From Vitis vinifera (taxonomy: Eukaryota > Streptophyta > Magnoliopsida > Vitales > Vitaceae): 64,000 nucleotides of DNA. Below the pieces are notes generated by a model. The model made no database searches. It was not told the origin of the DNA and saw only the letters and a program-made list of their open reading frames with translations. Positions within the stretch are counted from its first letter, which is position 1. The number at the start of each line of letters is the position of its first letter. The stretch is from positions 4,983,001 through 5,047,000 of the forward strand of contig NC_081806.1 in NCBI RefSeq assembly GCF_030704535.1, given 5' to 3'. Made by a program: the position numbers and the translations under genes. Shown one piece after another: positions 1 to 64,000 of the stretch.

Positions 1-279
1 AAATTTATTTTGATAAGATTAATTATTAACATAATTATAATTATTTAAATAAATGAATGTTAATAGAAAAAAAATTGTCACCATAAATTTATAATAAAAG
101 TTTAGAAATTAAATTTCAAATAAAATATTTTATATAAATCCATTTAATTTTTTTATTTAAAATGTAACAAAACATGTTTTAATAAAAATAGTTTTTAATT
201 TTTAAAATAAATAATTATAAATATATTAAAGGAATTATTTTTTTTAATTTTGATAATTTTGATAATTATGATAATATAT
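1..279. other. AT-rich intergenic DNA
   Basis: Low-complexity A/T sequence with no coding frame, RNA gene or recognisable element. It is the host flank of element A; its last bases border the left copy of that element's target duplication. Confidence 0.6.
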
Positions 280-1529
280 GTATTTGTAGACCCCCTTTTT
301 GGGAGTCATTCTTGCAGCCTTGACAAGTGTCACCATCTTGCATGGCCACGTGTCACTCCCGGATTAGTCAATATGGGATCAAAATAGTGGAATTGATGGA
401 CCAATAAGAGATTGACACCTGGAAAAAGGGAATCAGAAGAATATTTGGCTGTTGAGAGGAGCGTAGGAGAGGGGTGCTTTTTCTGCGGGCTGAGAGATAT
501 TTTGAGGGGATCTTTTTCTGTTAGGGGGGATGCTTTTTGAGTGGGGGGATTTTGTAGGCCGTTATGGGGTAGCAAGCCAGCTGCAGTAGGGGAGGCATCT
601 TCTGCAGGTGAGGGGGTGCCTTTTGAGTAGGAGGAGCGTATGAGAGAAGGGAGGCTGCTTTTCAGAGGGGGGATTTTTTGGACAGAGCATTTTTTTTTTT
701 TTTTGTTTTGGCTGGGGGGAGTGGAAAAAAGGAGAGTAGCAGAGGAAAGGAAAAACCAACTTGAAGGTGAGCAGCTTCGGAGGAAACTTGGAGCGAGACT
801 AGTCTTGCTAGAAAGGGATATTCTCAGGTATGAAGGCTACAAGTTTATTGATTGTTTTTGCCTGTTTATCACTCTCCTGTGTTTATTGTTAATATTGGAG
901 TATTCATTGATTTGTTTGGGGTGGATAATGAAGGCCACTGGTTGCTTGTTGAGATATAATCTTGCACTCATGTTTTTCATTTTTAACCTTAAGACGCCTT
1001 GCTTCAATTGTGAAAACACACATAGTTGCATGTGAGGTAGTCTTTCTCACCTAAACAGAGGGCTCACTGACGACCTGTGAAGTGAAGACCCATTTGGAGC
1101 TATTTTTACCAGTTTTCTTTCATGCTTTGCCTCCATGGTTTCCTCTCTGTTGTGGTTACATTCTCGTTTTTTTCTTTTTGGATCTTGTTCTATGCATGGG
1201 CTATGAGTGAGTGAGAGGGTTTGGGTTCATCTGCTAAGTCCTGCAAGGATACACGCCCTCACAGGTGAGATGATACAAATTAAAGGAATAGATCAGAGTT
1301 CAAGTGATTCAGTAACTTTAGGCTTGTCAATGACACCTTGAAATCATCCTTGATTGGAAGGTTCCCATGTGCTAAGAAGATGATGATCCTGGATGTGGTG
1401 GACTGGTGGGAAAGGAATGAAAATGCTTAGAAGGTATGGAAACACTGAGGTACTTCCTCTTTAATGTATGATGGAATGAGGGAGCTGTCCTTGATGAGGA
1501 AACAAAATGTTCAAGCTACTCTGGCAGAA

Positions 1530-2690
1530 ATCAATCGGGTCCTTGGTTTCAAGCTAGCATTAGAATATTGGAACTCCGGTTTTGTTTCTATATGGCGGTT
1601 GAGAATTATGAAGCGGCATTTTGTGATGTTCAGATAATTCTTACGCTCTTCCTAGACTATAAGGTGTTTGAGGGACGGGTCACAGCCTCCCAACTTCGCA
1701 TGTCTGTACATGCGCATGTTGAGAATTAGACAACAGCAGATTGCTGGCTACAGTTGTATGATCGGTGGTCTTCAGTTGATGATATCGGGTCCCTCTCTGT
1801 TATCTACCAGATGCTAAAATCTGATGCTGCAAAAGGTATTCTTTACTTTCAGACAGTCTTTGTTCCTCCTGAGGTTGAACTACCCAGAAGCAGCCATGTG
1901 AAGTTCATAGCTTGCCCGTCAACATGCATCTAATGAACATGAATGTCTAGTATATGAGGGAGAGATCTTATATGATACAGGTCATTATGAGGAAGGGCTT
2001 TGGAAAGCAAATGAGTCTATTTGCCTTAAAAGGTCTTTTGAGGCCTTCTTTTTGAAAGCTCATGCATTGGCTGATTTTAGCCAAGATCCATCCTACTCAT
2101 CAACTATTATTTCACTCATTGAAGATGCCTTAAAGTGTCCCTCAAATAGGCTTCGCAAAGGTCGGACCCTGAACAATCCCGGCAGTGTGTACGTTGACTG
2201 TGGGATATTAGATTTGGCTGCTGATTGCTACATCAATGCCCTCAAAATCCAGTACACCCGAGCCCACCATGGTGTTGCTAGGGTTCATTTCCTCAAAAAT
2301 GATAAGACTGTTGCATACCTAGGAACGACTAAACTGATTGAGAAGGCCAGGAATAATGCTTCTGCCTGTGAGAAAAGGTTCGAGTATTGTGAGCGTGAAC
2401 TCACAAAGGCAGGTCTGGAGATGGTCACTAGATTAGACCCGCTTCGGGTTTACCTTTGTAGATATCGAGCTGCAGTTCTGATGGAAAGCCACAAAGAGAA
2501 GAAAGCAATAGCAAAATTGTCAAGAGCAATAGCGTTCAAGGCAGATCTTCATCTTCTACACCTAAGGGCAGCCTTTCATGAGCACATTGGAGATGTGTCG
2601 GGGTGCACTACGAGAATATGGAGGTGTCATCTCTGTAGATCCTGACCATCAAGAGACATTGGAACTTCATAGTCGTGTCAATAGTCATTA
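1530..2690 (+). pseudogene. ETO1-like (BTB/TPR) C-terminal fragment, captured in element A
   Basis: Translated in shifting frames, this stretch matches what I recall of the C-terminal TPR half of ETO1/EOL proteins, the CUL3 adaptors that target type-2 ACC synthases for degradation and so restrain ethylene production. The longest open piece (2052-2645) holds TPR-like blocks such as CGILDLAADCYINALKIQ, then MVTRLDPLRVYLCRYRAAVL and SRAIAFKADLHLLHLRAAFH. Upstream pieces (1560-2050) read on only after several frame changes, and the tail re-enters after a frameshift near 2600. No intron borders are obvious across about 1.1 kb, so the piece looks spliced, although I cannot confirm the parental gene structure. 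The N-terminal BTB part is missing. It cannot make a working ETO1. Confidence 0.75.
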
Positions 2691-2699
2691 CCCATTCCA

Positions 2700-3225
2700 T
2701 CCATAATGCCCATTACCTCCATTCATTACACCCATCTGCTACAATCCATTCCACATAGCCATATCCTTTATACCCATTTTCTCACTACCCATATATATGC
2801 TTCATATGCTTCATCCCTATTCTCATGCACATACCTCACTAATCACCACCCTACTCTCCAATACCCAACTCATCCATTTTTTTCCTCACCATGTCCCACA
2901 TCATCCATTTTCATTCCATCACTTAATACACACAAAGTCCTTTGCTCTCATTATTCAACCTTCTCATACCCATCTCCTGCACCACGCATCCTTCACATTC
3001 ATCTACCCACTTCTTTTTCTAAACCTCCATGCCCTTGGTCTAATACATGCTTTATTCCATCATCAATCTCTGAAACCCAAGAAATCTGTAAACCATCCTT
3101 GGTAACATACCCTACACTCTTGGCTGCCTTGACCCTCCAGAAGCACTTCGATTCCATTCGTTCAATTATCACTCAGGTGGTGAGAGTTTGGTTCTGGGTT
3201 AGTGAGGAAATGTAGGGGAATCTAT
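2700..3225 (+). repeat. Pyrimidine-rich CCAT/CACCCAT low-complexity tract
   Basis: This stretch is rich in C and T, with many variants of CCCAT and CATCC. Open frames of 169 and 102 aa run through it, but they follow from base composition (His/Ser/Thr/Pro-rich) and match no domain I know. A similar tract occurs on the opposite strand in element B (about 32690-33010), so it may belong to the element family. Confidence 0.5.
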
Positions 3226-3339
3226 TGGTACCGAAATTGATGAAGGTGTCTTGCATGCACACAGATTCGAATTTCTTGCTACTATAACAGCGGAATTAGC
3301 AATATGGTTCTAGTAGCAGTGGGTTTATCATTAAATGAA

Positions 3340-3842
3340 TGAGGGTGCAGAATTGCTACAAGGGGTAATTGAAGAGGAGGCCGCCACTAATGCTGTTCCT
3401 GAGTCGGAGAAGGATGGAAATATTGAAACAGAAGAGGATACGGTCTAAGAGGGTGACCAAATTAGCTGTGTCAAGACAACTGATGTCACCATGGCAGACT
3501 ATGAAGCTCCAGACATGAATGAATCAGAGCAACATTCGATTGGTGAAAATCTAGAAACTCATGAGCTTGAAGCACTATTTCAACATGTAACAGAAGGGGA
3601 GCCCGCCATATGTGCTGTTTCTGAGTCTGAGAATGATGAAAAGATAGAAGCAGAGGAAGCTAAAATTTCAGATGGTAGTCAAGATGAATGTGATGAGGCA
3701 ATTGACATCACGTCATGAGATGATGAAGCTCCAGATTTGAAACAATTAGAAGAGCACTCAATAGAAGCAGAAACCAAAGATTTAGCCATAGCTGAATTGC
3801 AGAAAGAGGAAGTTTCAGAGACCGAGAAGCCCACGTCCTGAG
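3340..3842 (+). pseudogene. Acidic coding fragment of unknown origin, captured in element A
   Basis: Frame by frame this reads as an acidic, Glu/Asp-rich sequence; the open part at 3491-3718 gives 75 aa. An acidic unit of about 45 aa occurs at least twice with variation (around 3343-3450 and 3560-3680; compare NAVPESEKDGNIETEED with CAVSESENDEKIEAEEA). Stop codons fall near 3447, 3716 and 3839. It sits directly before the VPS41 fragment but does not resemble the VPS41 N-terminus as I know it, so it is probably a piece of another gene. I do not recognise the parent. Confidence 0.45.
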
Positions 3843-3845
3843 ATT

Positions 3846-4287
3846 TTGGTTCCCCACTTAGTGTGGCAGGATGATACTCTCTTGGTCATTGGTTGGGGAA
3901 CATCTGTGAAGATTGCTTCAATAAAAGCAAACCAGTCCAATGGAACCAGTGGGACTCACAGGAATGTTTCCAAGTCCAGCATGAACCAGGTGGATATTGT
4001 GGCATCATTTCAAACCAGCTATTTCACTTCAGAAGTTGCTCTTTTTGGTGATTCTTTGGTTGTTAGCCTATATTCTTGGAGAAGAAGATGGAGAGAAAGA
4101 ATTTAGCAGCACCATTCCATCACGCCAGGGAAATGCGCAAAGACCTGAAGTACACAGAGTCATATGGAATAATGATGAGCTTACGACAGATGCCTTGCTT
4201 GTACATAGCTTTGAGCATTACATGGCAAAGGACTATTCCCTTGCTCATGCTCTTTTCACGGGTAGTAACTATGCTGGTGGTCAGTGG
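3846..4287 (+). pseudogene. VPS41 fragment (HOPS subunit), captured in element A
   Basis: The sequence reads HLVWQDDTLLVIGWGTSVKI and continues through NQVDIVASFQTSYF. After one frameshift near 4055 it goes on with GEEDGEKEFSSTIPSRQGNA, WNNDELTTDALLVHSFEHY and DYSLAHALFTGSNYAGGQW. I recognise this as part of the N-terminal beta-propeller region of plant VPS41, the HOPS subunit that tethers membranes at the vacuole. About 145 residues are covered with no intron visible, although VPS41 genes normally have many. The match stops abruptly at GGQW and an NPG-like fragment follows in the same frame. It is a non-functional piece. Confidence 0.85.
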
Positions 4288-4692
4288 AAAAGTTGGGGAG
4301 TCGAAAGAATACTCAGTGGAAAAGTTGGAGAGTTGAAAGAATACTTAGTGGACTTACTGCATGCAGAAAGTGTTAAATTTGAAGGTCATGGGCAAATCCA
4401 AGAAGCTTTGGCTGCTTATATCAATGCCCTTTTACTAGATCCGGGTTATGTGCTTTGCAGGATCTTGATTGGTGCTCTGTTGTTGAAGATGGGCTCGAAG
4501 GCATTTCCTGCTGCGAGAAACCTACTTTCAGATGCATTGAGGATGGAGCCTACCAACCAAATGGCTTGGTACTACCTGGGAATGGCTCACAAAGATGATG
4601 GACGAATAACTGATGCTACAGACCGCTTCCAAGCAGTCTCCAATCTTGAAGAATCCAATCCCCTCATTCCACCCCGGTCCCATGCATGCACG
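4288..4692 (+). pseudogene. NPG-like (calmodulin-binding TPR) C-terminal fragment, captured in element A
   Basis: In the same frame as the end of the VPS41 piece, the sequence reads as TPR repeats: GQIQEALAAYINALLLDPGY, then ARNLLSDALRMEPTNQMAWY and YLGMAHKDDGRITDATDRFQ, ending in NLEESNPL. This fits the C-terminal TPRs of the NO POLLEN GERMINATION (NPG1/NPGR) family. The very C-terminus is lost where the element's conserved 3' region begins. A direct duplication of about 33 bp (about 4284-4350, GTGGAAAAGTTGG twice) lies at the junction with VPS41. The joined frame 3997-4725 encodes 242 aa of VPS41-NPG chimera. Confidence 0.7.
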
Positions 4693-4693
4693 T

Positions 4694-5608
4694 ATCCAGT
4701 TGCATGGCCACTTTTGGTCACGTGACATCTCCCTTTTTATCCTCTTCGACTTTGACAATAATTTTTCAGACCTCATTTTTTTAAATAATTGTCCAAATCC
4801 TTATTTTTTTTAGAAATAATCTCAACTCCAAAATTTTCATTCTTAGAGTTTTAGGTATCAAAATCCCATTTTCAATAAAATTTGGCCGCCATTTTCTTTC
4901 CGGCAAGTCACTTTCGAATTTCCTTTAATTTTTTAAAAATGTTTTAAAATAAGTATGAATTTATTCCCGTAATTCCGAATGATGGAAATTTATGGGATTA
5001 ATTCATACAAAAATAAACGGGCTTTGGTGGGAGCCCCACATCAAATAAATTTTCATCAAAATAAAAGTGAATTTGAAATAATATCAGGCATGATATTGGT
5101 GCTTCTTTATCTGGTTGGATGATATGCGTGATATACTTTATGTTCATTACTATGCACTAACCCCATTTTGTGATAGCGCGTTGCCGTTTGCTGATCAAGT
5201 ACGCATCCACTTCCACTTTGGTTATTCTCTATGCATATTTTGATACTCATATGTGCATGATCGATTTGAGTATTCATCGATTTTCTCATTGATTGCCATG
5301 TTAGCTTCATTTTATTAGTAGAGACCCGACTTTAAGGACTTAGAGGGGTGCTACGGTCTTTATCGTACCTTCTTGATAAGTAACCTGACCCCCCGAACCC
5401 GATCCGGTTTTTCGTAGACCAACCTTTTCCAAAACAAGGAGTCACACTTAGGGTTTTCTTTCTTATTTTGTTTACCCTTTTAAAAATAAAACAAAAATAA
5501 GTGACGACTCCAAGTCATTTTCAAACAATAAATAAAATCAATTTTTCAAATAAAAATCGAGTTCGTCATCGAGTGGAAAATGCATTGAGCCGAAATATGG
5601 GGTCCACA
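4694..5608 (+). repeat. Conserved 3' terminal region of the A/B/C element family
   Basis: This non-coding region recurs at the 3' end of element B (minus strand, about 29530 down to 28624) and, split by B's insertion, of element C (about 34830-34410 and 28623-28123). Shared landmarks in A are GCATGGCCAC near the start, GGGCTTTGGTGGGAGCCCCA near 5020, the block AACCTGACCCCCCGAACCCG near 5381, and GTGACGACTCCAAGTCATTT before the GGGGTCCACA end. No gene is visible in it. Confidence 0.75.
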
Positions 5609-5613
5609 GTATT

Positions 5614-6550
5614 TTTACTTTTTTTATTATTTTAAATATTTTTAATAATTTTGAATAATTTTCATTTTATTGTAATATTTTACTAATATTTTTTATATAT
5701 TCGTTGAACCCAATTATCGATGTCCGTAATCCGTATTTATCATATTTTCATGATTTCATGGGATGGAAAGCAAGATGCCTTGATTTAAGGAAAGAGATCG
5801 GAAAAGTGTTTTGAGGGAAATGAGATCGGAAAAGTGTTTGAGAGGATGGATCAATGAAAAAACTTGAATGGAATGATGCCGTGAATTATTTAAATTAGGA
5901 AAATTCTACGTTATCACTTTGGTACCATACCCAAAAAACATTCTTGGTCATTGGATGAAGGTGGTTTAATCCGAACCGCCCAACTGGCTTATGCATTTTA
6001 TTTTATTTTTTAAAAAAGAAATAAGCTACAGGTTGTCGGTCTCACCTTGTTTTCCCGCTATATTTTGTCCAAAAGCTTGTAATAAGAGTACTGAAACTGT
6101 TGGAGCCACGTTTCAACATGAGAACCAATGTAGACTGATGGGTCTACTAATTTTGTAGTTATTAGAGTCACGTTTCAACGGAGAACCAATGTAAACTGAT
6201 GGATCTTATAACTTTTCCTGGGTTTTAGAGAGGTGAGCTTCAGAAAAACGTTTGAGGGTGTGGAGAGGGAATTTTATGGTGAAAAGATAGTTTACAGGGA
6301 GAGTGAGCTGAGTGGAGATTGTGGAGGGGAAATAAGAGTGAACAAGAAAAGAAAGGAGTAGACTAGGGGAAATAACTTTGTTTAACGCCAAAATGGTTCG
6401 GATCGGCGATACCATGAATATACAAAAGGATTGATCTTGAAAGGAATAAATCTCATTTCTAAATAAATAGCAGAATCAGGCTTTGGTGGTTTGTTGTTAA
6501 ATTCAAGTATCAGAAACCAATCGAAGATTGAATCATCGGTTCTGATTCTT
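5614..6550. other. Intergenic DNA
   Basis: AT-rich sequence follows element A. A stretch with short repeated phrases follows: two copies of a roughly 65-bp unit containing GAGAACCAATGTA, near 6100-6135 and 6165-6200. A purine-rich stretch (6225-6380) carries only a short minus-strand frame that I do not support. No gene is seen before the SCAMP fragment. Confidence 0.4.
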
Positions 6551-6890
6551 ACTAAGATTACCAGAATCCTAATAGTGTCCCCTCTGTAGCCAACTCTAGG
6601 CTTTCACCACTCCCCCCTAAACCTCCTGATTATCGTGGTGCAACAGTTGATATTTCTCTTAATGGTGCAAAGGTAGATCAAAGTTGACAAAGATGTTTCT
6701 TATTTATTTCTTTATTTATTTTTAAATGAAAAGTGAAAGAAAAAAAAATGTTAAGTTATATATTACATTTTGTTATCTATACAAGCATGCATTTCAAGTT
6801 TTTAGTTCTTCAACATTCAACTATAGGACACAAAGGCAAAGGAGAGAGAACTTCAGGCCAAAGAGGTTGAACTGAAAAAGAGAGAACATG
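6551..6890 (+). pseudogene. SCAMP (secretory carrier membrane protein) N-terminal fragment, two exons
   Basis: After an AG acceptor near 6560 the sequence encodes SVPSVANSRLSPLPPKPPDY and RGATVDISLNGAK, then a GTAGAT donor near 6670. After a second acceptor (CTATAG near 6827) it encodes DTKAKERELQAKEVELKKRE. This order, a Pro-rich segment followed by the coiled coil KEREL...KK, is the cytosolic N-terminus of plant SCAMPs, four-helix membrane proteins of the secretory and endocytic pathways. The first exon and all membrane-spanning exons are absent downstream. Because an intron of about 155 bp is kept, this is a genomic fragment, unlike the intron-free pieces in element A. Confidence 0.7.
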
Positions 6891-7049
6891 TACTTCACTC
6901 ATCCTATGTCATATATGGTAGTTTGAAATTGATTTTGATATATTTATAAATTTGATGCATTTGAATTAAGCTAGGCCAGTGTTTGATATCAATGATTATG
7001 AAATCATGTTAAGTTTGCTTTTTTAATCGTGAGGTTCATTATAGACATC

Positions 7050-7084
<35 letters not shown>

Positions 7085-8314
7085 GGAATTTTTTTTAAAG
7101 ATAAAAAAAATTAAAATAGCATACTCCAAATTTAACTTTTTTATTTTCTATTTCTAATCCAACACAACATTATTACATTAAAAAAAACTATAAATTAATT
7201 GATATAATTATAAAAATTGCCTTTTTGCTAAGCCATATCATTTAGTTCCTTTGAGGATGAGAATGAAAATGATATTTTGAAAAACTTTCCTCTAAATAGC
7301 ATATTTGAGAAAATACATTTTAGGTTCATTTCATCCTACCTACTCTATAATTTATTTACATCATTTTTGGTTTTTTTTTTAAGTTATATGAAAATAAAAA
7401 ATATTTATAAATCAAAGCCCTATTTATGAATTTATTCTTTTTTTTTTTCTCTCTATAAAAATAAATCAAGTAAAGGATTTTACCACCTCATATCTCTCAA
7501 ATTACATCAACGATATAAAATTAAATTTTAAGCCTACATTTGGTTTGAAAAATTTGAGAGAAATGCAAGAAAAAGAAAAAATAAATAAATAAATAAAAAG
7601 ATTTAAAGTAAATAAGTTATTTTTATTTGCTAATTTAAATTTATTTTAATTAGTTTAACTCGTCGATATAATGATTAAATAATTTTAAAATGTATAAATT
7701 CCTAATTAGTTATAGAGTGACACTAATTTTAAAAAAATGTTTCTAAACTTTTGAACGTTTGAATGATAAAGATTTTTAAATGTTAAAAAGGCTATAAACG
7801 CTTTCTAAAATCACTGTCAAATATACTCTTAATTATATTTGACTTTTTTTGATATATTTCATAAAATAATGAGAAAATATAATTTTTCTTAACCTTAATA
7901 ATTTTTTAGAGCTAAATATAATTTAATACTTAGATTTTTTTGTTTTTTGTTTTATAAAAAAAACTCTTGAATAATAAACTATTTAATAAAATTAGGGAAG
8001 ATTTTTTTAATAATAATAATAATTTATTTTGAAAAATAAGATGTTGTGGTGCAACGTAATAGTCTCTCAATCTCTAGAGTTTATTAGCGGAGAGTTGATC
8101 GAATAGTTTAATAGATTAGGCATGCTTTTGACTTGGGCTTTGAAACGTGTCTTGTCCTTATTCATAGAGTTGTGATGAGGTGTTGACTTCTCTAAATATA
8201 TATATAGTGTTGGCAACAGTCCAGTCCACGTGGGTAATCCCATGAACATATATGGTGTTGTGGATCACAAGGGCTAATCCTCACCAAAAAATTGCCTCAA
8301 TCACCTTGGCACCA
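6891..8314. other. AT-rich intergenic DNA
   Basis: A/T-rich sequence with a (TA)n run at about 7059-7081 and poly-A/poly-T runs. No coding frame or RNA gene is supported. The last 250 bp lies just inside the PBS of the minus-strand LTR that follows and may be leftover leader of that element. Confidence 0.5.
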
Positions 8315-8332
8315 TCCCCGACAACGATACCA
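8315..8332 (-). promoter_or_regulatory. Retrotransposon primer-binding site
   Basis: On the minus strand this reads TGGTATCGTTGTCGGGGA, close to TGGCGCCGTTGCCGGGGA, which I recall as the tRNA-Asp-type PBS of plant Gypsy elements. It starts 5 bases after the CA that ends the adjacent LTR, the normal arrangement for a 5' LTR. A few transitions show that it has decayed. Confidence 0.65.
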
Positions 8333-8336
8333 TTTT

Positions 8337-9904
8337 TGATCGCTTGTTTTTTCGTTGTTTATTGGATCAAAGCAAAATTTATAACCTAATTCACTATTCT
8401 AGAGTAGCTTGTACCTGATCAAAAATGGTTTTAGTACAAACTACCGTAGTGTAGTGGTTTTTAGGTGTCGTCCACTATGATAGATTATTCTCGGTAATTA
8501 AGGCTTGAATGAGAGGATAAGAAATGATTGTGATCAAGTAAAATTGATTTGAGAATTCATAGTGAAAAATCAGTTTAACATTGGTCTAAAATTGAGAAGA
8601 AAAATGAAATATAAAATAGAAGAAAATTAATAGAAAATGCAATTCTCGGAGTTAGGATTTTCTAGAAAACAATTTCCATGGTGAATAGATGTTGAGATCT
8701 AATTTTCATCAAGTTAGATTGAAAACCTAAATTTTCATTTAAACCAATTTTTGATTTAGCTTTAGTCTAGATCTAATTTCTCTTCAAATTAGGTCATTTA
8801 ATCCAATAGATCAATTCAAATCATGTATTCAATTTATCTTAATTTATCTTCCAATGATTCACATAATGCAACTATTCAATCTCATCAAATCCAGCATTAA
8901 GAATTTGATGGATCTACATAGCTTGCATTATAGTAATCATCTAAGACAATTTGAAGGGAAAAATCCTCAAATTTCAATTAATCAATCAATTGGATCAAAT
9001 TACCTTTGCAATTCAAGCTCATTTCTCTAATTCACCATAGATCTTGCCTTTAGATCCTCCCTCATCCGAGAAAAATGAGATTTAGCCACTCATGCTTGGA
9101 GATTTGGTCTCACAAGGCATGTTTGGCTAGTGAGAAAATGAGAGAAAATGAAGGAAAATAGAAAATTCTATAGAGAGAGGAAATCTCGAAAATTCTACAA
9201 TTAGAAAATGTAAAAAAAAAATTCCAAATGAGTAAATCAAGTTTCTATTTATAGGCCAAGGTTAAATGGACACTTAACATCATCTAAGAGGTCTTCTAAA
9301 GGCTTCCTCACCAAGAAATCTAGAAAAAATGCAATTTCGCACGAGTTCCAACAATTTCGCACAATTGTGCGAAGTGGAAAACGCATCAACACCATTTTCG
9401 CCTTCCTGGAGCATTTCGCATGACCGTGTGAAATTTTCGCATAATCATGCGAAATCAGTTTTCACTTTTCCCCTTTGAGCTGTAGTCAAATTCCTTTTTG
9501 TTCCATTTCGCACGACTATGCGAATTTTTCGCATGTTCATGTGAAATGAGAATGCTTGATTTTTCAACTCCTTTTTGTCATTTCCTCCATTTCTTCCTCT
9601 TGATTCCACTTCAACTACCTTCAAATCAACTCCAAATCCCGGTCCAAACCAATTGCATTACTTTTTTCATTGTGCATTTGGATCATCATCAACTTTATTT
9701 GTTCTCTTCAATTTGATTCATTTCTTTTGTCACCAATTTATCAAAATCATACATTGAAATGACTTCAAAACTTCATAAAACTTGTTAGTAACTCTTGCAA
9801 GGGCAACAACATGTTAATTGAGTGTTTAGGTATAATTACTACTCAAAAGATGTGAAACTCATGAGAATTATTATCTAAAATATGCTCTTTTTGAGTAGTA
9901 ATCA
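8337..9904 (-). mobile_element. Gypsy-type 5' LTR remnant (minus strand)
   Basis: Read on the minus strand, a 1,568-bp block begins TGATTACTACTC and ends GATCA, directly followed by the PBS. A TATA box (TATAAATA, 9253-9246) lies about 650 bp from the start, as expected for an LTR promoter. The part upstream of the TATA box (9320-9550) carries repeated palindromes based on TTTCGCA...TGCGAAA. Polyprotein frames do not follow and the second LTR was not found, so this is a truncated 5' end. Small frames at 9498-9757 are chance. Confidence 0.65.
9246..9253 (-). promoter_or_regulatory. TATA box of the minus-strand LTR
   Basis: TATAAATA on the minus strand, within a C/G-flanked context and at a plausible U3 position of the LTR at 8337-9904. 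Confidence 0.5.
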
Positions 9905-10439
9905 GTGTGAAAAGGAGTGAGTGTAGGGCGCATCATATGTGGCCATTTTGTTTAATTATTATTATTATTATTTACCTTTTCAAGTTTCAAAGTTTCCTCT
10001 ACTTGGTGAGAAAAATGTGTCTTCCGATTCAATTTGTTTTGAAATTTTATAGGGGAAGACAAAGATGTTTTCTCCCTCCCTTCTTCCCTACATCTCTCTC
10101 TCTTAAAACTAATATGCTTATTGAAAATCAGAGCATGCCATACTTTTTATATCAGTGCATTATTCAAAGAAAAATGCTTCATTTTGTTACAAACATTTTT
10201 AAACTCATTGCTATAAAATTCAAAACTTAATTTTTTTATCATTATGCTCACTATGTTGCAGGCTAGACAATTGCTTAGTGTAAAAGGAGTTTATCCCATT
10301 TTGAGCAGTCCTACTGCCCTTGACTTAGAAAGCCAAATATGTAATATTTTATATTTGTCAATTAATTATTTGAATTTAGTACATAGCTTTAATTAGTTGT
10401 AAATTAAATTCATAATGTTGTATTTTAAAAAAGAGCAAA
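9905..10439. other. Intergenic DNA, possibly 5' part of the Ulp1-type gene
   Basis: It holds a 107-aa frame (9907-10230) without recognisable motifs and an (ATT)n run near 9955. I see no supported gene. Coding remnants of the protease gene may start near 10440. Confidence 0.35.
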
Positions 10440-13400
10440 CAATCATTTGAGGAGAATGATCCCCCTTCAAACCCAAATCATCCTATGGGTTCATGGCTTT
10501 ATTATTTGTAAGAATATATATATAGTTAATTCATTTTGGATATTTATTCAAATGTTGAAAATATAATCATTTTTATGTAGTCAAGAACAAGTACTTACAA
10601 GAAAAGGAAATAACAAGGAATAGATAATAAATCATGATGTAAGAAAAGAAATGAATATTTGCATAATATATTTTTTAGTCAAATTTTATACTCTATATGA
10701 TAACTAACTAATTTAATAATACAGTTGTGAAAAGAGATTGAAAAAAGTAGCAATCCCTTTCAAATGGAAAAAAAAAAGAGTTCTTAGAGAAGTCGAAAAA
10801 AAATGCCCTAATGAATATATAAAACAAAAAGGTAGAGACTCAAAAAATGCATCAAAGGTAAGAAATTTGAAATTTATCTTTTTAAAATTTGATAATATTT
10901 TCGTTCAATTTTAAATATATATGCATATGTATATGTATGACTTGCAGCCATATCTTCGCACCGGTTGTTCACCTAATCGGGTGTATAAAGTACTTCAACA
11001 CTTGCAACTTAATCAAAAGGCGGTTATACAAGAATAGGGTTTGGAGGTATTTTAGGATTGCGATGTACTAAACTTGATCATAGTTTATGTCATTGGTTGG
11101 TAGAGAATTTTGACACTCTTTCATGCACATTAAGTGTACATAACACTTTCATTAAATTATCCTCAATGGATGTTGAGTTAATTTTGGGCTTGAAGACTAA
11201 GGGAGTGGAGGTGGATATAGAGAAATGCACAAGTAAAAGAATTGATTTATACAACATGTATTGTGATGGGAAGGGAAAATTGTCATTGTTGATGTTAGAA
11301 AACCAAATATGGCAAGAAAAGGATTATGGAGATGAATTTAAGATTCATTTTATATTATTTTTTTGGGTGCCTTGTTATGTCCAACGATGAAAGTTAGTGT
11401 CAAGCATTCCTTCCTCCATTTCATTGAAGACACCACATCAATAAAAAGATAAATTGGGCACAAATAGTATTATTCTTCCTTGTGTGAGACATAAACGAGT
11501 TTAAATCCAAGAAACAAAGCAGTGAGATTTTTAGATGTTTATTTAATTTTTAATGGTAATACACTTTTAACAAATTTGAGATATTATGATATTTTTAACA
11601 ATAATAAAGTTTGTGATATATTCAACTCAATAATTATTTTGGAATTTATTTCTTGCAAATATTCTACCTAGACCACATTTCCACAAAGAAGGGTATGAAT
11701 TTACGTTGTAATGCATATGACCCTCGTATAAATGAGTGGGGAGATGATGAGGTTTCTAGGATGAAACGTCAAATAAAAAAACTTGAAGGTTATGATGATC
11801 CAAAGGTAAGATACATTTACTAACTCAAAAACTTATTTGTTTATGTGATGTTGCAATTATAATAAAGTTTATGGATAAATTATAGGCCATGATATGGATT
11901 ATAAAAAATGGGCAAAGTGTTGATATGGAGCAAAATAATGGTACGGAAAATGAAAATGATGAAAAAATGAAGGTGGTTGAGAAAGATGAGAGAACAATTG
12001 ATCATAAAGACGACGATATGAGAAATATAGAAGGTAGTGATAAACAAGATGTAAAAGTTCATGAACAATAAGAAGAAGGGCACAAGGTACTCTTTTATAC
12101 TATATTTATATACATTAGTTTATTCATCTCAAACTTTGTTTTTGTCATGATATTTGACATTTTTATTTGTTACTAGGTTGAAGAAAAAAATTTGATGGGT
12201 ATTGAGAAAGCTTTTGAGAGGTTGAAAAAATTTGATGTACAAACAAATGTTTCTCATATGGATGAAAGTTGTAAAGAATCAATTTTTAGCGAATTTGAAG
12301 AAAAATATATGGAATTGAAATATTTGTTTTTTCCTATGAGCAATGTTGTGGTGGAAGAGAGATTGAATGAAAATGACTCATGTGGTGGCACGGAGTTACA
12401 TGATTCTCCCATTGTGGACAATCAATGTAAAGATGAAAAGGTATTTGCATAATATGAAGACCTAGTTTTTTTTACAAAGTTCTATATATATATATATATA
12501 TATATATACTAATGTTCAAATACATGATAGGTTAATGTTGATGTTCCATATGTTGAAAAACAAGAAAAACAACTAAGGTCAATGGTGGTGCTCCCAAGTC
12601 AATTGAAGAAAATACGAACAACAATGGAACGCAAGCCTAGTAAATTCAAGGTGTCACCCTACATTCATCAATCCAATAAGATGAGAAAGTCTAAGAGATT
12701 CCAAAGCATAGTTGTTGGATCAAAAAAGGTAGTAGAGGTAAAATGTTAGTTCATTGATGTTGTTTTTTTTTTTTTAAATACTTAATAATATGGTGAACAA
12801 TAACTAATGCTTGTTAGAGATGTTTTCAATATAGACAATCCTCATGTCCATTTTGCCGAACATGGAGGATTCACATTCCTTGAGTTCACATGAGTCTCTA
12901 GTTGTTGCTTATGTGTTTGATGTTTCATTGGACAAAATGTGTGTAAACTAATTATTTTGAATATACTTTATGTATGTCATGTTTTAAAAGTTATATTTAT
13001 TGAATACCTTATATTTTGCAGTGAACTTCTTGTTAATTTTCAATATGAGCATGCAAATCGAGAAGACTTCATGACTTTAGGGTCTAGTCAAGAATTGCTA
13101 GATATGGTGAGTAATACAAGGATAAACCCACTTCTTATTAATTTTATTACATAATTAACATTGTTAACTTTTTGTGTTTAATTTTTAGATCATAAATGTA
13201 TTTGCATGCAAACTCAACACTTTTGAGAAAAAAATTCAAAGGAATACAACCCATCGGATGCTAGTTACCCACTACATTTGCGGTATGTTCATCCATTATA
13301 TTTCTTATTAAAGAAAAAAATGAAACCTAATAAATATTGTGATATATATTCTTTTTTTTTTTGCATAGCAAATGATCTTGCATGGTGGTAGAAAATTGTC

Positions 13401-14170
13401 AAATTCTACCAAGATATTCACACATATTATCAAACACATAGATGAAATGAAGGATTGTGATAAGGTACATATATGAAGTTGTATTCATATCATAGTTGTA
13501 AATAATTATCAATGATAAAATGTGTGTTTTTTTTAGATATACATCCATGTGCATGATACATGTCCACATCATTGGTATTTGTGTGTTATACATCTTGATC
13601 AATGCAATATTCATATCTTGGATTCATTACCATCAAGAGAAAGGAATGACATGCGAACTACATGTGTGAGAACAATGGTATGTCTTATATTTTAATCAAT
13701 TTTATTACTTTTTAGTGTTAGTTATTAACTAGCATGTTTTATTTTGCTAAAAGATATAACGATATGAATTAGGTTGAAGAGTGTGCACATTTTTTTAATC
13801 TCAATGGGCATGACAAGAATTTATCAAGTTTTCCCATTGAAAGACCTACATGGGTACATGTGCAAGACAATAGGTAAGCAAACATAACTATTTTTTCAAA
13901 CATAATGTGTTCAAGATAATATTTCTATGTTCTAACTAGATAAATTTTGACTTACTTTTTTTGTTAGGTGGGATTGTGGAGTCCATGTCATTAATCATAT
14001 GTGAAGATTCGAGTACATGAACTCAAGTTCAACCCCTTTCCATTGGGACTCTACACTTACAAGACACAAATTGGCAATTGAATTATTGTTGGATGATGAA
14101 AATAGTGAGAAAGCCATAATACTAGATAAAGTTCACGATCATGCAAAAAGCAAGAGAAAAAGAGTATAGA
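10440..14170 (+). pseudogene. Ulp1-type (C48) cysteine protease gene, broken, probably transposon-derived
   Basis: This multi-exon plus-strand gene contains short frames separated by AT-rich introns. Near 11058-11390 it encodes CHWLVENFDTLSCTLSVHN and SSMDVELILGLKTKGVEVD, like the N-terminal domain of plant proteins that carry a Ulp1 protease at the C-terminus. Middle exons (11880-12070, 12190-12450, 12530-12740) are acidic or basic linker. The protease domain follows: HHWYLCVIHLDQCNIHILDS (catalytic His and Asp, about 13564-13630), then DNRWDCGVHVINHM (catalytic Cys, about 13977). A TGA then stands where a Trp is usual, after which the frame runs on to 14170 and ends in a basic KSKRKRV tail. 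Such genes often travel in Mutator- or CACTA-type transposons, but I found no terminal repeats. Exon limits are approximate. Confidence 0.65.
12484..12509. repeat. (TA)n microsatellite
   Basis: A run of about 13 TA units lies in an intron of the Ulp1-type gene. Confidence 0.85.
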
Positions 14171-14647
14171 ATACAATTAAGAGTTGATTTTTTGTCTACA
14201 TCATTTTTTGCATTGTAGTACTATTCATTGGTTTTGATATGAAGAACTCGATTTGAAAAATCCGGATGTAAAGTGGTTCATGGTGACTTACATTGAAAGT
14301 ATTTATAGTTATAGACAATATTTTGAAAGAAAATCCATATGACTAAATACTACATGCTTATGAACTTTATTCAATATATAGATAATTGATATGTGGTGTA
14401 GATAAGTTATTCTATGACTTTTACTTGGTTTGTGAAGTAATTTGGTGGATGTAACCTAAGCCATGAATCATATAAACTTGTTTCTGGACCATTCTAAAAT
14501 GTGTCAAGTGTTGTCTGTAATATAATATTTTATATCATTTTATACCTTGTTTCAAATGTTTCATATGATTTCTCAAATTCTTTTATGTTTTTTTTTTCAC
14601 ATTTTTTTTTATAATAAAGATATGAGTAATATTTTATAATCCCTAAA
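14171..14647. other. AT-rich spacer
   Basis: Sequence after the Ulp1-type gene with no coding frame; possibly its 3' untranslated region, then poly-T runs before the minisatellite. Confidence 0.4.
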
Positions 14648-15916
14648 TATGTTCGTACATTTTCTCAAAATGTTCATGCCATCTCTCACAATGTTCACAC
14701 ATCTTCTCACAAAGTTTGTACCATTTCTCACAATATTCATACCCTTTCTCACAATATTCGTACCCCATATCACAAAGTTCATACCTCATCTCATATTGTT
14801 CATACTTCATCTCACAATGTTCGTACCTCATCTCACAAAGTTCGTACCCCATCTTACAAAGTTTCGTACTCACTCTCACAAAGTTCGTACCACATCTCAC
14901 AATGTCCGTACACACTCTCACAATGTTCGTACCCTATCTCACAATGTTTGTACCATCTCTCACAAAGTTCATACCCCCTCTCATAAAGTTCATATTCTAT
15001 CTCACAAAGTTCGTACTATCTCTCACAAAATTCATACCATCTCTCATAAAGTTCATACCATCTCTCACAAAGTTCATACCCCCTCTCACAAAGTTCATAC
15101 CCCATCTCACAAAGTTCATACCACATCTCACAATGTTCGTACCGCATCTAACAATGTTCGTACTCACTCTCACAAAGTTCGTACACTCTCTCACAAAGTT
15201 CGTACACTCTCTCACAATGTTCGTACCCTATCTCACAATGTTCATACCCCCTCTCACATTGTTCGTATCCCATCTCACAAAGTTCGTACAATCTCTCATA
15301 AAGTTCGTACAATCTCTCACAAATTTCGTATTATCCCTCACAATGTTCGTACAGTCTCTCACAATGTTTGTGTCATCTCTCACAATATTTGTACATTCTC
15401 TCACAAAGTTTGTACCATTTCTCACAAAGTTCGTACCCCTTCTCACAATGTTTGTGCCCATCTCATAATATTTGTATCATCTCTTACAATGTTCGTACCT
15501 CATCTCACAATGTTTGTACATTCTCTCACAAAATTCGTACTATTTCTCACAAAGTTCGTGCCTTATCTTACAAAGTTCGTACCCCTTCTCATATTGTTCG
15601 TCATTCATTTCACAATGTTCGTAAAATCTTTCACAAAGTTTGTACCTCATCTCACAAAATTTGTATCATCTTTCACAAAGTTCGTACCCTATCTCACAAA
15701 GTTTGTACCCCATCTCATAAAGTTTATACCATATCTCACAAAGTTTGTACCACATTTCATAAAGTTCGTACAACATCTCACAATGTTCGTACTATCTCTC
15801 ACAATGTTTGTACCTCATCTCACATTGTTCGTATTATATGTCACAATTTTCATACCCCCTCTCACATTGTTCATACCATTTCTCACAAGTTTCGTACTTC
15901 TTCTCATGTTTGTACC
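14648..15916. repeat. 21-bp minisatellite, left block (about 60 copies)
   Basis: A tandem array with a unit close to TCTCACAAAGTTCGTACCATC, varying by single bases (AAAG/AATG, TTCG/TTTG). Because 21 is a multiple of 3, long frames stay open on both strands: 437 aa at 14649-15962 with heptads such as HKVRTIS, 250 aa at 14716-15468 with LTKFVPH-type heptads, and minus-strand frames with VRDGMNF-type heptads. I see no start context, promoter or protein family, so I read these as by-products of the repeat. The array resumes at 17700 after a solo LTR. Confidence 0.9.
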
Positions 15917-17699
15917 TGATTGGAGCCAAAATATGTGCTCTAATGGCACATATTTGATATGATTTGAGCACCAAAGGACATTCAAATCACCCAACTTGAT
16001 CTAAATCAATGCTAAGGCCCTAGCCATGAGTTTAATCTATACTTTGGAGATTTATCTCAGGTTCAAGGGAAGAAAATTGTGCAAATTGAATGACTTTAGA
16101 TTTTGAAAGATCAAGAAAGGGCTAAATGAGGAAATAAGTGAGTCAAGACTCATTGAACATAAGGAAAGGCAAAACAAGGATATCATGAGGTTGGAGGATG
16201 ATAAATGACCATTATGGAGTAATAAAGAAGGCAAGAAAGCATGGGAAATGAGGCATGAAGCAAGATTTAGCTGTATGGAAATTTAGAACTCAAAAATTTG
16301 ATGATATTATATACTCTGACTTTGAGGACAAATTTGGAGCACTTTTTGGAGTCCATTATATACATACTATATATCGTTTCGAAGCTCAGGAAGTCAGGAG
16401 TCCAACGCTTCAAACGGTTTGCAAATCGGAGCTGAAATGAAGAAGTTATGGCCATTTGAAGACAACTGCACCAAGTTGGAGGGTCATTTCAAAATTCAAC
16501 TTATGAATTCGAAATCCACTTCGAAATGACACCAGTTTCGAATTCACCCACTGCCACTTTGATGTTCCGCCTCCTCTACCTCGAGAATTGCATTTAAAGC
16601 ACTCCATCCGCCCTAGGTGGACCCCACACGACTAGAAATCACCATTTTATTATTTTTTAATCATTTTTAGGAAATTATTTTGTAATAAGTGGCCAATGAG
16701 AGTGTGCCACATGTTAGGTAATTGAGGATATTATATAAACTCTCTCAATTCTAGGTTTTAGGAATCTTTGATCTTTTTCTGGAGAGTTTGACATTGAAGG
16801 TGGAAGAAGACGAGAACTTTGGTTTGTTTTTTTTTTTTCTTCTATATTGAATATATTGTTTTTAGTTTCTTTTGATTCAAATTATGGATTTTTACCCTAT
16901 TATGGATTGTGAATGTGACATCACCCCCATGAGAGGTTAAGAGCCAACTTGGGGCTTGAAGCATGAAAACCTAAGGGCTAGGAAACCTATAGGGACAATG
17001 GGTAAATTACTATAACAATGAGATTAATTATTGGTTGGGTGACAATTTATCATTTTTTTTTTATCCTATCCTTGTGAGTTCGTTTAGGGAACGATACGGT
17101 AGGTTATTACTTGATACTAGTGATTCTTGATCATTAGTTGTCCTCGTCTTCCCTACTGTTATTTGCCCCTAAACAAAGCTATAAGGAGTAGGAAGGGTTA
17201 AAAAGTCAAATCTTAAATTGATAATCAATCTCATTCATTTGATGGTTTTAGGAATTTGTTTTAAAAAGGAAAAATTAGGTTTCGGATGCAATCTTGAGTT
17301 ATAGTACTCAACTTGATCGCGAACGGCCAAGGATCCTAAAACCTTAAGATCATATTACTTAAAATACCCTTGTTTTATCTAATTTCTATACCCTAGGTTG
17401 GATTGTGGAAAACCCCAAACTTGAATCAATTGAATTTAAAATCAATATTCATTTTTTTTCTTATTAATTCAATTTCTTTTACTTAATTTCACATTATTCA
17501 CATATTGTTTTTTCATTTAAGGATTTAAAAAAAAAAAACAATTCATTTATTCTAATATTGATAATTTTCATAAGCTAGTCTTTGACAACGATACCCAAAA
17601 TACTACAAAAGTCGTAGTGACTCTTTCTCTAGTTTTTCTTGACCAGAGTTACTACGTAAAAAGGCTAAGTATTTTGGTATAATAGAGAAATTTCGGTCA
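15917..17699 (+). mobile_element. Solo LTR inserted in the minisatellite
   Basis: A 1,783-bp non-coding block begins TGATTGGAGCC and ends TTTCGGTCA, with flanks GTACC (15912-15916) and GTATC (17700-17704), a 5-bp target duplication with one mismatch. The minisatellite continues on both sides. A TATA box at 16732-16740 points to plus-strand transcription. The last 110 bp contains a nested inverted repeat. There is no internal coding sequence, so it looks like a solo LTR of a Gypsy-type family. Confidence 0.75.
16732..16740 (+). promoter_or_regulatory. TATA box of the solo LTR
   Basis: TATATAAAC lies about 815 bp into the LTR, in GC-poor context and followed by a C-rich start-like stretch. Confidence 0.5.
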
Positions 17700-17886
17700 G
17701 TATCTCATCTCACATTGTTCATACCCCATCTCACATTGTTCGTACCATCTCTCATAATGTTTGTACCCCATATCACAATGTTCGATTGTATCTTCTCTCA
17801 CAATGTTTGTACCATTTTTTATATTATTCATACCCTCTTTTCACATTGTTTGTCACTCTTCTCACATTGTTTATACTCTCTTTAAC
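17700..17886. repeat. 21-bp minisatellite, right block (about 9 copies)
   Basis: Same unit as at 14648-15916 (for example CTCACATTGTTCGTACC), more diverged towards 17886. It is the other half of the array split by the solo LTR. Confidence 0.85.
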
Positions 17887-18690
17887 ATGATATTTCCATC
17901 TACAAAATTTATATTTAAATAAAAATAATTAAATTTTACCTTTTAACACTTGTAATCAATTGGAATCTTTCATATAATATTTTCCCAAGAGACAAAAATT
18001 CTTATTTTCCTCCTTCAAGATGTATAAAACTTCATCTTCAAATTTAATTTATAAATACACAAAATAATAATATAAAAATATTGATGACAATTTCATAACA
18101 AATGATTAAATAGTCTCAATTTGATTAATAATAACTCGTAAAAAAATAAATTTTATAAATCATTACATATTTAAATGTCATTTAACATGACATTTCTACC
18201 TACAACATTTATATTTAAATGAAAAAAAAAAAATCAAATATTACCTTTTAGGATTTGTAATCACTTAACATCCTTCATATAATGTTTTCTTCAAGATATA
18301 TAAAACTTCATCTTCAAATTTAATTTATGAATACAAAAAAAAAAAAATGATATAAAAATATTAATAACAATTTGTTAACAAAAAAATTAAATAATCTTAA
18401 AGATTAATAATAAACTCATAAAAACAAAATTTAAATTAAAATTTTGTAAATCATTACATATTCATTATTTAACATAACATTTCAACCTACAAAATTTATA
18501 TTTAAATAAAAAATATCAAATATTAGATTTGACACTTGTAATCACTTGAAATCCTTCATTTTTTTTTTCATAAAATACAAATTTTAAAATTTCTTCCTCA
18601 AAAAGTTTCAAACTTGATCTTCAAATTTGATTTATCAAACCAAATCCCACATATTTTGTAATATGATCATTGAAACTATTTAATTATATA
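17880..18690. repeat. AT-rich tandem repeat, about 290-bp unit, three copies
   Basis: Units starting near 17881, 18181 and 18469 share TTTAACAT, CATTT...CTACAA, TTTATATTTAAAT, ACACTTGTAATCA and AAACTTCATCTTCAAATTT in the same order. The third copy is incomplete. No coding frame. Confidence 0.7.
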
Positions 18691-19035
18691 TATATATATA
18701 TATATATGAGTGAATAATGAGAGTATAAGGGTAGTTGGTAGGATTTTTTATTTTTTAGATAGAGTTAGATAGTTCAATAAATAACAAATTATATTTGATA
18801 TTTAATAATAAATTATAAAAAATTGTAATATTTAGAAAGGTATGAAATGCTGTGATTATTTTTCAGTAATAACTTTTTTTTTTTTAATTTTTTAATGACA
18901 TACACATGGGTCATTTTATTATTGGGGTCAAATGGAGTCAAATGGGTAGGTACACAATAAAGGGGTACCAAAGAAGAACCCTTTAATTGAAGTGGCTGGC
19001 TGCGGAATCCAGGAAACCAGAAATCATGGGATGAG
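18691..19035. other. AT-rich spacer with (TA)n run
   Basis: It contains a (TA)n microsatellite at about 18688-18707 and poly-T. I see nothing else before the duplicated region upstream of PLATZ. Confidence 0.5.
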
Positions 19036-19098
19036 ATGGGTAGGGGAGGGAGGGGAAGGTGGCGGGGGAGTCAAAACTCCTATACACACACCACTCAC

Positions 19099-19537
19099 CC
19101 TATAATCTTGAATTGGCAGGGGCAGTCGTATAAATACGCTGGTGTCATTGGCTATTCCATACAGTTAAAGAGGTCTCGTGATCCGAGTTTTTTTTATTGT
19201 TTTTGTATTTGTAATTATCTTTGGCACATTTCAAGAAAAAAGCAGCATTGTCCATTTCTCCAAAATAACAACATGAGTGATGAGCCACAGCACTCAGAGA
19301 GAGGGAGAGAGAGAGGGGCACCCTATAATCTTGAATGGGCAGGGACAGTCATATAAATACGCTGGTGTCATTGGCTATTCCATACAGTTAAAGAGGTCTC
19401 GTGATCCGAGTTTATTTTATTGTTTTTGTATTTGTAATTATCTTCGGCACATTTCAAGAAAAAAGCAACATTGTCCATTGCTCCAAAATAACAACATGAG
19501 TGATGAGCCACAGCACTCAGAGACAGGGAGAGGGGCT
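19099..19537 (+). repeat. Direct tandem duplication (about 220 bp) upstream of the PLATZ gene
   Basis: The units at about 19099-19319 and 19320-19537 are nearly identical. Each contains CCCTATAATCTTGAAT, a TATA-like TATAAATACGC and a CAGCACTCAGAGA... purine stretch. Frames at 19036-19597 simply repeat along the units and are not supported as genes. The duplication may supply two extra core-promoter-like sequences 0.6-1 kb upstream of the PLATZ start. Confidence 0.75.
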
Positions 19538-19642
19538 CATCTTCAAATCTTGATGTATCATCTTTCACAATTTTTTACTGTTTTCACCTGGAACTGAGAA
19601 AAGTCACCGTGGTTTTTGGTCTTCAGTCACTATATATGGTGT

Positions 19643-19644
<2 letters not shown>

Positions 19645-19679
<35 letters not shown>
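19645..19679. repeat. (GA)n microsatellite
   Basis: About 17 GA units lie upstream of the PLATZ promoter. GAGA tracts are frequent near plant promoters. Confidence 0.9.
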
Positions 19680-19681
<2 letters not shown>

Positions 19682-19921
19682 ATGCAAGGGTCTATTGTAT
19701 ATATTAGATAGCTAAGTATATAGGCTGCCATGGCACACGTCGACCAAAGAGTCATGAATGGCCGCGTAGGGGATGAGCTAAAACTGCTAAAAGATTTGAT
19801 TTTGATAATGGGTATTAATCCATGTACAAGCCCAGACAGCAGTCTAACTCTAAGCCCATGCCCCCACACAGTTGTTTTGCAACTAGGAGTAGTAGTAGTA
19901 CAGCGGTGAGAGTAACCCCAC

Positions 19922-19929
19922 TATAAATA
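19922..19929 (+). promoter_or_regulatory. Likely TATA box of the PLATZ gene
   Basis: TATAAATA in CCCCACTATAAATAAGGC lies about 250 bp before the proposed ATG. This leaves a 5' untranslated region of roughly 220 bp, C/T-rich as is common for plant leaders. Confidence 0.6.
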
Positions 19930-20177
19930 AGGCTCAACCCCCACTTCCTCGCACTCATGTTACTTCCTTGGTAACAACAGCAGGAGTTGTAAGACCACAG
20001 TGCCAGTTTTGCAGGCGCCGTTTCCCTTTTCTTGCACTCTTACTGCTTCCTCTATCCCTCTCCATTTTCCTCTTTTGCTCCCTCTAACCTTGAATTTCTT
20101 ATGATGTCTTCAACTCTCTGCTGCTCTTTATAACCATTCCTGACCCCCTCCAACCTCCATCTCAAAAGAGTATAAAA

Positions 20178-21291
20178 ATGAAAATGGTGAATATTTTCTT
20201 CTTTGGTGCCTATTTTTGAATTCTCTCATGAGGTTAATCTTTGGGGATTTCTTGGTGTTTGCAGGTTGGTTTTGGTTGTGATATTCCTCACTGGCTTGAA
20301 ATTCTTCTGGGGGAGAAGTTCTTTAACGCGTGTGTGGTTCATGAGTGCGCTAAGAAGAACGAGAAGAACATCTTTTGCTTGGACTGTTGCACCAGCATCT
20401 GCCCCCACTGTTTGCTCCCTCACCGCCATCACCGCCTTCTACAGGTGCACCCCTAACTGCACAACTCAACATCTCCGCTTTTAGTTTGTAAAGATCACTA
20501 CAGATTTTGGACTTGCTAGCCCGAAATTCTCGTTTTTTTTACGTTTCAGATACGGAGGTACGTTTATCACGACGTTATACGGTTGGATGATGCTCAAGAG
20601 CTGATGGATTGTTCTCTTGTTCAAGTAAGTTTGAACCTTCATACCCTAAAAGGAAAGAAGGGTTCCCCTCTCTCAACTCTCAATTGTGTAACTTGATTTT
20701 TCAGTCATACACAACAAACAGTGCAAAAGTGGTGTTTTTGAACCAAAGGCCTATGTCTCGGCCCTTTAGAGGGTCCGGCAACCTCTGCTACACCTGCGAA
20801 CGAAGCTTGCAAGACCCATATCTCTTCTGCTCTCTCGCATGCAAGGTTTGATTTGCCTTGAAATTTATCATTAACCTTCGTTTTCTCCATCTGGGTACCT
20901 CTGGTTTCACCAGTTTTCGCTGTTACAGGTTCATCACACGATGAACGTCAAAGGTAGTGCCACAAAACACCTCCACAACTTTGAATTCCTTCCATTACCT
21001 GATAGAGCACGAGGCGAGGCCTTTTCCGAGCTCGACGACCGCCAAATGACCCCAGAATCCGTCCTCGACTCCCCTGTTTCTCTCCGAACTTCGTCTGGCT
21101 CGAGCTCCACCGGCGGTGCCTTGAGTTGCAGAGCGCTGGCCTGCACTGCCACCACCGAGTTCGTGAAGAAAAAGCGCAGCAGCGTCTCTGTACCTCGGTC
21201 CCCTTTCCGTCCGATCTTCTCACCGGCGTCAGACAACGCCGGTGGAATAAACAGGAGAAAGGGTGTCCCTCACCGATCGCCGCTGCACTGA
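20178..21291 (+). CDS. PLATZ zinc-dependent DNA-binding transcription factor
   Basis: The five proposed exons are 20178-20186, 20265-20444, 20550-20624, 20705-20845 and 20929-21291, all with GT/AG borders and codon-phase joints, giving about 255 aa, normal for the family. The first 3-codon exon (ATGAAAATG then GTGAAT) is the least certain; another start is possible. Exon 2 carries the zinc ligands CVVHEC, CLDC, CPHC and HRHH; exon 3 has the diagnostic IRRYVYHDVIRLDDAQELMD; exon 4 has SAKVVFLNQRPMSRPFRGSG and the pair CYTC...CSLAC. The C-terminal third (exon 5) is Ser-rich with basic KKKRSS, possibly a nuclear signal. PLATZ proteins bind A/T-rich DNA in the nucleus and usually repress transcription. 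No stop or frameshift interrupts it. The upstream duplicated region and GA tract may affect its expression. Confidence 0.9.
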
Positions 21292-22440
21292 ACCTGAGGG
21301 ATTTGGGGATGCGTTTGGTAATTTTGCGTTTTATTGGGGTGTTTTATGAATGGTCAATTAGGGATGGAGAAAGGAGAATTACTAAAATCCCGATTTTGTA
21401 GAGCAAATATTGTTTCTCATAGGTACCTATTTAATTCATATTTACGGAATGGCACTTCACGTTACATTTTCGACACAAGATCATCCCTATTTGCATAGAC
21501 TAGTCAATTTACTAAATGATAAAATTGGCTACTGTTTCTTCCTTACCGATAAGTTTCTTTTAACATGGAAGCTTCCATATATTTACATGTTAATTATAAT
21601 CGTTTAAATACCAATTTCCAAAAATGGATTCATTTCACAAACACTCAGATTTTGAAAATAGAGAACATGGATGCTGTAAGCCTGTAACCATCCAAACAAT
21701 TCAAAAATAAACATGTTGCTAATCTTCATTTCTCCAAAAAACAGAAAGTCTCCTCAAAGCCACTTCCATTTTGGTCAAAAAGTGACTAAAATTTCTGCAA
21801 TAAATGGTAGAAAATGGAAATTCGGGGCCGTAAGAAGAGAAGAGACTGATAAAAAGGATTTGTCATTTGTGAATGTGAGCAGCAGTACTACAGCTGTTTG
21901 CAAGCTGGGAACAGAGGGAGTAGAAGGGGGACCAGAGAGGAGGCTAATCTCAAAGGCACTTGTGGGGGTGATGGGGAGCCTCAGGTTGGATTGGGAAATG
22001 GTACCCCAAAATCAACACAATGAAGCACAAGGGCATGTCCCACAAACCTAAGAGAACAACACTCGAAATGGAAAATCTGAGAGCTATTCATCTCTATCGT
22101 TTCTTACCAGTTATGCCTGCATGCAACATGACAATGTGAAAAACAATATTAATTTCATACTGTCTCTTCTCTCTGCTGCCTCCACTGTTTTATACCTGCC
22201 ATTATTCTCTTTTGTGAGCAATATCGCCTTAGTGGTTTGCACCCATGTAAATGTTTTCGTACTGACTGCGACCATACCTTCAAATTTAAATGTTTTCATG
22301 AGAGTCGGTGACACTGGGCTTTGATGCGCTTCATTCCTTCACCTATGCTTCTACTTCTACTGTTCGACATTCACTCCTTGCCTCTCATTTGCTAATAATA
22401 GCCTTTGTTTTTTTAACCTTTCCCCTTCTTTTGCTCTTTT
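21292..22440. other. 3' flank of PLATZ and intergenic DNA
   Basis: It contains the probable 3' untranslated region and moderately complex sequence. A 112-aa plus frame at 21713-22051 and small frames at 22111-22324 match nothing I know and lack gene structure, so they are left out. Confidence 0.4.
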
Positions 22441-22448
22441 AAACAGGA

Positions 22449-22790
22449 TTAATATTTTGAATAGAAAAGGTATACAGCTGTAGCGACTGCTTCTGCCCAG
22501 AACATGTTTGGAAGCCCTTTTCCTTTTAAAAAACTTTTTGCCATTTCAACGATGGTCCTATTCTTGCGCTCTGCTACACCATTTTGTTGAGGGGTGTAGC
22601 TAGCTGTTAATTGACGCTTAATTCCATTCATCTTCAAAAAATGAAAAATGAATTCGATGTGAACTCACCACCGGCTATATTAGACTATAAGCAGTTCGAA
22701 GGACCTTCCAATTATGACCAATATGTTTTTCTACAAAAGCTTTGAATTGAAGAAAAACAGGAAATGCATCTTCTTTGTTTTTAATAAAAT
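22449..22790 (-). pseudogene. Copia integrase fragment
   Basis: On the minus strand the sequence encodes RQLTASYTPQQNGVAERKNR followed by TIVEMAKSFLKGKGLPNMFW and AEAVATAVYL, the C-terminal half of a Ty1/Copia integrase core; the Glu in NGVAERKNR is the catalytic third acid of DDE. Upstream (22640-22680) a shifted frame gives GGEFTSNSF, so it is frameshifted. No LTR or other domain is nearby. It is a small relic. Confidence 0.8.
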
Positions 22791-22943
22791 ATACCCCTAG
22801 TGAAATCATCAACAAAGATGAGAACTACTCAACATTATATTATTGCATAAGTAAAAAAAATCAGTTCATTTTGCCTCTTCAAACCGAAAAAAAGTGTCTT
22901 TTTTCCATTATAATTCAGCTATTAAATGCAACTTTACTAAGAA

Positions 22944-22985
22944 GCACCAGTGGTCTAGTGGTAGAATAGTACCCTGCCACGGTAC
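22944..22985 (+). pseudogene. tRNA-Gly(GCC) 5' half
   Basis: The 42 bases from GCACCAGTGGTCTAGTGGTA to CTGCCACGGTAC match the acceptor 5' strand, D-arm and anticodon arm (anticodon GCC) of plant tRNA-Gly. After the anticodon stem the sequence changes to unrelated FMO-exon-like DNA; there is no T-arm with GGTTCGA and no 3' acceptor strand. It cannot be a working tRNA. Confidence 0.8.
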
Positions 22986-22989
22986 TCAC

Positions 22990-23320
22990 TTTACTTAAAA
23001 GAAAGTCCTTCTGAGCTTCCAACACCAAGTTCTCATCTTCCCATTCATCGCGATATCTCTGGTCGGACCTTCTTGTTGTCGAGAGTTTTTTTCTTATTTA
23101 TATTTAAATATTACAAGGGTGAAATGGACTCTAAGTTTGGATCACTTTACTTCTTTTATTTATATTTAAATATTACAAAGGTGAAATGGAATCCAAGCTT
23201 GGATCACTTTACTTAAGAAAGTCCTTCTGAGCTTCCATCACCAAGTCCTCGTCTTCCCATTCATCACGATATGTCTCTGGTTGGAGTTGTTGACGAAAAC
23301 TGCATGATACATTTTCTTTC
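22990..23320 (-). repeat. Duplicated tail of FMO-1 exon 7 with duplicated spacer
   Basis: The last-exon tail (GAAAGTCCTTCTGAGCTTCC on the plus strand) occurs at about 23000-23075 and again at 23216-23310. Between them a roughly 60-bp unit starting TTATTTATATTTAAATATTA is also doubled (23093-23151 and 23155-23213). The left copy abuts the tRNA-Gly half. The pattern points to a local rearrangement that destroyed the 3' end of FMO-1. Confidence 0.75.
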
Positions 23321-26300
23321 TCCATTCTTCAAGTCTTGGAAGCCCACACGCAGCAGCAACCCAATCAATGTACTCGAACTGCAAAATTGCAATCAAAATT
23401 CATAAACTCCATAGCTTTAATAGAGAGGTATTAGACATCACCCCCCTGATCATACGCATCCAAAAACCATCTCTGGCCTATCTGATTATTAATTCCATTT
23501 ACCTCATAATCACCAATTTTATGAGTATATCACATAGGCGTCCCATAAGCTTCGAGCGACAAGTAAAAGGCTTCAACATCCTTCATCATCTCCTCATGTG
23601 ATGGGAGTCCAATCCGACCAGATAGAACGCCTGCTATCCATTGGCTTTGCAATTCAAACACTGCGAAAAGGGGAGCCTGCCACCAATCAAAAGCAAAGGT
23701 TCACTACTATCTTCGGCGATTCTGAACAAAAGATCTGATAAAAACAAAAGTTAGAAATGAACCATCCATGGTAACCCAACAAAGGAAAGCCCTGGAGCCA
23801 AAGCTGGTGGAAAAATGTGCTTGTATAATGGCCCCACACGATTATCATCCACAGTTACGATGCCATTGGTATCAAGAAAAGGGAAATAATACTCGTATCT
23901 GAAAAAGGTCACACAACTGGGAATGAATTACCGTGCTATTGATTCCAGTGTTCTACTTTATGATTCAGTGCGAGCTAGCTTTGTGGAGTAGAAGTGAAAC
24001 AAATTGGAGCATACCCCGTGCAGTGCATAATCACATCAGCAAGAACCCCGCTTCCATCCTGAAATATCACTGTACCATCTCTGTGGACACTTTCGACCTG
24101 CATCGTTCTGTTTAGTATTAGCATTTTCAATCAACCATCTTCTACATTAGGAGTCAAACAATTCCCTTGATGGAATTCTATAGATCGCCTTATACCAGAG
24201 AGAAAACACTTTTACCATAGGATGAAGCCACATATTATCATAGCCAGGCTACTTTCCCAATATACTGTCATCTACCGATCTAGACGCAACATGAACTTCT
24301 TTGGCAACTTGAGCAATGTCCCTAGAGATATCATCGGCACTAAAAGCATTCCCTATCAAAATTACAACCTGTCCATTGCAGGACATAGTAAGGTAAAACC
24401 CCCCATAGATAAAACAACCAATTTATTTGTAGGTAAAACTACATATACAATCAATTTGGTATTCTATTTCAGGTCTATGCAAAATTAAACTTAGAATTTA
24501 AGGGGGGAGAGATGGGACAGATGTATTCTGTGGCAGTTGAAACTCTAACCATATAAGAATTCCCAAAACCAGCAATATCATAGGATGCTGCACTAGTATT
24601 CAACATAGAAGTATGGAAACATTAAGAGAAGTAGAAAGCTGACACATACTTGATCTCGGAAGGGCTCAGGAATACGATAATTGTGGCTATGCATTTGCTT
24701 CCCCGGCCATGCATCAATGCCTAAGAATACAGAAGAGAAAAAAAATAGTAAGGCCAAAAATTTTGCAGAACTATGTTAGCATTTTTTAACATGAAGAATG
24801 ATCTTGCAAACGCCTTCCAGTTAACACTTTTAAGTTATGTGAAAATTTATCCATCAGATGTTCCAATTTCCAAAAGCCTGGTGGCCGTGAATCTTCTCCT
24901 CACCATATGATGGCTGTAGATCTCCTGATTCAAGGGCCACTAATCAATTCAATGCAATTCAGAAGTCGTGAGAAAGACCAGATTACTGTCCTAAATGGAA
25001 TGGGACTACTTACCATCCAGCAAAACCAACTCTCAACCTCTACTTACCATCTAACGTAAACCCGAAACACCCAAGGCTTGATCACGCTTCAGTCCCTTTC
25101 ATGACGGAAATGAAATCCAAACATAATAGGTCACAAATGTGCAATGCCCCTTGCAGTATAGTCCTCAATGCACCTAACCCATCAGAGTACAATAACTGAA
25201 CTTTAAAAGCATCTAAATTTTGGTTGGAGGTAAGGAACACCCTTCAATATATTTAGTTCCTGGGTTTATGGGATCATCCATCTTAGATCTTTGGGCTGGC
25301 TCAACAGGTAAAGTGCACCAGCCCAACTTAAGTTTGGGTAAATGCGTAATTTAATTATTTAAGGAAATAAAATTTTGAATTATTTAAATACGATAAAGAC
25401 TTTAATTTGTTTGAAGTGCCTAGATTTGAACTTGCTAAACAAAGATTTGCATGGTAGTTTTAAAAAATAATTTATAAAATACTGAGGTGAAGAAAATATT
25501 TTCAAAATTATTGTAGTTTTTGTCAATTAGAAAAAAAAAGAATTATCGCATAACTTTATTAAAGCCAAAATTATCTCTTTAAGAGATTATTTTTAAAAAT
25601 CTAAAATAAATCCAAAATCATCTCCTAAAAATTATAAAAAAAATTATTTATTTTTTAAAAATAAATTAATACACTAAGAAAACGATATAGATTTATTTTT
25701 TAAAAACTTAAATAAAATAAAATTGATAACTAATAGATTTATTTTTTGAAAATTCAAATAAAATAAAATCCATAATTCATTTAAAACTTTTTAATAGTTT
25801 CAAGTTTTTAAACATTTTTTTTAGCAAGTTAACTATAATATAATATAATTTTATTTTAAAAATTAATATGATCACTTATAAGAAAATTAGAAATTTATCT
25901 ATCCCTATTATTTTAAATTAATTTTAAATAATTCTGATTAAAAATTATTACTTTAAAAAAATGTTAAGAAGTAACTGAAAGTGGAAGGAATACAAAAGAA
26001 ATAAATAAAGTTTAAAAATTAAAATATGAGAACTATAAAATTAAATTAATTTTTGTTTTTTTATAATAACTAATAAAATTAATTGAAAGATAAATATCAG
26101 AATATTTATTTTAATCACTACCTAATTTAATATAAAATTATATATATTTTTTAATATAAGATGGTAAACATAATTTATACTTTTATAATTATGATAATTA
26201 TGGATGATATATCAAGTATAAAATATTATTTTATATTATTCAATTAGGTAGTGATTAAAATAAATATTAAATAATGAAAGGGAAGAATTACCGTGAATTT

Positions 26301-26843
26301 CGGCGATACGGGGCTCAGTGTGATGCCCATTGCAGACAACCACAGCATCAAAAATCTCGTCGACTTCCTCATCATTTCCCCTTCTGGATCTCAACCTCCA
26401 CTTCCCATCCGCACCCAGCCCTGTATAAACCACCTCCACGGTTCCACCTCGAAGCGGATCAAATCAGTGACTCCAAACTCGGTGGTGAAATCATTGATAT
26501 AATGCAAAACCTCTCGATGACCCGGGAACCTTCTCGAGTCCCTATGGGCTAAACCCGGGGACAGGAAGGGGTAGTCTCGAAACCCCATGACTTCTCTGGG
26601 GAGGTTGGTGCGGAGAGACGGGTAGAGGCTGGAGTGGACGATGGTTCGAGATGGGTCGGACGCGAGTGGGTCTGCTTCCACGCTGGGTTGGTACTCCCAG
26701 GTGCCACCCACTTGGGCTTGGCGCTCGAACACAACGGCCTTGTGGCCTTCCCGACGGAGTTCCCGGGCTGCAACTAAGCCCCCTGGGCCAGCTCCAATAA
26801 CGGCTACGTTACATGATTTCAATGCGGAAATTGAGGATGACAT
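23215..26843 (-). pseudogene. FMO-1: flavin-containing monooxygenase, broken copy
   Basis: Seven exons at the same borders as FMO-3: 26843-26292, 24720-24650, 24368-24216, 24097-24015, 23898-23763, 23676-23503, and 23378 to about 23215. Exon 1 has the FAD motif GAGPGG and exon 2 the family signature WPGKQMHSHNYR. Breaks: an 8-bp insertion near 26430 shifts exon 1 after RFEVE, a TAG interrupts exon 3 (after SILGK), a TGA interrupts exon 6 (after GTP-Met), and exon 7 is frameshifted and partly duplicated. The exons otherwise stay close to FMO-3, so decay looks recent. It is related to the plant FMO GS-OX group, which S-oxygenates small sulfur compounds using NADPH. Intron 1 (about 1.6 kb) is AT-rich and holds a small inverted-repeat element. 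Confidence 0.85.
26101..26268. mobile_element. MITE-like inverted-repeat element in FMO-1 intron 1
   Basis: Two identical 27-bp arms in inverted orientation (26101-26127 and 26242-26268, core TTAATCACTACCTAATT) enclose about 114 bp of AT-rich DNA. It lies 24 bp inside the intron from the end of exon 1. Target duplications are unclear in the A/T context. Class unknown. Confidence 0.6.
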
Positions 26844-26879
26844 GGTTCAGTTTTCTACGACAGCAACAAAGAGGGCCTG

Positions 26880-28117
26880 AAGAGAAAGACAGCTAATTAC
26901 AGGACGAGTTGTTTTGACGGAGTATGGGGCAAAATAGCCTATTTTATAGAAGAAAAAAAAGATATAATGTTTAATGGAATTTATGTTCAAATTAGGCACA
27001 GTCATGTCATAAAAAATATTTTAAAAAAAATAATAATTTAAAGTCTCAATTACATACTTCATTTTAAATTAAATCGTAAATAACCAATTGAAGCTTTATT
27101 TTTTAATTGAAGCTATCAATTATATTGAAATGCACATAATTAGAAAGGATGGCAAAAAAGAGTGTACTATTATTTTAATAAAGATAAAGTTTTTAAAATA
27201 GAGATAAATTAATACCTTAAAAATAAAATAAAATAAAAATTTTAAATTAATAAAATTTATCATTTTATTTTTTATTTATATGTCATATAATTTTATTATT
27301 TTAAAATTATAAATAAATAAATTTTTTTATTTATTATTATATTTATCAATTTATTTTTATTGAAATAATATTACATTCTTAAATTTAAATATATATATTT
27401 TATTATTATTAAAATATATATTTTAAATTTTAATAATAATTTATAATTTAATCTTTTTAATTAAATTTTAAAATAAAAAAAATAATTGAAACCTTAATTG
27501 ATAATTATAACTTTAGCTAAAAAATAAAGTTTTAATTAACAATTAAAATTAAGTCTCAATTATCAATTATAGTTTTAATTCAATTAAAAAATGAAACTTC
27601 AATTAACAATTAAAATTAAGTCTTAATTATCAATTATAGTTTTAATTCAATAACTAACTGTGACTTTACTTAAAAACTGAAGTCTCATTTTAATAATTAA
27701 GGTTTCAACTTCAATTTTTTTTTTTTTAAATTATTTTTTATGACATGCTTCTGCGGGCCAAGGATTAGGTGAACATAAGTTTTGCCAAAAGGGCATGAAA
27801 AGGACTATTTTGCCCCCCAAACTGAACGAGGAAAAGTGCGTCTAAAGTCTGGCAGAATGCAAAGACGCTGAATTTGACGGTTTGTACTAGGAAGTCAATG
27901 ACTTGGGTGCTACGATATCTCCATTCACCTTCGTTCCAGGCTCCTTGGTACAAAAAGGTCAAAAAAAAAAAAAAAATTCTTGACTTGCCTTCGCATGTTT
28001 TGGAGGAAAAAGACAGAAAATAATAATGCAAGAGGAAAAGGTAGGGGCCACGAGGGGGAAAAATGGCAAAATCGGGCCCTAGTAGGCAAGGAGGGAAGAA
28101 AAATAAAAAGCAGTTCA
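26880..28117. other. AT-rich intergenic DNA upstream of FMO-1
   Basis: A/T-rich sequence, including two to three copies of a roughly 73-bp unit around 27520-27680 (shared TTAATTAACAATTAAAATTAA and TTATCAATTATAGTTTTAAT). A 123-aa minus frame (27765-28136) has no recognisable features. The FMO-1 promoter should lie at the left end, but no clear TATA box was identified. Confidence 0.45.
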
Positions 28118-29599
28118 CATAGTGTGGACCCCGCATTTTGGCTTATGTGTTTTCCACTCGATGGCGAACTCCATTTTTATTTTAAAATGATTTTATTTAT
28201 TAAAAAATGACTTGGAGTCGCCACTTATTTTTGTTTTATTTTAAAAGGGTAAACAAAATAAGAAATAAAACCCTAAGTGCGACTCATTATTTTGGAAAAG
28301 GTGGTTTGTGAAAAATCGGATTGGGTTCGGGGGTCAGGTTACTTATCGGGAAGGTACGGTAAAGACCGTAGCACCCCCTAAGTTCCTAAAGTCGGGTCTC
28401 TACTAATACAATGAAGCTTACATGACAATTGATGAGTAAATTAACTAATACCCTAAATGATCATGCACATGTGAGAATCAGAACATGCATAGATAATGGT
28501 CAGAGTGAAAGTGGGTGTGTACTTGAGCAACGAGCCACTATGCGCTATCAAGAAATAGGGTTAGTGCACAATTAATGAATACAAAATATAACATGTGCGT
28601 CACTAAACAGATAAAGAACCATTTGTGGACCCCGCATTTCCGCTCATGTGTTTCCCACTCGATGGCGAGCTCGATTTTTTTTATTTTGAAAAAATGATTT
28701 AATTGGTTAAAAAAAATGACTTGGAGTCGCCACTTATTTTTGTTTTATTTTTAAAGGATAAACAAAATAAGAAAGAAAAAACCCTAAGTGTGACTCCTTA
28801 TTTTGAAAAAGGTGATCTATAAAAAACCGGATCGGGTTCGGGGGTCAGGTTACTTATCGGGAAGGTACGGTAAAGACCATAGCACCCCTCTAAGTCCCTA
28901 AAGTCGGGTCTCTACTAATGAGATGAAGCTAACATGGCCATCAACGAGAAAATCAATAAATACTCAAATCAATCATGCACATACGAGTATCAAAACATGC
29001 GTATAGCAAGACCAGAATAAGAACAGATGCGTACCTGGGCAACGATCTTCAATGCGCTATCAAGAAGTGAGATTAGTGCACAAGTAAGGAATAGTAACAT
29101 GCATATCATAGAGCAGAATAAATCATGTATGGCAACCGAATCAACAATCAATCCATCAATCATAGAATCTCATATGTTGGGCCCCCACCAAAGCCCGTTT
29201 ATTTTGGCATGGATTAATTTCGTAAATTCCATTAATTGGAATTACAAAATTTAATCCTTGCTTATTTTAAAACATTTTAAAAATCATAGAAGATGTGAAA
29301 ATGAGGCTCACCAGGAAGAAAATGGCGGCAAATTTCATTAGAAAAATGGAATTTTGGATGAAGGAACATGTGGAGTTGAGATTATTTAAAAAGACCAAAA
29401 ATCCAAAAGGTTATTTGAACAAAGGGATTTAGAAAATTATTTTCAAAACTAAGAATGGTGAAATGAGAGAAGTAAAAGGAGGTGCCATGTGGCCACTAAG
29501 ATTTGCATGCCGAATGTGGCCATGCAAAGAAAATTCCCTTCTGAGTCTGTTTGAAAATCCGAGTCAACTTTCTGAATTTGTGGCCTCTCAACAATCCTT

Positions 29600-29945
29600 G
29601 ACTCACCCTGTGCAGTTCATCACTAAGAATAGCAGCTTATGACTCAATACATTCATCAGACCCAGCCAATCCATCTTTACTCTGGCATAATTCTGCATTT
29701 GTGTTTGATGCCATATTCACCCGCAATTTCAGCTTTGTGTAGGTTCCATCCTTCAACAGATACCCCAAAGCCTGATACTCCAGCATGAGATGACCCATTT
29801 CTGTGGCCTAAAGTCTGTCTTCTATCTTCTTCTGGTCAGCACATATGTCAACATGGAAAACCAAATTGATGACGTCTTCAATCTTTCTCAAACCCCTCCT
29901 AAAATTCCACTTTAGCTTCTCCAGGATACGACTTCTGAAAGATAT
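29600..29945 (-). pseudogene. Unrecognised coding fragment captured in element B
   Basis: The minus strand reads EKLKWNFRRGLRKIEDVINL, VFHVDICADQKKIEDRL, a stop, then ATEMGHLMLEYQALGYLLKD and GTYTKLKL. The open, protein-like composition suggests a plant coding exon run, but I cannot name the parent. It directly follows the FAD2-like piece, so it is part of the same chimeric chain. Confidence 0.4.
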
Positions 29946-30105
29946 AGCAATTACCGGCACCAGAAATCCATTCACAATCAGCAAGGGACATCCATAAACC
30001 CACATAACTCATGCCAGACCTTTTGATACTGCAAGACAATAAAGTCCATAGGTGATGGCAAGAACACCGACATCTGAATTTGTAAAACCTAGAACTCCAA
30101 GTGCA
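29946..30105 (-). pseudogene. FAD2-like (oleate desaturase) fragment captured in element B
   Basis: The minus strand gives SDVGVLAITYGLYCLAVSKG, LA, a stop codon where Trp is usual, then VYGCPLLIVNGFLVPVI. This matches a membrane segment of plant endoplasmic-reticulum delta-12 desaturases (FAD2), which convert oleate to linoleate in phosphatidylcholine. About 50 residues are present and none of the His boxes. It is non-functional. Confidence 0.65.
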
Positions 30106-30179
30106 TTGAGATCGAGAAGCTATGTGGAGATTGGCATCTGAGCAACCTGACTTGCAGACTGTAGTAGGACAGCAGCCTG

Positions 30180-30400
30180 ACCCATGGCTTGTGGTGAGGC
30201 ACCAGCATTGTCACTTATGGGGCCGTACGCATCAATGGCAAGCTCGGTGGCGATAGTGCTGAGCATTCCCAGAGCTGCCACTGTAATTCCATGCATGGTA
30301 GCCATGCTGAAACTCACGTAGATAGCAATGGCAATGGCAATGGCAATGGCAAAGATCGGAATGATGACAGATTTGTATCCCAGAGCCAACCTGAAAATCA
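30180..30400 (-). pseudogene. Vacuolar H+-pyrophosphatase fragment captured in element B
   Basis: The minus strand encodes [20 protein letters not shown], then [20 protein letters not shown] and [19 protein letters not shown]. This is the conserved membrane segment of the vacuolar proton-pumping pyrophosphatase (AVP1/VHP type), including the [11 protein letters not shown] motif. A short GCAATG repeat has stretched the AIAIAIA part. Some 65 residues of a protein of about 765 aa remain. It is non-functional. Confidence 0.85.
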
Positions 30401-30508
30401 CATTTGTTGCAGCACTAATAATTCCTTCTCCTTCTTCTTCAAGATTGCTAGCATGCTTTCCTCTGAATTAAGATGGTGGAGCTCATTAAAGAGGGTGATG
30501 GGGTAGCA

Positions 30509-30892
30509 TTACCATCTCAAACTACAGCTAATATTGGGAATGATAATTGGTGGCAAGAGGGAGAAAAGAAGTGGATCTCCTGATTTCCCTTCAACATTAA
30601 CAGGTAAATTTGCCAAAAATCCAGAAACTTTCTTCTCTGACAATATATCTGCCGATGCTGAAGAAGAATGCGACACCTTACCAGGTCCTTCGTTTCCATT
30701 TGTACTGTAGGATGAAGAGAAAGCAACCATGTCATCAACAACCCTATTCATGTCTGCTTCGTGCCAAGCCCACTTATTATCATCAAAACTAAGGGATGGA
30801 TTTCTATGGTATGGTAACAGAGGGTGATAAATGGGGAGAGAGGTATAATTATGGGCATGCAAGGGTAAGGACATGCATGGACAAGTGGCCAC
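30509..30892 (-). pseudogene. Unrecognised coding fragment captured in element B
   Basis: The minus frame of 127 aa includes DDNKWAWHEADMNRVVDDMV and a Ser-rich stretch. The part from FDDNKWAW to SGFLANLP looks like real protein, but the first 40 residues are CCAT-type low complexity. I do not recognise the family. Confidence 0.35.
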
Positions 30893-31097
30893 ACACGTGG
30901 TGTAAGGAGAGAAGGGTGGAAAAGAATAGGTAAATGGGGTGTTGAGAAGTGGTGAAGAAAAGACAAGAGGGCCAGGAGAGTGCTCAAATGAGGAATAGGG
31001 TTGTCAATTTTAACCCCCTTTGACTGGTGATGGCAGATTTGGAGTTCTAGTTGAGAGGGAAGGAATGTAGCTGAAACCCAATTTTTCCTATTACCAC

Positions 31098-31925
31098 TCA
31101 GCAACTTATACCCTGAATAATCCCTGTAACATCACTTACAGCAATCACAGCACTAATGCACCTGACCAAGCAATGGATATTGTTGTTGAAGCCACCAGTG
31201 TCAACATTGGAGGCAATAGAGCTCCATATATTAGATGTCATGAAGGCAGCAAATAAATACGGTAACAAACTCCAAGAACCATCATTTGCACCTCCAACTT
31301 CTTCTAAAATCATTCTCACCCACTCAGAATCATGATCACTAACTAAATTAACACTGTTTGCCACCACCCTCATCCTCCTTATTTCCTTCTTTTCAGGTAT
31401 TTCATCGGGTAAATGCTTAACAATCCCAGCTGATAATGAATATATTAGGGGCACACCTTCTTCAAGAGCAGCTCCAGCAGCTTCTACCAGTAGTTGATCC
31501 AAGGCCAGTGCTCACCCTGCCTGAATACAGAACCTAATTATTGTGTTCATATCCACTATCTGCCTCAAATACGACTCCTTCTCTGTATGATCACAAGAAT
31601 GCATGACTGCAGCAACTGCCTCTAGCACCTCACGGTTTGACCTCAATGATGTGTCAATGCAATTTAAAAGTGCAGCTGTACGTTCTTTCATCATTCTGTC
31701 TAGCCTGTCCACTCCATAGCCACCAAAAATACGAACATAAGATTACAACTCTCTAAGATCAGTAACTGATTCGGCGAAGTATCCACTATCCACCCACAGG
31801 CCTCGTACTCTTGAAGCATTTGTGGACTGGTGCAAAAAGGATTCCAGCACCTGATATATCCTTTTCAATGTTCTCAATGTACTAGTAGCAAACCACTTTA
31901 GTTGCTGATCCAGTATTTAGATCAG
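31098..31925 (-). pseudogene. NAP1/NCKAP1 (SCAR/WAVE complex) fragment captured in element B
   Basis: On the minus strand about 260 residues can be read: LDQQLKWFATSTLRTLKRIY, VRGLWVDSGYFAESVTDLRE, a TAG, then IFGGYGVDRLDRMMKER, TAALLNCIDTSLRSNREVLE, QIVDMNTIIRFCIQAG, a TGA in place of Cys, then EEGVPLIYSLSAGIVKHLPD and DTGGFNNNIHCLVRCISAVI. I recognise plant NAP1 (GNARLED), a SCAR/WAVE subunit that activates ARP2/3 actin nucleation. Two in-frame stops and loss of both ends make it dead. NAP1 genes have many introns, yet none is visible across 830 bp, which suggests a cDNA origin. Confidence 0.85.
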
Positions 31926-32421
31926 CTGGTTTCTCTAACAAATGCAAAGAAGAAACTGGCCCTGAAAAGGTCTTCGAGAGAAAACTTCTCTGATTCCCCG
32001 GGTTAGGTCCATGCTAATGATCAAACCTTCTATCCATGTTCAGGGAACCCACTACAGTGTGCTTTAGAAGGTTCCCTTCCCGAATCACCATATAATAACT
32101 GAGGCAGAGCTCATAATAACCTGTAGGGTGGCAACCCAGTTTTCACATCAAGACTCACATGGTCACAAATCGCCTTTGCACACCATTAAAATGATGATAA
32201 ACCCGATGATGCCTATTCCAATTCAAAAGAAGAAATAACAGGTGGCTCATTTGAGTTAAACTGACGCTCCATGCTTCCAGAAATTCTAGCTTCATGTGGG
32301 AAATTTGGCTCGAGGTAGTTGGAAGGGCAATTCAATTCACAAGGGAATTTGCAGTTGAACTTTGACTACATTTCGAAAGGTCCTCCGCTTCTATCCACCT
32401 TTGGCATCACCATCGTCTCCA

Positions 32422-33500
32422 CTACTCTGTTATATCCTTGGAGATGATGGATGGATAGATTGGTTTCGATGACCAACAAGAGGCTAGCCTTGGAACTGTA
32501 CAAGCAAACCTAATGCTATATGAGAGTTCAGCTTCTTCTTCACAGAACTGTTCCAGTGGTCCTTTATGGCATTGTCCATCCTTCTCGGCAAGAATTTTGT
32601 CAACTCTAGCTACTTGTTTCCATATATTCAGTATGTGGTTAAAGGTGAGAAGGATGGGTATAATGGTGAATTGATAGGAAGTAATCAAGTTGGCATGGTG
32701 ATGAGGGTATTGGAGGTATGAAGGTTAGGAAATGGGCATGAAGGATAGGAGGTGTTGAAGGATGCAGGCATGGGGTTATTGGTATGGAGGGTGTAGGTTA
32801 GTGAGAGAAAATGGGTATGAGGAATTCGGTGGGTATGGGAGATTGAAGGATGGCTATGCATGCCTGATCCCTATGCCTGAGTGAGAAATGGGTTGAAGGC
32901 AGCAAGTTCGGCAAAGTAATGATGAATGACAAACTTGTAGGTGAGAGTGCCATGGTGATCAAGTTTAATGGATAACGGAGGAGACAGGGGACGGTGGGCT
33001 TGGCATGCATGGTACCTTTCACCCCTCCTTCAACTTTATATTTCACTCATCAACTCTGAATTTTCCTCTGCTTTCTGACCACACTGCGTCTGATACTATC
33101 TTTAATATTGGAGCATGACTCCTCCATTCTACCTAATGCAGCAATATTTCTACTGGCATATGAAAACTTTACGGGTAGCTTCAGGAGTTCTTTTGGACAG
33201 TCACCAAGGAGATGGGATTGACTGTATCCTCAATTCAAATGTAGACCCAGAAAACCCAACATCATGTGAATCAGATTCAAAATCTATCTGCTTCAACCTC
33301 CGTTTAGAACCGGACACTTTCTCCTCTTCGTCAATCCTCTTAGCCCACAAGCATGGCTCCACTCAATTCCACCAAGCCTCAGATCAAGCAAACCATCAAC
33401 CACAGCAAGAATATAGGGATGAGAGTAAAAGCAGAAATTATAGTGAACACAGAGAATATAACCAATAGGGCAACATGCACCACATGAACGTATAGGACCT
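32422..33500 (-). other. Element B middle: unrecognised fragment and low-complexity tract
   Basis: A minus frame at 32422-32688 includes KQVARVDKILAEKDGQCHKG and PLEQFCEEEAELSYS, protein-like but not identified. From 32690 to 33010 the minus strand is CCAT/CACCCAT-rich, like 2700-3225 in element A. From 33100 to 33500 the sequence has no supported gene and probably belongs to the element's 5' leader. Confidence 0.35.
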
Positions 33501-35085
33501 CATTTCAGGAGGCCCAAAACAGGTGGGATTCCTTAAACTGGATTTGCACAGTGTATACAAAACAGATTCATTCCAGCTCCAAGTCAAACCACGAGAACAG
33601 CAATGAGATCAACAACGACAGAGTATAAGTATGATCCAGAAATCAACAAAGTTAAGCATGTAATCCATATTATCCGACCCAAGTAGACGAGCAGTGTAGA
33701 GTCAAACAAAATGAAAAAAAAAATGTGAAATATATGAATCAAAATAAGCAAGAAACTCACCTCAAAACTCACTTGCAGCCCCTTTCTTTCTCTGTTCTCC
33801 TTCTCTAAGCTCCAGCTAGCCAAAAACGCCCAAAATCTCTGTCAAACAGCCCTGAAAAACCCCCTCCTCTGCAGCCTCAAACCTCTCTGCTCCCTCTCTC
33901 TCTGTGGTTCTCCCTCAATTTTTCCCCCTCCAAAAATATCTCTTTCTCATCTTCTCCCTGCTAGCCTCCTCTAAAAAATATCTCTGACCGCTTGCTCTCA
34001 GACCACCCTCCAGCAGCCCAGGTACCCTCTCCACTACCATGCAGCTGGCAGCCAAAAAGCATTCTCTCCTCTCTGTAACCGCCTGCCTCCCTGCAGATAC
34101 GCTACTCTTCTCCCTGCTAGCCTCCTCTAAAAAATATCTCTAACCGCCTGCTCCCAGACCACCCTCCAGCACCCCATGTACCCTTTCCACTACCATGCAG
34201 CTGGCAGCAAAAAAACATCCTCTCGTCTGCTCCCCTCAACGATTTGTAGCCTTTTTCATATTCTCTGGACACGCGTCGACACCCATTGGCTTCCTGAACC
34301 CATTATCTGATTCTTCAACAGCCAATGAAGAGGCAACACGTGGCCTCCTGAAGCTGCTCCACCTGGAAAAATTTGCTGCAGCAATTACCTCCCAAAATGG
34401 GGGTCTACACCATCAACAACACACATGACATTTCATTCAAATTCAGTTTTATTTTGATGAAAATTTATTTGATGTTGGGCCCCCACCAAAGCGCATTTAT
34501 TTTGCATGAATCAATTCCATAAACTCCATCACTTGGAATTACGGAATTTAATTCTTACTTATTTTAAAAACATTTTAAAAATATTTTAAAAACAAAGAAA
34601 ATGCAAAAGTGGCTTGTCGGAAAGAAAATGGCAACCAAATTTTATTAGAAAGGGACTTTGGAACCTGAACATTATAAAGAATGAAAAATCTGGAAGATTA
34701 TGCAAAGGATAAAATTTGGAAAGATTATTTTCAAAACCAAGAAGGGTGAGATGAGAAAAATAAAAGGAAATGACACGTGGCATGAGGGTGGCCATGCTAA
34801 GGTGGCCATGCATAGAGAATTCCCGTCTAGACCCATCCTAGAGGAACACTTTTGCTGGAATGCACTGAGAAAAGCCAATATTTGACCCTTCGAACTAGTC
34901 ACTGCATTTTGCTAGTGGAGGGGCCCACCATCTTACTCCTCTGCACAAACTCAAGAAAATGATCATAATTTTCCACCAAAACCGTAGCATGGCAGGGAGA
35001 AATAGTAGTTGAAAGCCTCCAGTCCACATCATCTCCAACAGGTGAGTGTACAAAACTAGAAACTAATGCATTCTCCTTCCGTGTG

Positions 35086-35400
35086 CTACTCAGTTTGATG
35101 TAGTGCTGTACAAGACCATGAAGGGGTCAACTCGGCCTTGTCGTCAATATAAATTTCCATAGGATCTTGCATAAATTTCTTGCAAACAGGGCGGATTCCC
35201 TTGCTGAGGGTTGCTGAAAACATCATAACCTGCTTATCATAAGGAGCCGTCTTGAAGATCTCTTGAACGTCCCTCCTCATGTCAAGTGATTCAAACATCT
35301 CGTCACATTCATCAAGGATAAGGTTTCTCATATTCTTTAAAGCAAGGTCCTTGTCTCCAGCAAGTGCTAGTATCCTTCCAGGTGTTCCAACAACAATATG
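35086..35400 (-). pseudogene. UAP56-type DECD-box RNA helicase fragment captured in element C
   Basis: The minus strand encodes [60 protein letters not shown] and [17 protein letters not shown], then a frameshift (TALHQTE). The motifs are TPGR (Ib), DECD (II) and SAT (III); DECD marks the UAP56/Sub2 subfamily of mRNA-export helicases. Motifs I and IV-VI are missing. About 100 residues run on without an intron. Upstream in the same frame (35403-35694) lies unrelated Ser-rich sequence, another chimeric join. Confidence 0.85.
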
Positions 35401-36577
35401 AGGGCTTTCACGTGATGGAAGTTGATTCCTGAATTGAAAGCTGAGAGTAGATGAGAAAGCCAATGGCTTTTCAGTCATAGATGAATCAGACTTCAAACAA
35501 GAACCTCTATCCTTTGTGGGCGGCTTCAATTTATTGGAGAGAAATCCACCAGCAATGCGACCAGATGGCCACTGAAGTTGCATAGAGGGAGTTTCTTGGG
35601 AAAAGGCTGGATACACAAGAGATGAAGAGGCTGCCAAGGATGTCCAAGGTGTCAATTGAGCCTCTTTAAGCAATCGAGCAGCAGTTGTGCTCAAACCAGA
35701 TGCTTGTAGGTGTTCAGGGATAAGGAGTAAGAGTTCCTTGGAATGACAAGTAATAGGCGTGGATAATATGGAAGATGACTTTCAGTTGATGAACTTAGTA
35801 TACTCATGCATGGTTAAGACTTTCTCTGTTTGACACCTTCTTCGGTTGATTGCTCATTCTCTGCCCATTTGTTTCATCTCCATTGTCATGTCTTTGTTCA
35901 CCAGGTCTACCAATTCCTAAGCTAGGATTCCTTGAAATATTGATACTATATTCACAATATCCATATGCTGCACCAGTTTCCTTCTCAACCAGCTCATCTA
36001 TTGCTTCTCTGTGAGGATGTTGTCATGCATGAGCAGGAATAATGTTTCCAATGAAGATCAGAGTTAAGGGCTCAGAGTCCAGAGTCCAGAGTCCAGAGTT
36101 GTGGCGTGCTTGGTGCCACTGTAATCATCTTAACACTGGAAGGTTTTAACGATATCTCATTCCAGACATAAGGAGTTCGGAAGCAGGTAAAGGATTCTGG
36201 ATGCAAAGGATTCTGGATGTTTTATAGCTTTTTGAAAATTCAAACGACACCAGATTAATCCCTCCAATTTATTAAACTGGTTTTTACCTTGATATATGCC
36301 ACTGATACAGTCAACAAGGTAAACTAAAGTAGCAAGATCTATATGACCTCATCATGTTATGTTATGTCTAGATCAATACCAAATCATCATGGGAACTATA
36401 GCATTTCCCTCCAATTGCCGTCACGCCAGTTTAATGATGCTAGAAGAAACTCTAGAACATAGTTCATGAACCTTTGTTGATCTTGTTGAGGATAACATTG
36501 ACATCTGTTCTCATCTTCTTCACCAGATTTGCTCAATCAATCATGTCACCTCCACTGACGCCGTCATTAGCCTATTG
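35401..36577 (-). other. Element C: unrecognised fragments
   Basis: The 98 residues fused before the helicase piece (to 35694) include [20 protein letters not shown]. Another protein-like stretch (about 35830-35990) includes GAAYGYCEYSINISRNPSLG. A short tandem repeat of AGAGTCC lies at 36078-36100. Stops break everything, and I recognise none of the parents. Confidence 0.35.
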
Positions 36578-36582
36578 AGTAG

Positions 36583-37298
36583 TGTTGAGGCCTCGCGTCC
36601 CTGATGATCCACGTAGTTGCCAAATGAATGGACGCACGATCTCAACCAATATAGATTCCTGGTTCAGTCGTTCCTGCAAAAAGCGTCCGGACAGGGTGTC
36701 TGGACACACTCTCCGATGGTTTTGTCAGCCATGGAAAGAGAGATAAATCAGTTGGTCTTTTACTAAGTATAGCAAGCTTACCTTCCTCTTTGTGTGAAGG
36801 TTCATATATATAATACCAGAAGCTTTGTTTCTCTCTTTAATGGTAGAAAGATATTTTGGCTTGTCATGATGCCACTAGGTGGTGGCAGGGCCATCATTAC
36901 CCTACGGGCGGCTGACAGAGATCGTGGGAGGCGCCGCGGCTGTTAGAAATCATGGGCAGTGACTTGCCATCACTTCATTCCTGTCCTTTAACTCTGCAGG
37001 TGGCGGGACGTGGGCCATGGCAGGCTGTTATGATGACATGCAAGACTTGCTTACTTCAGTCAATGATCCGGACAAACATATCCGGATAGGATATGTCAGT
37101 CGTCCGGATGTGATATGATGATCGTCTGGATGTGATATTTGCGAGTGTCGTGTGCTTCTCACTGAGGAAGTCCGGATAGGAGAAGCTCGCCACGTGTACT
37201 CTTGGGGAAATCCGGATGGGGGTAATCCGGATGAGAATACGTGCCACGTGTCATCAGGAAATGTGTGCCACGTGGCATCAGGGGGAGGGGTCCCTACA
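36583..37298 (-). repeat. 3' LTR of the Tat-type element
   Basis: This 716-bp LTR is almost the same as 41942-42657, with a scatter of substitutions. It contains many CCGGAT motifs (about 37065-37230) and several CCACGTG boxes. It is preceded on the minus strand by the polypurine tract AAAAAGGGGGGCAT (37312-37299). Confidence 0.93.
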
Positions 37299-37312
37299 AT
37301 GCCCCCCTTTTT
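37299..37312 (-). promoter_or_regulatory. Polypurine tract
   Basis: On the minus strand AAAAAGGGGGGCAT abuts the 3' LTR; this is the normal plus-strand primer site for reverse transcription. Confidence 0.8.
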
Positions 37313-37502
37313 AACTTGCCGATTTTGCCTGAGCAAAATCGGCGGGTTAAAAAATAATTGGTTTTTGAAACTGAAGTTGACTTTTTTTGTCGTGCAACTC
37401 AGCTAATGCGTGCAGGGCCTCTAAATGGTTTAGACACCGAAGGTAGGGACTTGTGAAGGATCGTTTGTACAAGTGCCCCTCAATCAGGGTGAAATGGGCG
37501 GC

Positions 37503-39212
37503 TTACACCCGGATCTTGTGTGCCTGTTTGGGATCTTCGGGCAGAGTGCCTGTCCGGAGGTACCCTATAATGTTGCTCGTCCACTCTTGGCCGTCTGCTT
37601 GTTTTGCCTCAATGGTGTTGCAAGTGGAAGTTTCTACGATGGAAGAGTTGGTTTGCACATGTATAGGCAACAATATGGCTTCTTTGATGGAGAGGGAGGC
37701 AGCTATGCCTGCCAAGGCGTCGGCGTGCCCATTTTCAGTTCGTTTGATTTTTTCGATCGTCTACTTGGTGAATCGTTGTAAGGTGTCCCTTACTTTAGTT
37801 AGATATCGCGCCATGCGCGCATCCTTAGCTTCATATTCGTTCTGGACGTGTCTTACCACAAGTTGAGAATCACTATAAACCCGGAGCTTGGAGACGGATA
37901 GAGCCAGGGCGAGGTCCAATCCGGATAGGATGACCTCATATTCCGCTTCATTGTTAGAGGCAGGGAACCCCAGTCGGATGGATTGCTCCAGATGTTCTCC
38001 TGTTGGGGATTGTAGGAGGAGCCCTACCCCGGATCTTGACGATCGGGAGGCTCCATCGACTCGCAAAGTCCACCATTCTTCTTCGCTTGGTTCCTTGTGT
38101 TGGATGGGCCTTCGAGAGTATTCTAGCATGAAGTCAGCCATTACTTGGCTTTTCATGGACAATCTGGGTTGGAACTCGATTTCAAATTCGCTCAATTCTA
38201 TGGCCCATTGTAGCATTCTTCCGATTAAGTCTGGTTTGTGCAGAATGTTGCGAAGGGGTTGGTCAGTTAGAACAATCACTGAGTGGGCTTGGAAATAGGG
38301 GTGGAGCTTTTGGGCGGCACTTCGAAGAGTTAAGGCTGTTAGTTCCATCTTTGAATATCTGGTTTCTACGTCCGCCAATGCTCTGCTGACGTAGTAGATA
38401 GGTTTTTGCTCCTTGGGTGAGGGGCAGCGGAATAGAACAGCGTTGATCGCCCACTCTGACATAGCCAGATACATGTACAATTTATCTTCAGGGATGAGGC
38501 TGCTTAGGATAGGCGGTTGCATAAGGCAGTGTTTAATTTTATCAAAAGCGTTTTGACAGCTGTCTGTCCATCCGCTTGCTCCCGCTTTTCGTATTGCCAA
38601 GAAGAAGTGTCGCAACTCATCAGTGAAGCGGACTATAAAACGCCCTAGTGCGACGAGCTTGCCTGTGAGGCGTTGTAATTCCTTCTTGTTCCTGGGAGGT
38701 GGTGTTTCCATGACTGTCTTGACTTGATCCGGGCTAACCTCTATCCCTCTTTGGCTGACCATGAATCCCAGGAACTTGCCAGCACTTACGCCAAAGGCGC
38801 ATTTAGAAGGATTCAGCTTCATGTCATACTTCCTCAAGAGGTGGAAGACTTCTTGCAAGTGGAGGACATGCTCCTTTCGGGTTTTGCTTTTGACCACGAT
38901 ATCGTCAATATATACATCTACTGAGTGGTCGATCAGAGGTTTGAAGATCTTCGTCATCAGTCTCTAATAAGTGGCGCCAGCGTTTTTGAGTCTGAATGAC
39001 ATGACTTTGTAGCAATAGAGACCATGTGGTGTTATGAAGGCTGTTTTTTCTACGTCAGCCGGGGACATGGGAATTTGGTGGTATCCGGAGAAGGCGTCCA
39101 AAAATGAGAGCATCCCTTGCTTAGCAGTGGAGTCCACGATTTGATCTATTCGCGGCAAAGGGAAACTGTCTTTCGGACATGCATTATTGAGGTTGGTATA
39201 GTCGACGCACAC
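37503..39212 (-). pseudogene. Tat-type reverse transcriptase, RNase H and second RNase H
   Basis: The frame 39212-38964 gives VDYTNLNNACPKDSFPLPRI and DAFSGYHQIPMSP of the RT palm, then is shifted. The frame 38957-37761 (398 aa) starts near the catalytic VDVYIDDIVVKSK (YIDD), passes the RT thumb and first RNase H (YYVSRALADVETRYSKMELT), and ends with a second RNase H domain (WTLRVDGASRSSRSGVGLLL, NNEAEYEVILSGL, YSDSQLVV), as in Tat/Ogre elements. A frameshift near 37760 leads to a last piece (37715-37503), the tail of that domain and linker. No integrase zinc finger or D,D-35-E core follows. Confidence 0.88.
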
Positions 39213-39604
39213 CCGCCATTTGCCTTCTTTTTGGGTACCACTACTACATTTGCTAACCAGTCCCGGTAATCCACTTCTCTGGTGAATCCGGCTTCTAGCA
39301 ACTTGTCAACCTCATTCCGGATAATTTCTTGTCTGTCTGGGTGGAAACATCTAACCCTTTGCCGGATGGGTCTGGCTGTTGGCAAGACGTTAAGTCTATG
39401 AGAAGTAATGGAGGGATCAATTCCCTTCATATCAGAATGTGCCCATGCAAAGACGTCATGGTTTTGTCTGAGGGCATTCTGCATGTTCTGGGTCTCTTCC
39501 GGTGTCAGGAGGGAACTGATGTTCGAAAGGTGAGTACTTTCTTCCGAAATTTGGATTGCTTGCAAGGGATCCGCTGTCGGAGGATCTTTGTCCGCCGGAT
39601 CCAA
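39146..39604 (-). pseudogene. Reverse transcriptase N-terminal part (Tat-type)
   Basis: The minus frame of 152 aa includes NHDVFAWAHSDMKGIDPSIT, PIRQRVRCFHPDRQEIIRNE and VDKLLEAGFTREVDYRDWLA, followed by NVVVVPKK, the standard entry to the Gypsy RT domain. A frameshift after VPKKKANGG separates it from the next RT piece (39212-38964). Confidence 0.88.
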
Positions 39605-39796
39605 TAATTGCTATTGGTCACGTGCATGGCTGGACTTAGGGAGGGATGCATCCTCCTGGCTGGTCCCTGCTTCTCGTGCTATCTAGTAGCATTGGCGAGC
39701 GGCTAACTGGCTGTCATATAGGTCAATTTGCCCATCCTTGGTAAGGAAACTTACCATTTGATGATATATGGAGGGGATGACTTTCATGTAGTGTAG

Positions 39797-40543
39797 TCAT
39801 GTGCGCCCCAAGATGACATTGAAGGGTGATAAATCTTGTACCACCAAAAATTGTACGTTGAGAGTGACTGGGCTAGCTTGGACCGGCAGTACAATGTCTC
39901 CCAAGGACGTAGTTGACGACCCGTTGAATCCGGATAGGATTCGCCCAGGGTTTTCAAGGCCTGTGAGACTGTGTCCCATGTGGCTAATGACCGATGCTTG
40001 TACAAGATCGGCTGAGCTGCCCGGGTCGACCAGAATGCGCCTCACGTCGAAGTCTTCTATCTCTAGGGACAGGATGAGGGCGTCGCAGTACGGATGCAAT
40101 ATCCGGGTGGGGTCTACTGGTGGAAAAATGATTGTCCCATCTATGGGGCGGGGCCCCCCTCCAGTTATCCCAAGCCAGATGGAGTTGATACGCTCGCGTA
40201 CCGATGCGGCCCGCAACAACTTTTGTCTCTTTCGTTTGGAGTCATACTCCTCGTCAGATGGGCGTCCGTTAATATAGTTTATAACGGATTTGAGGGCGGC
40301 TGGGGCCTTAGGGGCTCTAGTGTTGTGGTTTTGAGAAGCGTTTCTACCTCCGGCATCTGAGCGGAGGTATTGCTTTAAGTGTCCCGCCCTTATGAGTCTT
40401 TCGACCAAATAATGGAGGCTCCTGCATTCTTCCGTTGTGTGACCATGCTCCTTGTGGAAGGCACATTTTTTGCTATGATCTCTTTTGGATGGGTCCGTTC
40501 CGAGGGGTCTAGGCCGCATGAAGTCGGACATGCCTTGGATCAT
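39797..40543 (-). pseudogene. Gag C-terminal zinc-knuckle-like region and aspartic protease (Tat-type)
   Basis: The 248-aa minus frame carries CAFHKEHGHTTEECRSLHYL, the CHHC knuckle typical of Tat gags, a basic linker, then the retropepsin core RRILVDPGSSADLVQ (D-x-G-S-S) and NVQFLVVQDLSPFNVILGRT. A stop or shift lies between this and the RT. The processing enzyme would have cut the polyprotein; this copy is dead. Confidence 0.85.
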
Positions 40544-40612
40544 AGGGAAAAGTTTCTCATATGATATGGAGAGAGGTGTGAGGAGCGGTCTTTCCGGGCG
40601 ACCTGACCCTTC

Positions 40613-41416
40613 CTACTTTCGATTGGACGGCCTTAGACGGTTCGGAAGTTTGGCATTTCTATCCGCGCCACTTCTAGATGCCTGTCCAGCAACCAAGACT
40701 TGCTGGGTGGCTGCTCGTACGTCATCTTCGAGCATTGAGTATTTGTTTGCATGTCTGAACAAGTCGTCCATCATTGTTGGAGGCTTTTTAGCGAGTGATT
40801 CAAAAAATGGGGTGCCTGGACAGATGCCTCGTTTGAAGATCTGCAGGACAACATCCATACTGTAAGCCTCTACCTGAAGTACGGCTTGACCAAACCGTTT
40901 CACGAACTCCCTTAAGGATTCGTTGTCCTGCATTTTTATGTTTTGCAGAGTGCTGATGTTCTGCTTATGTCAAGCGGAGCACAAGTATTGTCCCACGAAG
41001 GCCTCTGATAGGTCTCTGAAATTATCAATAGAGTTGGGAGGTAGGTGATGAAACCATGAGAGGGCTTGCCCCTGTAGGCTAGCGAGAAATACTTTGCATA
41101 GCAACGCGTCGTTGCTTATATCGAGAGTCATGAGCTGTCGATAATGCATGATATGATCGAAGGGGTTGTTGGACCCATTGTATGTGGATAATTTGGGCAC
41201 GAGGAAACCCCTTGGGGGCTCGTAATGAATGATATGAGAGCAGAAAGGCGTGGAGAGCATGTCGTCCAATCTTTTGCTGATGGAGCCAGTAGGTGACTCA
41301 TTTGGGAGGTTTCTCCCAGATTGTCGTACCGTTAGGTTCGGTTGAACGTTCTGCACCATAGGGGTGACCATGGGGTCACGGTGTGGGAGAACGTTTTGCG
41401 TCATAGGGGTGACCAT
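40613..41416 (-). pseudogene. Gag (retrotransposon capsid) of the Tat-type element
   Basis: Two minus frames, 41416-40970 and 40933-40613, form one gag domain broken by a stop near 40967: KLSTYNGSNNPFDHIMHYRQ, LQGQALSWFHHLPPNSIDNF, then NESLREFVKRFGQAVLQVEA. The motifs Y-G...DP/PFDH, W-F-L-P-P and S-L-R-E-F-V-x-R-F are the plant Gypsy gag pattern. Confidence 0.85.
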
Positions 41417-41473
41417 AGGGTCAGGGTGTGCTTCCCAGGCTGTGGCTGCTGGTGGCCTTGGCCTTCTAGGCTC

Positions 41474-41941
41474 CTATGGGCCTAGTCTCGCGCGCATTGA
41501 GTTTGACAACTGGGGCCTATTGTCGCGTTGTCTTTTTGCTGAAAAATGAGTAGAGTTTGAGCTTTCCTCACAGGGAACTCGGTGCATGGGAGTGTGTGGC
41601 TCATGTGGCCTAACGTTGCTAGTTTCTGGGATGGCTCTTGTTGTCCCAGGGTATATTGACTCTGGTTCCGGCCTTGAGTTTGCCATCTGGCCTCTCGAAT
41701 GCTGGCGACGGGGAGGCCCCGTCGATGAAGCCTGGATGCGTAGCACCGCGTTTTCTTCTCTTAACCTTTCTGTCTCCTGGAGGAGAGTTTGCAGTTGCTG
41801 TTCGCTTGCCAACTGTCTTCTTTCGATGGCATGGCGCCATTCAGAATGATCTTCTTCTTCCTTACCAAATGAACGGCTTTGGGAAAGTGTGGCTATCTTC
41901 GTCGGTGACTGAATCAACGATTTTCCCACAGACGACGCCAA
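41474..41941 (-). other. Leader and N-terminal gag region with PBS
   Basis: Directly inside the 5' LTR the minus strand reads TTGGCGTCGTCTGTGGGAAA, a decayed PBS of the TGGCGCC type. The frame that follows (to 41474) is Gln/Glu-rich, with SEWRHAIERRQLASEQQLQT and LLQETERLREENAVLRIQAS, a coiled-coil N-terminus of gag. Confidence 0.6.
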
Positions 41942-42657
41942 TGTTGAGGCTTCGCGTCCCTGATGATCCACGTAGTTTCCAAATGGATGGGCGCACAATC
42001 TTAACCAATATAGATTCCTGGTTCAGTCATTCCTACAAAAGGCGTTCGGACAGGGTGTCCGGACACACCCTCCGATGGTTTTGTCAGCCATGGAAAGAGA
42101 GATAAATCAGTTGGCCTTTTACTAGGTATAGCAAGCTTACCTTCCTCTTTGTGTGAAGGTTCATATATATAGTACCAGAAGCTTTGTTTCCCTCTTTAAT
42201 GGTAGAGAGATATTTTGGCTTGTCATGATGCTACTAGGTGGTGGCAGGGCCATCATCACCCTACGGGCGGCTGACAGAGATCATGGGAGGCGCCGCGGCT
42301 GTCAGAGATCATGAGAAGTGACTTGCCGTCACTTCATTCCTGTCCTTTAACTCTGCAGGTGGCGGGACGTGGGCCATGGTAGGCTGTTATGATGACGTGC
42401 AAGACTGGCTTACTTCAGTCAATGATCCGAACAAACATATCCGGATAGGATATGTCGGTCGTCTGGATGTGATATGACGATCGTCCGGATGTGATATTTG
42501 CGAGTGTCGTGTGCTTCTCCCTGAGGAAGTTCGGATAGGAGAAGCGCGCCACGTGTACTCTTGGGGAAATCCGGATGGGAGTAATCCGGATGAGAATACG
42601 TGCCACATGTCATCAGAAAATGTGTGCCACATGGCATCAGGGAGAGGGGTCCCTACA
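41942..42657 (-). repeat. 5' LTR of the Tat-type element
   Basis: 716 bp, the partner of 36583-37298 and the same length. Followed on the plus strand by AGTAG, the target duplication. Confidence 0.93.
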
Positions 42658-42662
42658 AGTAG

Positions 42663-43500
42663 GTTGGCTATCTCATGCTTGTGCTTCATCAACTTTGCAA
42701 GAAAATTACTACAATTCTTGAATGCTTGAGCCACATACTCGTATATTCCTACCCCGTTGGATCTGGGTTTCTTGTTACTCTCCGGAGGTGGGAATTTGTC
42801 CTTCCTAAGGACAAAATCTGGATTCCGATAATACTTATTGACCTTGGGTGTCCTCTTCTCCTTCTCCATAAATTCACCGGTCCCATGACTGTTCCCCATC
42901 ACTGAGACACTAAGCCCTCGAAATAGCCATGAATCTTGAACTCCCACAGAATATTACCAATACCTCAATCCCTTATTGTTAAAGCATGAAATTAGTGGGG
43001 CAGTGCAATGGCTGCCCGTACTCCGCTGCAACTTCACCATCACTATCGCCATCTTTATCACCGGACTTGTACTTGGACCTCGATCTGACCTGATGATCAT
43101 CGGCAGCAGTAGCCACCATCTGAGTTTCCAAGACCCGCCAGCGCCACTCTTCTACATGCTGTTGCTTGAGGGACTAGAGCTCGACTGTGATGACTGAAAT
43201 TGGTATGGAAGATCAGAGTTTGGATGCTCAAAGCTAGAACTCTAGAAGGCCTGCTGGAGATGAGGTTGGATAGAGCCCAATTGATCATTCTGGTTGTTGG
43301 TCATTAGGCCCATTTGAGAGCCCATGCAAATACCTGTTGTTCTGCTTGCCAATATCTCTAGGAGACAAATTAAGTGTGTCTCTTAAACTGTTGGCGGCTG
43401 CACTGGGTTGTGAGTGGGAGGATTGAGTCTCGTTGGAACTTGGGTAGAGCTGATGTGACTCACTGGAGCTTGGTTCTGCCAAGTTAAGTCTCTTACAAGG
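42663..43500 (-). pseudogene. Unrecognised coding fragments captured in element C
   Basis: The minus strand reads SSSESHQLYPSSNETQSSHS and NLSPRDIGKQNNRYLHGLSN near 43480-43300, then after stops EKEKRTPKVNKYYRNPDFVL, RKDKFPPPESNKKPRSNGVG and IYEYVAQAFKNCSNFLAKLM near 42870-42670. The last piece is cut by the Gypsy insertion and should continue at 36577. These look like real plant protein segments, but I cannot name their parents. Confidence 0.4.
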
Positions 43501-43559
43501 CTGGGGTTTGGTATTGGCTTGGGCTTGGCTATGGCATGATTGCTCTATCCTTTTTTAAG

Positions 43560-44751
43560 CAGACTCCTAGCCTGGTGGATGACTACATCTGATAGGTCAG
43601 ATGCCGCTACAGTTCATATACTAATGACCATCATCCTTTTCATCCGGGCTCTCTTAGAAACACTGAAAATGCACTAGATGTCTTCACCCTTTGAAGTTTT
43701 CCTTTCTTCTTTCATCTCTTCTGTTTTTTGCCTCTCAAGTTCTAGAACCTCCTCTCCTCACTAACGGCTTCTCCCTCTAGCAAAACTTCTCATCCAAGAA
43801 AATATCTCTTCTCCAATAGCAAAAAAAAAAAAAACCTCTCTCTTCAACTTTGTTTGCTTCTTCAACCAAAACAAACCTCTACAAAATAAATCTCAAAACC
43901 CCCATACGTTTCTTTCAACTATAATAGATCTTTGAAGAAATACACAACCAGATCTGGACTTACCTTCTCATAGCCATGACATTAAACGAGGCCCAGAAGC
44001 AGAGTATTGGCCACAACAAAAGAAGGATCCATTGAAAAGAACACAAAAGAAAACAAGTAAAGGTAGTCTTAAGAGGTTTCACTTCATGAGTCATCTGTGA
44101 ACCCTCTGATCAGGTGAGAAAAACCATTTCAACTGCAACTATGGACATTTTCATAATAGAAGCAGGGCATACTAAGATTAACAATGGCAAACATGAATTC
44201 AGGATTAACTAAACAAAGAACAGGTGGCCTTCATTATAAGCCAACCAACATTCAAATATCAACAAGAGACATAGGAGAGTGATAAACAGCCAAAAACAAT
44301 CAATAAGCCTGTAACAATCATACCTGAGGAAGTCCTTTTACTCCCGAGATGCTTACCTTCAAACTTGTTTCTTCTCCACTTTGTTACATCTAGAAAAGAA
44401 AAGGTATCTCCTCCTATTCTCACCAGCAAGCTCCCTTGGTTTTCTCTCTGAGCTCTCTTCCAGCTCTAAGAAAACTCCTTCTCCTCTCATACGCCCCCTT
44501 CTCTGCCAGAAAACAGCAGCCAAAAGCACCACCTCCGCACACCTGCAACTGGTTTGCTACTCCTCAACAGAAACGCACTCCTCTCTGAAGATCCCTCCCA
44601 GGTGTCGCCCCTTGATAGCTCCTCAAAAAAGCACAATCTGATTCCAAAGCAGCCAACTAAAAGATGCCATGTGGTCTCCTAGGGTTACGACACTTGGCAA
44701 AACAAGTTGTATGAAAATGCATGAAACCGAGCCCTAAAATGGGGGTCTACA
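43560..44751 (-). repeat. 5' terminal region of element C
   Basis: On the minus strand this block is collinear with element A 285-1200: TGTAGACCCCC, a G-rich leader, a CAGGTATGA-like site followed by TTATTGATTGTTTTTGGCTG, and CCTGATCAGAGGGTTCACAG (A has a close match near 1060). It could be a promoter and leader with an intron. The plus frame at 44381-44641 is a shadow of it. Confidence 0.65.
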
Positions 44752-44756
44752 CACAA

Positions 44757-45490
44757 CCTTTGACTTAAAAATAATTTAATCTTCGTCCACTCAAATTACA
44801 GACAATATTTAGAATGATTAATATTTATGTTATTAAAATATAGTATTTATATATTTTCAAATTGAAGGTAATATTTTGGAATGTGTAGTATTTATAGCAT
44901 TGAGAAATTGTAACTATGTGATGAAAGATATTAATTTCAAAGTGCACAAAATTTTAATTATTTGAAGGTAAAGATTTTAAATTTGGATCTTAAATTCCGT
45001 TTGTAATTTTTATGTATTTTTGTAAATGTGTGTGAAGATATGAAAGCCTGACATAGGGGGAAAACGTGGAGCCCATAGAGGAAAACAAATAAAAGATGAC
45101 AAAAACTGCCTCTGATGGTTGAGGGTGGGGAAAGGAGAAAAAGAATACAAAAATGGCAAAGGTTGGCTTGTGGTAGTTGGTGCCTTGGTGGTGGGGCTTA
45201 AGAGAGAATTTTAAAAAATAAGAATTAAAATTAAAAGAGTAATTGACGTTAGCACCAATGGAGGGAAAAAAAGTTTTTTTTTTTTCATTCACACTTCTAG
45301 AAAAAAAATCACAAAATAAAAACAAAGTTTGAAAAATCTAAATTTAATATATTTATACTAATAAAAGTATGAGTTGTCTTACATTTTTTTTTCTTCCAAA
45401 CTAACCTTATCAAATTCTTTTTATTTTTTATTTTTTATTTTTCCAAAATATGCCTCAACCCATCGTTTATGCCAAGTGTTTGCAACCTAT
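44757..45490. other. AT-rich intergenic DNA
   Basis: A/T-rich sequence with poly-T runs. The minus frame at 44990-45325 (111 aa) has no family features. Nothing else is seen. Confidence 0.45.
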
Positions 45491-47109
45491 TGTCACACCC
45501 CTGATAATCTACCCAAATTTTTCACTAAGTGTGTGGTGCTAAGAACCCTTTCTTAGTCAACCTTTCTTTTCAATCCTTATAAAAGCAACATAACATGCCA
45601 CAACAATTACGAGAACCTCTCCCAACTTGTGTTATATCAATCACTACAAGATACAAAATTGTTTCCAAAGTGTCTCAACACTTGGCTTGAGTTAGAGATT
45701 ACAATGCTTAAACTCCTAAGCATTCAAAAACATCATTCATCCTCTGTCTCAGAGATGTAGGGGGCTTTTATATGATCCAGCCTGCAGTTTATAATTCAAA
45801 ATTCAAATCAAGGAGCCTGTTGGTGGTTAGGTAACCATCCATAACCACCTAGTTGGAGACACCCCTTCGAACCAAGGTGTCTCTTCGCACCAAACACCAA
45901 TATCACAACCATTTGCCAGTTCCCTGCTGTTGACTGTTGTCCTGATTTACCTACTGCCACTAGCTAGTTGTCATCCTCTCAAGCCTTTTTCATCAAGTTG
46001 CTAATGAGTCCCCCTACCAAGCTACCTCATTCCCGTAAGGTGCCTCTTATGAACGGGTGCCCATCAAAGTGTCTCTAATCAAGGCCTTCTGAACCAGCAA
46101 CATGCATCACCTACCTGACCGGGTGTTTAGTGCATTAGTGTGCCTTTTCTACATTGATATTTGAGCCCATGCCATGTCAAGGTGCCCATGGCCCAGGCAT
46201 ATGTCGAGCTCCTTCTGTTAGGTCAAGGCTCCACATCAACGAGCCATGACATTACGCCAATGGCAGTTCCTTCCTGGTGCATAGGGCATTGCGCCCCTGT
46301 GCCATGCATAGTCATCATGGGTCCAAGTCAGCTACACATCTAGTGCCCCATCGAACCATGACATTGCACCCATGGATTCTCTAACTGGCTCACTACACAA
46401 GTCTTAAGGTGCCTTTGTGCCAGCACAGGAAAGAGATAGGTTGCACCAGGCCTCATGCCATTGCGGCCATGGGGTGCACATCACACATGTCGTGGAGCCC
46501 ATGTGTGCGTGCTTGAGTGTCGTCTGTGTGTCCTAGGCATGCCCAAGGTCGTGTCGTGGTGCCCCCTTGAGTCACTTACCTCCCTTCCTTAAAAAGTAAT
46601 TATGGGTCATTCTCAAGATGTTTGGAGGAGACATCAGACTCCCTTGAGGAGACATAATAGAATATTTAAATAATTAATAATTATATTCCATAAGAAACCT
46701 CACCTTTCATCTACACCAACTCTATAACCCCATGTATGCCTGGTGTAAGCTAAGTGTGTAAGCTAAGTGTGTGCGCGAGTGTGGCATGGTGTACGCATGG
46801 GCGCGACATAGTGCGTGCATGAGCACGACTTGGTGAGCGAGACTATGGTGCCCGTTTGGTGAGCGTGTGGTGCCCGTTTGGTGCGCGTGTGGTGCCCGTT
46901 TGGTGCGCGTGTAGTGCCCGTTTAGTGCGCGTGCGATGCCCATTTGGTGCGTGCATGATGCCTTTCTGGCGAGCACACGATCTCCTCATTTTATCTCATG
47001 GGGTTTGAACCACCAAACCTCTAACCCTGCTCTCTGTCTAGGCTCCCTATAGGTGTAAGGCCTTCCCATGAGGCCATTTCCTCCATCATTGGGTTAAGAG
47101 GCTAAGGGG
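45491..47109 (-). mobile_element. Probable 3' region or LTR of the chromovirus fragment
   Basis: The sequence lies downstream (minus strand) of a chromodomain integrase end and finishes GGGTGTGACA at 45491, an LTR-like end. It has a biased, GC-richer composition than its surroundings, with repeated GTGCC and CATG phrases and a 22-bp minisatellite at 46840-46965. The second LTR is absent, so its start is not defined. No gene is supported. Confidence 0.45.
46840..46965. repeat. 22-bp minisatellite
   Basis: About five to six copies of a unit near GTGCCCGTTTGGTGCGCGTG lie in tandem, with more diverged copies at both sides. Frames through it (46722-46976 minus) are repeat by-products. Confidence 0.8.
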
Positions 47110-48450
47110 CTGACAAACCCACCCTGACCTACTGAAGTTGATGCCCTTGTCAACTTAGTCTGCCAGTACATCCAGACCGCTTCCTCAAACTGCCACAAGG
47201 TAACATCATTTTCCCATGTAGCTTCTACTTTTGAAGTCCCTTTCTACTTAACCAAGAAATCGGTCAGTTGATTCTTTCTACTATGTCTCATGGTTCTCTG
47301 ATCCAAGATCTTCTCCACCTCTTGATCAAATTGCTTCATGACCAAAGGAGGGGTTCGTTTTGTCTGCACCCTCTCTCCATCCAGATCTCCATGGTATGAC
47401 TTCAGAAAGTTGACATGAAAAGTTGGGTGATGCTTGAGCCTCTCAAGCAGCTTCAACATGTAGGCCACCTACCCGACCAGTTTTATTATCTCAAACGGTC
47501 CATCATATTTAGGAATTAGACCCCTCTACCTTGTCATGCTACTAATTATCTTCCATATCTGAGGAGTCAATTTCAGGAGAACCTTATTCCCAACCTGAAA
47601 TTTCAAGGGCCGCTGGTCACGGTCTACATACTTTTTCATCTGTCTGGTTGCCTTCTCTAGAAAGTCTAGGGCCTCATCAAGCATCTCCTGTGCTAATTTG
47701 TAGGCTACAAGGCTATTTCCTCCTGCCTTTTGTCTGGCCACCTCCAAAAACATCTTTGACTACACCCCAATAGCCAATTCAAAGGGACTCATCCCTGTTG
47801 CTAAGCTTCTTTGCAGATTGTAGCACAATTAGGCAGTGTCGAGCAAATCAACCCAGTTCTTTTGTGTTGACATTACATAGTGCTTGAGGTATTCCTCCAA
47901 TAAGGCATTGATCCTCTCTGTCTGCTCATTAGTTTGAGGATGGTTGGCTGTGGAAAACTTCAACTCTGAACCCAAGAGTTTGAATAGCTCAACCTAGAAA
48001 CGGCTTGTGAACCGTGCATCTTAATCACTCACTATGTCTCGAGGCAACCCAAAGTGCTCTACAACATGGCTAAAGAATAGCCTAGCCGTTTCCTCTGCAT
48101 GACATGCATCAGGAGCAATTATAAACACATAGTACTTAGAAAATCTATCCATAATAACAAAGATAGATTTGAATTTATGAACCTTTGGAAATCCGGTAAT
48201 GAAATCCATGGAAATGTTTTCCTAAGGTTTTTCTGGAATGGGAAGGGGCTACAACAACCCTACAACCTTTTTTTTCTCGATCTTGTCCATCTGAAAAACC
48301 AAGTAGGACTTCACATAAGCCTGCACATCCTCACCCATCTTCGACCAATAATAGGATCTAGCTAGCAATGCCAGAGTCCTTTCTTCACCAGAATGGCCTT
48401 CCCACTTCGCATCATGAGTTTCCCGCAACAATTTCCTCTTCAAGCCACCT
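47110..48450 (-). pseudogene. Ty3/Gypsy chromovirus integrase with chromodomain, truncated
   Basis: On the minus strand: the integrase zinc finger HDAKWEGHSGEERTLALLAR with YWSKMGEDVQAYV (48443-48249); the catalytic core MDFITGFPKVHKFKSIFVIM, DRFSKYYVFI and HFGLPRDIVSD (48209-48021); the C-terminal barrel RPLKFQVGNKVLLKLTPQ (47753-47526); and a chromodomain, EVEKILDQRTMRHSRKNQLT then DFLVKWKGTSKVEATWE, running to a stop near 47110. Frameshifts divide it into four or more pieces. Gag, protease and RT are lacking upstream; the fragment begins abruptly near 48450. Chromodomains steer insertion to marked chromatin. Confidence 0.85.
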
Positions 48451-49124
48451 GTAGGGACATATCACCTTATAAACCTTTACTCATTTCATTTTCTTAATAC
48501 TTTTAAGAATCAAACATAATCATAAGTATTTATTTATTTTTATTAAAAAAATTCAAATTTAAATTTTGATAAATTTATTTACTATAAATATCTTGAAACT
48601 ATTAAATGAAATTCAATAAGTAAAATTTAATATATATATTCAATATAAAAGAAAGTGTCATATCACAATCCAATCATATTTATCATTATTTGAATTTTAA
48701 AATAATTAAGAAAAAAAATTATTATAGGGTTTTGGGGCATTTTGCAATCTCTTCTACCAATGATTATATGGCTTGGAATTATTTTTAATTCTAAAATTTG
48801 AATTTCATAATGAAAAGAAAAATGTTCTTCATAAAATAAAATTTAGGGTTAAATAAATTCTACTTTCTCAAATTTTGACGTATTTTGCATTTTATCCCTC
48901 ATATTCAAAAGTCAATGTTTTACTTGTTCAAATTTATTAAAAAGTTAATGAATAATTCTTCATTACCTCAAATAATCCAATTAATTAATTCACCATTTGC
49001 TACGCGGCTCATTATTTGACCAACATCACCCAAGCGATGGAAAGAACAATCAAGTATCTGCTTCATTTTCACTTCATCCCTTCTTTGATTGATTTATTTT
49101 TATGTGGTCCGATTGAACTGCTTA
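48451..49124. other. AT-rich intergenic DNA, 3' flank of FMO-2
   Basis: A/T-rich sequence without a coding frame. Confidence 0.5.
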
Positions 49125-50699
49125 TTAGGAGATGCAAGTGCGATCAACTCCATTTGAGCGGCATTTGGTAAAGTCCTCATGAGCTTTCAATGCCAAGTCC
49201 TCATCTTCCCATTCATCACGGAATGCGTGTGGACGGACAATATAATTCTTTTTGGTTGCATAATATATTTCCTTTCTCCATTCTTCAATACCTGGAATCC
49301 CACACTCGCCAGCAAACCAGTCCATGTATTCCATCTGCAAAAATGGCATCAAAAAATAATTTCAATACAAGTTTATAAAAATATACCTGGAATCCCACAT
49401 TCATTTTGGTTCCAACTAGCATTTCGAATATTAGTAAATGTCGACTGTGGCAAAATGAATGCTAGCATACTAATTATATCATGTAAGGACTTCTATACGA
49501 TCTATGGTTCCAATTAGCAGCGTTCATCATGGAGATAATGAAGCATGAGGTTTGAAGAAAACAACAAATTTACCCGACAATGACCAATGCCATGTGTGTA
49601 CCGCTTAGGTGTGCCTGAAGCCTCAAGCAACAAGTACAATGCTTCAATATCTCTCATCATCTCCTCTTCAGATGGGAGTCCAATCCGACCAGATAGAACC
49701 CCTGCTATCCATTTGCTTTGAAATTCATACAAGATGAAGCCAATACCCTGCCACCATTAATCATCAAAATACTGAACAGAGGATGTGATCAAAACATAAA
49801 CAAGAGCATATAAAGTCATGAAGAAATGAACCATCAATGGTAACCCAACAAAGGAAAGCCAAGGTGCCAAAGCCGGTGGAAAAGTGTGCTTGTATAGTGG
49901 TCCAACGCAATTGTCTTCCACGGTGACAATGCCATTAGTGTCAAGAAAAGGGAAGTGATATTTGCATCTGGAAAACGTGAAAAAACTGCAAGTTGTGGTG
50001 CTATTCCTGCCAGTATTCGACTTTCCGATTCACTGTGAACCTTGTAGAATGGGAGTTAAATAAATAGGAGCATACCATGTGCAGTGCAGAATAACATCAG
50101 CAAGAACGACACTGCCATCATTAAATATCACCGAGCCATCCTTGTGGACGCTTTCTATCTGCATTATTCTAGCTAATATTAGAACTTTACACTCAACCAA
50201 TCTTCCACATGCAGTATCAAACAATTCTCTCCAAAGACTTCCTTACATAGCCATATACCAGAGATGAGTACCTCTACCATAGGATGCAGCTTCAAATTGT
50301 CATAGCCAGACACGTTTCCCAAGACTCCAACCTTGGCTGATCTAGATGCAATGTGAACTTCTTTGGCAACTTGAGCAATGTCCATAGAGATATCAAGAGC
50401 ACTTGAACCAACCCCTATCAAAATTACAACCTGTCTATGGTAGGGACAAAAAAGAGAACAGAGGTTATAAAGCCAAAAAGATAGAATTTCAGGAGAGGAA
50501 AATTATAAGGACATAAACACACTCTGGCAGTTGAAATCGGACACATACTAGAATTTACATGCCAGCAATATCAAAGCAATGATGATTGAGATTGCAATAT
50601 AGAAATACAGAAATATAAAGACAAGGAGAAGCTTGACACCTACTAGATCTCGAAAGGGGCCAGGAATACGATAATTGTGGCTATGAATATTGACCAATA

Positions 50700-51329
50700 T
50701 AATTTAATTTCTTTGCAACAATTAATCGGTATTTAAGAATTATGTTAGCATTTTCTAAAATTAAGTGCGATATTCTGAAAGCCTTCTGACTATGAATATT
50801 GCCTAAACTATGTGATAGCAGTTTGTACCATGATACAGGGGCAATTAATAATTTGATTTTTTGGAACGTCGTTTGTGTGACTCGAATATCAGAATATGGA
50901 GGCAAGACCGGATAATTGTTCAAAATGGGATAGGACCCAATAAAACCAAGCCTTAAACCTTTTACAAGGGAAATGCAATTCAAAGTTTGCGAGTTGAAAA
51001 TTGTGCAGTGCTCCTTGTGCTATAAATGGCGGAGCAGATTTTTGGCCTAAGACCAGTTGAGGCCCAATGCCTTAGGCTGGCTAGGCCGACACAACACTTC
51101 CAAGGCCAGTCCCACTTAGGTCGGGTTTGGTTGGATCCCAAGTCAAGTAATCAGGGTTATATGACCCAATGAACATAACAATCCATTATATATCCACATC
51201 TTGTGCGTATTACTATTAGAAATTTGACATGTAGACTCCATGTCAAACATTGAATGTAAGTAAAATATTATCAGAAAGAAGCCTTCCTTCTCTCCTTCAA
51301 GCTTGTAAAAGGTGCTTTGGTGTCACCAC
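50700..51329. other. FMO-2 intron 1, left part
   Basis: Non-coding DNA between the broken exon 2 and the Copia element. The minus frame at 50681-50983 is not supported. Confidence 0.45.
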
Positions 51330-51807
51330 TATTGGAACTTTTTATGTGTGGACTTACATAATCAATGTGATAGTACCATAAATCAATGTTATTTTATTTT
51401 TACATTGTGGTCCACAATGGGGTTGGACACATATTGTTATTTGATTTTTTATAGGTTCACCCTAATTCACTTGACTAATCCATTAAGTCAAGTAGTCCAA
51501 ATAATGTGTGTAATGTGTGATATATATATATAAGTGCAAAAGAAGGCTTCTTCTTCTTGGGCTGAAAAAAGGGCATGCACTGCACACTCGTCTTGAGAGC
51601 ACACATGGACTGAATCTTGGGTGTAGAAAGGGAAGAGTTCATTGAACCCGAATTTTCATACCATCACGGACTTAGCATATTCTTGGACACCAGTGGAACA
51701 CGAAAATGGCTTTCCATAACATTAATCAAGGTAAGCATTTCATTTATTGTCATTTAATGCATGCTTTAATATCTACATGTGATCCTATGTCGTTTAAAAT
51801 TTCATCA
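51330..51807 (+). repeat. 5' LTR of the Copia element
   Basis: The first 235 bp is nearly repeated at 54207-54426 (shared TTTATGTGTGGACTTACATA). The LTR end is set by the CA dinucleotide just before the PBS. Confidence 0.8.
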
Positions 51808-52889
51808 ATTGGTATCAAAGTTATACATGGATGACATTTGAGCTGCATATTTGGGTTATTTTGGGTTTCCCGTTTTCTAGTTTAGAAGCCATTTTTTGGA
51901 AATTTTTTTTCGTTTGGTGTTGATTCTCGGTTTTCAAGCCTGATTGATGTTGGAGACTTGTAGAAAATATTGTTTGGAGCAAAACCCATTTTTTTATAGT
52001 TTTTGGAGCTCATTTGATGGGATTTCAAGAATTAGGGCTTATTTTGATTCTTCCTTTTATGCGTTTTTTGTGTAATTTTTTGGGTTTAGATTGAAGGATT
52101 GATGTTTGAGGATGGAAACCCAAGTGTTTTTGGTCATAAAATGCACAAAATTTTGGCCGAAAAAACAAATTCTCCAGAAGAACTAGGTTGTGTTCAGCCT
52201 GGTGGAGAAAATGAACGGTGCATGATGACGTCATCATGACGTCATAAAAATTGGTTTTATTGGGACAATTATTATTATTATTGTTCTTTATGGTATAATT
52301 TTTTATCTTATACCAATAATGTTGTCCTAGGCCCTTTTTGTTAAATATTTAAATTTATTATGGCAATAAAGAACACTTGTGTGATTGCCTATTACAATTC
52401 TAAGTGTGTTAAGTTGTGCAAATTAAATATTTGAATTTATCATGACAATAGTGAACATATATGTGGTTACCTATCGTGATCCTATATGTATCAAATTGTC
52501 TTTGTTGAGATATTTTATCTCCCACTTTTGGTTGCTTTATTATAGTGATTACTAAGGTTCATATGGGTATTGTAATTGTTCTATCGATGATTATAATACT
52601 TGGTAGGATGCTTAGATTGGTGAAGGAAATTAATTATATATTATGAATCGTACAAATTTTCTTTTGCCCTTTTGGTAATACAATTAGTGCATCTTGGTTG
52701 TGATATTTAATTAGTTGTCCTTAACGCTATGGAATTTCAAGATTCCAAGTTATTGCTAAATTGAGAAATTCTATAAACTAGCAAATAGCATGATATTTTA
52801 GTAATATGCATATTGTTTAATTTTGCTATTTTTCAACTAATAGAAATCCTGGAATTACTTTGCAATTATCTGCCATCAAGCCTCTTACT

Positions 52890-53996
52890 AGAAATAACTT
52901 CGAGGCAGTGGTATCTGAAGTTTGATAGGATTATCACCCAAAATGGTTTTAAAGAGAATACAATTGACAGATGCATATATTTGAGGGTCAGTGGGAGTAG
53001 TTACATATTTCTTGTTTTATATGTTGATGATATACTACTCGCATCAAATGATTCTGATTTATTGATTGAGACAAAGCACATGTTGTCAACCCATTTTGAC
53101 ATGAAGGATCTTGGTGAGGCTTCTTATGTTTTGGGCATAAAGATTCTTCGTGATAGGGTTAATGGGGTGCTTAAATTGTCTCAAAGAACCTATATTGAGA
53201 AGATATTGAACAGGTTCAATATGCACAATTGTAGTTCTACTAGAGCGCCAATTGTGAAGGGTGATAAGTTTTTAAAGGCTCAATGTCCTCAAAATGATGA
53301 TGAGATAGAGGAAATGAGAATCATTCCTTATTCATCTTTGGTTGGCAGCCTTATGTATACTCATGTATGTACATGCCCTGATATTGCTTTCGTTGTGGGC
53401 ATGTTGGGAAGGCACTTGAGCAATCTTGGGAGTCAACATTGAAAAGCTACTAAGAAGGTCCTTAGGTATTTGCAAGAAATTAAGGACTTAATGTTGACAT
53501 ATCAGCGCACCAACATACTTGATGTAGTTGGGTTTTGTGATGCTGATTTTGTTGGCTGCATGGATGATAAGAAATCCACTATGGGTTATATTTTTGTGAT
53601 GGCAGGAGGAGTTGTATCTTGGAAAAGTGTCAAGCAGACACTTACAACATCCTCAACTATGGAGGCAAAGTATGTGGCATGTTATGAGGCTTGTTGTCAT
53701 GCTATATGGATGCGGAATTTTATTTCAGCTTTGGGAGTTGTTGACTCCATTTCTAGACAGCTGAAATTATTTTGTGATAATTCCGCAGCTAATGCTTTCT
53801 CTAAGAACACTAGGAGTACTTCTCGCTCCAAGCATATTGATGTAAAGTTCTATTTTTTTAAGGAAAAAGTGGCAGAATCGCTTATTGATATTGAGCACAT
53901 GTCAACAAAAGGTATGTTGGTGGATCCACTAACAAAAAGCTTACCCATAGTTGTGTTTCATGAACATGTATCTCAAATGAGGTTGTTGGGAGTCTA
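52890..53996 (+). pseudogene. Copia reverse transcriptase (C-terminal part) and RNase H
   Basis: The sequence reads SRQWYLKFDRIITQNGFKEN, then IFLVLYVDDILLASND (catalytic YVDD), HFDMKDLGEASYVLGIKILR and PYSSLVGSLMYTHVCTCPDI. A TGA at 53440 replaces the usual Trp in HWKA. The second frame gives VLRYLQEIKDL, then RNase H: GFCDADFVGCMDDKKSTMGY, VSWKSVKQTLTTSSTMEAKY and TRSTSRSKHIDVKFYF, ending VSQMRLLGV at 53996. The RT fingers are missing. One stop apart, the frame is well preserved, so this copy is fairly young. Confidence 0.9.
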
Positions 53997-54206
53997 GGTT
54001 GCATTAAGTTAGTGGGAGCCATTTTTGGTATTGTAATATTATGCTATTGTTGAAAGGATTGCTATTATTGTATATATCCCTGTGAATCAAGCAATAAAGC
54101 ACATATGATTGCTTTTGATTATTTGTTTTTATGAGATTCTATGGGACATTGATTTATGATTATGTATATGTTGTGATGTTTGATTATGTAATCCAAGTGG
54201 GAGAAT

Positions 54207-54426
54207 TGTTGGAATTTTTTATGTGTGGACTTACATAATCAATGTGATAATGTCATAAATCAATGTTATTTTATTTTTGCATTATGGTCCATAATGAGGT
54301 TGGACACATATTGTTGCTTGATATTTTATGGATTCACCCATTAAGTCAAATAGTCCAAATAATGTGTGTAATGTGTGATATATACGAATATATAAGTGCA
54401 AAGGAAGACTTCTTCTTTTTGGGCTG
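54207..54426 (+). repeat. 3' LTR of the Copia element (truncated)
   Basis: It begins TGTTGG right after a purine tract; similarity to the 5' LTR ends at GGGCTG (54426), and what follows is unrelated. Confidence 0.75.
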
Positions 54427-54898
54427 CTCCAACATGTTACACCTTCACTAACGCAACCACTCCATCAAACGACTATCATCAAAATAAACCAATCTAATCT
54501 TTAATTACAAGCATAAAAAATTTTCACTCTTCAAATTTAAAATCAACCCGAATTAGCAAGACCTTACACCAATCAAAATTAGAGAACATCAGACGGACTT
54601 AGACACACTTAAACTAATTAAATGCAGTGGATTACAATATTCATCTTCACTATCCAAATAAAGGATGACTCATATTAATTACCCGAAATTTCAGCAGTAC
54701 GAGGCTCTATACCGTGCCCATTGCAAACAACCATTGCATCAAAAATCTCATCAACTGTCACACCACTTGCCATTCTAGACCTCACTCTCCACTTCCCATT
54801 AATCAACCGAGCATAAACCACCTCTGTCTCAAAGCGGACTAACTCAGTGAGTCCAAACGCAGTGGCATAATCGTTGATATAAAAAAAGACCTCTCGAT

Positions 54899-55525
54899 TG
54901 TAGGGACCCCCCCCCCCATGACACGTGGCGCGCACCTCTATCCGGATCAACTCTATCCGTACCCCCCAAGAGGACACGTGACACGCCGCATCTATCCGGG
55001 TCCCCCAGGGGGGCACACGGCACTCTCAAATATTATACCCGGACGATGTTCTATCTTATCCGGATTCATTATCCGGATCATTAACTGTAAGAAGCAAGCC
55101 TTGTTGAGTCACCCCAAACAACCTGTCACAGCCCACATTCCGCCGCTTGCAGAGCAAAAGGACAGGAGCGATGGCAAGTCACCTCCCATGATTTCTGACA
55201 GCCGCCTGCAAGGTGATGATGATTCTGCCATCACCTCAGGGACATCATGACAAGCCAAAAAGTCTTCCCACCATTAAAGAGGGGAGCAGGGCTTCTGACA
55301 TTATATAAAAGGTCCTTCACACAAAAAAGAAGGTAAGTCAGCTAACCTAGAAAAAGGGTAATAGCCTGATCTTTTAAGCCATGGCTAACAAAACCATCGG
55401 AGGGTGTGTCCGGACACCCTGTTCGAACATCTTTTGCAGGATCGATTGAGCCAAAACTCATTCTTGGTTGAAAGCGCGCGTCCACTTGGCAGTAGAGTGG
55501 ATCCCTAGGACGCAAGGCATCAACA
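54899..55525 (+). mobile_element. Solo LTR of a Tat-type Gypsy element inside FMO-2 exon 1
   Basis: A 627-bp block starts TGTAGGGACC and ends CATCAACA, flanked by a perfect 5-bp duplication TCGAT (54894-54898 and 55526-55530). It shares the start, CCGGAT motifs, CCATGGCTAACAAAACCATC-like and GTGTGTCCGGACACCCTGTT-like blocks, and the end with the LTRs at 36583 and 41942, on the opposite strand. A poly-C run follows its start. FMO coding sequence continues on both sides. Confidence 0.9.
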
Positions 55526-55703
55526 TCGATGACCTGGAAACCTTCTGGAGTCGTTGTAGGGTTGACCCGTAGATACGAAGGGGTAGTCTCGAAACCTCAT
55601 TAGCTCTCTAGGAAGGTTGGTGCGAAATGAGGCGTAGATGCTTGAGTGGACTATGGTTCGAGACGGGTCTGATCCAAGTGGGTCTACCTCCACGGTGGGG
55701 TTG

Positions 55704-57032
55704 TGTTAGGAATTTGAGGCTAATCCAACCTATGGTAATCACCCTAGAGGGAGGGTGAATAGGGTGATGGTCTCTTTTTGCAAATTTAAACTAAGTGAAT
55801 GTAAGAGATAATTATATGCAAGTATATATAATAAACAATATAAAAACAATTGCATATAAATTAAACGAGTAAGGAAGAGAGAATGCAAACACAAGATTTA
55901 TAGAGGTTCGGCGCAACCCGGCCTACATCCACTCTCCTCTAACTTCAATCCCAAGCTTGAGGTTCCACTAATTCAAGGCTTCCAAACCAAGCCTTCAAGC
56001 AATACAATTGGATTATGGTTCCAATCCACCCTCTTGAACTTTTGGCTCCAAGCACCCTTTACACTTCTCAAGAGATACACACTCTTGGAAAACTTCCTCT
56101 TAAAGATTTACAATTACAAGATCTCACAAAATCCTAGTACAAAAGCTTTAAGCTCAAATGATACAAGAAACTAGGATTGAATGGTGTACTAATGATATGC
56201 AAGTTTTGGAACAATGGTGCACTCAAAACACTTCTTCAAAGGCTCAACTATATTCCAAAAAGGTTAAGGAAGGTTAAACTCTTGAAACAATGAAGATTGG
56301 AGCCTTTTAATAGAAGAAAAAAGCCAAACTAGCCGTTTGGGGTTTAACCGGTCGAGCTGGGGGTCTACCGGTTGACTAGCCGTTAGCATTTAATGCTTGG
56401 CAGGTGACCGTTGGGCTCGACCGGACGTCGACCGGACGAGGTTCAATCTTAACCGGTTGAACAACCGTTCTGGAAGAAAGAGAAAAAATTTTCATTTTCG
56501 ACCGGCCGACCGGGTACTGTTCATACCCCTCAACCGGTTGAGCTGAGGGTCAACTGGTTACTATTCATAACCTCCACCGGTTGAACTGGGGGTCAATCGA
56601 TTACTATTCATCCGGTTCAACCGGTTGAGCCATTTTTGGCTGAACACCCAACTTTTTCAACTTAAAACCTTTAAAACAAGTTTGGAAAATATTTGACACA
56701 AGGTTTTAATTGAAAACATGAAATCATCCAATTTTAAAAGGATTTAAAATGAATTAATTCTTGGATGATTTTGGTGCATAAGTAAATAATGTAATGTATG
56801 AAAAAACCTAGTGCACCAACAACCTTACAAAGAGATCTTATGAAGCTTGGGTCTTGAAAAGCACTTCTCTTTGAGGTGGTCTTCTTCTTTATGATTTCTC
56901 TTTGGCTTGATATGTCTTTGTAATTGCCACTTTGGAAATCATCTTGCCTAATCACACTTAAAATAAAATCATTAGTTCTAAACAATGTTTTGTTATCATC
57001 AAAACCGAGATTAACCAAACCTTGGTTTCACA
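55704..57032. mobile_element. Solo LTR-like element inside FMO-2 exon 1
   Basis: A 1,329-bp block starts TGTTAGGAATTTGAGG and ends TTGGTTTCACA, with a perfect 5-bp duplication GGTTG (55699-55703 and 57033-57037). There is no coding content. The part at 56330-56640 is packed with ACCGGTTGA-type motifs. The small minus frame at 56734-57018 is chance. Family not identified. Confidence 0.85.
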
Positions 57033-57189
57033 GGTTGTACACCTAGGCGCCGCCTGCTTGGCCTTGCCACTTGAACACCACGACTTTGTGGCCTTCTCGG
57101 TGAAGCTCCTTGGTAGTGCTTAAGCCGCAGGTGCCAGCGCCGATGACGGCTATGTTGCGCACTTTGAATTCAGAGATTGTGAGCGACAT

Positions 57190-59183
57190 TGATAGTCTGG
57201 TGGAGAGTAGAATTTAGAAACTACCACAGGTAGGAAAAGATGGCTAGAACACTGGAACGTCAAAAGTTTTGATAAATTTAAAATTTTCTTTAATAATTAA
57301 ATAAAATTATTTTAATATTTCACCATCTCCTATTTGGCTATTTGGCAAAATAAAACAAATTTAATGAAAACACATAACAATATCACACAGCGTCAAGGAC
57401 ATCGAATCAACATAAATTTTTTAATGTAGTTGTTTACCTAAACCCTGCACTCACGTTGCTACAATCATAGAATAATGATAGGCAGAAAAATATTTAAGTG
57501 ATAATAGTGTTTTAGACCGGTTGGACTGCTTTGGTTGATATAAGTTCATCGTTTAAGCCCAATACCCAGTTCATATAGGTTCACCATTTAAGCCCAAGAC
57601 TCAAAAAAAGTGTGAAAATTAAGAAGAATGATATGAATTTTTTATTTTCTCAAAAATGACCTTTACTGACTATAAAAAAAAAGTAAAAAAACATTAATTT
57701 AAAAAAAAAAATTCCTTTTGTAAACCTTAATAAAATTCAATATAATTTACTGATTTGATAAAAAAAATACACCCTTTTTCCCAAAAAAAAAAGTAAAAAT
57801 AAATTATTATTATTATTATTTAAAAATCAAACATCATGGAAAGTGTATATTTTTAAAATTGTGTACATAAAAAATAACTAAAAATATGTCAATTTTTTTT
57901 AAATGATGTATTTTTAGAATATATTTCTTTTCCAAAAAAATAAAAATAAATTATTATTATTATTATTTAAAAATCAAACATCTTGGAAAGCGTATATTTT
58001 TAAAATTATGTATAAAAAATTACTAAAAATATGTCAAATTTACTTTTTTTTAAATTATATATTTTTAGAATATATTTTTAAAAAAAATAGTTTTCTAAAA
58101 ATGATAAATTTTCAAAATAATTATTAAAAAAATATTTAGGATCAAAAAGTTTGTCAAACATTATGATAAAAAATAGTTTTGAAATATATATTGGTCTCTT
58201 CATATTTTATATCATTCTCATCAATTATGTAACTTATATGGACCAAAACTTAATTTTTGGGTCCAATCGGGTCCAAAACACAATTATCCTAATATTTAAA
58301 TCCATAATGCAACTTGTGCATTATTTTTGACATTTTATATGAAAATGATAATGTCATTACGAGCGTGGCTTCGTATCATACATAAATATATCATCCATAA
58401 GGGACATATGCACTTTGGTGTTACCTACCTCCCATTATGCTACATTTGGTATCTTCTTAATTTCTATTTAATATGTTATTTTGTTACTTTGTATTTTGAT
58501 CTCATTATAGTCTTATCTTTAATAAGTTTGTACATTAATTTTATTTCCTTATATAAAATATAAATACAAATAAATTATACAAAGATTGTAACGATCACAT
58601 TGTAAATGAAACAAAAACATAAATGTATTAAACTATGATTCAAATTTTATTTATACTCTAATTTTACTTCCTTGTACTTTTATTTAACATTTCAAATTTT
58701 ATTATATGGACATTTCACATTGAAAATTTTGCATGGTCAAGAATCATATTGAAAAACCGTTGTCCAGTAAAGTAACACCTAAAGGGAGGTGAATTGGTAT
58801 ATTTTTAAAAAATTATTAATAGAAAGTTGAATTTTTAACCTAATTTTAACTTGTAAGGTATCGAGGATAAACAGAATATCCAAAATCAAAAAAAATATGC
58901 AAGAGATACAAAAAAGTTTATGTTGAAAACCCTCACACCTCAAATCTAAATGCTAATTATGAGATGAAGTTACATAAATTTACTTGATTGTTTTACTTTA
59001 AAGACTTACTCTATAAAACTTATAACTTGATCATCGATTTCAATGTAACAATCTCCAATTGTTTCAATGAATACTTTGCTTCGTTGAAGGAATGCAAGTT
59101 TTAAACAGCCCAAGATTCAACACTTTAAATCATTCCTGAAAGATTAAGAATGATAAGTTAAATTTAGTCTCCCTCAATGTGTT

Positions 59184-59226
<43 letters not shown>

Positions 59227-59840
59227 CTAGTGGAATTGAAATCAATTTATGAATCATATTTTATCAAAAACAATTTAGAAACTTAAGAGTTTTAAATGAA
59301 TTTCTTTTTAAAATTCATTTCCAAATTAATTAAGACATTTAACTCATTTAAAATTTCTAATTCAACCCTAATTTAAAATTCTTTCCAAATTAATTAAACA
59401 TTTTAACTTAATTAAAACTTCCAATTCAATTCTAACTTAAAATTCTTTCCAGGTTAATTAAAATATTTTAACTCAATTAAAACTTCTGATTCAATCATTT
59501 CTTATTAGGAAAACTAACTTGTCTTTACACAACCATTTTTAGATTTACCTATAAGTTGAGCAAACAACAACTTTAAATTTTCAATGTATACATATAAGTG
59601 ACTATCTAAAAAGTTTCCTAAATCAAAAAATAATTTTGAACAAATTTACCAACATACAATATAAATGCATTGTCCTAACACATAACATAATTTTTCTTAT
59701 CATTATTTATAAACAATATGACATCAACTTTACTTTTGTTTGTCTTTCATGCAATTATAGGACAACATTGAAAACGAGTGGTATGAAAATGGAGAACAAT
59801 GTTTGATTTCTTTTCACAGGTAAAGAATCTGTTAATCAAA
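57190..59840. other. AT-rich intergenic DNA between FMO-2 and FMO-3
   Basis: No gene is seen. It includes a direct duplication of about 150 bp (57796-57940 against about 57945-58090, both with ATTATTATTATTATTTAAAA), a long (TA)n run at about 59185-59225, and AT-rich low complexity. The frame at 58327-58563 is unsupported. Confidence 0.5.
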
Positions 59841-59879
59841 CTCCATCTCCACACTACCATTGATCATAAACTTCCAATC

Positions 59880-60035
59880 CCAAGCCCTCTTCTTCCCACT
59901 TGTTGGACAATATGTCTCTATAAAGCCTAACTGCACCTAGAAGTTGCAAAATATTTGTTCTTTCTCCATTCTTCACCCGCTAAAATCCCTACCAATCACC
60001 ATACTCAAACTGCATTAAAATGGCATCCAAAAACA
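59880..60035 (-). pseudogene. FMO-4: relic of FMO exon 7
   Basis: On the minus strand the acceptor-like AATGCAG is followed by TTTGAGTATGGTGATTGGTA, GTGAAGAATGGAGAAAGAAC and an AGTGGGAAGAAGAGG tail. This is collinear with exon 7 of FMO-3 ([23 protein letters not shown]), with stops and indels. No other exon was found, so it is an old remnant of a further tandem copy. Confidence 0.65.
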
Positions 60036-60594
60036 ACCTCGAGATTAATAATAGACAAACAATGAGAGAAATGAGAATGGATTATGTTGGTGAACGGACT
60101 CTCAAAGCGGATGGGTGGAATCGGTGGATGGGTGAGCATGACACCACCTTAAAGTGGATGGGTGCTTGTCAGTATATCCATCCAAAACAATTTAAATCAA
60201 TTTTTCCAAAAACACGTTGTAGTAGCTCAAATTTCATTTGCTTTTGCTTGTCAGTCATGCAGCTGTAGCAGCACGTGCAAACTCGACAAAGCCTGGTTTT
60301 GATGCGCTGATGCGCATCTATTTTAATAGGAGGCCAACGTCCCAGACCATGTGCCTTTTCTTTTATTTTAAATATGAATCATGAGTTTTCAAATTCAATA
60401 CGTTCGAGTACATCAAGCGATCAAAACAATCGCTATAAAAAAAAAAATTATCTACGCTATGGCTGATTATTCAATTAATATACCTCAAGTCTCAAGAGAA
60501 GAACAATGAATGACTCAACCAAGACAATATCCAGATCCATCTTTATCGGGCTTTTTTTTTTTTTTCATTGCTTATTTTGTAGGGGAGGTTGGTT
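60036..60594. other. Intergenic DNA, 3' flank of FMO-3
   Basis: Mixed sequence with poly-T and no supported gene; the frames at 60020-60268 and 60510-60713 have no family features. Confidence 0.45.
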
Positions 60595-63500
60595 TCAATT
60601 GTCGCCACCCCCATTCGGGCGGCATCTGGCGAAGTCCTTCTGAGCTTCCAACGTTAAGTCTTCATCTTCCCATTCGTCGCGGTATTTGTCTGGTCGGACC
60701 TTCTTATTCTTAGCAGTTGCTTGATACATTTTCTTTCTCCATTCTTCAACGCCTGGAATCCCGCATTCCAAGGCAAGCCAATCATCATACTCAAACTGCA
60801 AAATAGCATCCAAGAACAGTTTCAACATTACTTTGAGAGATAACCAGTAAGAAAAATGAAAATGACAGTATCCTAACCCACTTATATAAGAGCTCTACCT
60901 ATTGTCAAGTTCTAATTAACAGTGTTAATAAAGACAATTGGCATGAGCTTGCCACCAAACATTAGGCTCTTGACCAAATTTACCTGAGAATCAGCCAAGT
61001 TGTGAGTGTAGTGCTTTGGTGTGTCAGAAGCTTCTCGTGACAAATAAAAGGCTGAAACATCTGCCATCATCTCCTCCTGCGATGGGAGTCCAATCCGACC
61101 TGAGAGAGCACCTGCTATCCATTTGCTTTGGAATTCAAACATGGGGAAAGGGAGGACCTGGCACCAACCACAAGCAAAGTTTTGCTTCCATCATCAAAAA
61201 GGATGAACAATGAAGCTGATCAAACCAAGAGGATATGAAGTCAAGTAGATATAACCTTCCATAGCAGACCAACAAAGGAAAGCCCTGGAGCCAAATGTGG
61301 TGGAAAAATATGCTTGTATAGAGGTCCCACACGATTGTCATCCACAGTCACAATTCCACTGGTGTCAAGAAAAGGGAAATGATACTTGTATCTGGAAAAG
61401 GTGAAACAACTGCAAATCACTGTTCTATTCTTTGTGATTCAGTATCAACTTCGTAGAATAGAAGTTTAACAATTGGAGGATACCCCGTGCAGTGCAGAAT
61501 TACATCAGCAAGAACCACACTCCCATCATAAAATATCACAGTACCATCTTTCTGGACACTTTCTATCTGCATTATTCTAGTTAATATTAGCATACTTTCT
61601 ATCAATCCATCTCCCACATCAGGGTCAAACAATTCCCTTCATGGTCATCTTTTGATAGCCATGTACCAGAGATGAGTACTTTTACCATAGGATGAAGCCA
61701 CATGTTATCAACAGCATTGCCAGATAACTTTTCCAAGATTCCAGCCTCAACTGATCTAGATGCAATATGAACTGCTTTAGCAACTTGAGCAATGTCCATA
61801 GAGATGTCAACAGCACTTGCAGCACTCCCTATCAAAACTACAACCTGTCCATAACAGGCAATAACAAGGTAAAACTAATCATTTCGTAAGGAAAAAAAAA
61901 AAAGAGAGAGAGAGTAGAACAAAAAGAACAAAATTGTAAAAGAAAAATATTTTACAATGAATAGATAGTTTTTCATTTATAACTCTTTATTAAATCCTCT
62001 GTTTTCTTCATTGTGCCAAGCTTTCTTACTTTGCCATAAAGCAAGGCCAATCTAGACATAGAGAAGATTAAGCTCTTAAGATAAGATTATTGAACAAGGG
62101 CGTGTATGATTGTTCCATGGAAATTGAATGGTTTCCTCACTATCTAGATAGAGAAGAAAAAAAATCTAGAATGGGGATGTGGAAGAACATCAGATGTCAT
62201 CAGAATTGACGATTCAAGAACAGTTTAGGATTTGCTTGAAACACTGCTACTTCAAATGACACTATTTTTTCAAGGATGGCTACCATCTTCTATGACATTC
62301 CCATCGTGATGAATGATTTGTACAGATACAATTTAATTGGGCAATTCAACTTCCATGAGCCATCCAAAACCAAACTCACAATTTCATCAGGGGAGAAGTC
62401 ATATGAACATCTATAGTGGCAGTTGAAACACAAGAATTCACAAGCCAGCAATTTCAAAGCAATGCTTCTATAGAAAGCAATATAGAAAGTAGAAACACGA
62501 GGAAAAATGAAGACTGACACATACCTGATCTCGAAAGGGCTCAGGAGTACGATAATTGTGACTATGCATATGCTTTCCTGGCCATGCATCAATGCCTGGA
62601 AAAAGGAATACATAGCAACAAGATGAAAAATAATAATAAGACCAAATAATTTTCACCACAAGTGTTTAATTTCTAGGAAAGAAAAATACATTATTTAAGA
62701 ATTATACTAGCATTTCGTAAAATTAAGAATGATCTTTCAATTGTCTTGTGATCAACTCTTTTCAGATTTGTGAAAACCTAAACTTGTTGCTCCCAACTCT
62801 TATCAGTCAGCTTAAGAATTTTCCATCAGATTATCTTCCAAAAAATTCTTCAGGCAATGAATCTTTCTTCACCATATGATAACAGACAGTGTCCTGAATC
62901 ATACAAGGGCTACTAATCATTTCAATTCAGATGTTGCTAGTGTGACAAACAGAACAGAATACCAATGCAAGACCAGATCATTTGCCAGTAATGGAATGAG
63001 ACTCCCGACACCAAATGTTAGCAAAGAGTTTCCAAATGCACCCAATAAAGCCCAAACTTCAACCTTGTAACTATCATTTAACATACATCCAAGACAAATA
63101 AGGCATAACTCACACATGCTCTCATTCATGAGGTTAATGCAATACCAATCTACATGTCCAAAATTGTGCAAACATCAAAAATTGGATTCCGATGAGGTCC
63201 ATCCATCAAAAGTTTTTAGTTTTGAACTTATGATGTCAACGTTATGAGAAATTATTATTCTTCCAGTAAATCAGTATTTGAAACTAACATCACAAATCCA
63301 GTAAATTGCAATTTAGATCATCAGTACGTCAGCGAAAGTTGAATTCATAGACGAACAAAATCCCAAATAACAAGGTGAAAATAAACGATGAATCTGAAGA
63401 ATTACCAGGAATTTCTGCAAGACGGGGCTCTGTGTAATGGCCATTGCAAACAACCACAGCATCAAAAATCTCCTCCACATCAATTGCCGCATCGTTTCCG

Positions 63501-63955
63501 CTTCTAGACTTCACTCCCCACTTCTCATCCTCAACCAAACCAGCATAAACCACCTCCGTCTCGAAGCGGATTAATTCATTGAGTCCAAACCCAACCACAA
63601 AATCCTTGAGATAAAGCGAGACCTCTCGGTGACCCGGAAACCTTCTGGGGTCCCTATGAGGTTCACCAGTGGATACGAAGGGGTAGTCCAGAAAACCCAT
63701 GACCTCTCTGGGGAGGTTGGTGCGGAGGGAGGCGTAGAGGCTGGAGTGGACTATGTGTCGAGACGGGTCGGCGCCAAGTGGATCCGTCTCCACTGTGGGC
63801 GTGTAGACCCAGGTCCCACCCACTTGGCGTTCCCGCTCGAAGACAACGACCTTGTGGCCTTCACGGCGGAGCTCACGGGCGGCAACTAAACCGGCAGCGC
63901 CAGCCCCGATGACGGCAACGTCACGTGATTTGAACAGGGAGATGGAGGGCGCCAT
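60595..63955 (-). CDS. FMO-3: flavin-containing monooxygenase (FMO GS-OX-like), intact
   Basis: Seven exons with GT/AG borders and consistent phase: 63955-63406, 62595-62525, 61844-61686, 61566-61484, 61391-61256, 61157-60984 and 60795-60595, 457 aa in all, a normal length. An upstream ATG at 63988 would add 11 residues; I prefer MAPSIS. The FAD site is [14 protein letters not shown] (GAGAAG at residues 17-22), the FMO signature [12 protein letters not shown] at 188-199 (Trp for the usual Phe), and the NADPH site [12 protein letters not shown] near 211-222, whose last motif Gly is Ala. [13 protein letters not shown] and [18 protein letters not shown] follow. The enzyme uses NADPH and O2 to oxygenate soft nucleophiles; in Brassicaceae this clade S-oxygenates methylthioalkyl glucosinolates, but the substrate here is unknown. 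It is the only uninterrupted copy of the local family. Confidence 0.92.
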
Positions 63956-64000
63956 GGGAAGAAAGTGGAGAAGCGTGGGAGGTGGCATTGAAGAGAACCT

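What the first reader, a model, noticed from the sequence alone, without database searches (positions are those of the whole stretch)
285..44751. A family of gene-capturing TG...CA elements without visible LTR pairs
Elements A (285-5608), B (28624-34409) and C (28123-44751 with nested insertions) share the tips TGTAGACCCC / GGGGTCCACA, about 0.9 kb of homologous 5' and 3' ends, and 5-bp target duplications (GTATT perfect in A; CCATT/CCATC in B). Their middles differ and are made of fragments of at least seven recognisable host genes. Pack-MULEs (9-bp duplications) and Helitrons (none) do not fit. TG...CA plus 5 bp fits LTR-type integration, yet the 5' end is not repeated at the 3' end. They could be very long solo LTRs containing captured genes, or retroelements with an unusual structure.
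Basis: partly seen in the sequence, partly recalled or inferred. Interest (0 to 1): 0.88.

Follow-up and report, generated by a model that had tools for sequence, protein, structure and literature searches.

The report
Giant LTRs carrying spliced host-gene pieces
In a grape-like plant genome, the long terminal repeats of a retrotransposon family hold pieces of host genes that look copied from spliced messenger RNAs, and these gene-bearing repeats now sit in the genome mostly as single leftover units.

Summary
The observation largely holds. A and B are complete TG...CA units with 5-bp duplications; C is a third unit, opened by B and a nested Gypsy, without a clean duplication. They are long solo LTRs. 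Relatives occur as true LTR pairs around an internal region: C13 (1,873-bp LTRs, 1 difference, TSD CTGCT), C4 (3.6 kb, 99.4%), C18 (5,134 bp, 99.78-99.94%), with PBS and PPT in place. The gene pieces lie inside the LTRs.

They are spliced-mRNA copies: A holds four consecutive exons of an ETO1-like gene minus three introns, C three UAP56 exons minus two, the C13 LTRs two SERK exons minus one. In ten LTRs sense ORFs matched 23 Pfam families, antisense ORFs none. Best model: reverse transcriptase switches onto packaged mRNA while copying the LTR; strand transfer puts the chimera in both LTRs; recombination leaves solo units (about 35 of the 40 best 3' ends).

Exon-only capture by LTR elements is known. 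Host-gene capture inside the LTR, with two genes in one LTR, I did not find in my eight literature searches.

The parts
285..5608 (+). Element A: complete solo LTR, 5,324 bp, TGTAGACCCC...GGGGTCCACA
   Evidence: tips and TSD; no PBS downstream
280..284 (.). 5-bp target duplication of A, left copy (GTATT)
5609..5613 (.). 5-bp target duplication of A, right copy (GTATT)
285..504 (+). conserved LTR 5' end (83% to a paired LTR on C13)
1550..2688 (+). spliced copy of four consecutive exons of an ETO1-like TPR gene (name by recall; parent C7:966257-969686, minus), three introns absent
2675..3064 (+). C-rich, G-poor CCAT tract; a similar tract is in 8 of 12 LTRs
3985..4722 (+). ORF with a second captured TPR gene fragment (NPG1-like by recall), sense; its end runs into the conserved 3' part
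   Evidence: TPR_19 2e-7; the parent search did not complete
4716..5608 (+). conserved LTR 3' end, ~0.9 kb, shared by the nine TSD-flanked units and the paired LTRs
28123..44751 (-). Element C: third LTR of the family (about 4.76 kb by subtraction of B and the nested Gypsy); no clean TSD
28624..34409 (-). Element B: complete solo LTR, 5,786 bp, inserted into the 3' conserved part of C; TSD CCATT/CCATC
31101..31742 (-). captured NAP1/NCKAP1 fragment in B, sense, in two ORFs with one stop between
   Evidence: Nckap1, 1.4e-11 and 1.2e-22
30123..30467 (-). captured vacuolar H+-pyrophosphatase fragment in B, sense
35106..35410 (-). spliced copy of three exons of a UAP56/DDX39B-type helicase gene (C4:4809109-4810141, minus) in C; two introns absent
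36583..42657 (-). unrelated Gypsy element nested in C (LTRs of about 717 bp, 94% alike, TSD AGTAG); not part of the family

Best explanation
A, B and C are long solo LTRs of one family of Ty3/Gypsy-type retrotransposons. Inside these LTRs, between a conserved 5' end (~0.2 kb plus a second block) and a conserved 3' end (~0.9 kb), lie fragments of host genes. They were acquired as RNA: host mRNAs, already spliced, were presumably packaged with element RNA; the reverse transcriptase switched from the element's LTR template to an mRNA and back during minus-strand synthesis; ordinary strand transfer then wrote the chimeric LTR at both ends of the new copy. Further rounds and recombination between copies made mosaics of several genes. 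Recombination between the two long LTRs left mostly solo units. Shown: LTR identity, gene content, sense orientation, lost introns, near-identical pairs with a gene piece in both LTRs, excess of units without a partner. Inferred: packaging, template switching and its exact step, a partner that supplies pol, and LTR-LTR recombination as the source of the solos.
For: LTR pairs: C13:9933054-9934926 and 9944948-9946820 (1 mismatch in 1,873), PBS after the first, GGGGCATATT before the second, TSD CTGCT/CTGCT; C4 3.6-kb pair, 99.4%; C18 5,134-bp LTRs in an LTR-internal-LTR-internal-LTR array, 99.78% over 2,263 and 99.94% over 3,500 aligned positions, the latter with ~630 internal ones. LTR ends homologous to A, B and the other units. 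Gag reading frames inside the C13 and C4 elements. Gene pieces in paired LTRs: SERK/BAK1-like in C13, cryptochrome-2-like in C18. Spliced: 3 of 3 captured genes whose parent search was answered, 6 of 6 introns absent; the four read at sequence level fit GT..AG. Orientation: 129 sense ORFs match 23 Pfam families, about 16 unrelated groups after merging TPR and permease models; 92 antisense ORFs match 0. Seams in the C13 LTR overlap by 4, 6 and 10 bases. 3 of the 40 best 3' ends are followed by a PBS (one degenerate); about 35 of 40 show no PBS and no partner in the list.
Against: Template switching itself is not seen; the seam overlaps come from one LTR, and short ones can arise by alignment chance. 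No pol-bearing partner was found: ORFs of two internal regions gave gag but no RT, RNase H or integrase domain, a tblastn with a divergent Gypsy query found nothing, and the genome search with gag did not complete. No full-length element with the captured set of A or B was seen, so their former pairing rests on homologous ends and TSDs. For the C4 LTR no captured gene was identified. U3 or R position is unknown. Eight of the ten LTRs in the Pfam scan are solo, and some share segments, so they are not independent; SERK, CRY2 and UAP56 were picked by eye from sense ORFs. The upstream side of most of the 40 ends was not examined.
Confidence: 0.87

Rival explanations
1. The units replicate as single-LTR molecules: the 5-kb LTR RNA is itself reverse-transcribed and integrated by a partner's integrase, so most 'solo LTRs' were never paired.
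For: About 35 of the 40 best 3' ends show no PBS and no partner in the list; gene mosaics are shared between solo units (A with L009 at 95% over 2 kb, with L017 at 93% over 0.54 kb).
Against: Gene-bearing LTRs do occur as near-identical pairs with PBS and PPT, which ordinary retrotransposition plus LTR-LTR recombination explains. An RNA of one LTR would lack the PBS, which lies outside the LTR.
Confidence: 0.06
2. Host genes entered as processed pseudogenes made by LINE machinery, inserted into LTRs already in place and then carried along.
For: The tested pieces are intronless.
Against: LINE insertions should fall in both orientations; 23 families sense against 0 antisense. The SERK piece is an internal stretch of two exons joined directly to other segments. 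Poly(A) tails and inner duplications were not surveyed.
Confidence: 0.04
3. A DNA transposon with short inverted ends and 5-bp duplications that captures genomic DNA, like a Pack-MULE.
For: The ends form a short imperfect inverted repeat.
Against: Introns are absent, orientation is one-sided, and relatives are LTR pairs with PBS, PPT and gag.
Confidence: 0.01
4. Chance nesting: unrelated retrocopies and repeats of a repeat-rich genome inside ordinary LTRs.
For: The window holds nested insertions.
Against: Gene pieces lie inside TSD-flanked units, matched on the sense strand only; the SERK-containing chimera recurs at other sites (C18:33920895 95%; C7:25656023, C7:25639108, C7:9565300 86%).
Confidence: 0.02

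Closest known systems
Bs1 of maize (LTR retroelement with several transduced cellular genes)
   Same: An LTR element carrying exon-only pieces of more than one host gene (passage of PMC4717578; reference titles in PMC13317346).
   Different: By recall its pieces lie in the internal region. Here they are inside the LTR, in a whole family, with different genes in different members.
TRIM elements with gene fragments (GmaRetroS15 of soybean, PMC4717578)
   Same: Exons only, no introns; pieces of three genes; 5-bp TSD (passages).
   Different: There the internal region of elements of about 1.2-1.4 kb; here LTRs of 1.9-6.3 kb.
Gene capture by maize LTR retrotransposons (PMC2774510)
   Same: Host-gene fragments carried by LTR elements.
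   Different: [quoted passage not shown] here A and B each hold two.
BARE-2 of barley (template switch in an LTR, cited in PMC13317346)
   Same: Foreign sequence brought into the LTR by abnormal template switching (passage).
   Different: There the donor was another retrotransposon; here the donors are host mRNAs.
Ogre/Tat/Retand lineage of plant Gypsy elements
   Same: Long LTRs, gag, PBS starting TGGCGACTCC (likeness to Ogre by recall); recently active non-autonomous members are known in Retand (passages of PMC11963269).
   Different: The lineage is defined by reverse transcriptase, which was not found in the copies examined.

Membership tests
LTR retrotransposon, solo LTR (A, B) | TG...CA unit flanked by a short direct target duplication | tested here: met
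   A perfect, B 4 of 5; 7 of 9 units perfect
LTR retrotransposon, solo LTR (C) | target duplication | tested here: not met
   flanks TTGTG / CTATG in element orientation; C is counted by homology of its ends only
LTR retrotransposon (family of A, B, C) | the same unit twice around an internal region, PBS after the first, PPT before the second | tested here: met
   C13 and C4 pairs; C18 array
LTR retrotransposon, Ty3/Gypsy-type | gag | tested here: met
   Retrotrans_gag 4.1e-11 (C13) and 5.8e-12 (C4); C18 not scanned. Gag alone does not settle Gypsy against other types
Ty3/Gypsy, Tat/Ogre lineage | reverse transcriptase and integrase of the lineage | tested here: not met
   no pol domain in the copies examined; a partner elsewhere could not be searched. 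Not filed as an Ogre member
Retro-capture of host mRNA | introns of the parent absent from the captured copy | tested here: met
   3 of 3 genes answered, 6 of 6 introns
Retro-capture of host mRNA | sense orientation | tested here: met
   23 Pfam families sense, 0 antisense
Pack-MULE | 9-bp duplication, long inverted repeats, exons plus introns | tested here: not met
   5-bp duplications, short ends, no introns in the tested pieces
Helitron | no target duplication, TC...CTRR ends | tested here: not met
   TG...CA ends and duplications
LINE-made processed pseudogene | poly(A) tail and own target duplication around each gene piece | not tested
   not surveyed

The most novel reading that the evidence does not exclude
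The LTR itself is a mobile gene-shuffling compartment: a family, pol-less in the copies seen, whose 2-6-kb LTRs repeatedly collect spliced host mRNAs in sense, trade them between copies, and spread as chimeric multi-gene cassettes with the LTR's own promoter and terminator, perhaps partly as single-LTR units.
Probability: 0.3. Interest if true: 0.85.

Novelty: new variant of a known kind. Interest (0 to 1): 0.7.

Why it matters
LTR retrotransposons are known to pick up host exons now and then. Here a plant family did it inside the LTR, where each capture is doubled in every new copy and survives even when the element shrinks to a solo LTR. That gives a datable record of mRNA capture across a genome and a natural source of sense-oriented, intronless chimeras of several genes. 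A pair with 1 difference in 1,873 bases suggests recent movement, so which mRNAs are packaged and where the enzyme switches become testable.

Tried and rejected
Rejected: Pack-type DNA transposon, Helitron, chance nesting; LINE retrocopies judged unlikely (see rivals). A pol search in the paired elements with the window's own Gypsy pol pieces as tblastn query gave nothing (a weak test, divergent query). Pfam on 51 internal sense ORFs gave only a weak Hexapep_GlmU match, 8e-4; internal antisense ORFs were listed but not scanned. A PDB search with a piece of the C4 LTR (a serine-carboxypeptidase guess) found nothing, nor did Pfam; that guess is dropped. Pfam gave no match for the SERK-like ORF; its identity rests on the PDB match and the parent gene. 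One search does not say which ORF matched which family, apart from those scanned singly. Copy number was not obtained: the loose first looks gave 376 candidates (5' query) and 3,888 (3' query), of which only 40 each were scored. Seven places in those two lists looked like possible pairs; three (C13:9.93 Mb, C4:9.82 Mb, C18:30.5 Mb) were fetched and were pairs; the other four were not fetched in full (C5 and C1 only at their 3' ends; the two C1 ends share their flank and look like a segmental duplicate).
Full report
SETTING. The window is G000:C2:4983001-5047000 of a 495.6-Mb genome in 21 contigs. Its size and the largest contig seen (C18, 36.67 Mb) are close to the grapevine assembly PN_T2T (494.87 Mb, longest chromosome 36.68 Mb; passages of PMC10199708).

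OBSERVATION. A (285-5608) and B (28624-34409, minus) are exact TG...CA units with 5-bp target duplications, perfect in A and 4 of 5 in B. C (28123-44751, minus) has both tips but no clean duplication; it has been opened by B and by an unrelated Gypsy element (36583-42657, LTRs of about 717 bp 94% alike, TSD AGTAG). I fetched ten loci around the best matches to A's 3' end. Seven of ten gave a unit with both tips; three (L011, L013, L023) did not and were left out. Of the nine units (A, B and seven) seven have perfect duplications and two have 4 of 5. The nine share ~0.9 kb at the 3' end.

WHAT THEY ARE. In the hit lists seven places had matches 12-27 kb apart on one strand. Three of the seven were fetched and are LTR pairs. 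C13: 1,873-bp LTRs with one difference; AAATGGCGACTCCACTGGGGA (PBS) follows the first, GGGGCATATT (PPT end) precedes the second; TSD CTGCT on both sides. C4: 3.6-kb LTRs 99.4% identical with the same PBS and PPT; the end of its 3' LTR is damaged, so no TSD could be read. C18: 5,134-bp LTRs, 99.78% over 2,263 positions and 99.94% over a further 3,500 (about 630 of these internal), in an array LTR-internal-LTR-internal-LTR; the third LTR was seen only at its 3' end. Their ends align with A, B and the other units. So A, B and C are best read as solo LTRs of this family. Of the 40 best-scoring 3' ends three are followed by a PBS: two exact in the C18 array, one degenerate at C5:5382155. With the last C18 LTR and the presumed C5 partner (C5:5363044, whose flank also begins AAATGG but then differs) that makes five LTRs in paired elements; about 35 show no PBS and no partner in the list, and eight of these 35 have matching duplications at both ends, seven perfect and one 4 of 5. 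The far side of most of the others was not examined, so 35 is an estimate.

THE MIDDLES. I scanned open stretches of at least 60 codons, leaving out the last ~0.9 kb, from ten LTRs (A, B, L009, L015, L017, L019, L021, L025 and the C13 and C4 LTRs; L027 dropped as near-duplicate of L019; C18 not included) against Pfam. 129 sense ORFs matched 23 families at E<=0.001: seven TPR models, Nckap1, Vps41, EF-Tu GTP-binding, H+-PPase, two amino-acid permease models, ribosomal L7Ae, O-fucosyltransferase, PIEZO, aminotransferase V, ABC transporter, zf-C3HC, RNB, methyltransferase 29, KH, GAPDH. 92 antisense ORFs matched none. Merging related models leaves about 16 unrelated groups; three matches are weak (5e-4 to 8.3e-4). 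Further sense pieces, picked by eye: UAP56/DDX39B-type helicase in C (5.5e-43), cryptochrome-2 in the C18 LTR (4.2e-12), SERK/BAK1 in the C13 LTR (2.2e-15). A holds two genes (ETO1-like and another TPR gene) and B two (NAP1, H+-PPase). No captured gene was identified in the C4 LTR.

SPLICED ORIGIN. Three parent searches were answered and all three show lost introns. SERK: parent exons C7:28143061-28143155 and 28143237-28143305 are separated by an intron of 82 bp read as GT..AG, and are joined without it in the C13 LTRs (100% identical in both). ETO1-like (name by recall): window 1550-2688 in A matches C7:969361-969686, 968493-968784, 967058-967373 and 966257-966472 in order at 88-91%; three introns (about 0.58, 1.1 and 0.58 kb) are absent and the joints fit GT..AG borders. 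UAP56: in C, 35106-35410 matches C4:4810014-4810141, 4809766-4809885 and 4809109-4809165 at 91-96%; two introns (about 130 and 600 bp by coordinates) are absent (borders not read). The rest of that ORF (query 1-287) matches other places, C4:2539600 and C15:16367393, whose nature I did not determine. Around the SERK piece the neighbouring segments match three other places, with overlaps of 10, 6 and 4 bases at the seams; whether those places are host genes or other LTR copies was not determined.

MOSAICS. A shares 2.0 kb at 95% with L009, 0.54 kb at 93% with L017, 1.2 kb at 97% with L013 and 0.2 kb at 88% with L019 and L027. L019 and L027 share 3.3 kb at 97%. The SERK-containing chimera recurs at C18:33920895 (95%) and at three places on C7 (86%). 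Captured sets thus appear inherited and reshuffled between copies. Two compositional modules recur: a G-rich tract behind the 5' tip (12 of 12 LTRs) and a G-poor, C-rich CCAT tract near the middle (8 of 12; absent from L009, L017, C13 and C4) (thresholds set by hand, no shuffled control).

INTERNAL REGION. The C13 and C4 elements hold a gag reading frame (425 and 548 codons, stop to stop). Fifty-one further sense ORFs of their internal regions gave no pol domain. They appear gag-only and so in need of a partner, which I did not find. The C18 internal region was not scanned.

MECHANISM. Reverse transcriptase that leaves the LTR template, copies part of a packaged mRNA and returns gives this picture: sense orientation, missing introns, internal exon stretches, seams at short homologies, and the same chimera in both LTRs after strand transfer. 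Orientation, intron loss and pairing are shown; switching and packaging are inferred. LTR-LTR recombination would explain the solos.

KNOWN AND NEW. Exon-only capture is known from Bs1 and from TRIMs such as GmaRetroS15 (passages of PMC4717578), and template switching has brought retrotransposon sequence into the LTR of BARE-1 elements, giving BARE-2 (passage of PMC13317346). A maize survey counted at least 189 captures and, under its conditions, no element with pieces of more than one standard gene (passages of PMC2774510). I did not find host-gene capture inside LTRs described in eight searches of the open-access library (listings seen, and passages of PMC2774510, PMC13317346, PMC4717578, PMC8282616 and PMC11963269). 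Most subscription papers are not held there. I file it as a new variant of a known kind.

CHECK. On re-reading the calls I mended the SERK intron (82, not 81 bp), the C18 identity, the 5'-end identities, the number of possible pairs fetched and the statement on genes per LTR; the odds did not need changing.

Noticed in passing
L033/L034/L035, C18:30494500-30516500, and C18:30525925: A tandem array LTR-internal-LTR-internal-LTR with near-identical 5.1-kb LTRs at a 15,187-bp period.
   Followed up: partly
L029:4569-5843 and L032:1346-2989(-): Open gag reading frames (425 and 548 codons) in paired elements without any recognised pol domain: non-autonomous but gag-bearing.
   Followed up: partly
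window 23497-26845, 49150-57189, 60611-63957: Three diverged copies (about 75% alike) of one gene region; ORFs 26391-26843(-) and 63329-63988(-) look like flavin-containing monooxygenase by eye.
   Followed up: no
window 14627-15962: A long array of diverged short tandem repeats that is open in several frames (ORF of 437 codons); related repeats at 17700-17914.
   Followed up: no
window 52813-53997: Copia-type polymerase fragments (by eye) between parts of the second copy of the duplicated gene region.
   Followed up: no
window 2675-3064; LTRs B, L015, L019, L021, L025, L027 and C18: A G-poor, C-rich CCAT tract near the middle of 8 of 12 LTRs; it might be a switching hot spot (no control).
   Followed up: partly
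L030:1588-2429 and 6984-8600; L031:1048-1250 and 5418-6718: Tandem repeat arrays beside or inside the paired elements; one abuts the damaged 3' LTR end of the C4 element.
   Followed up: no
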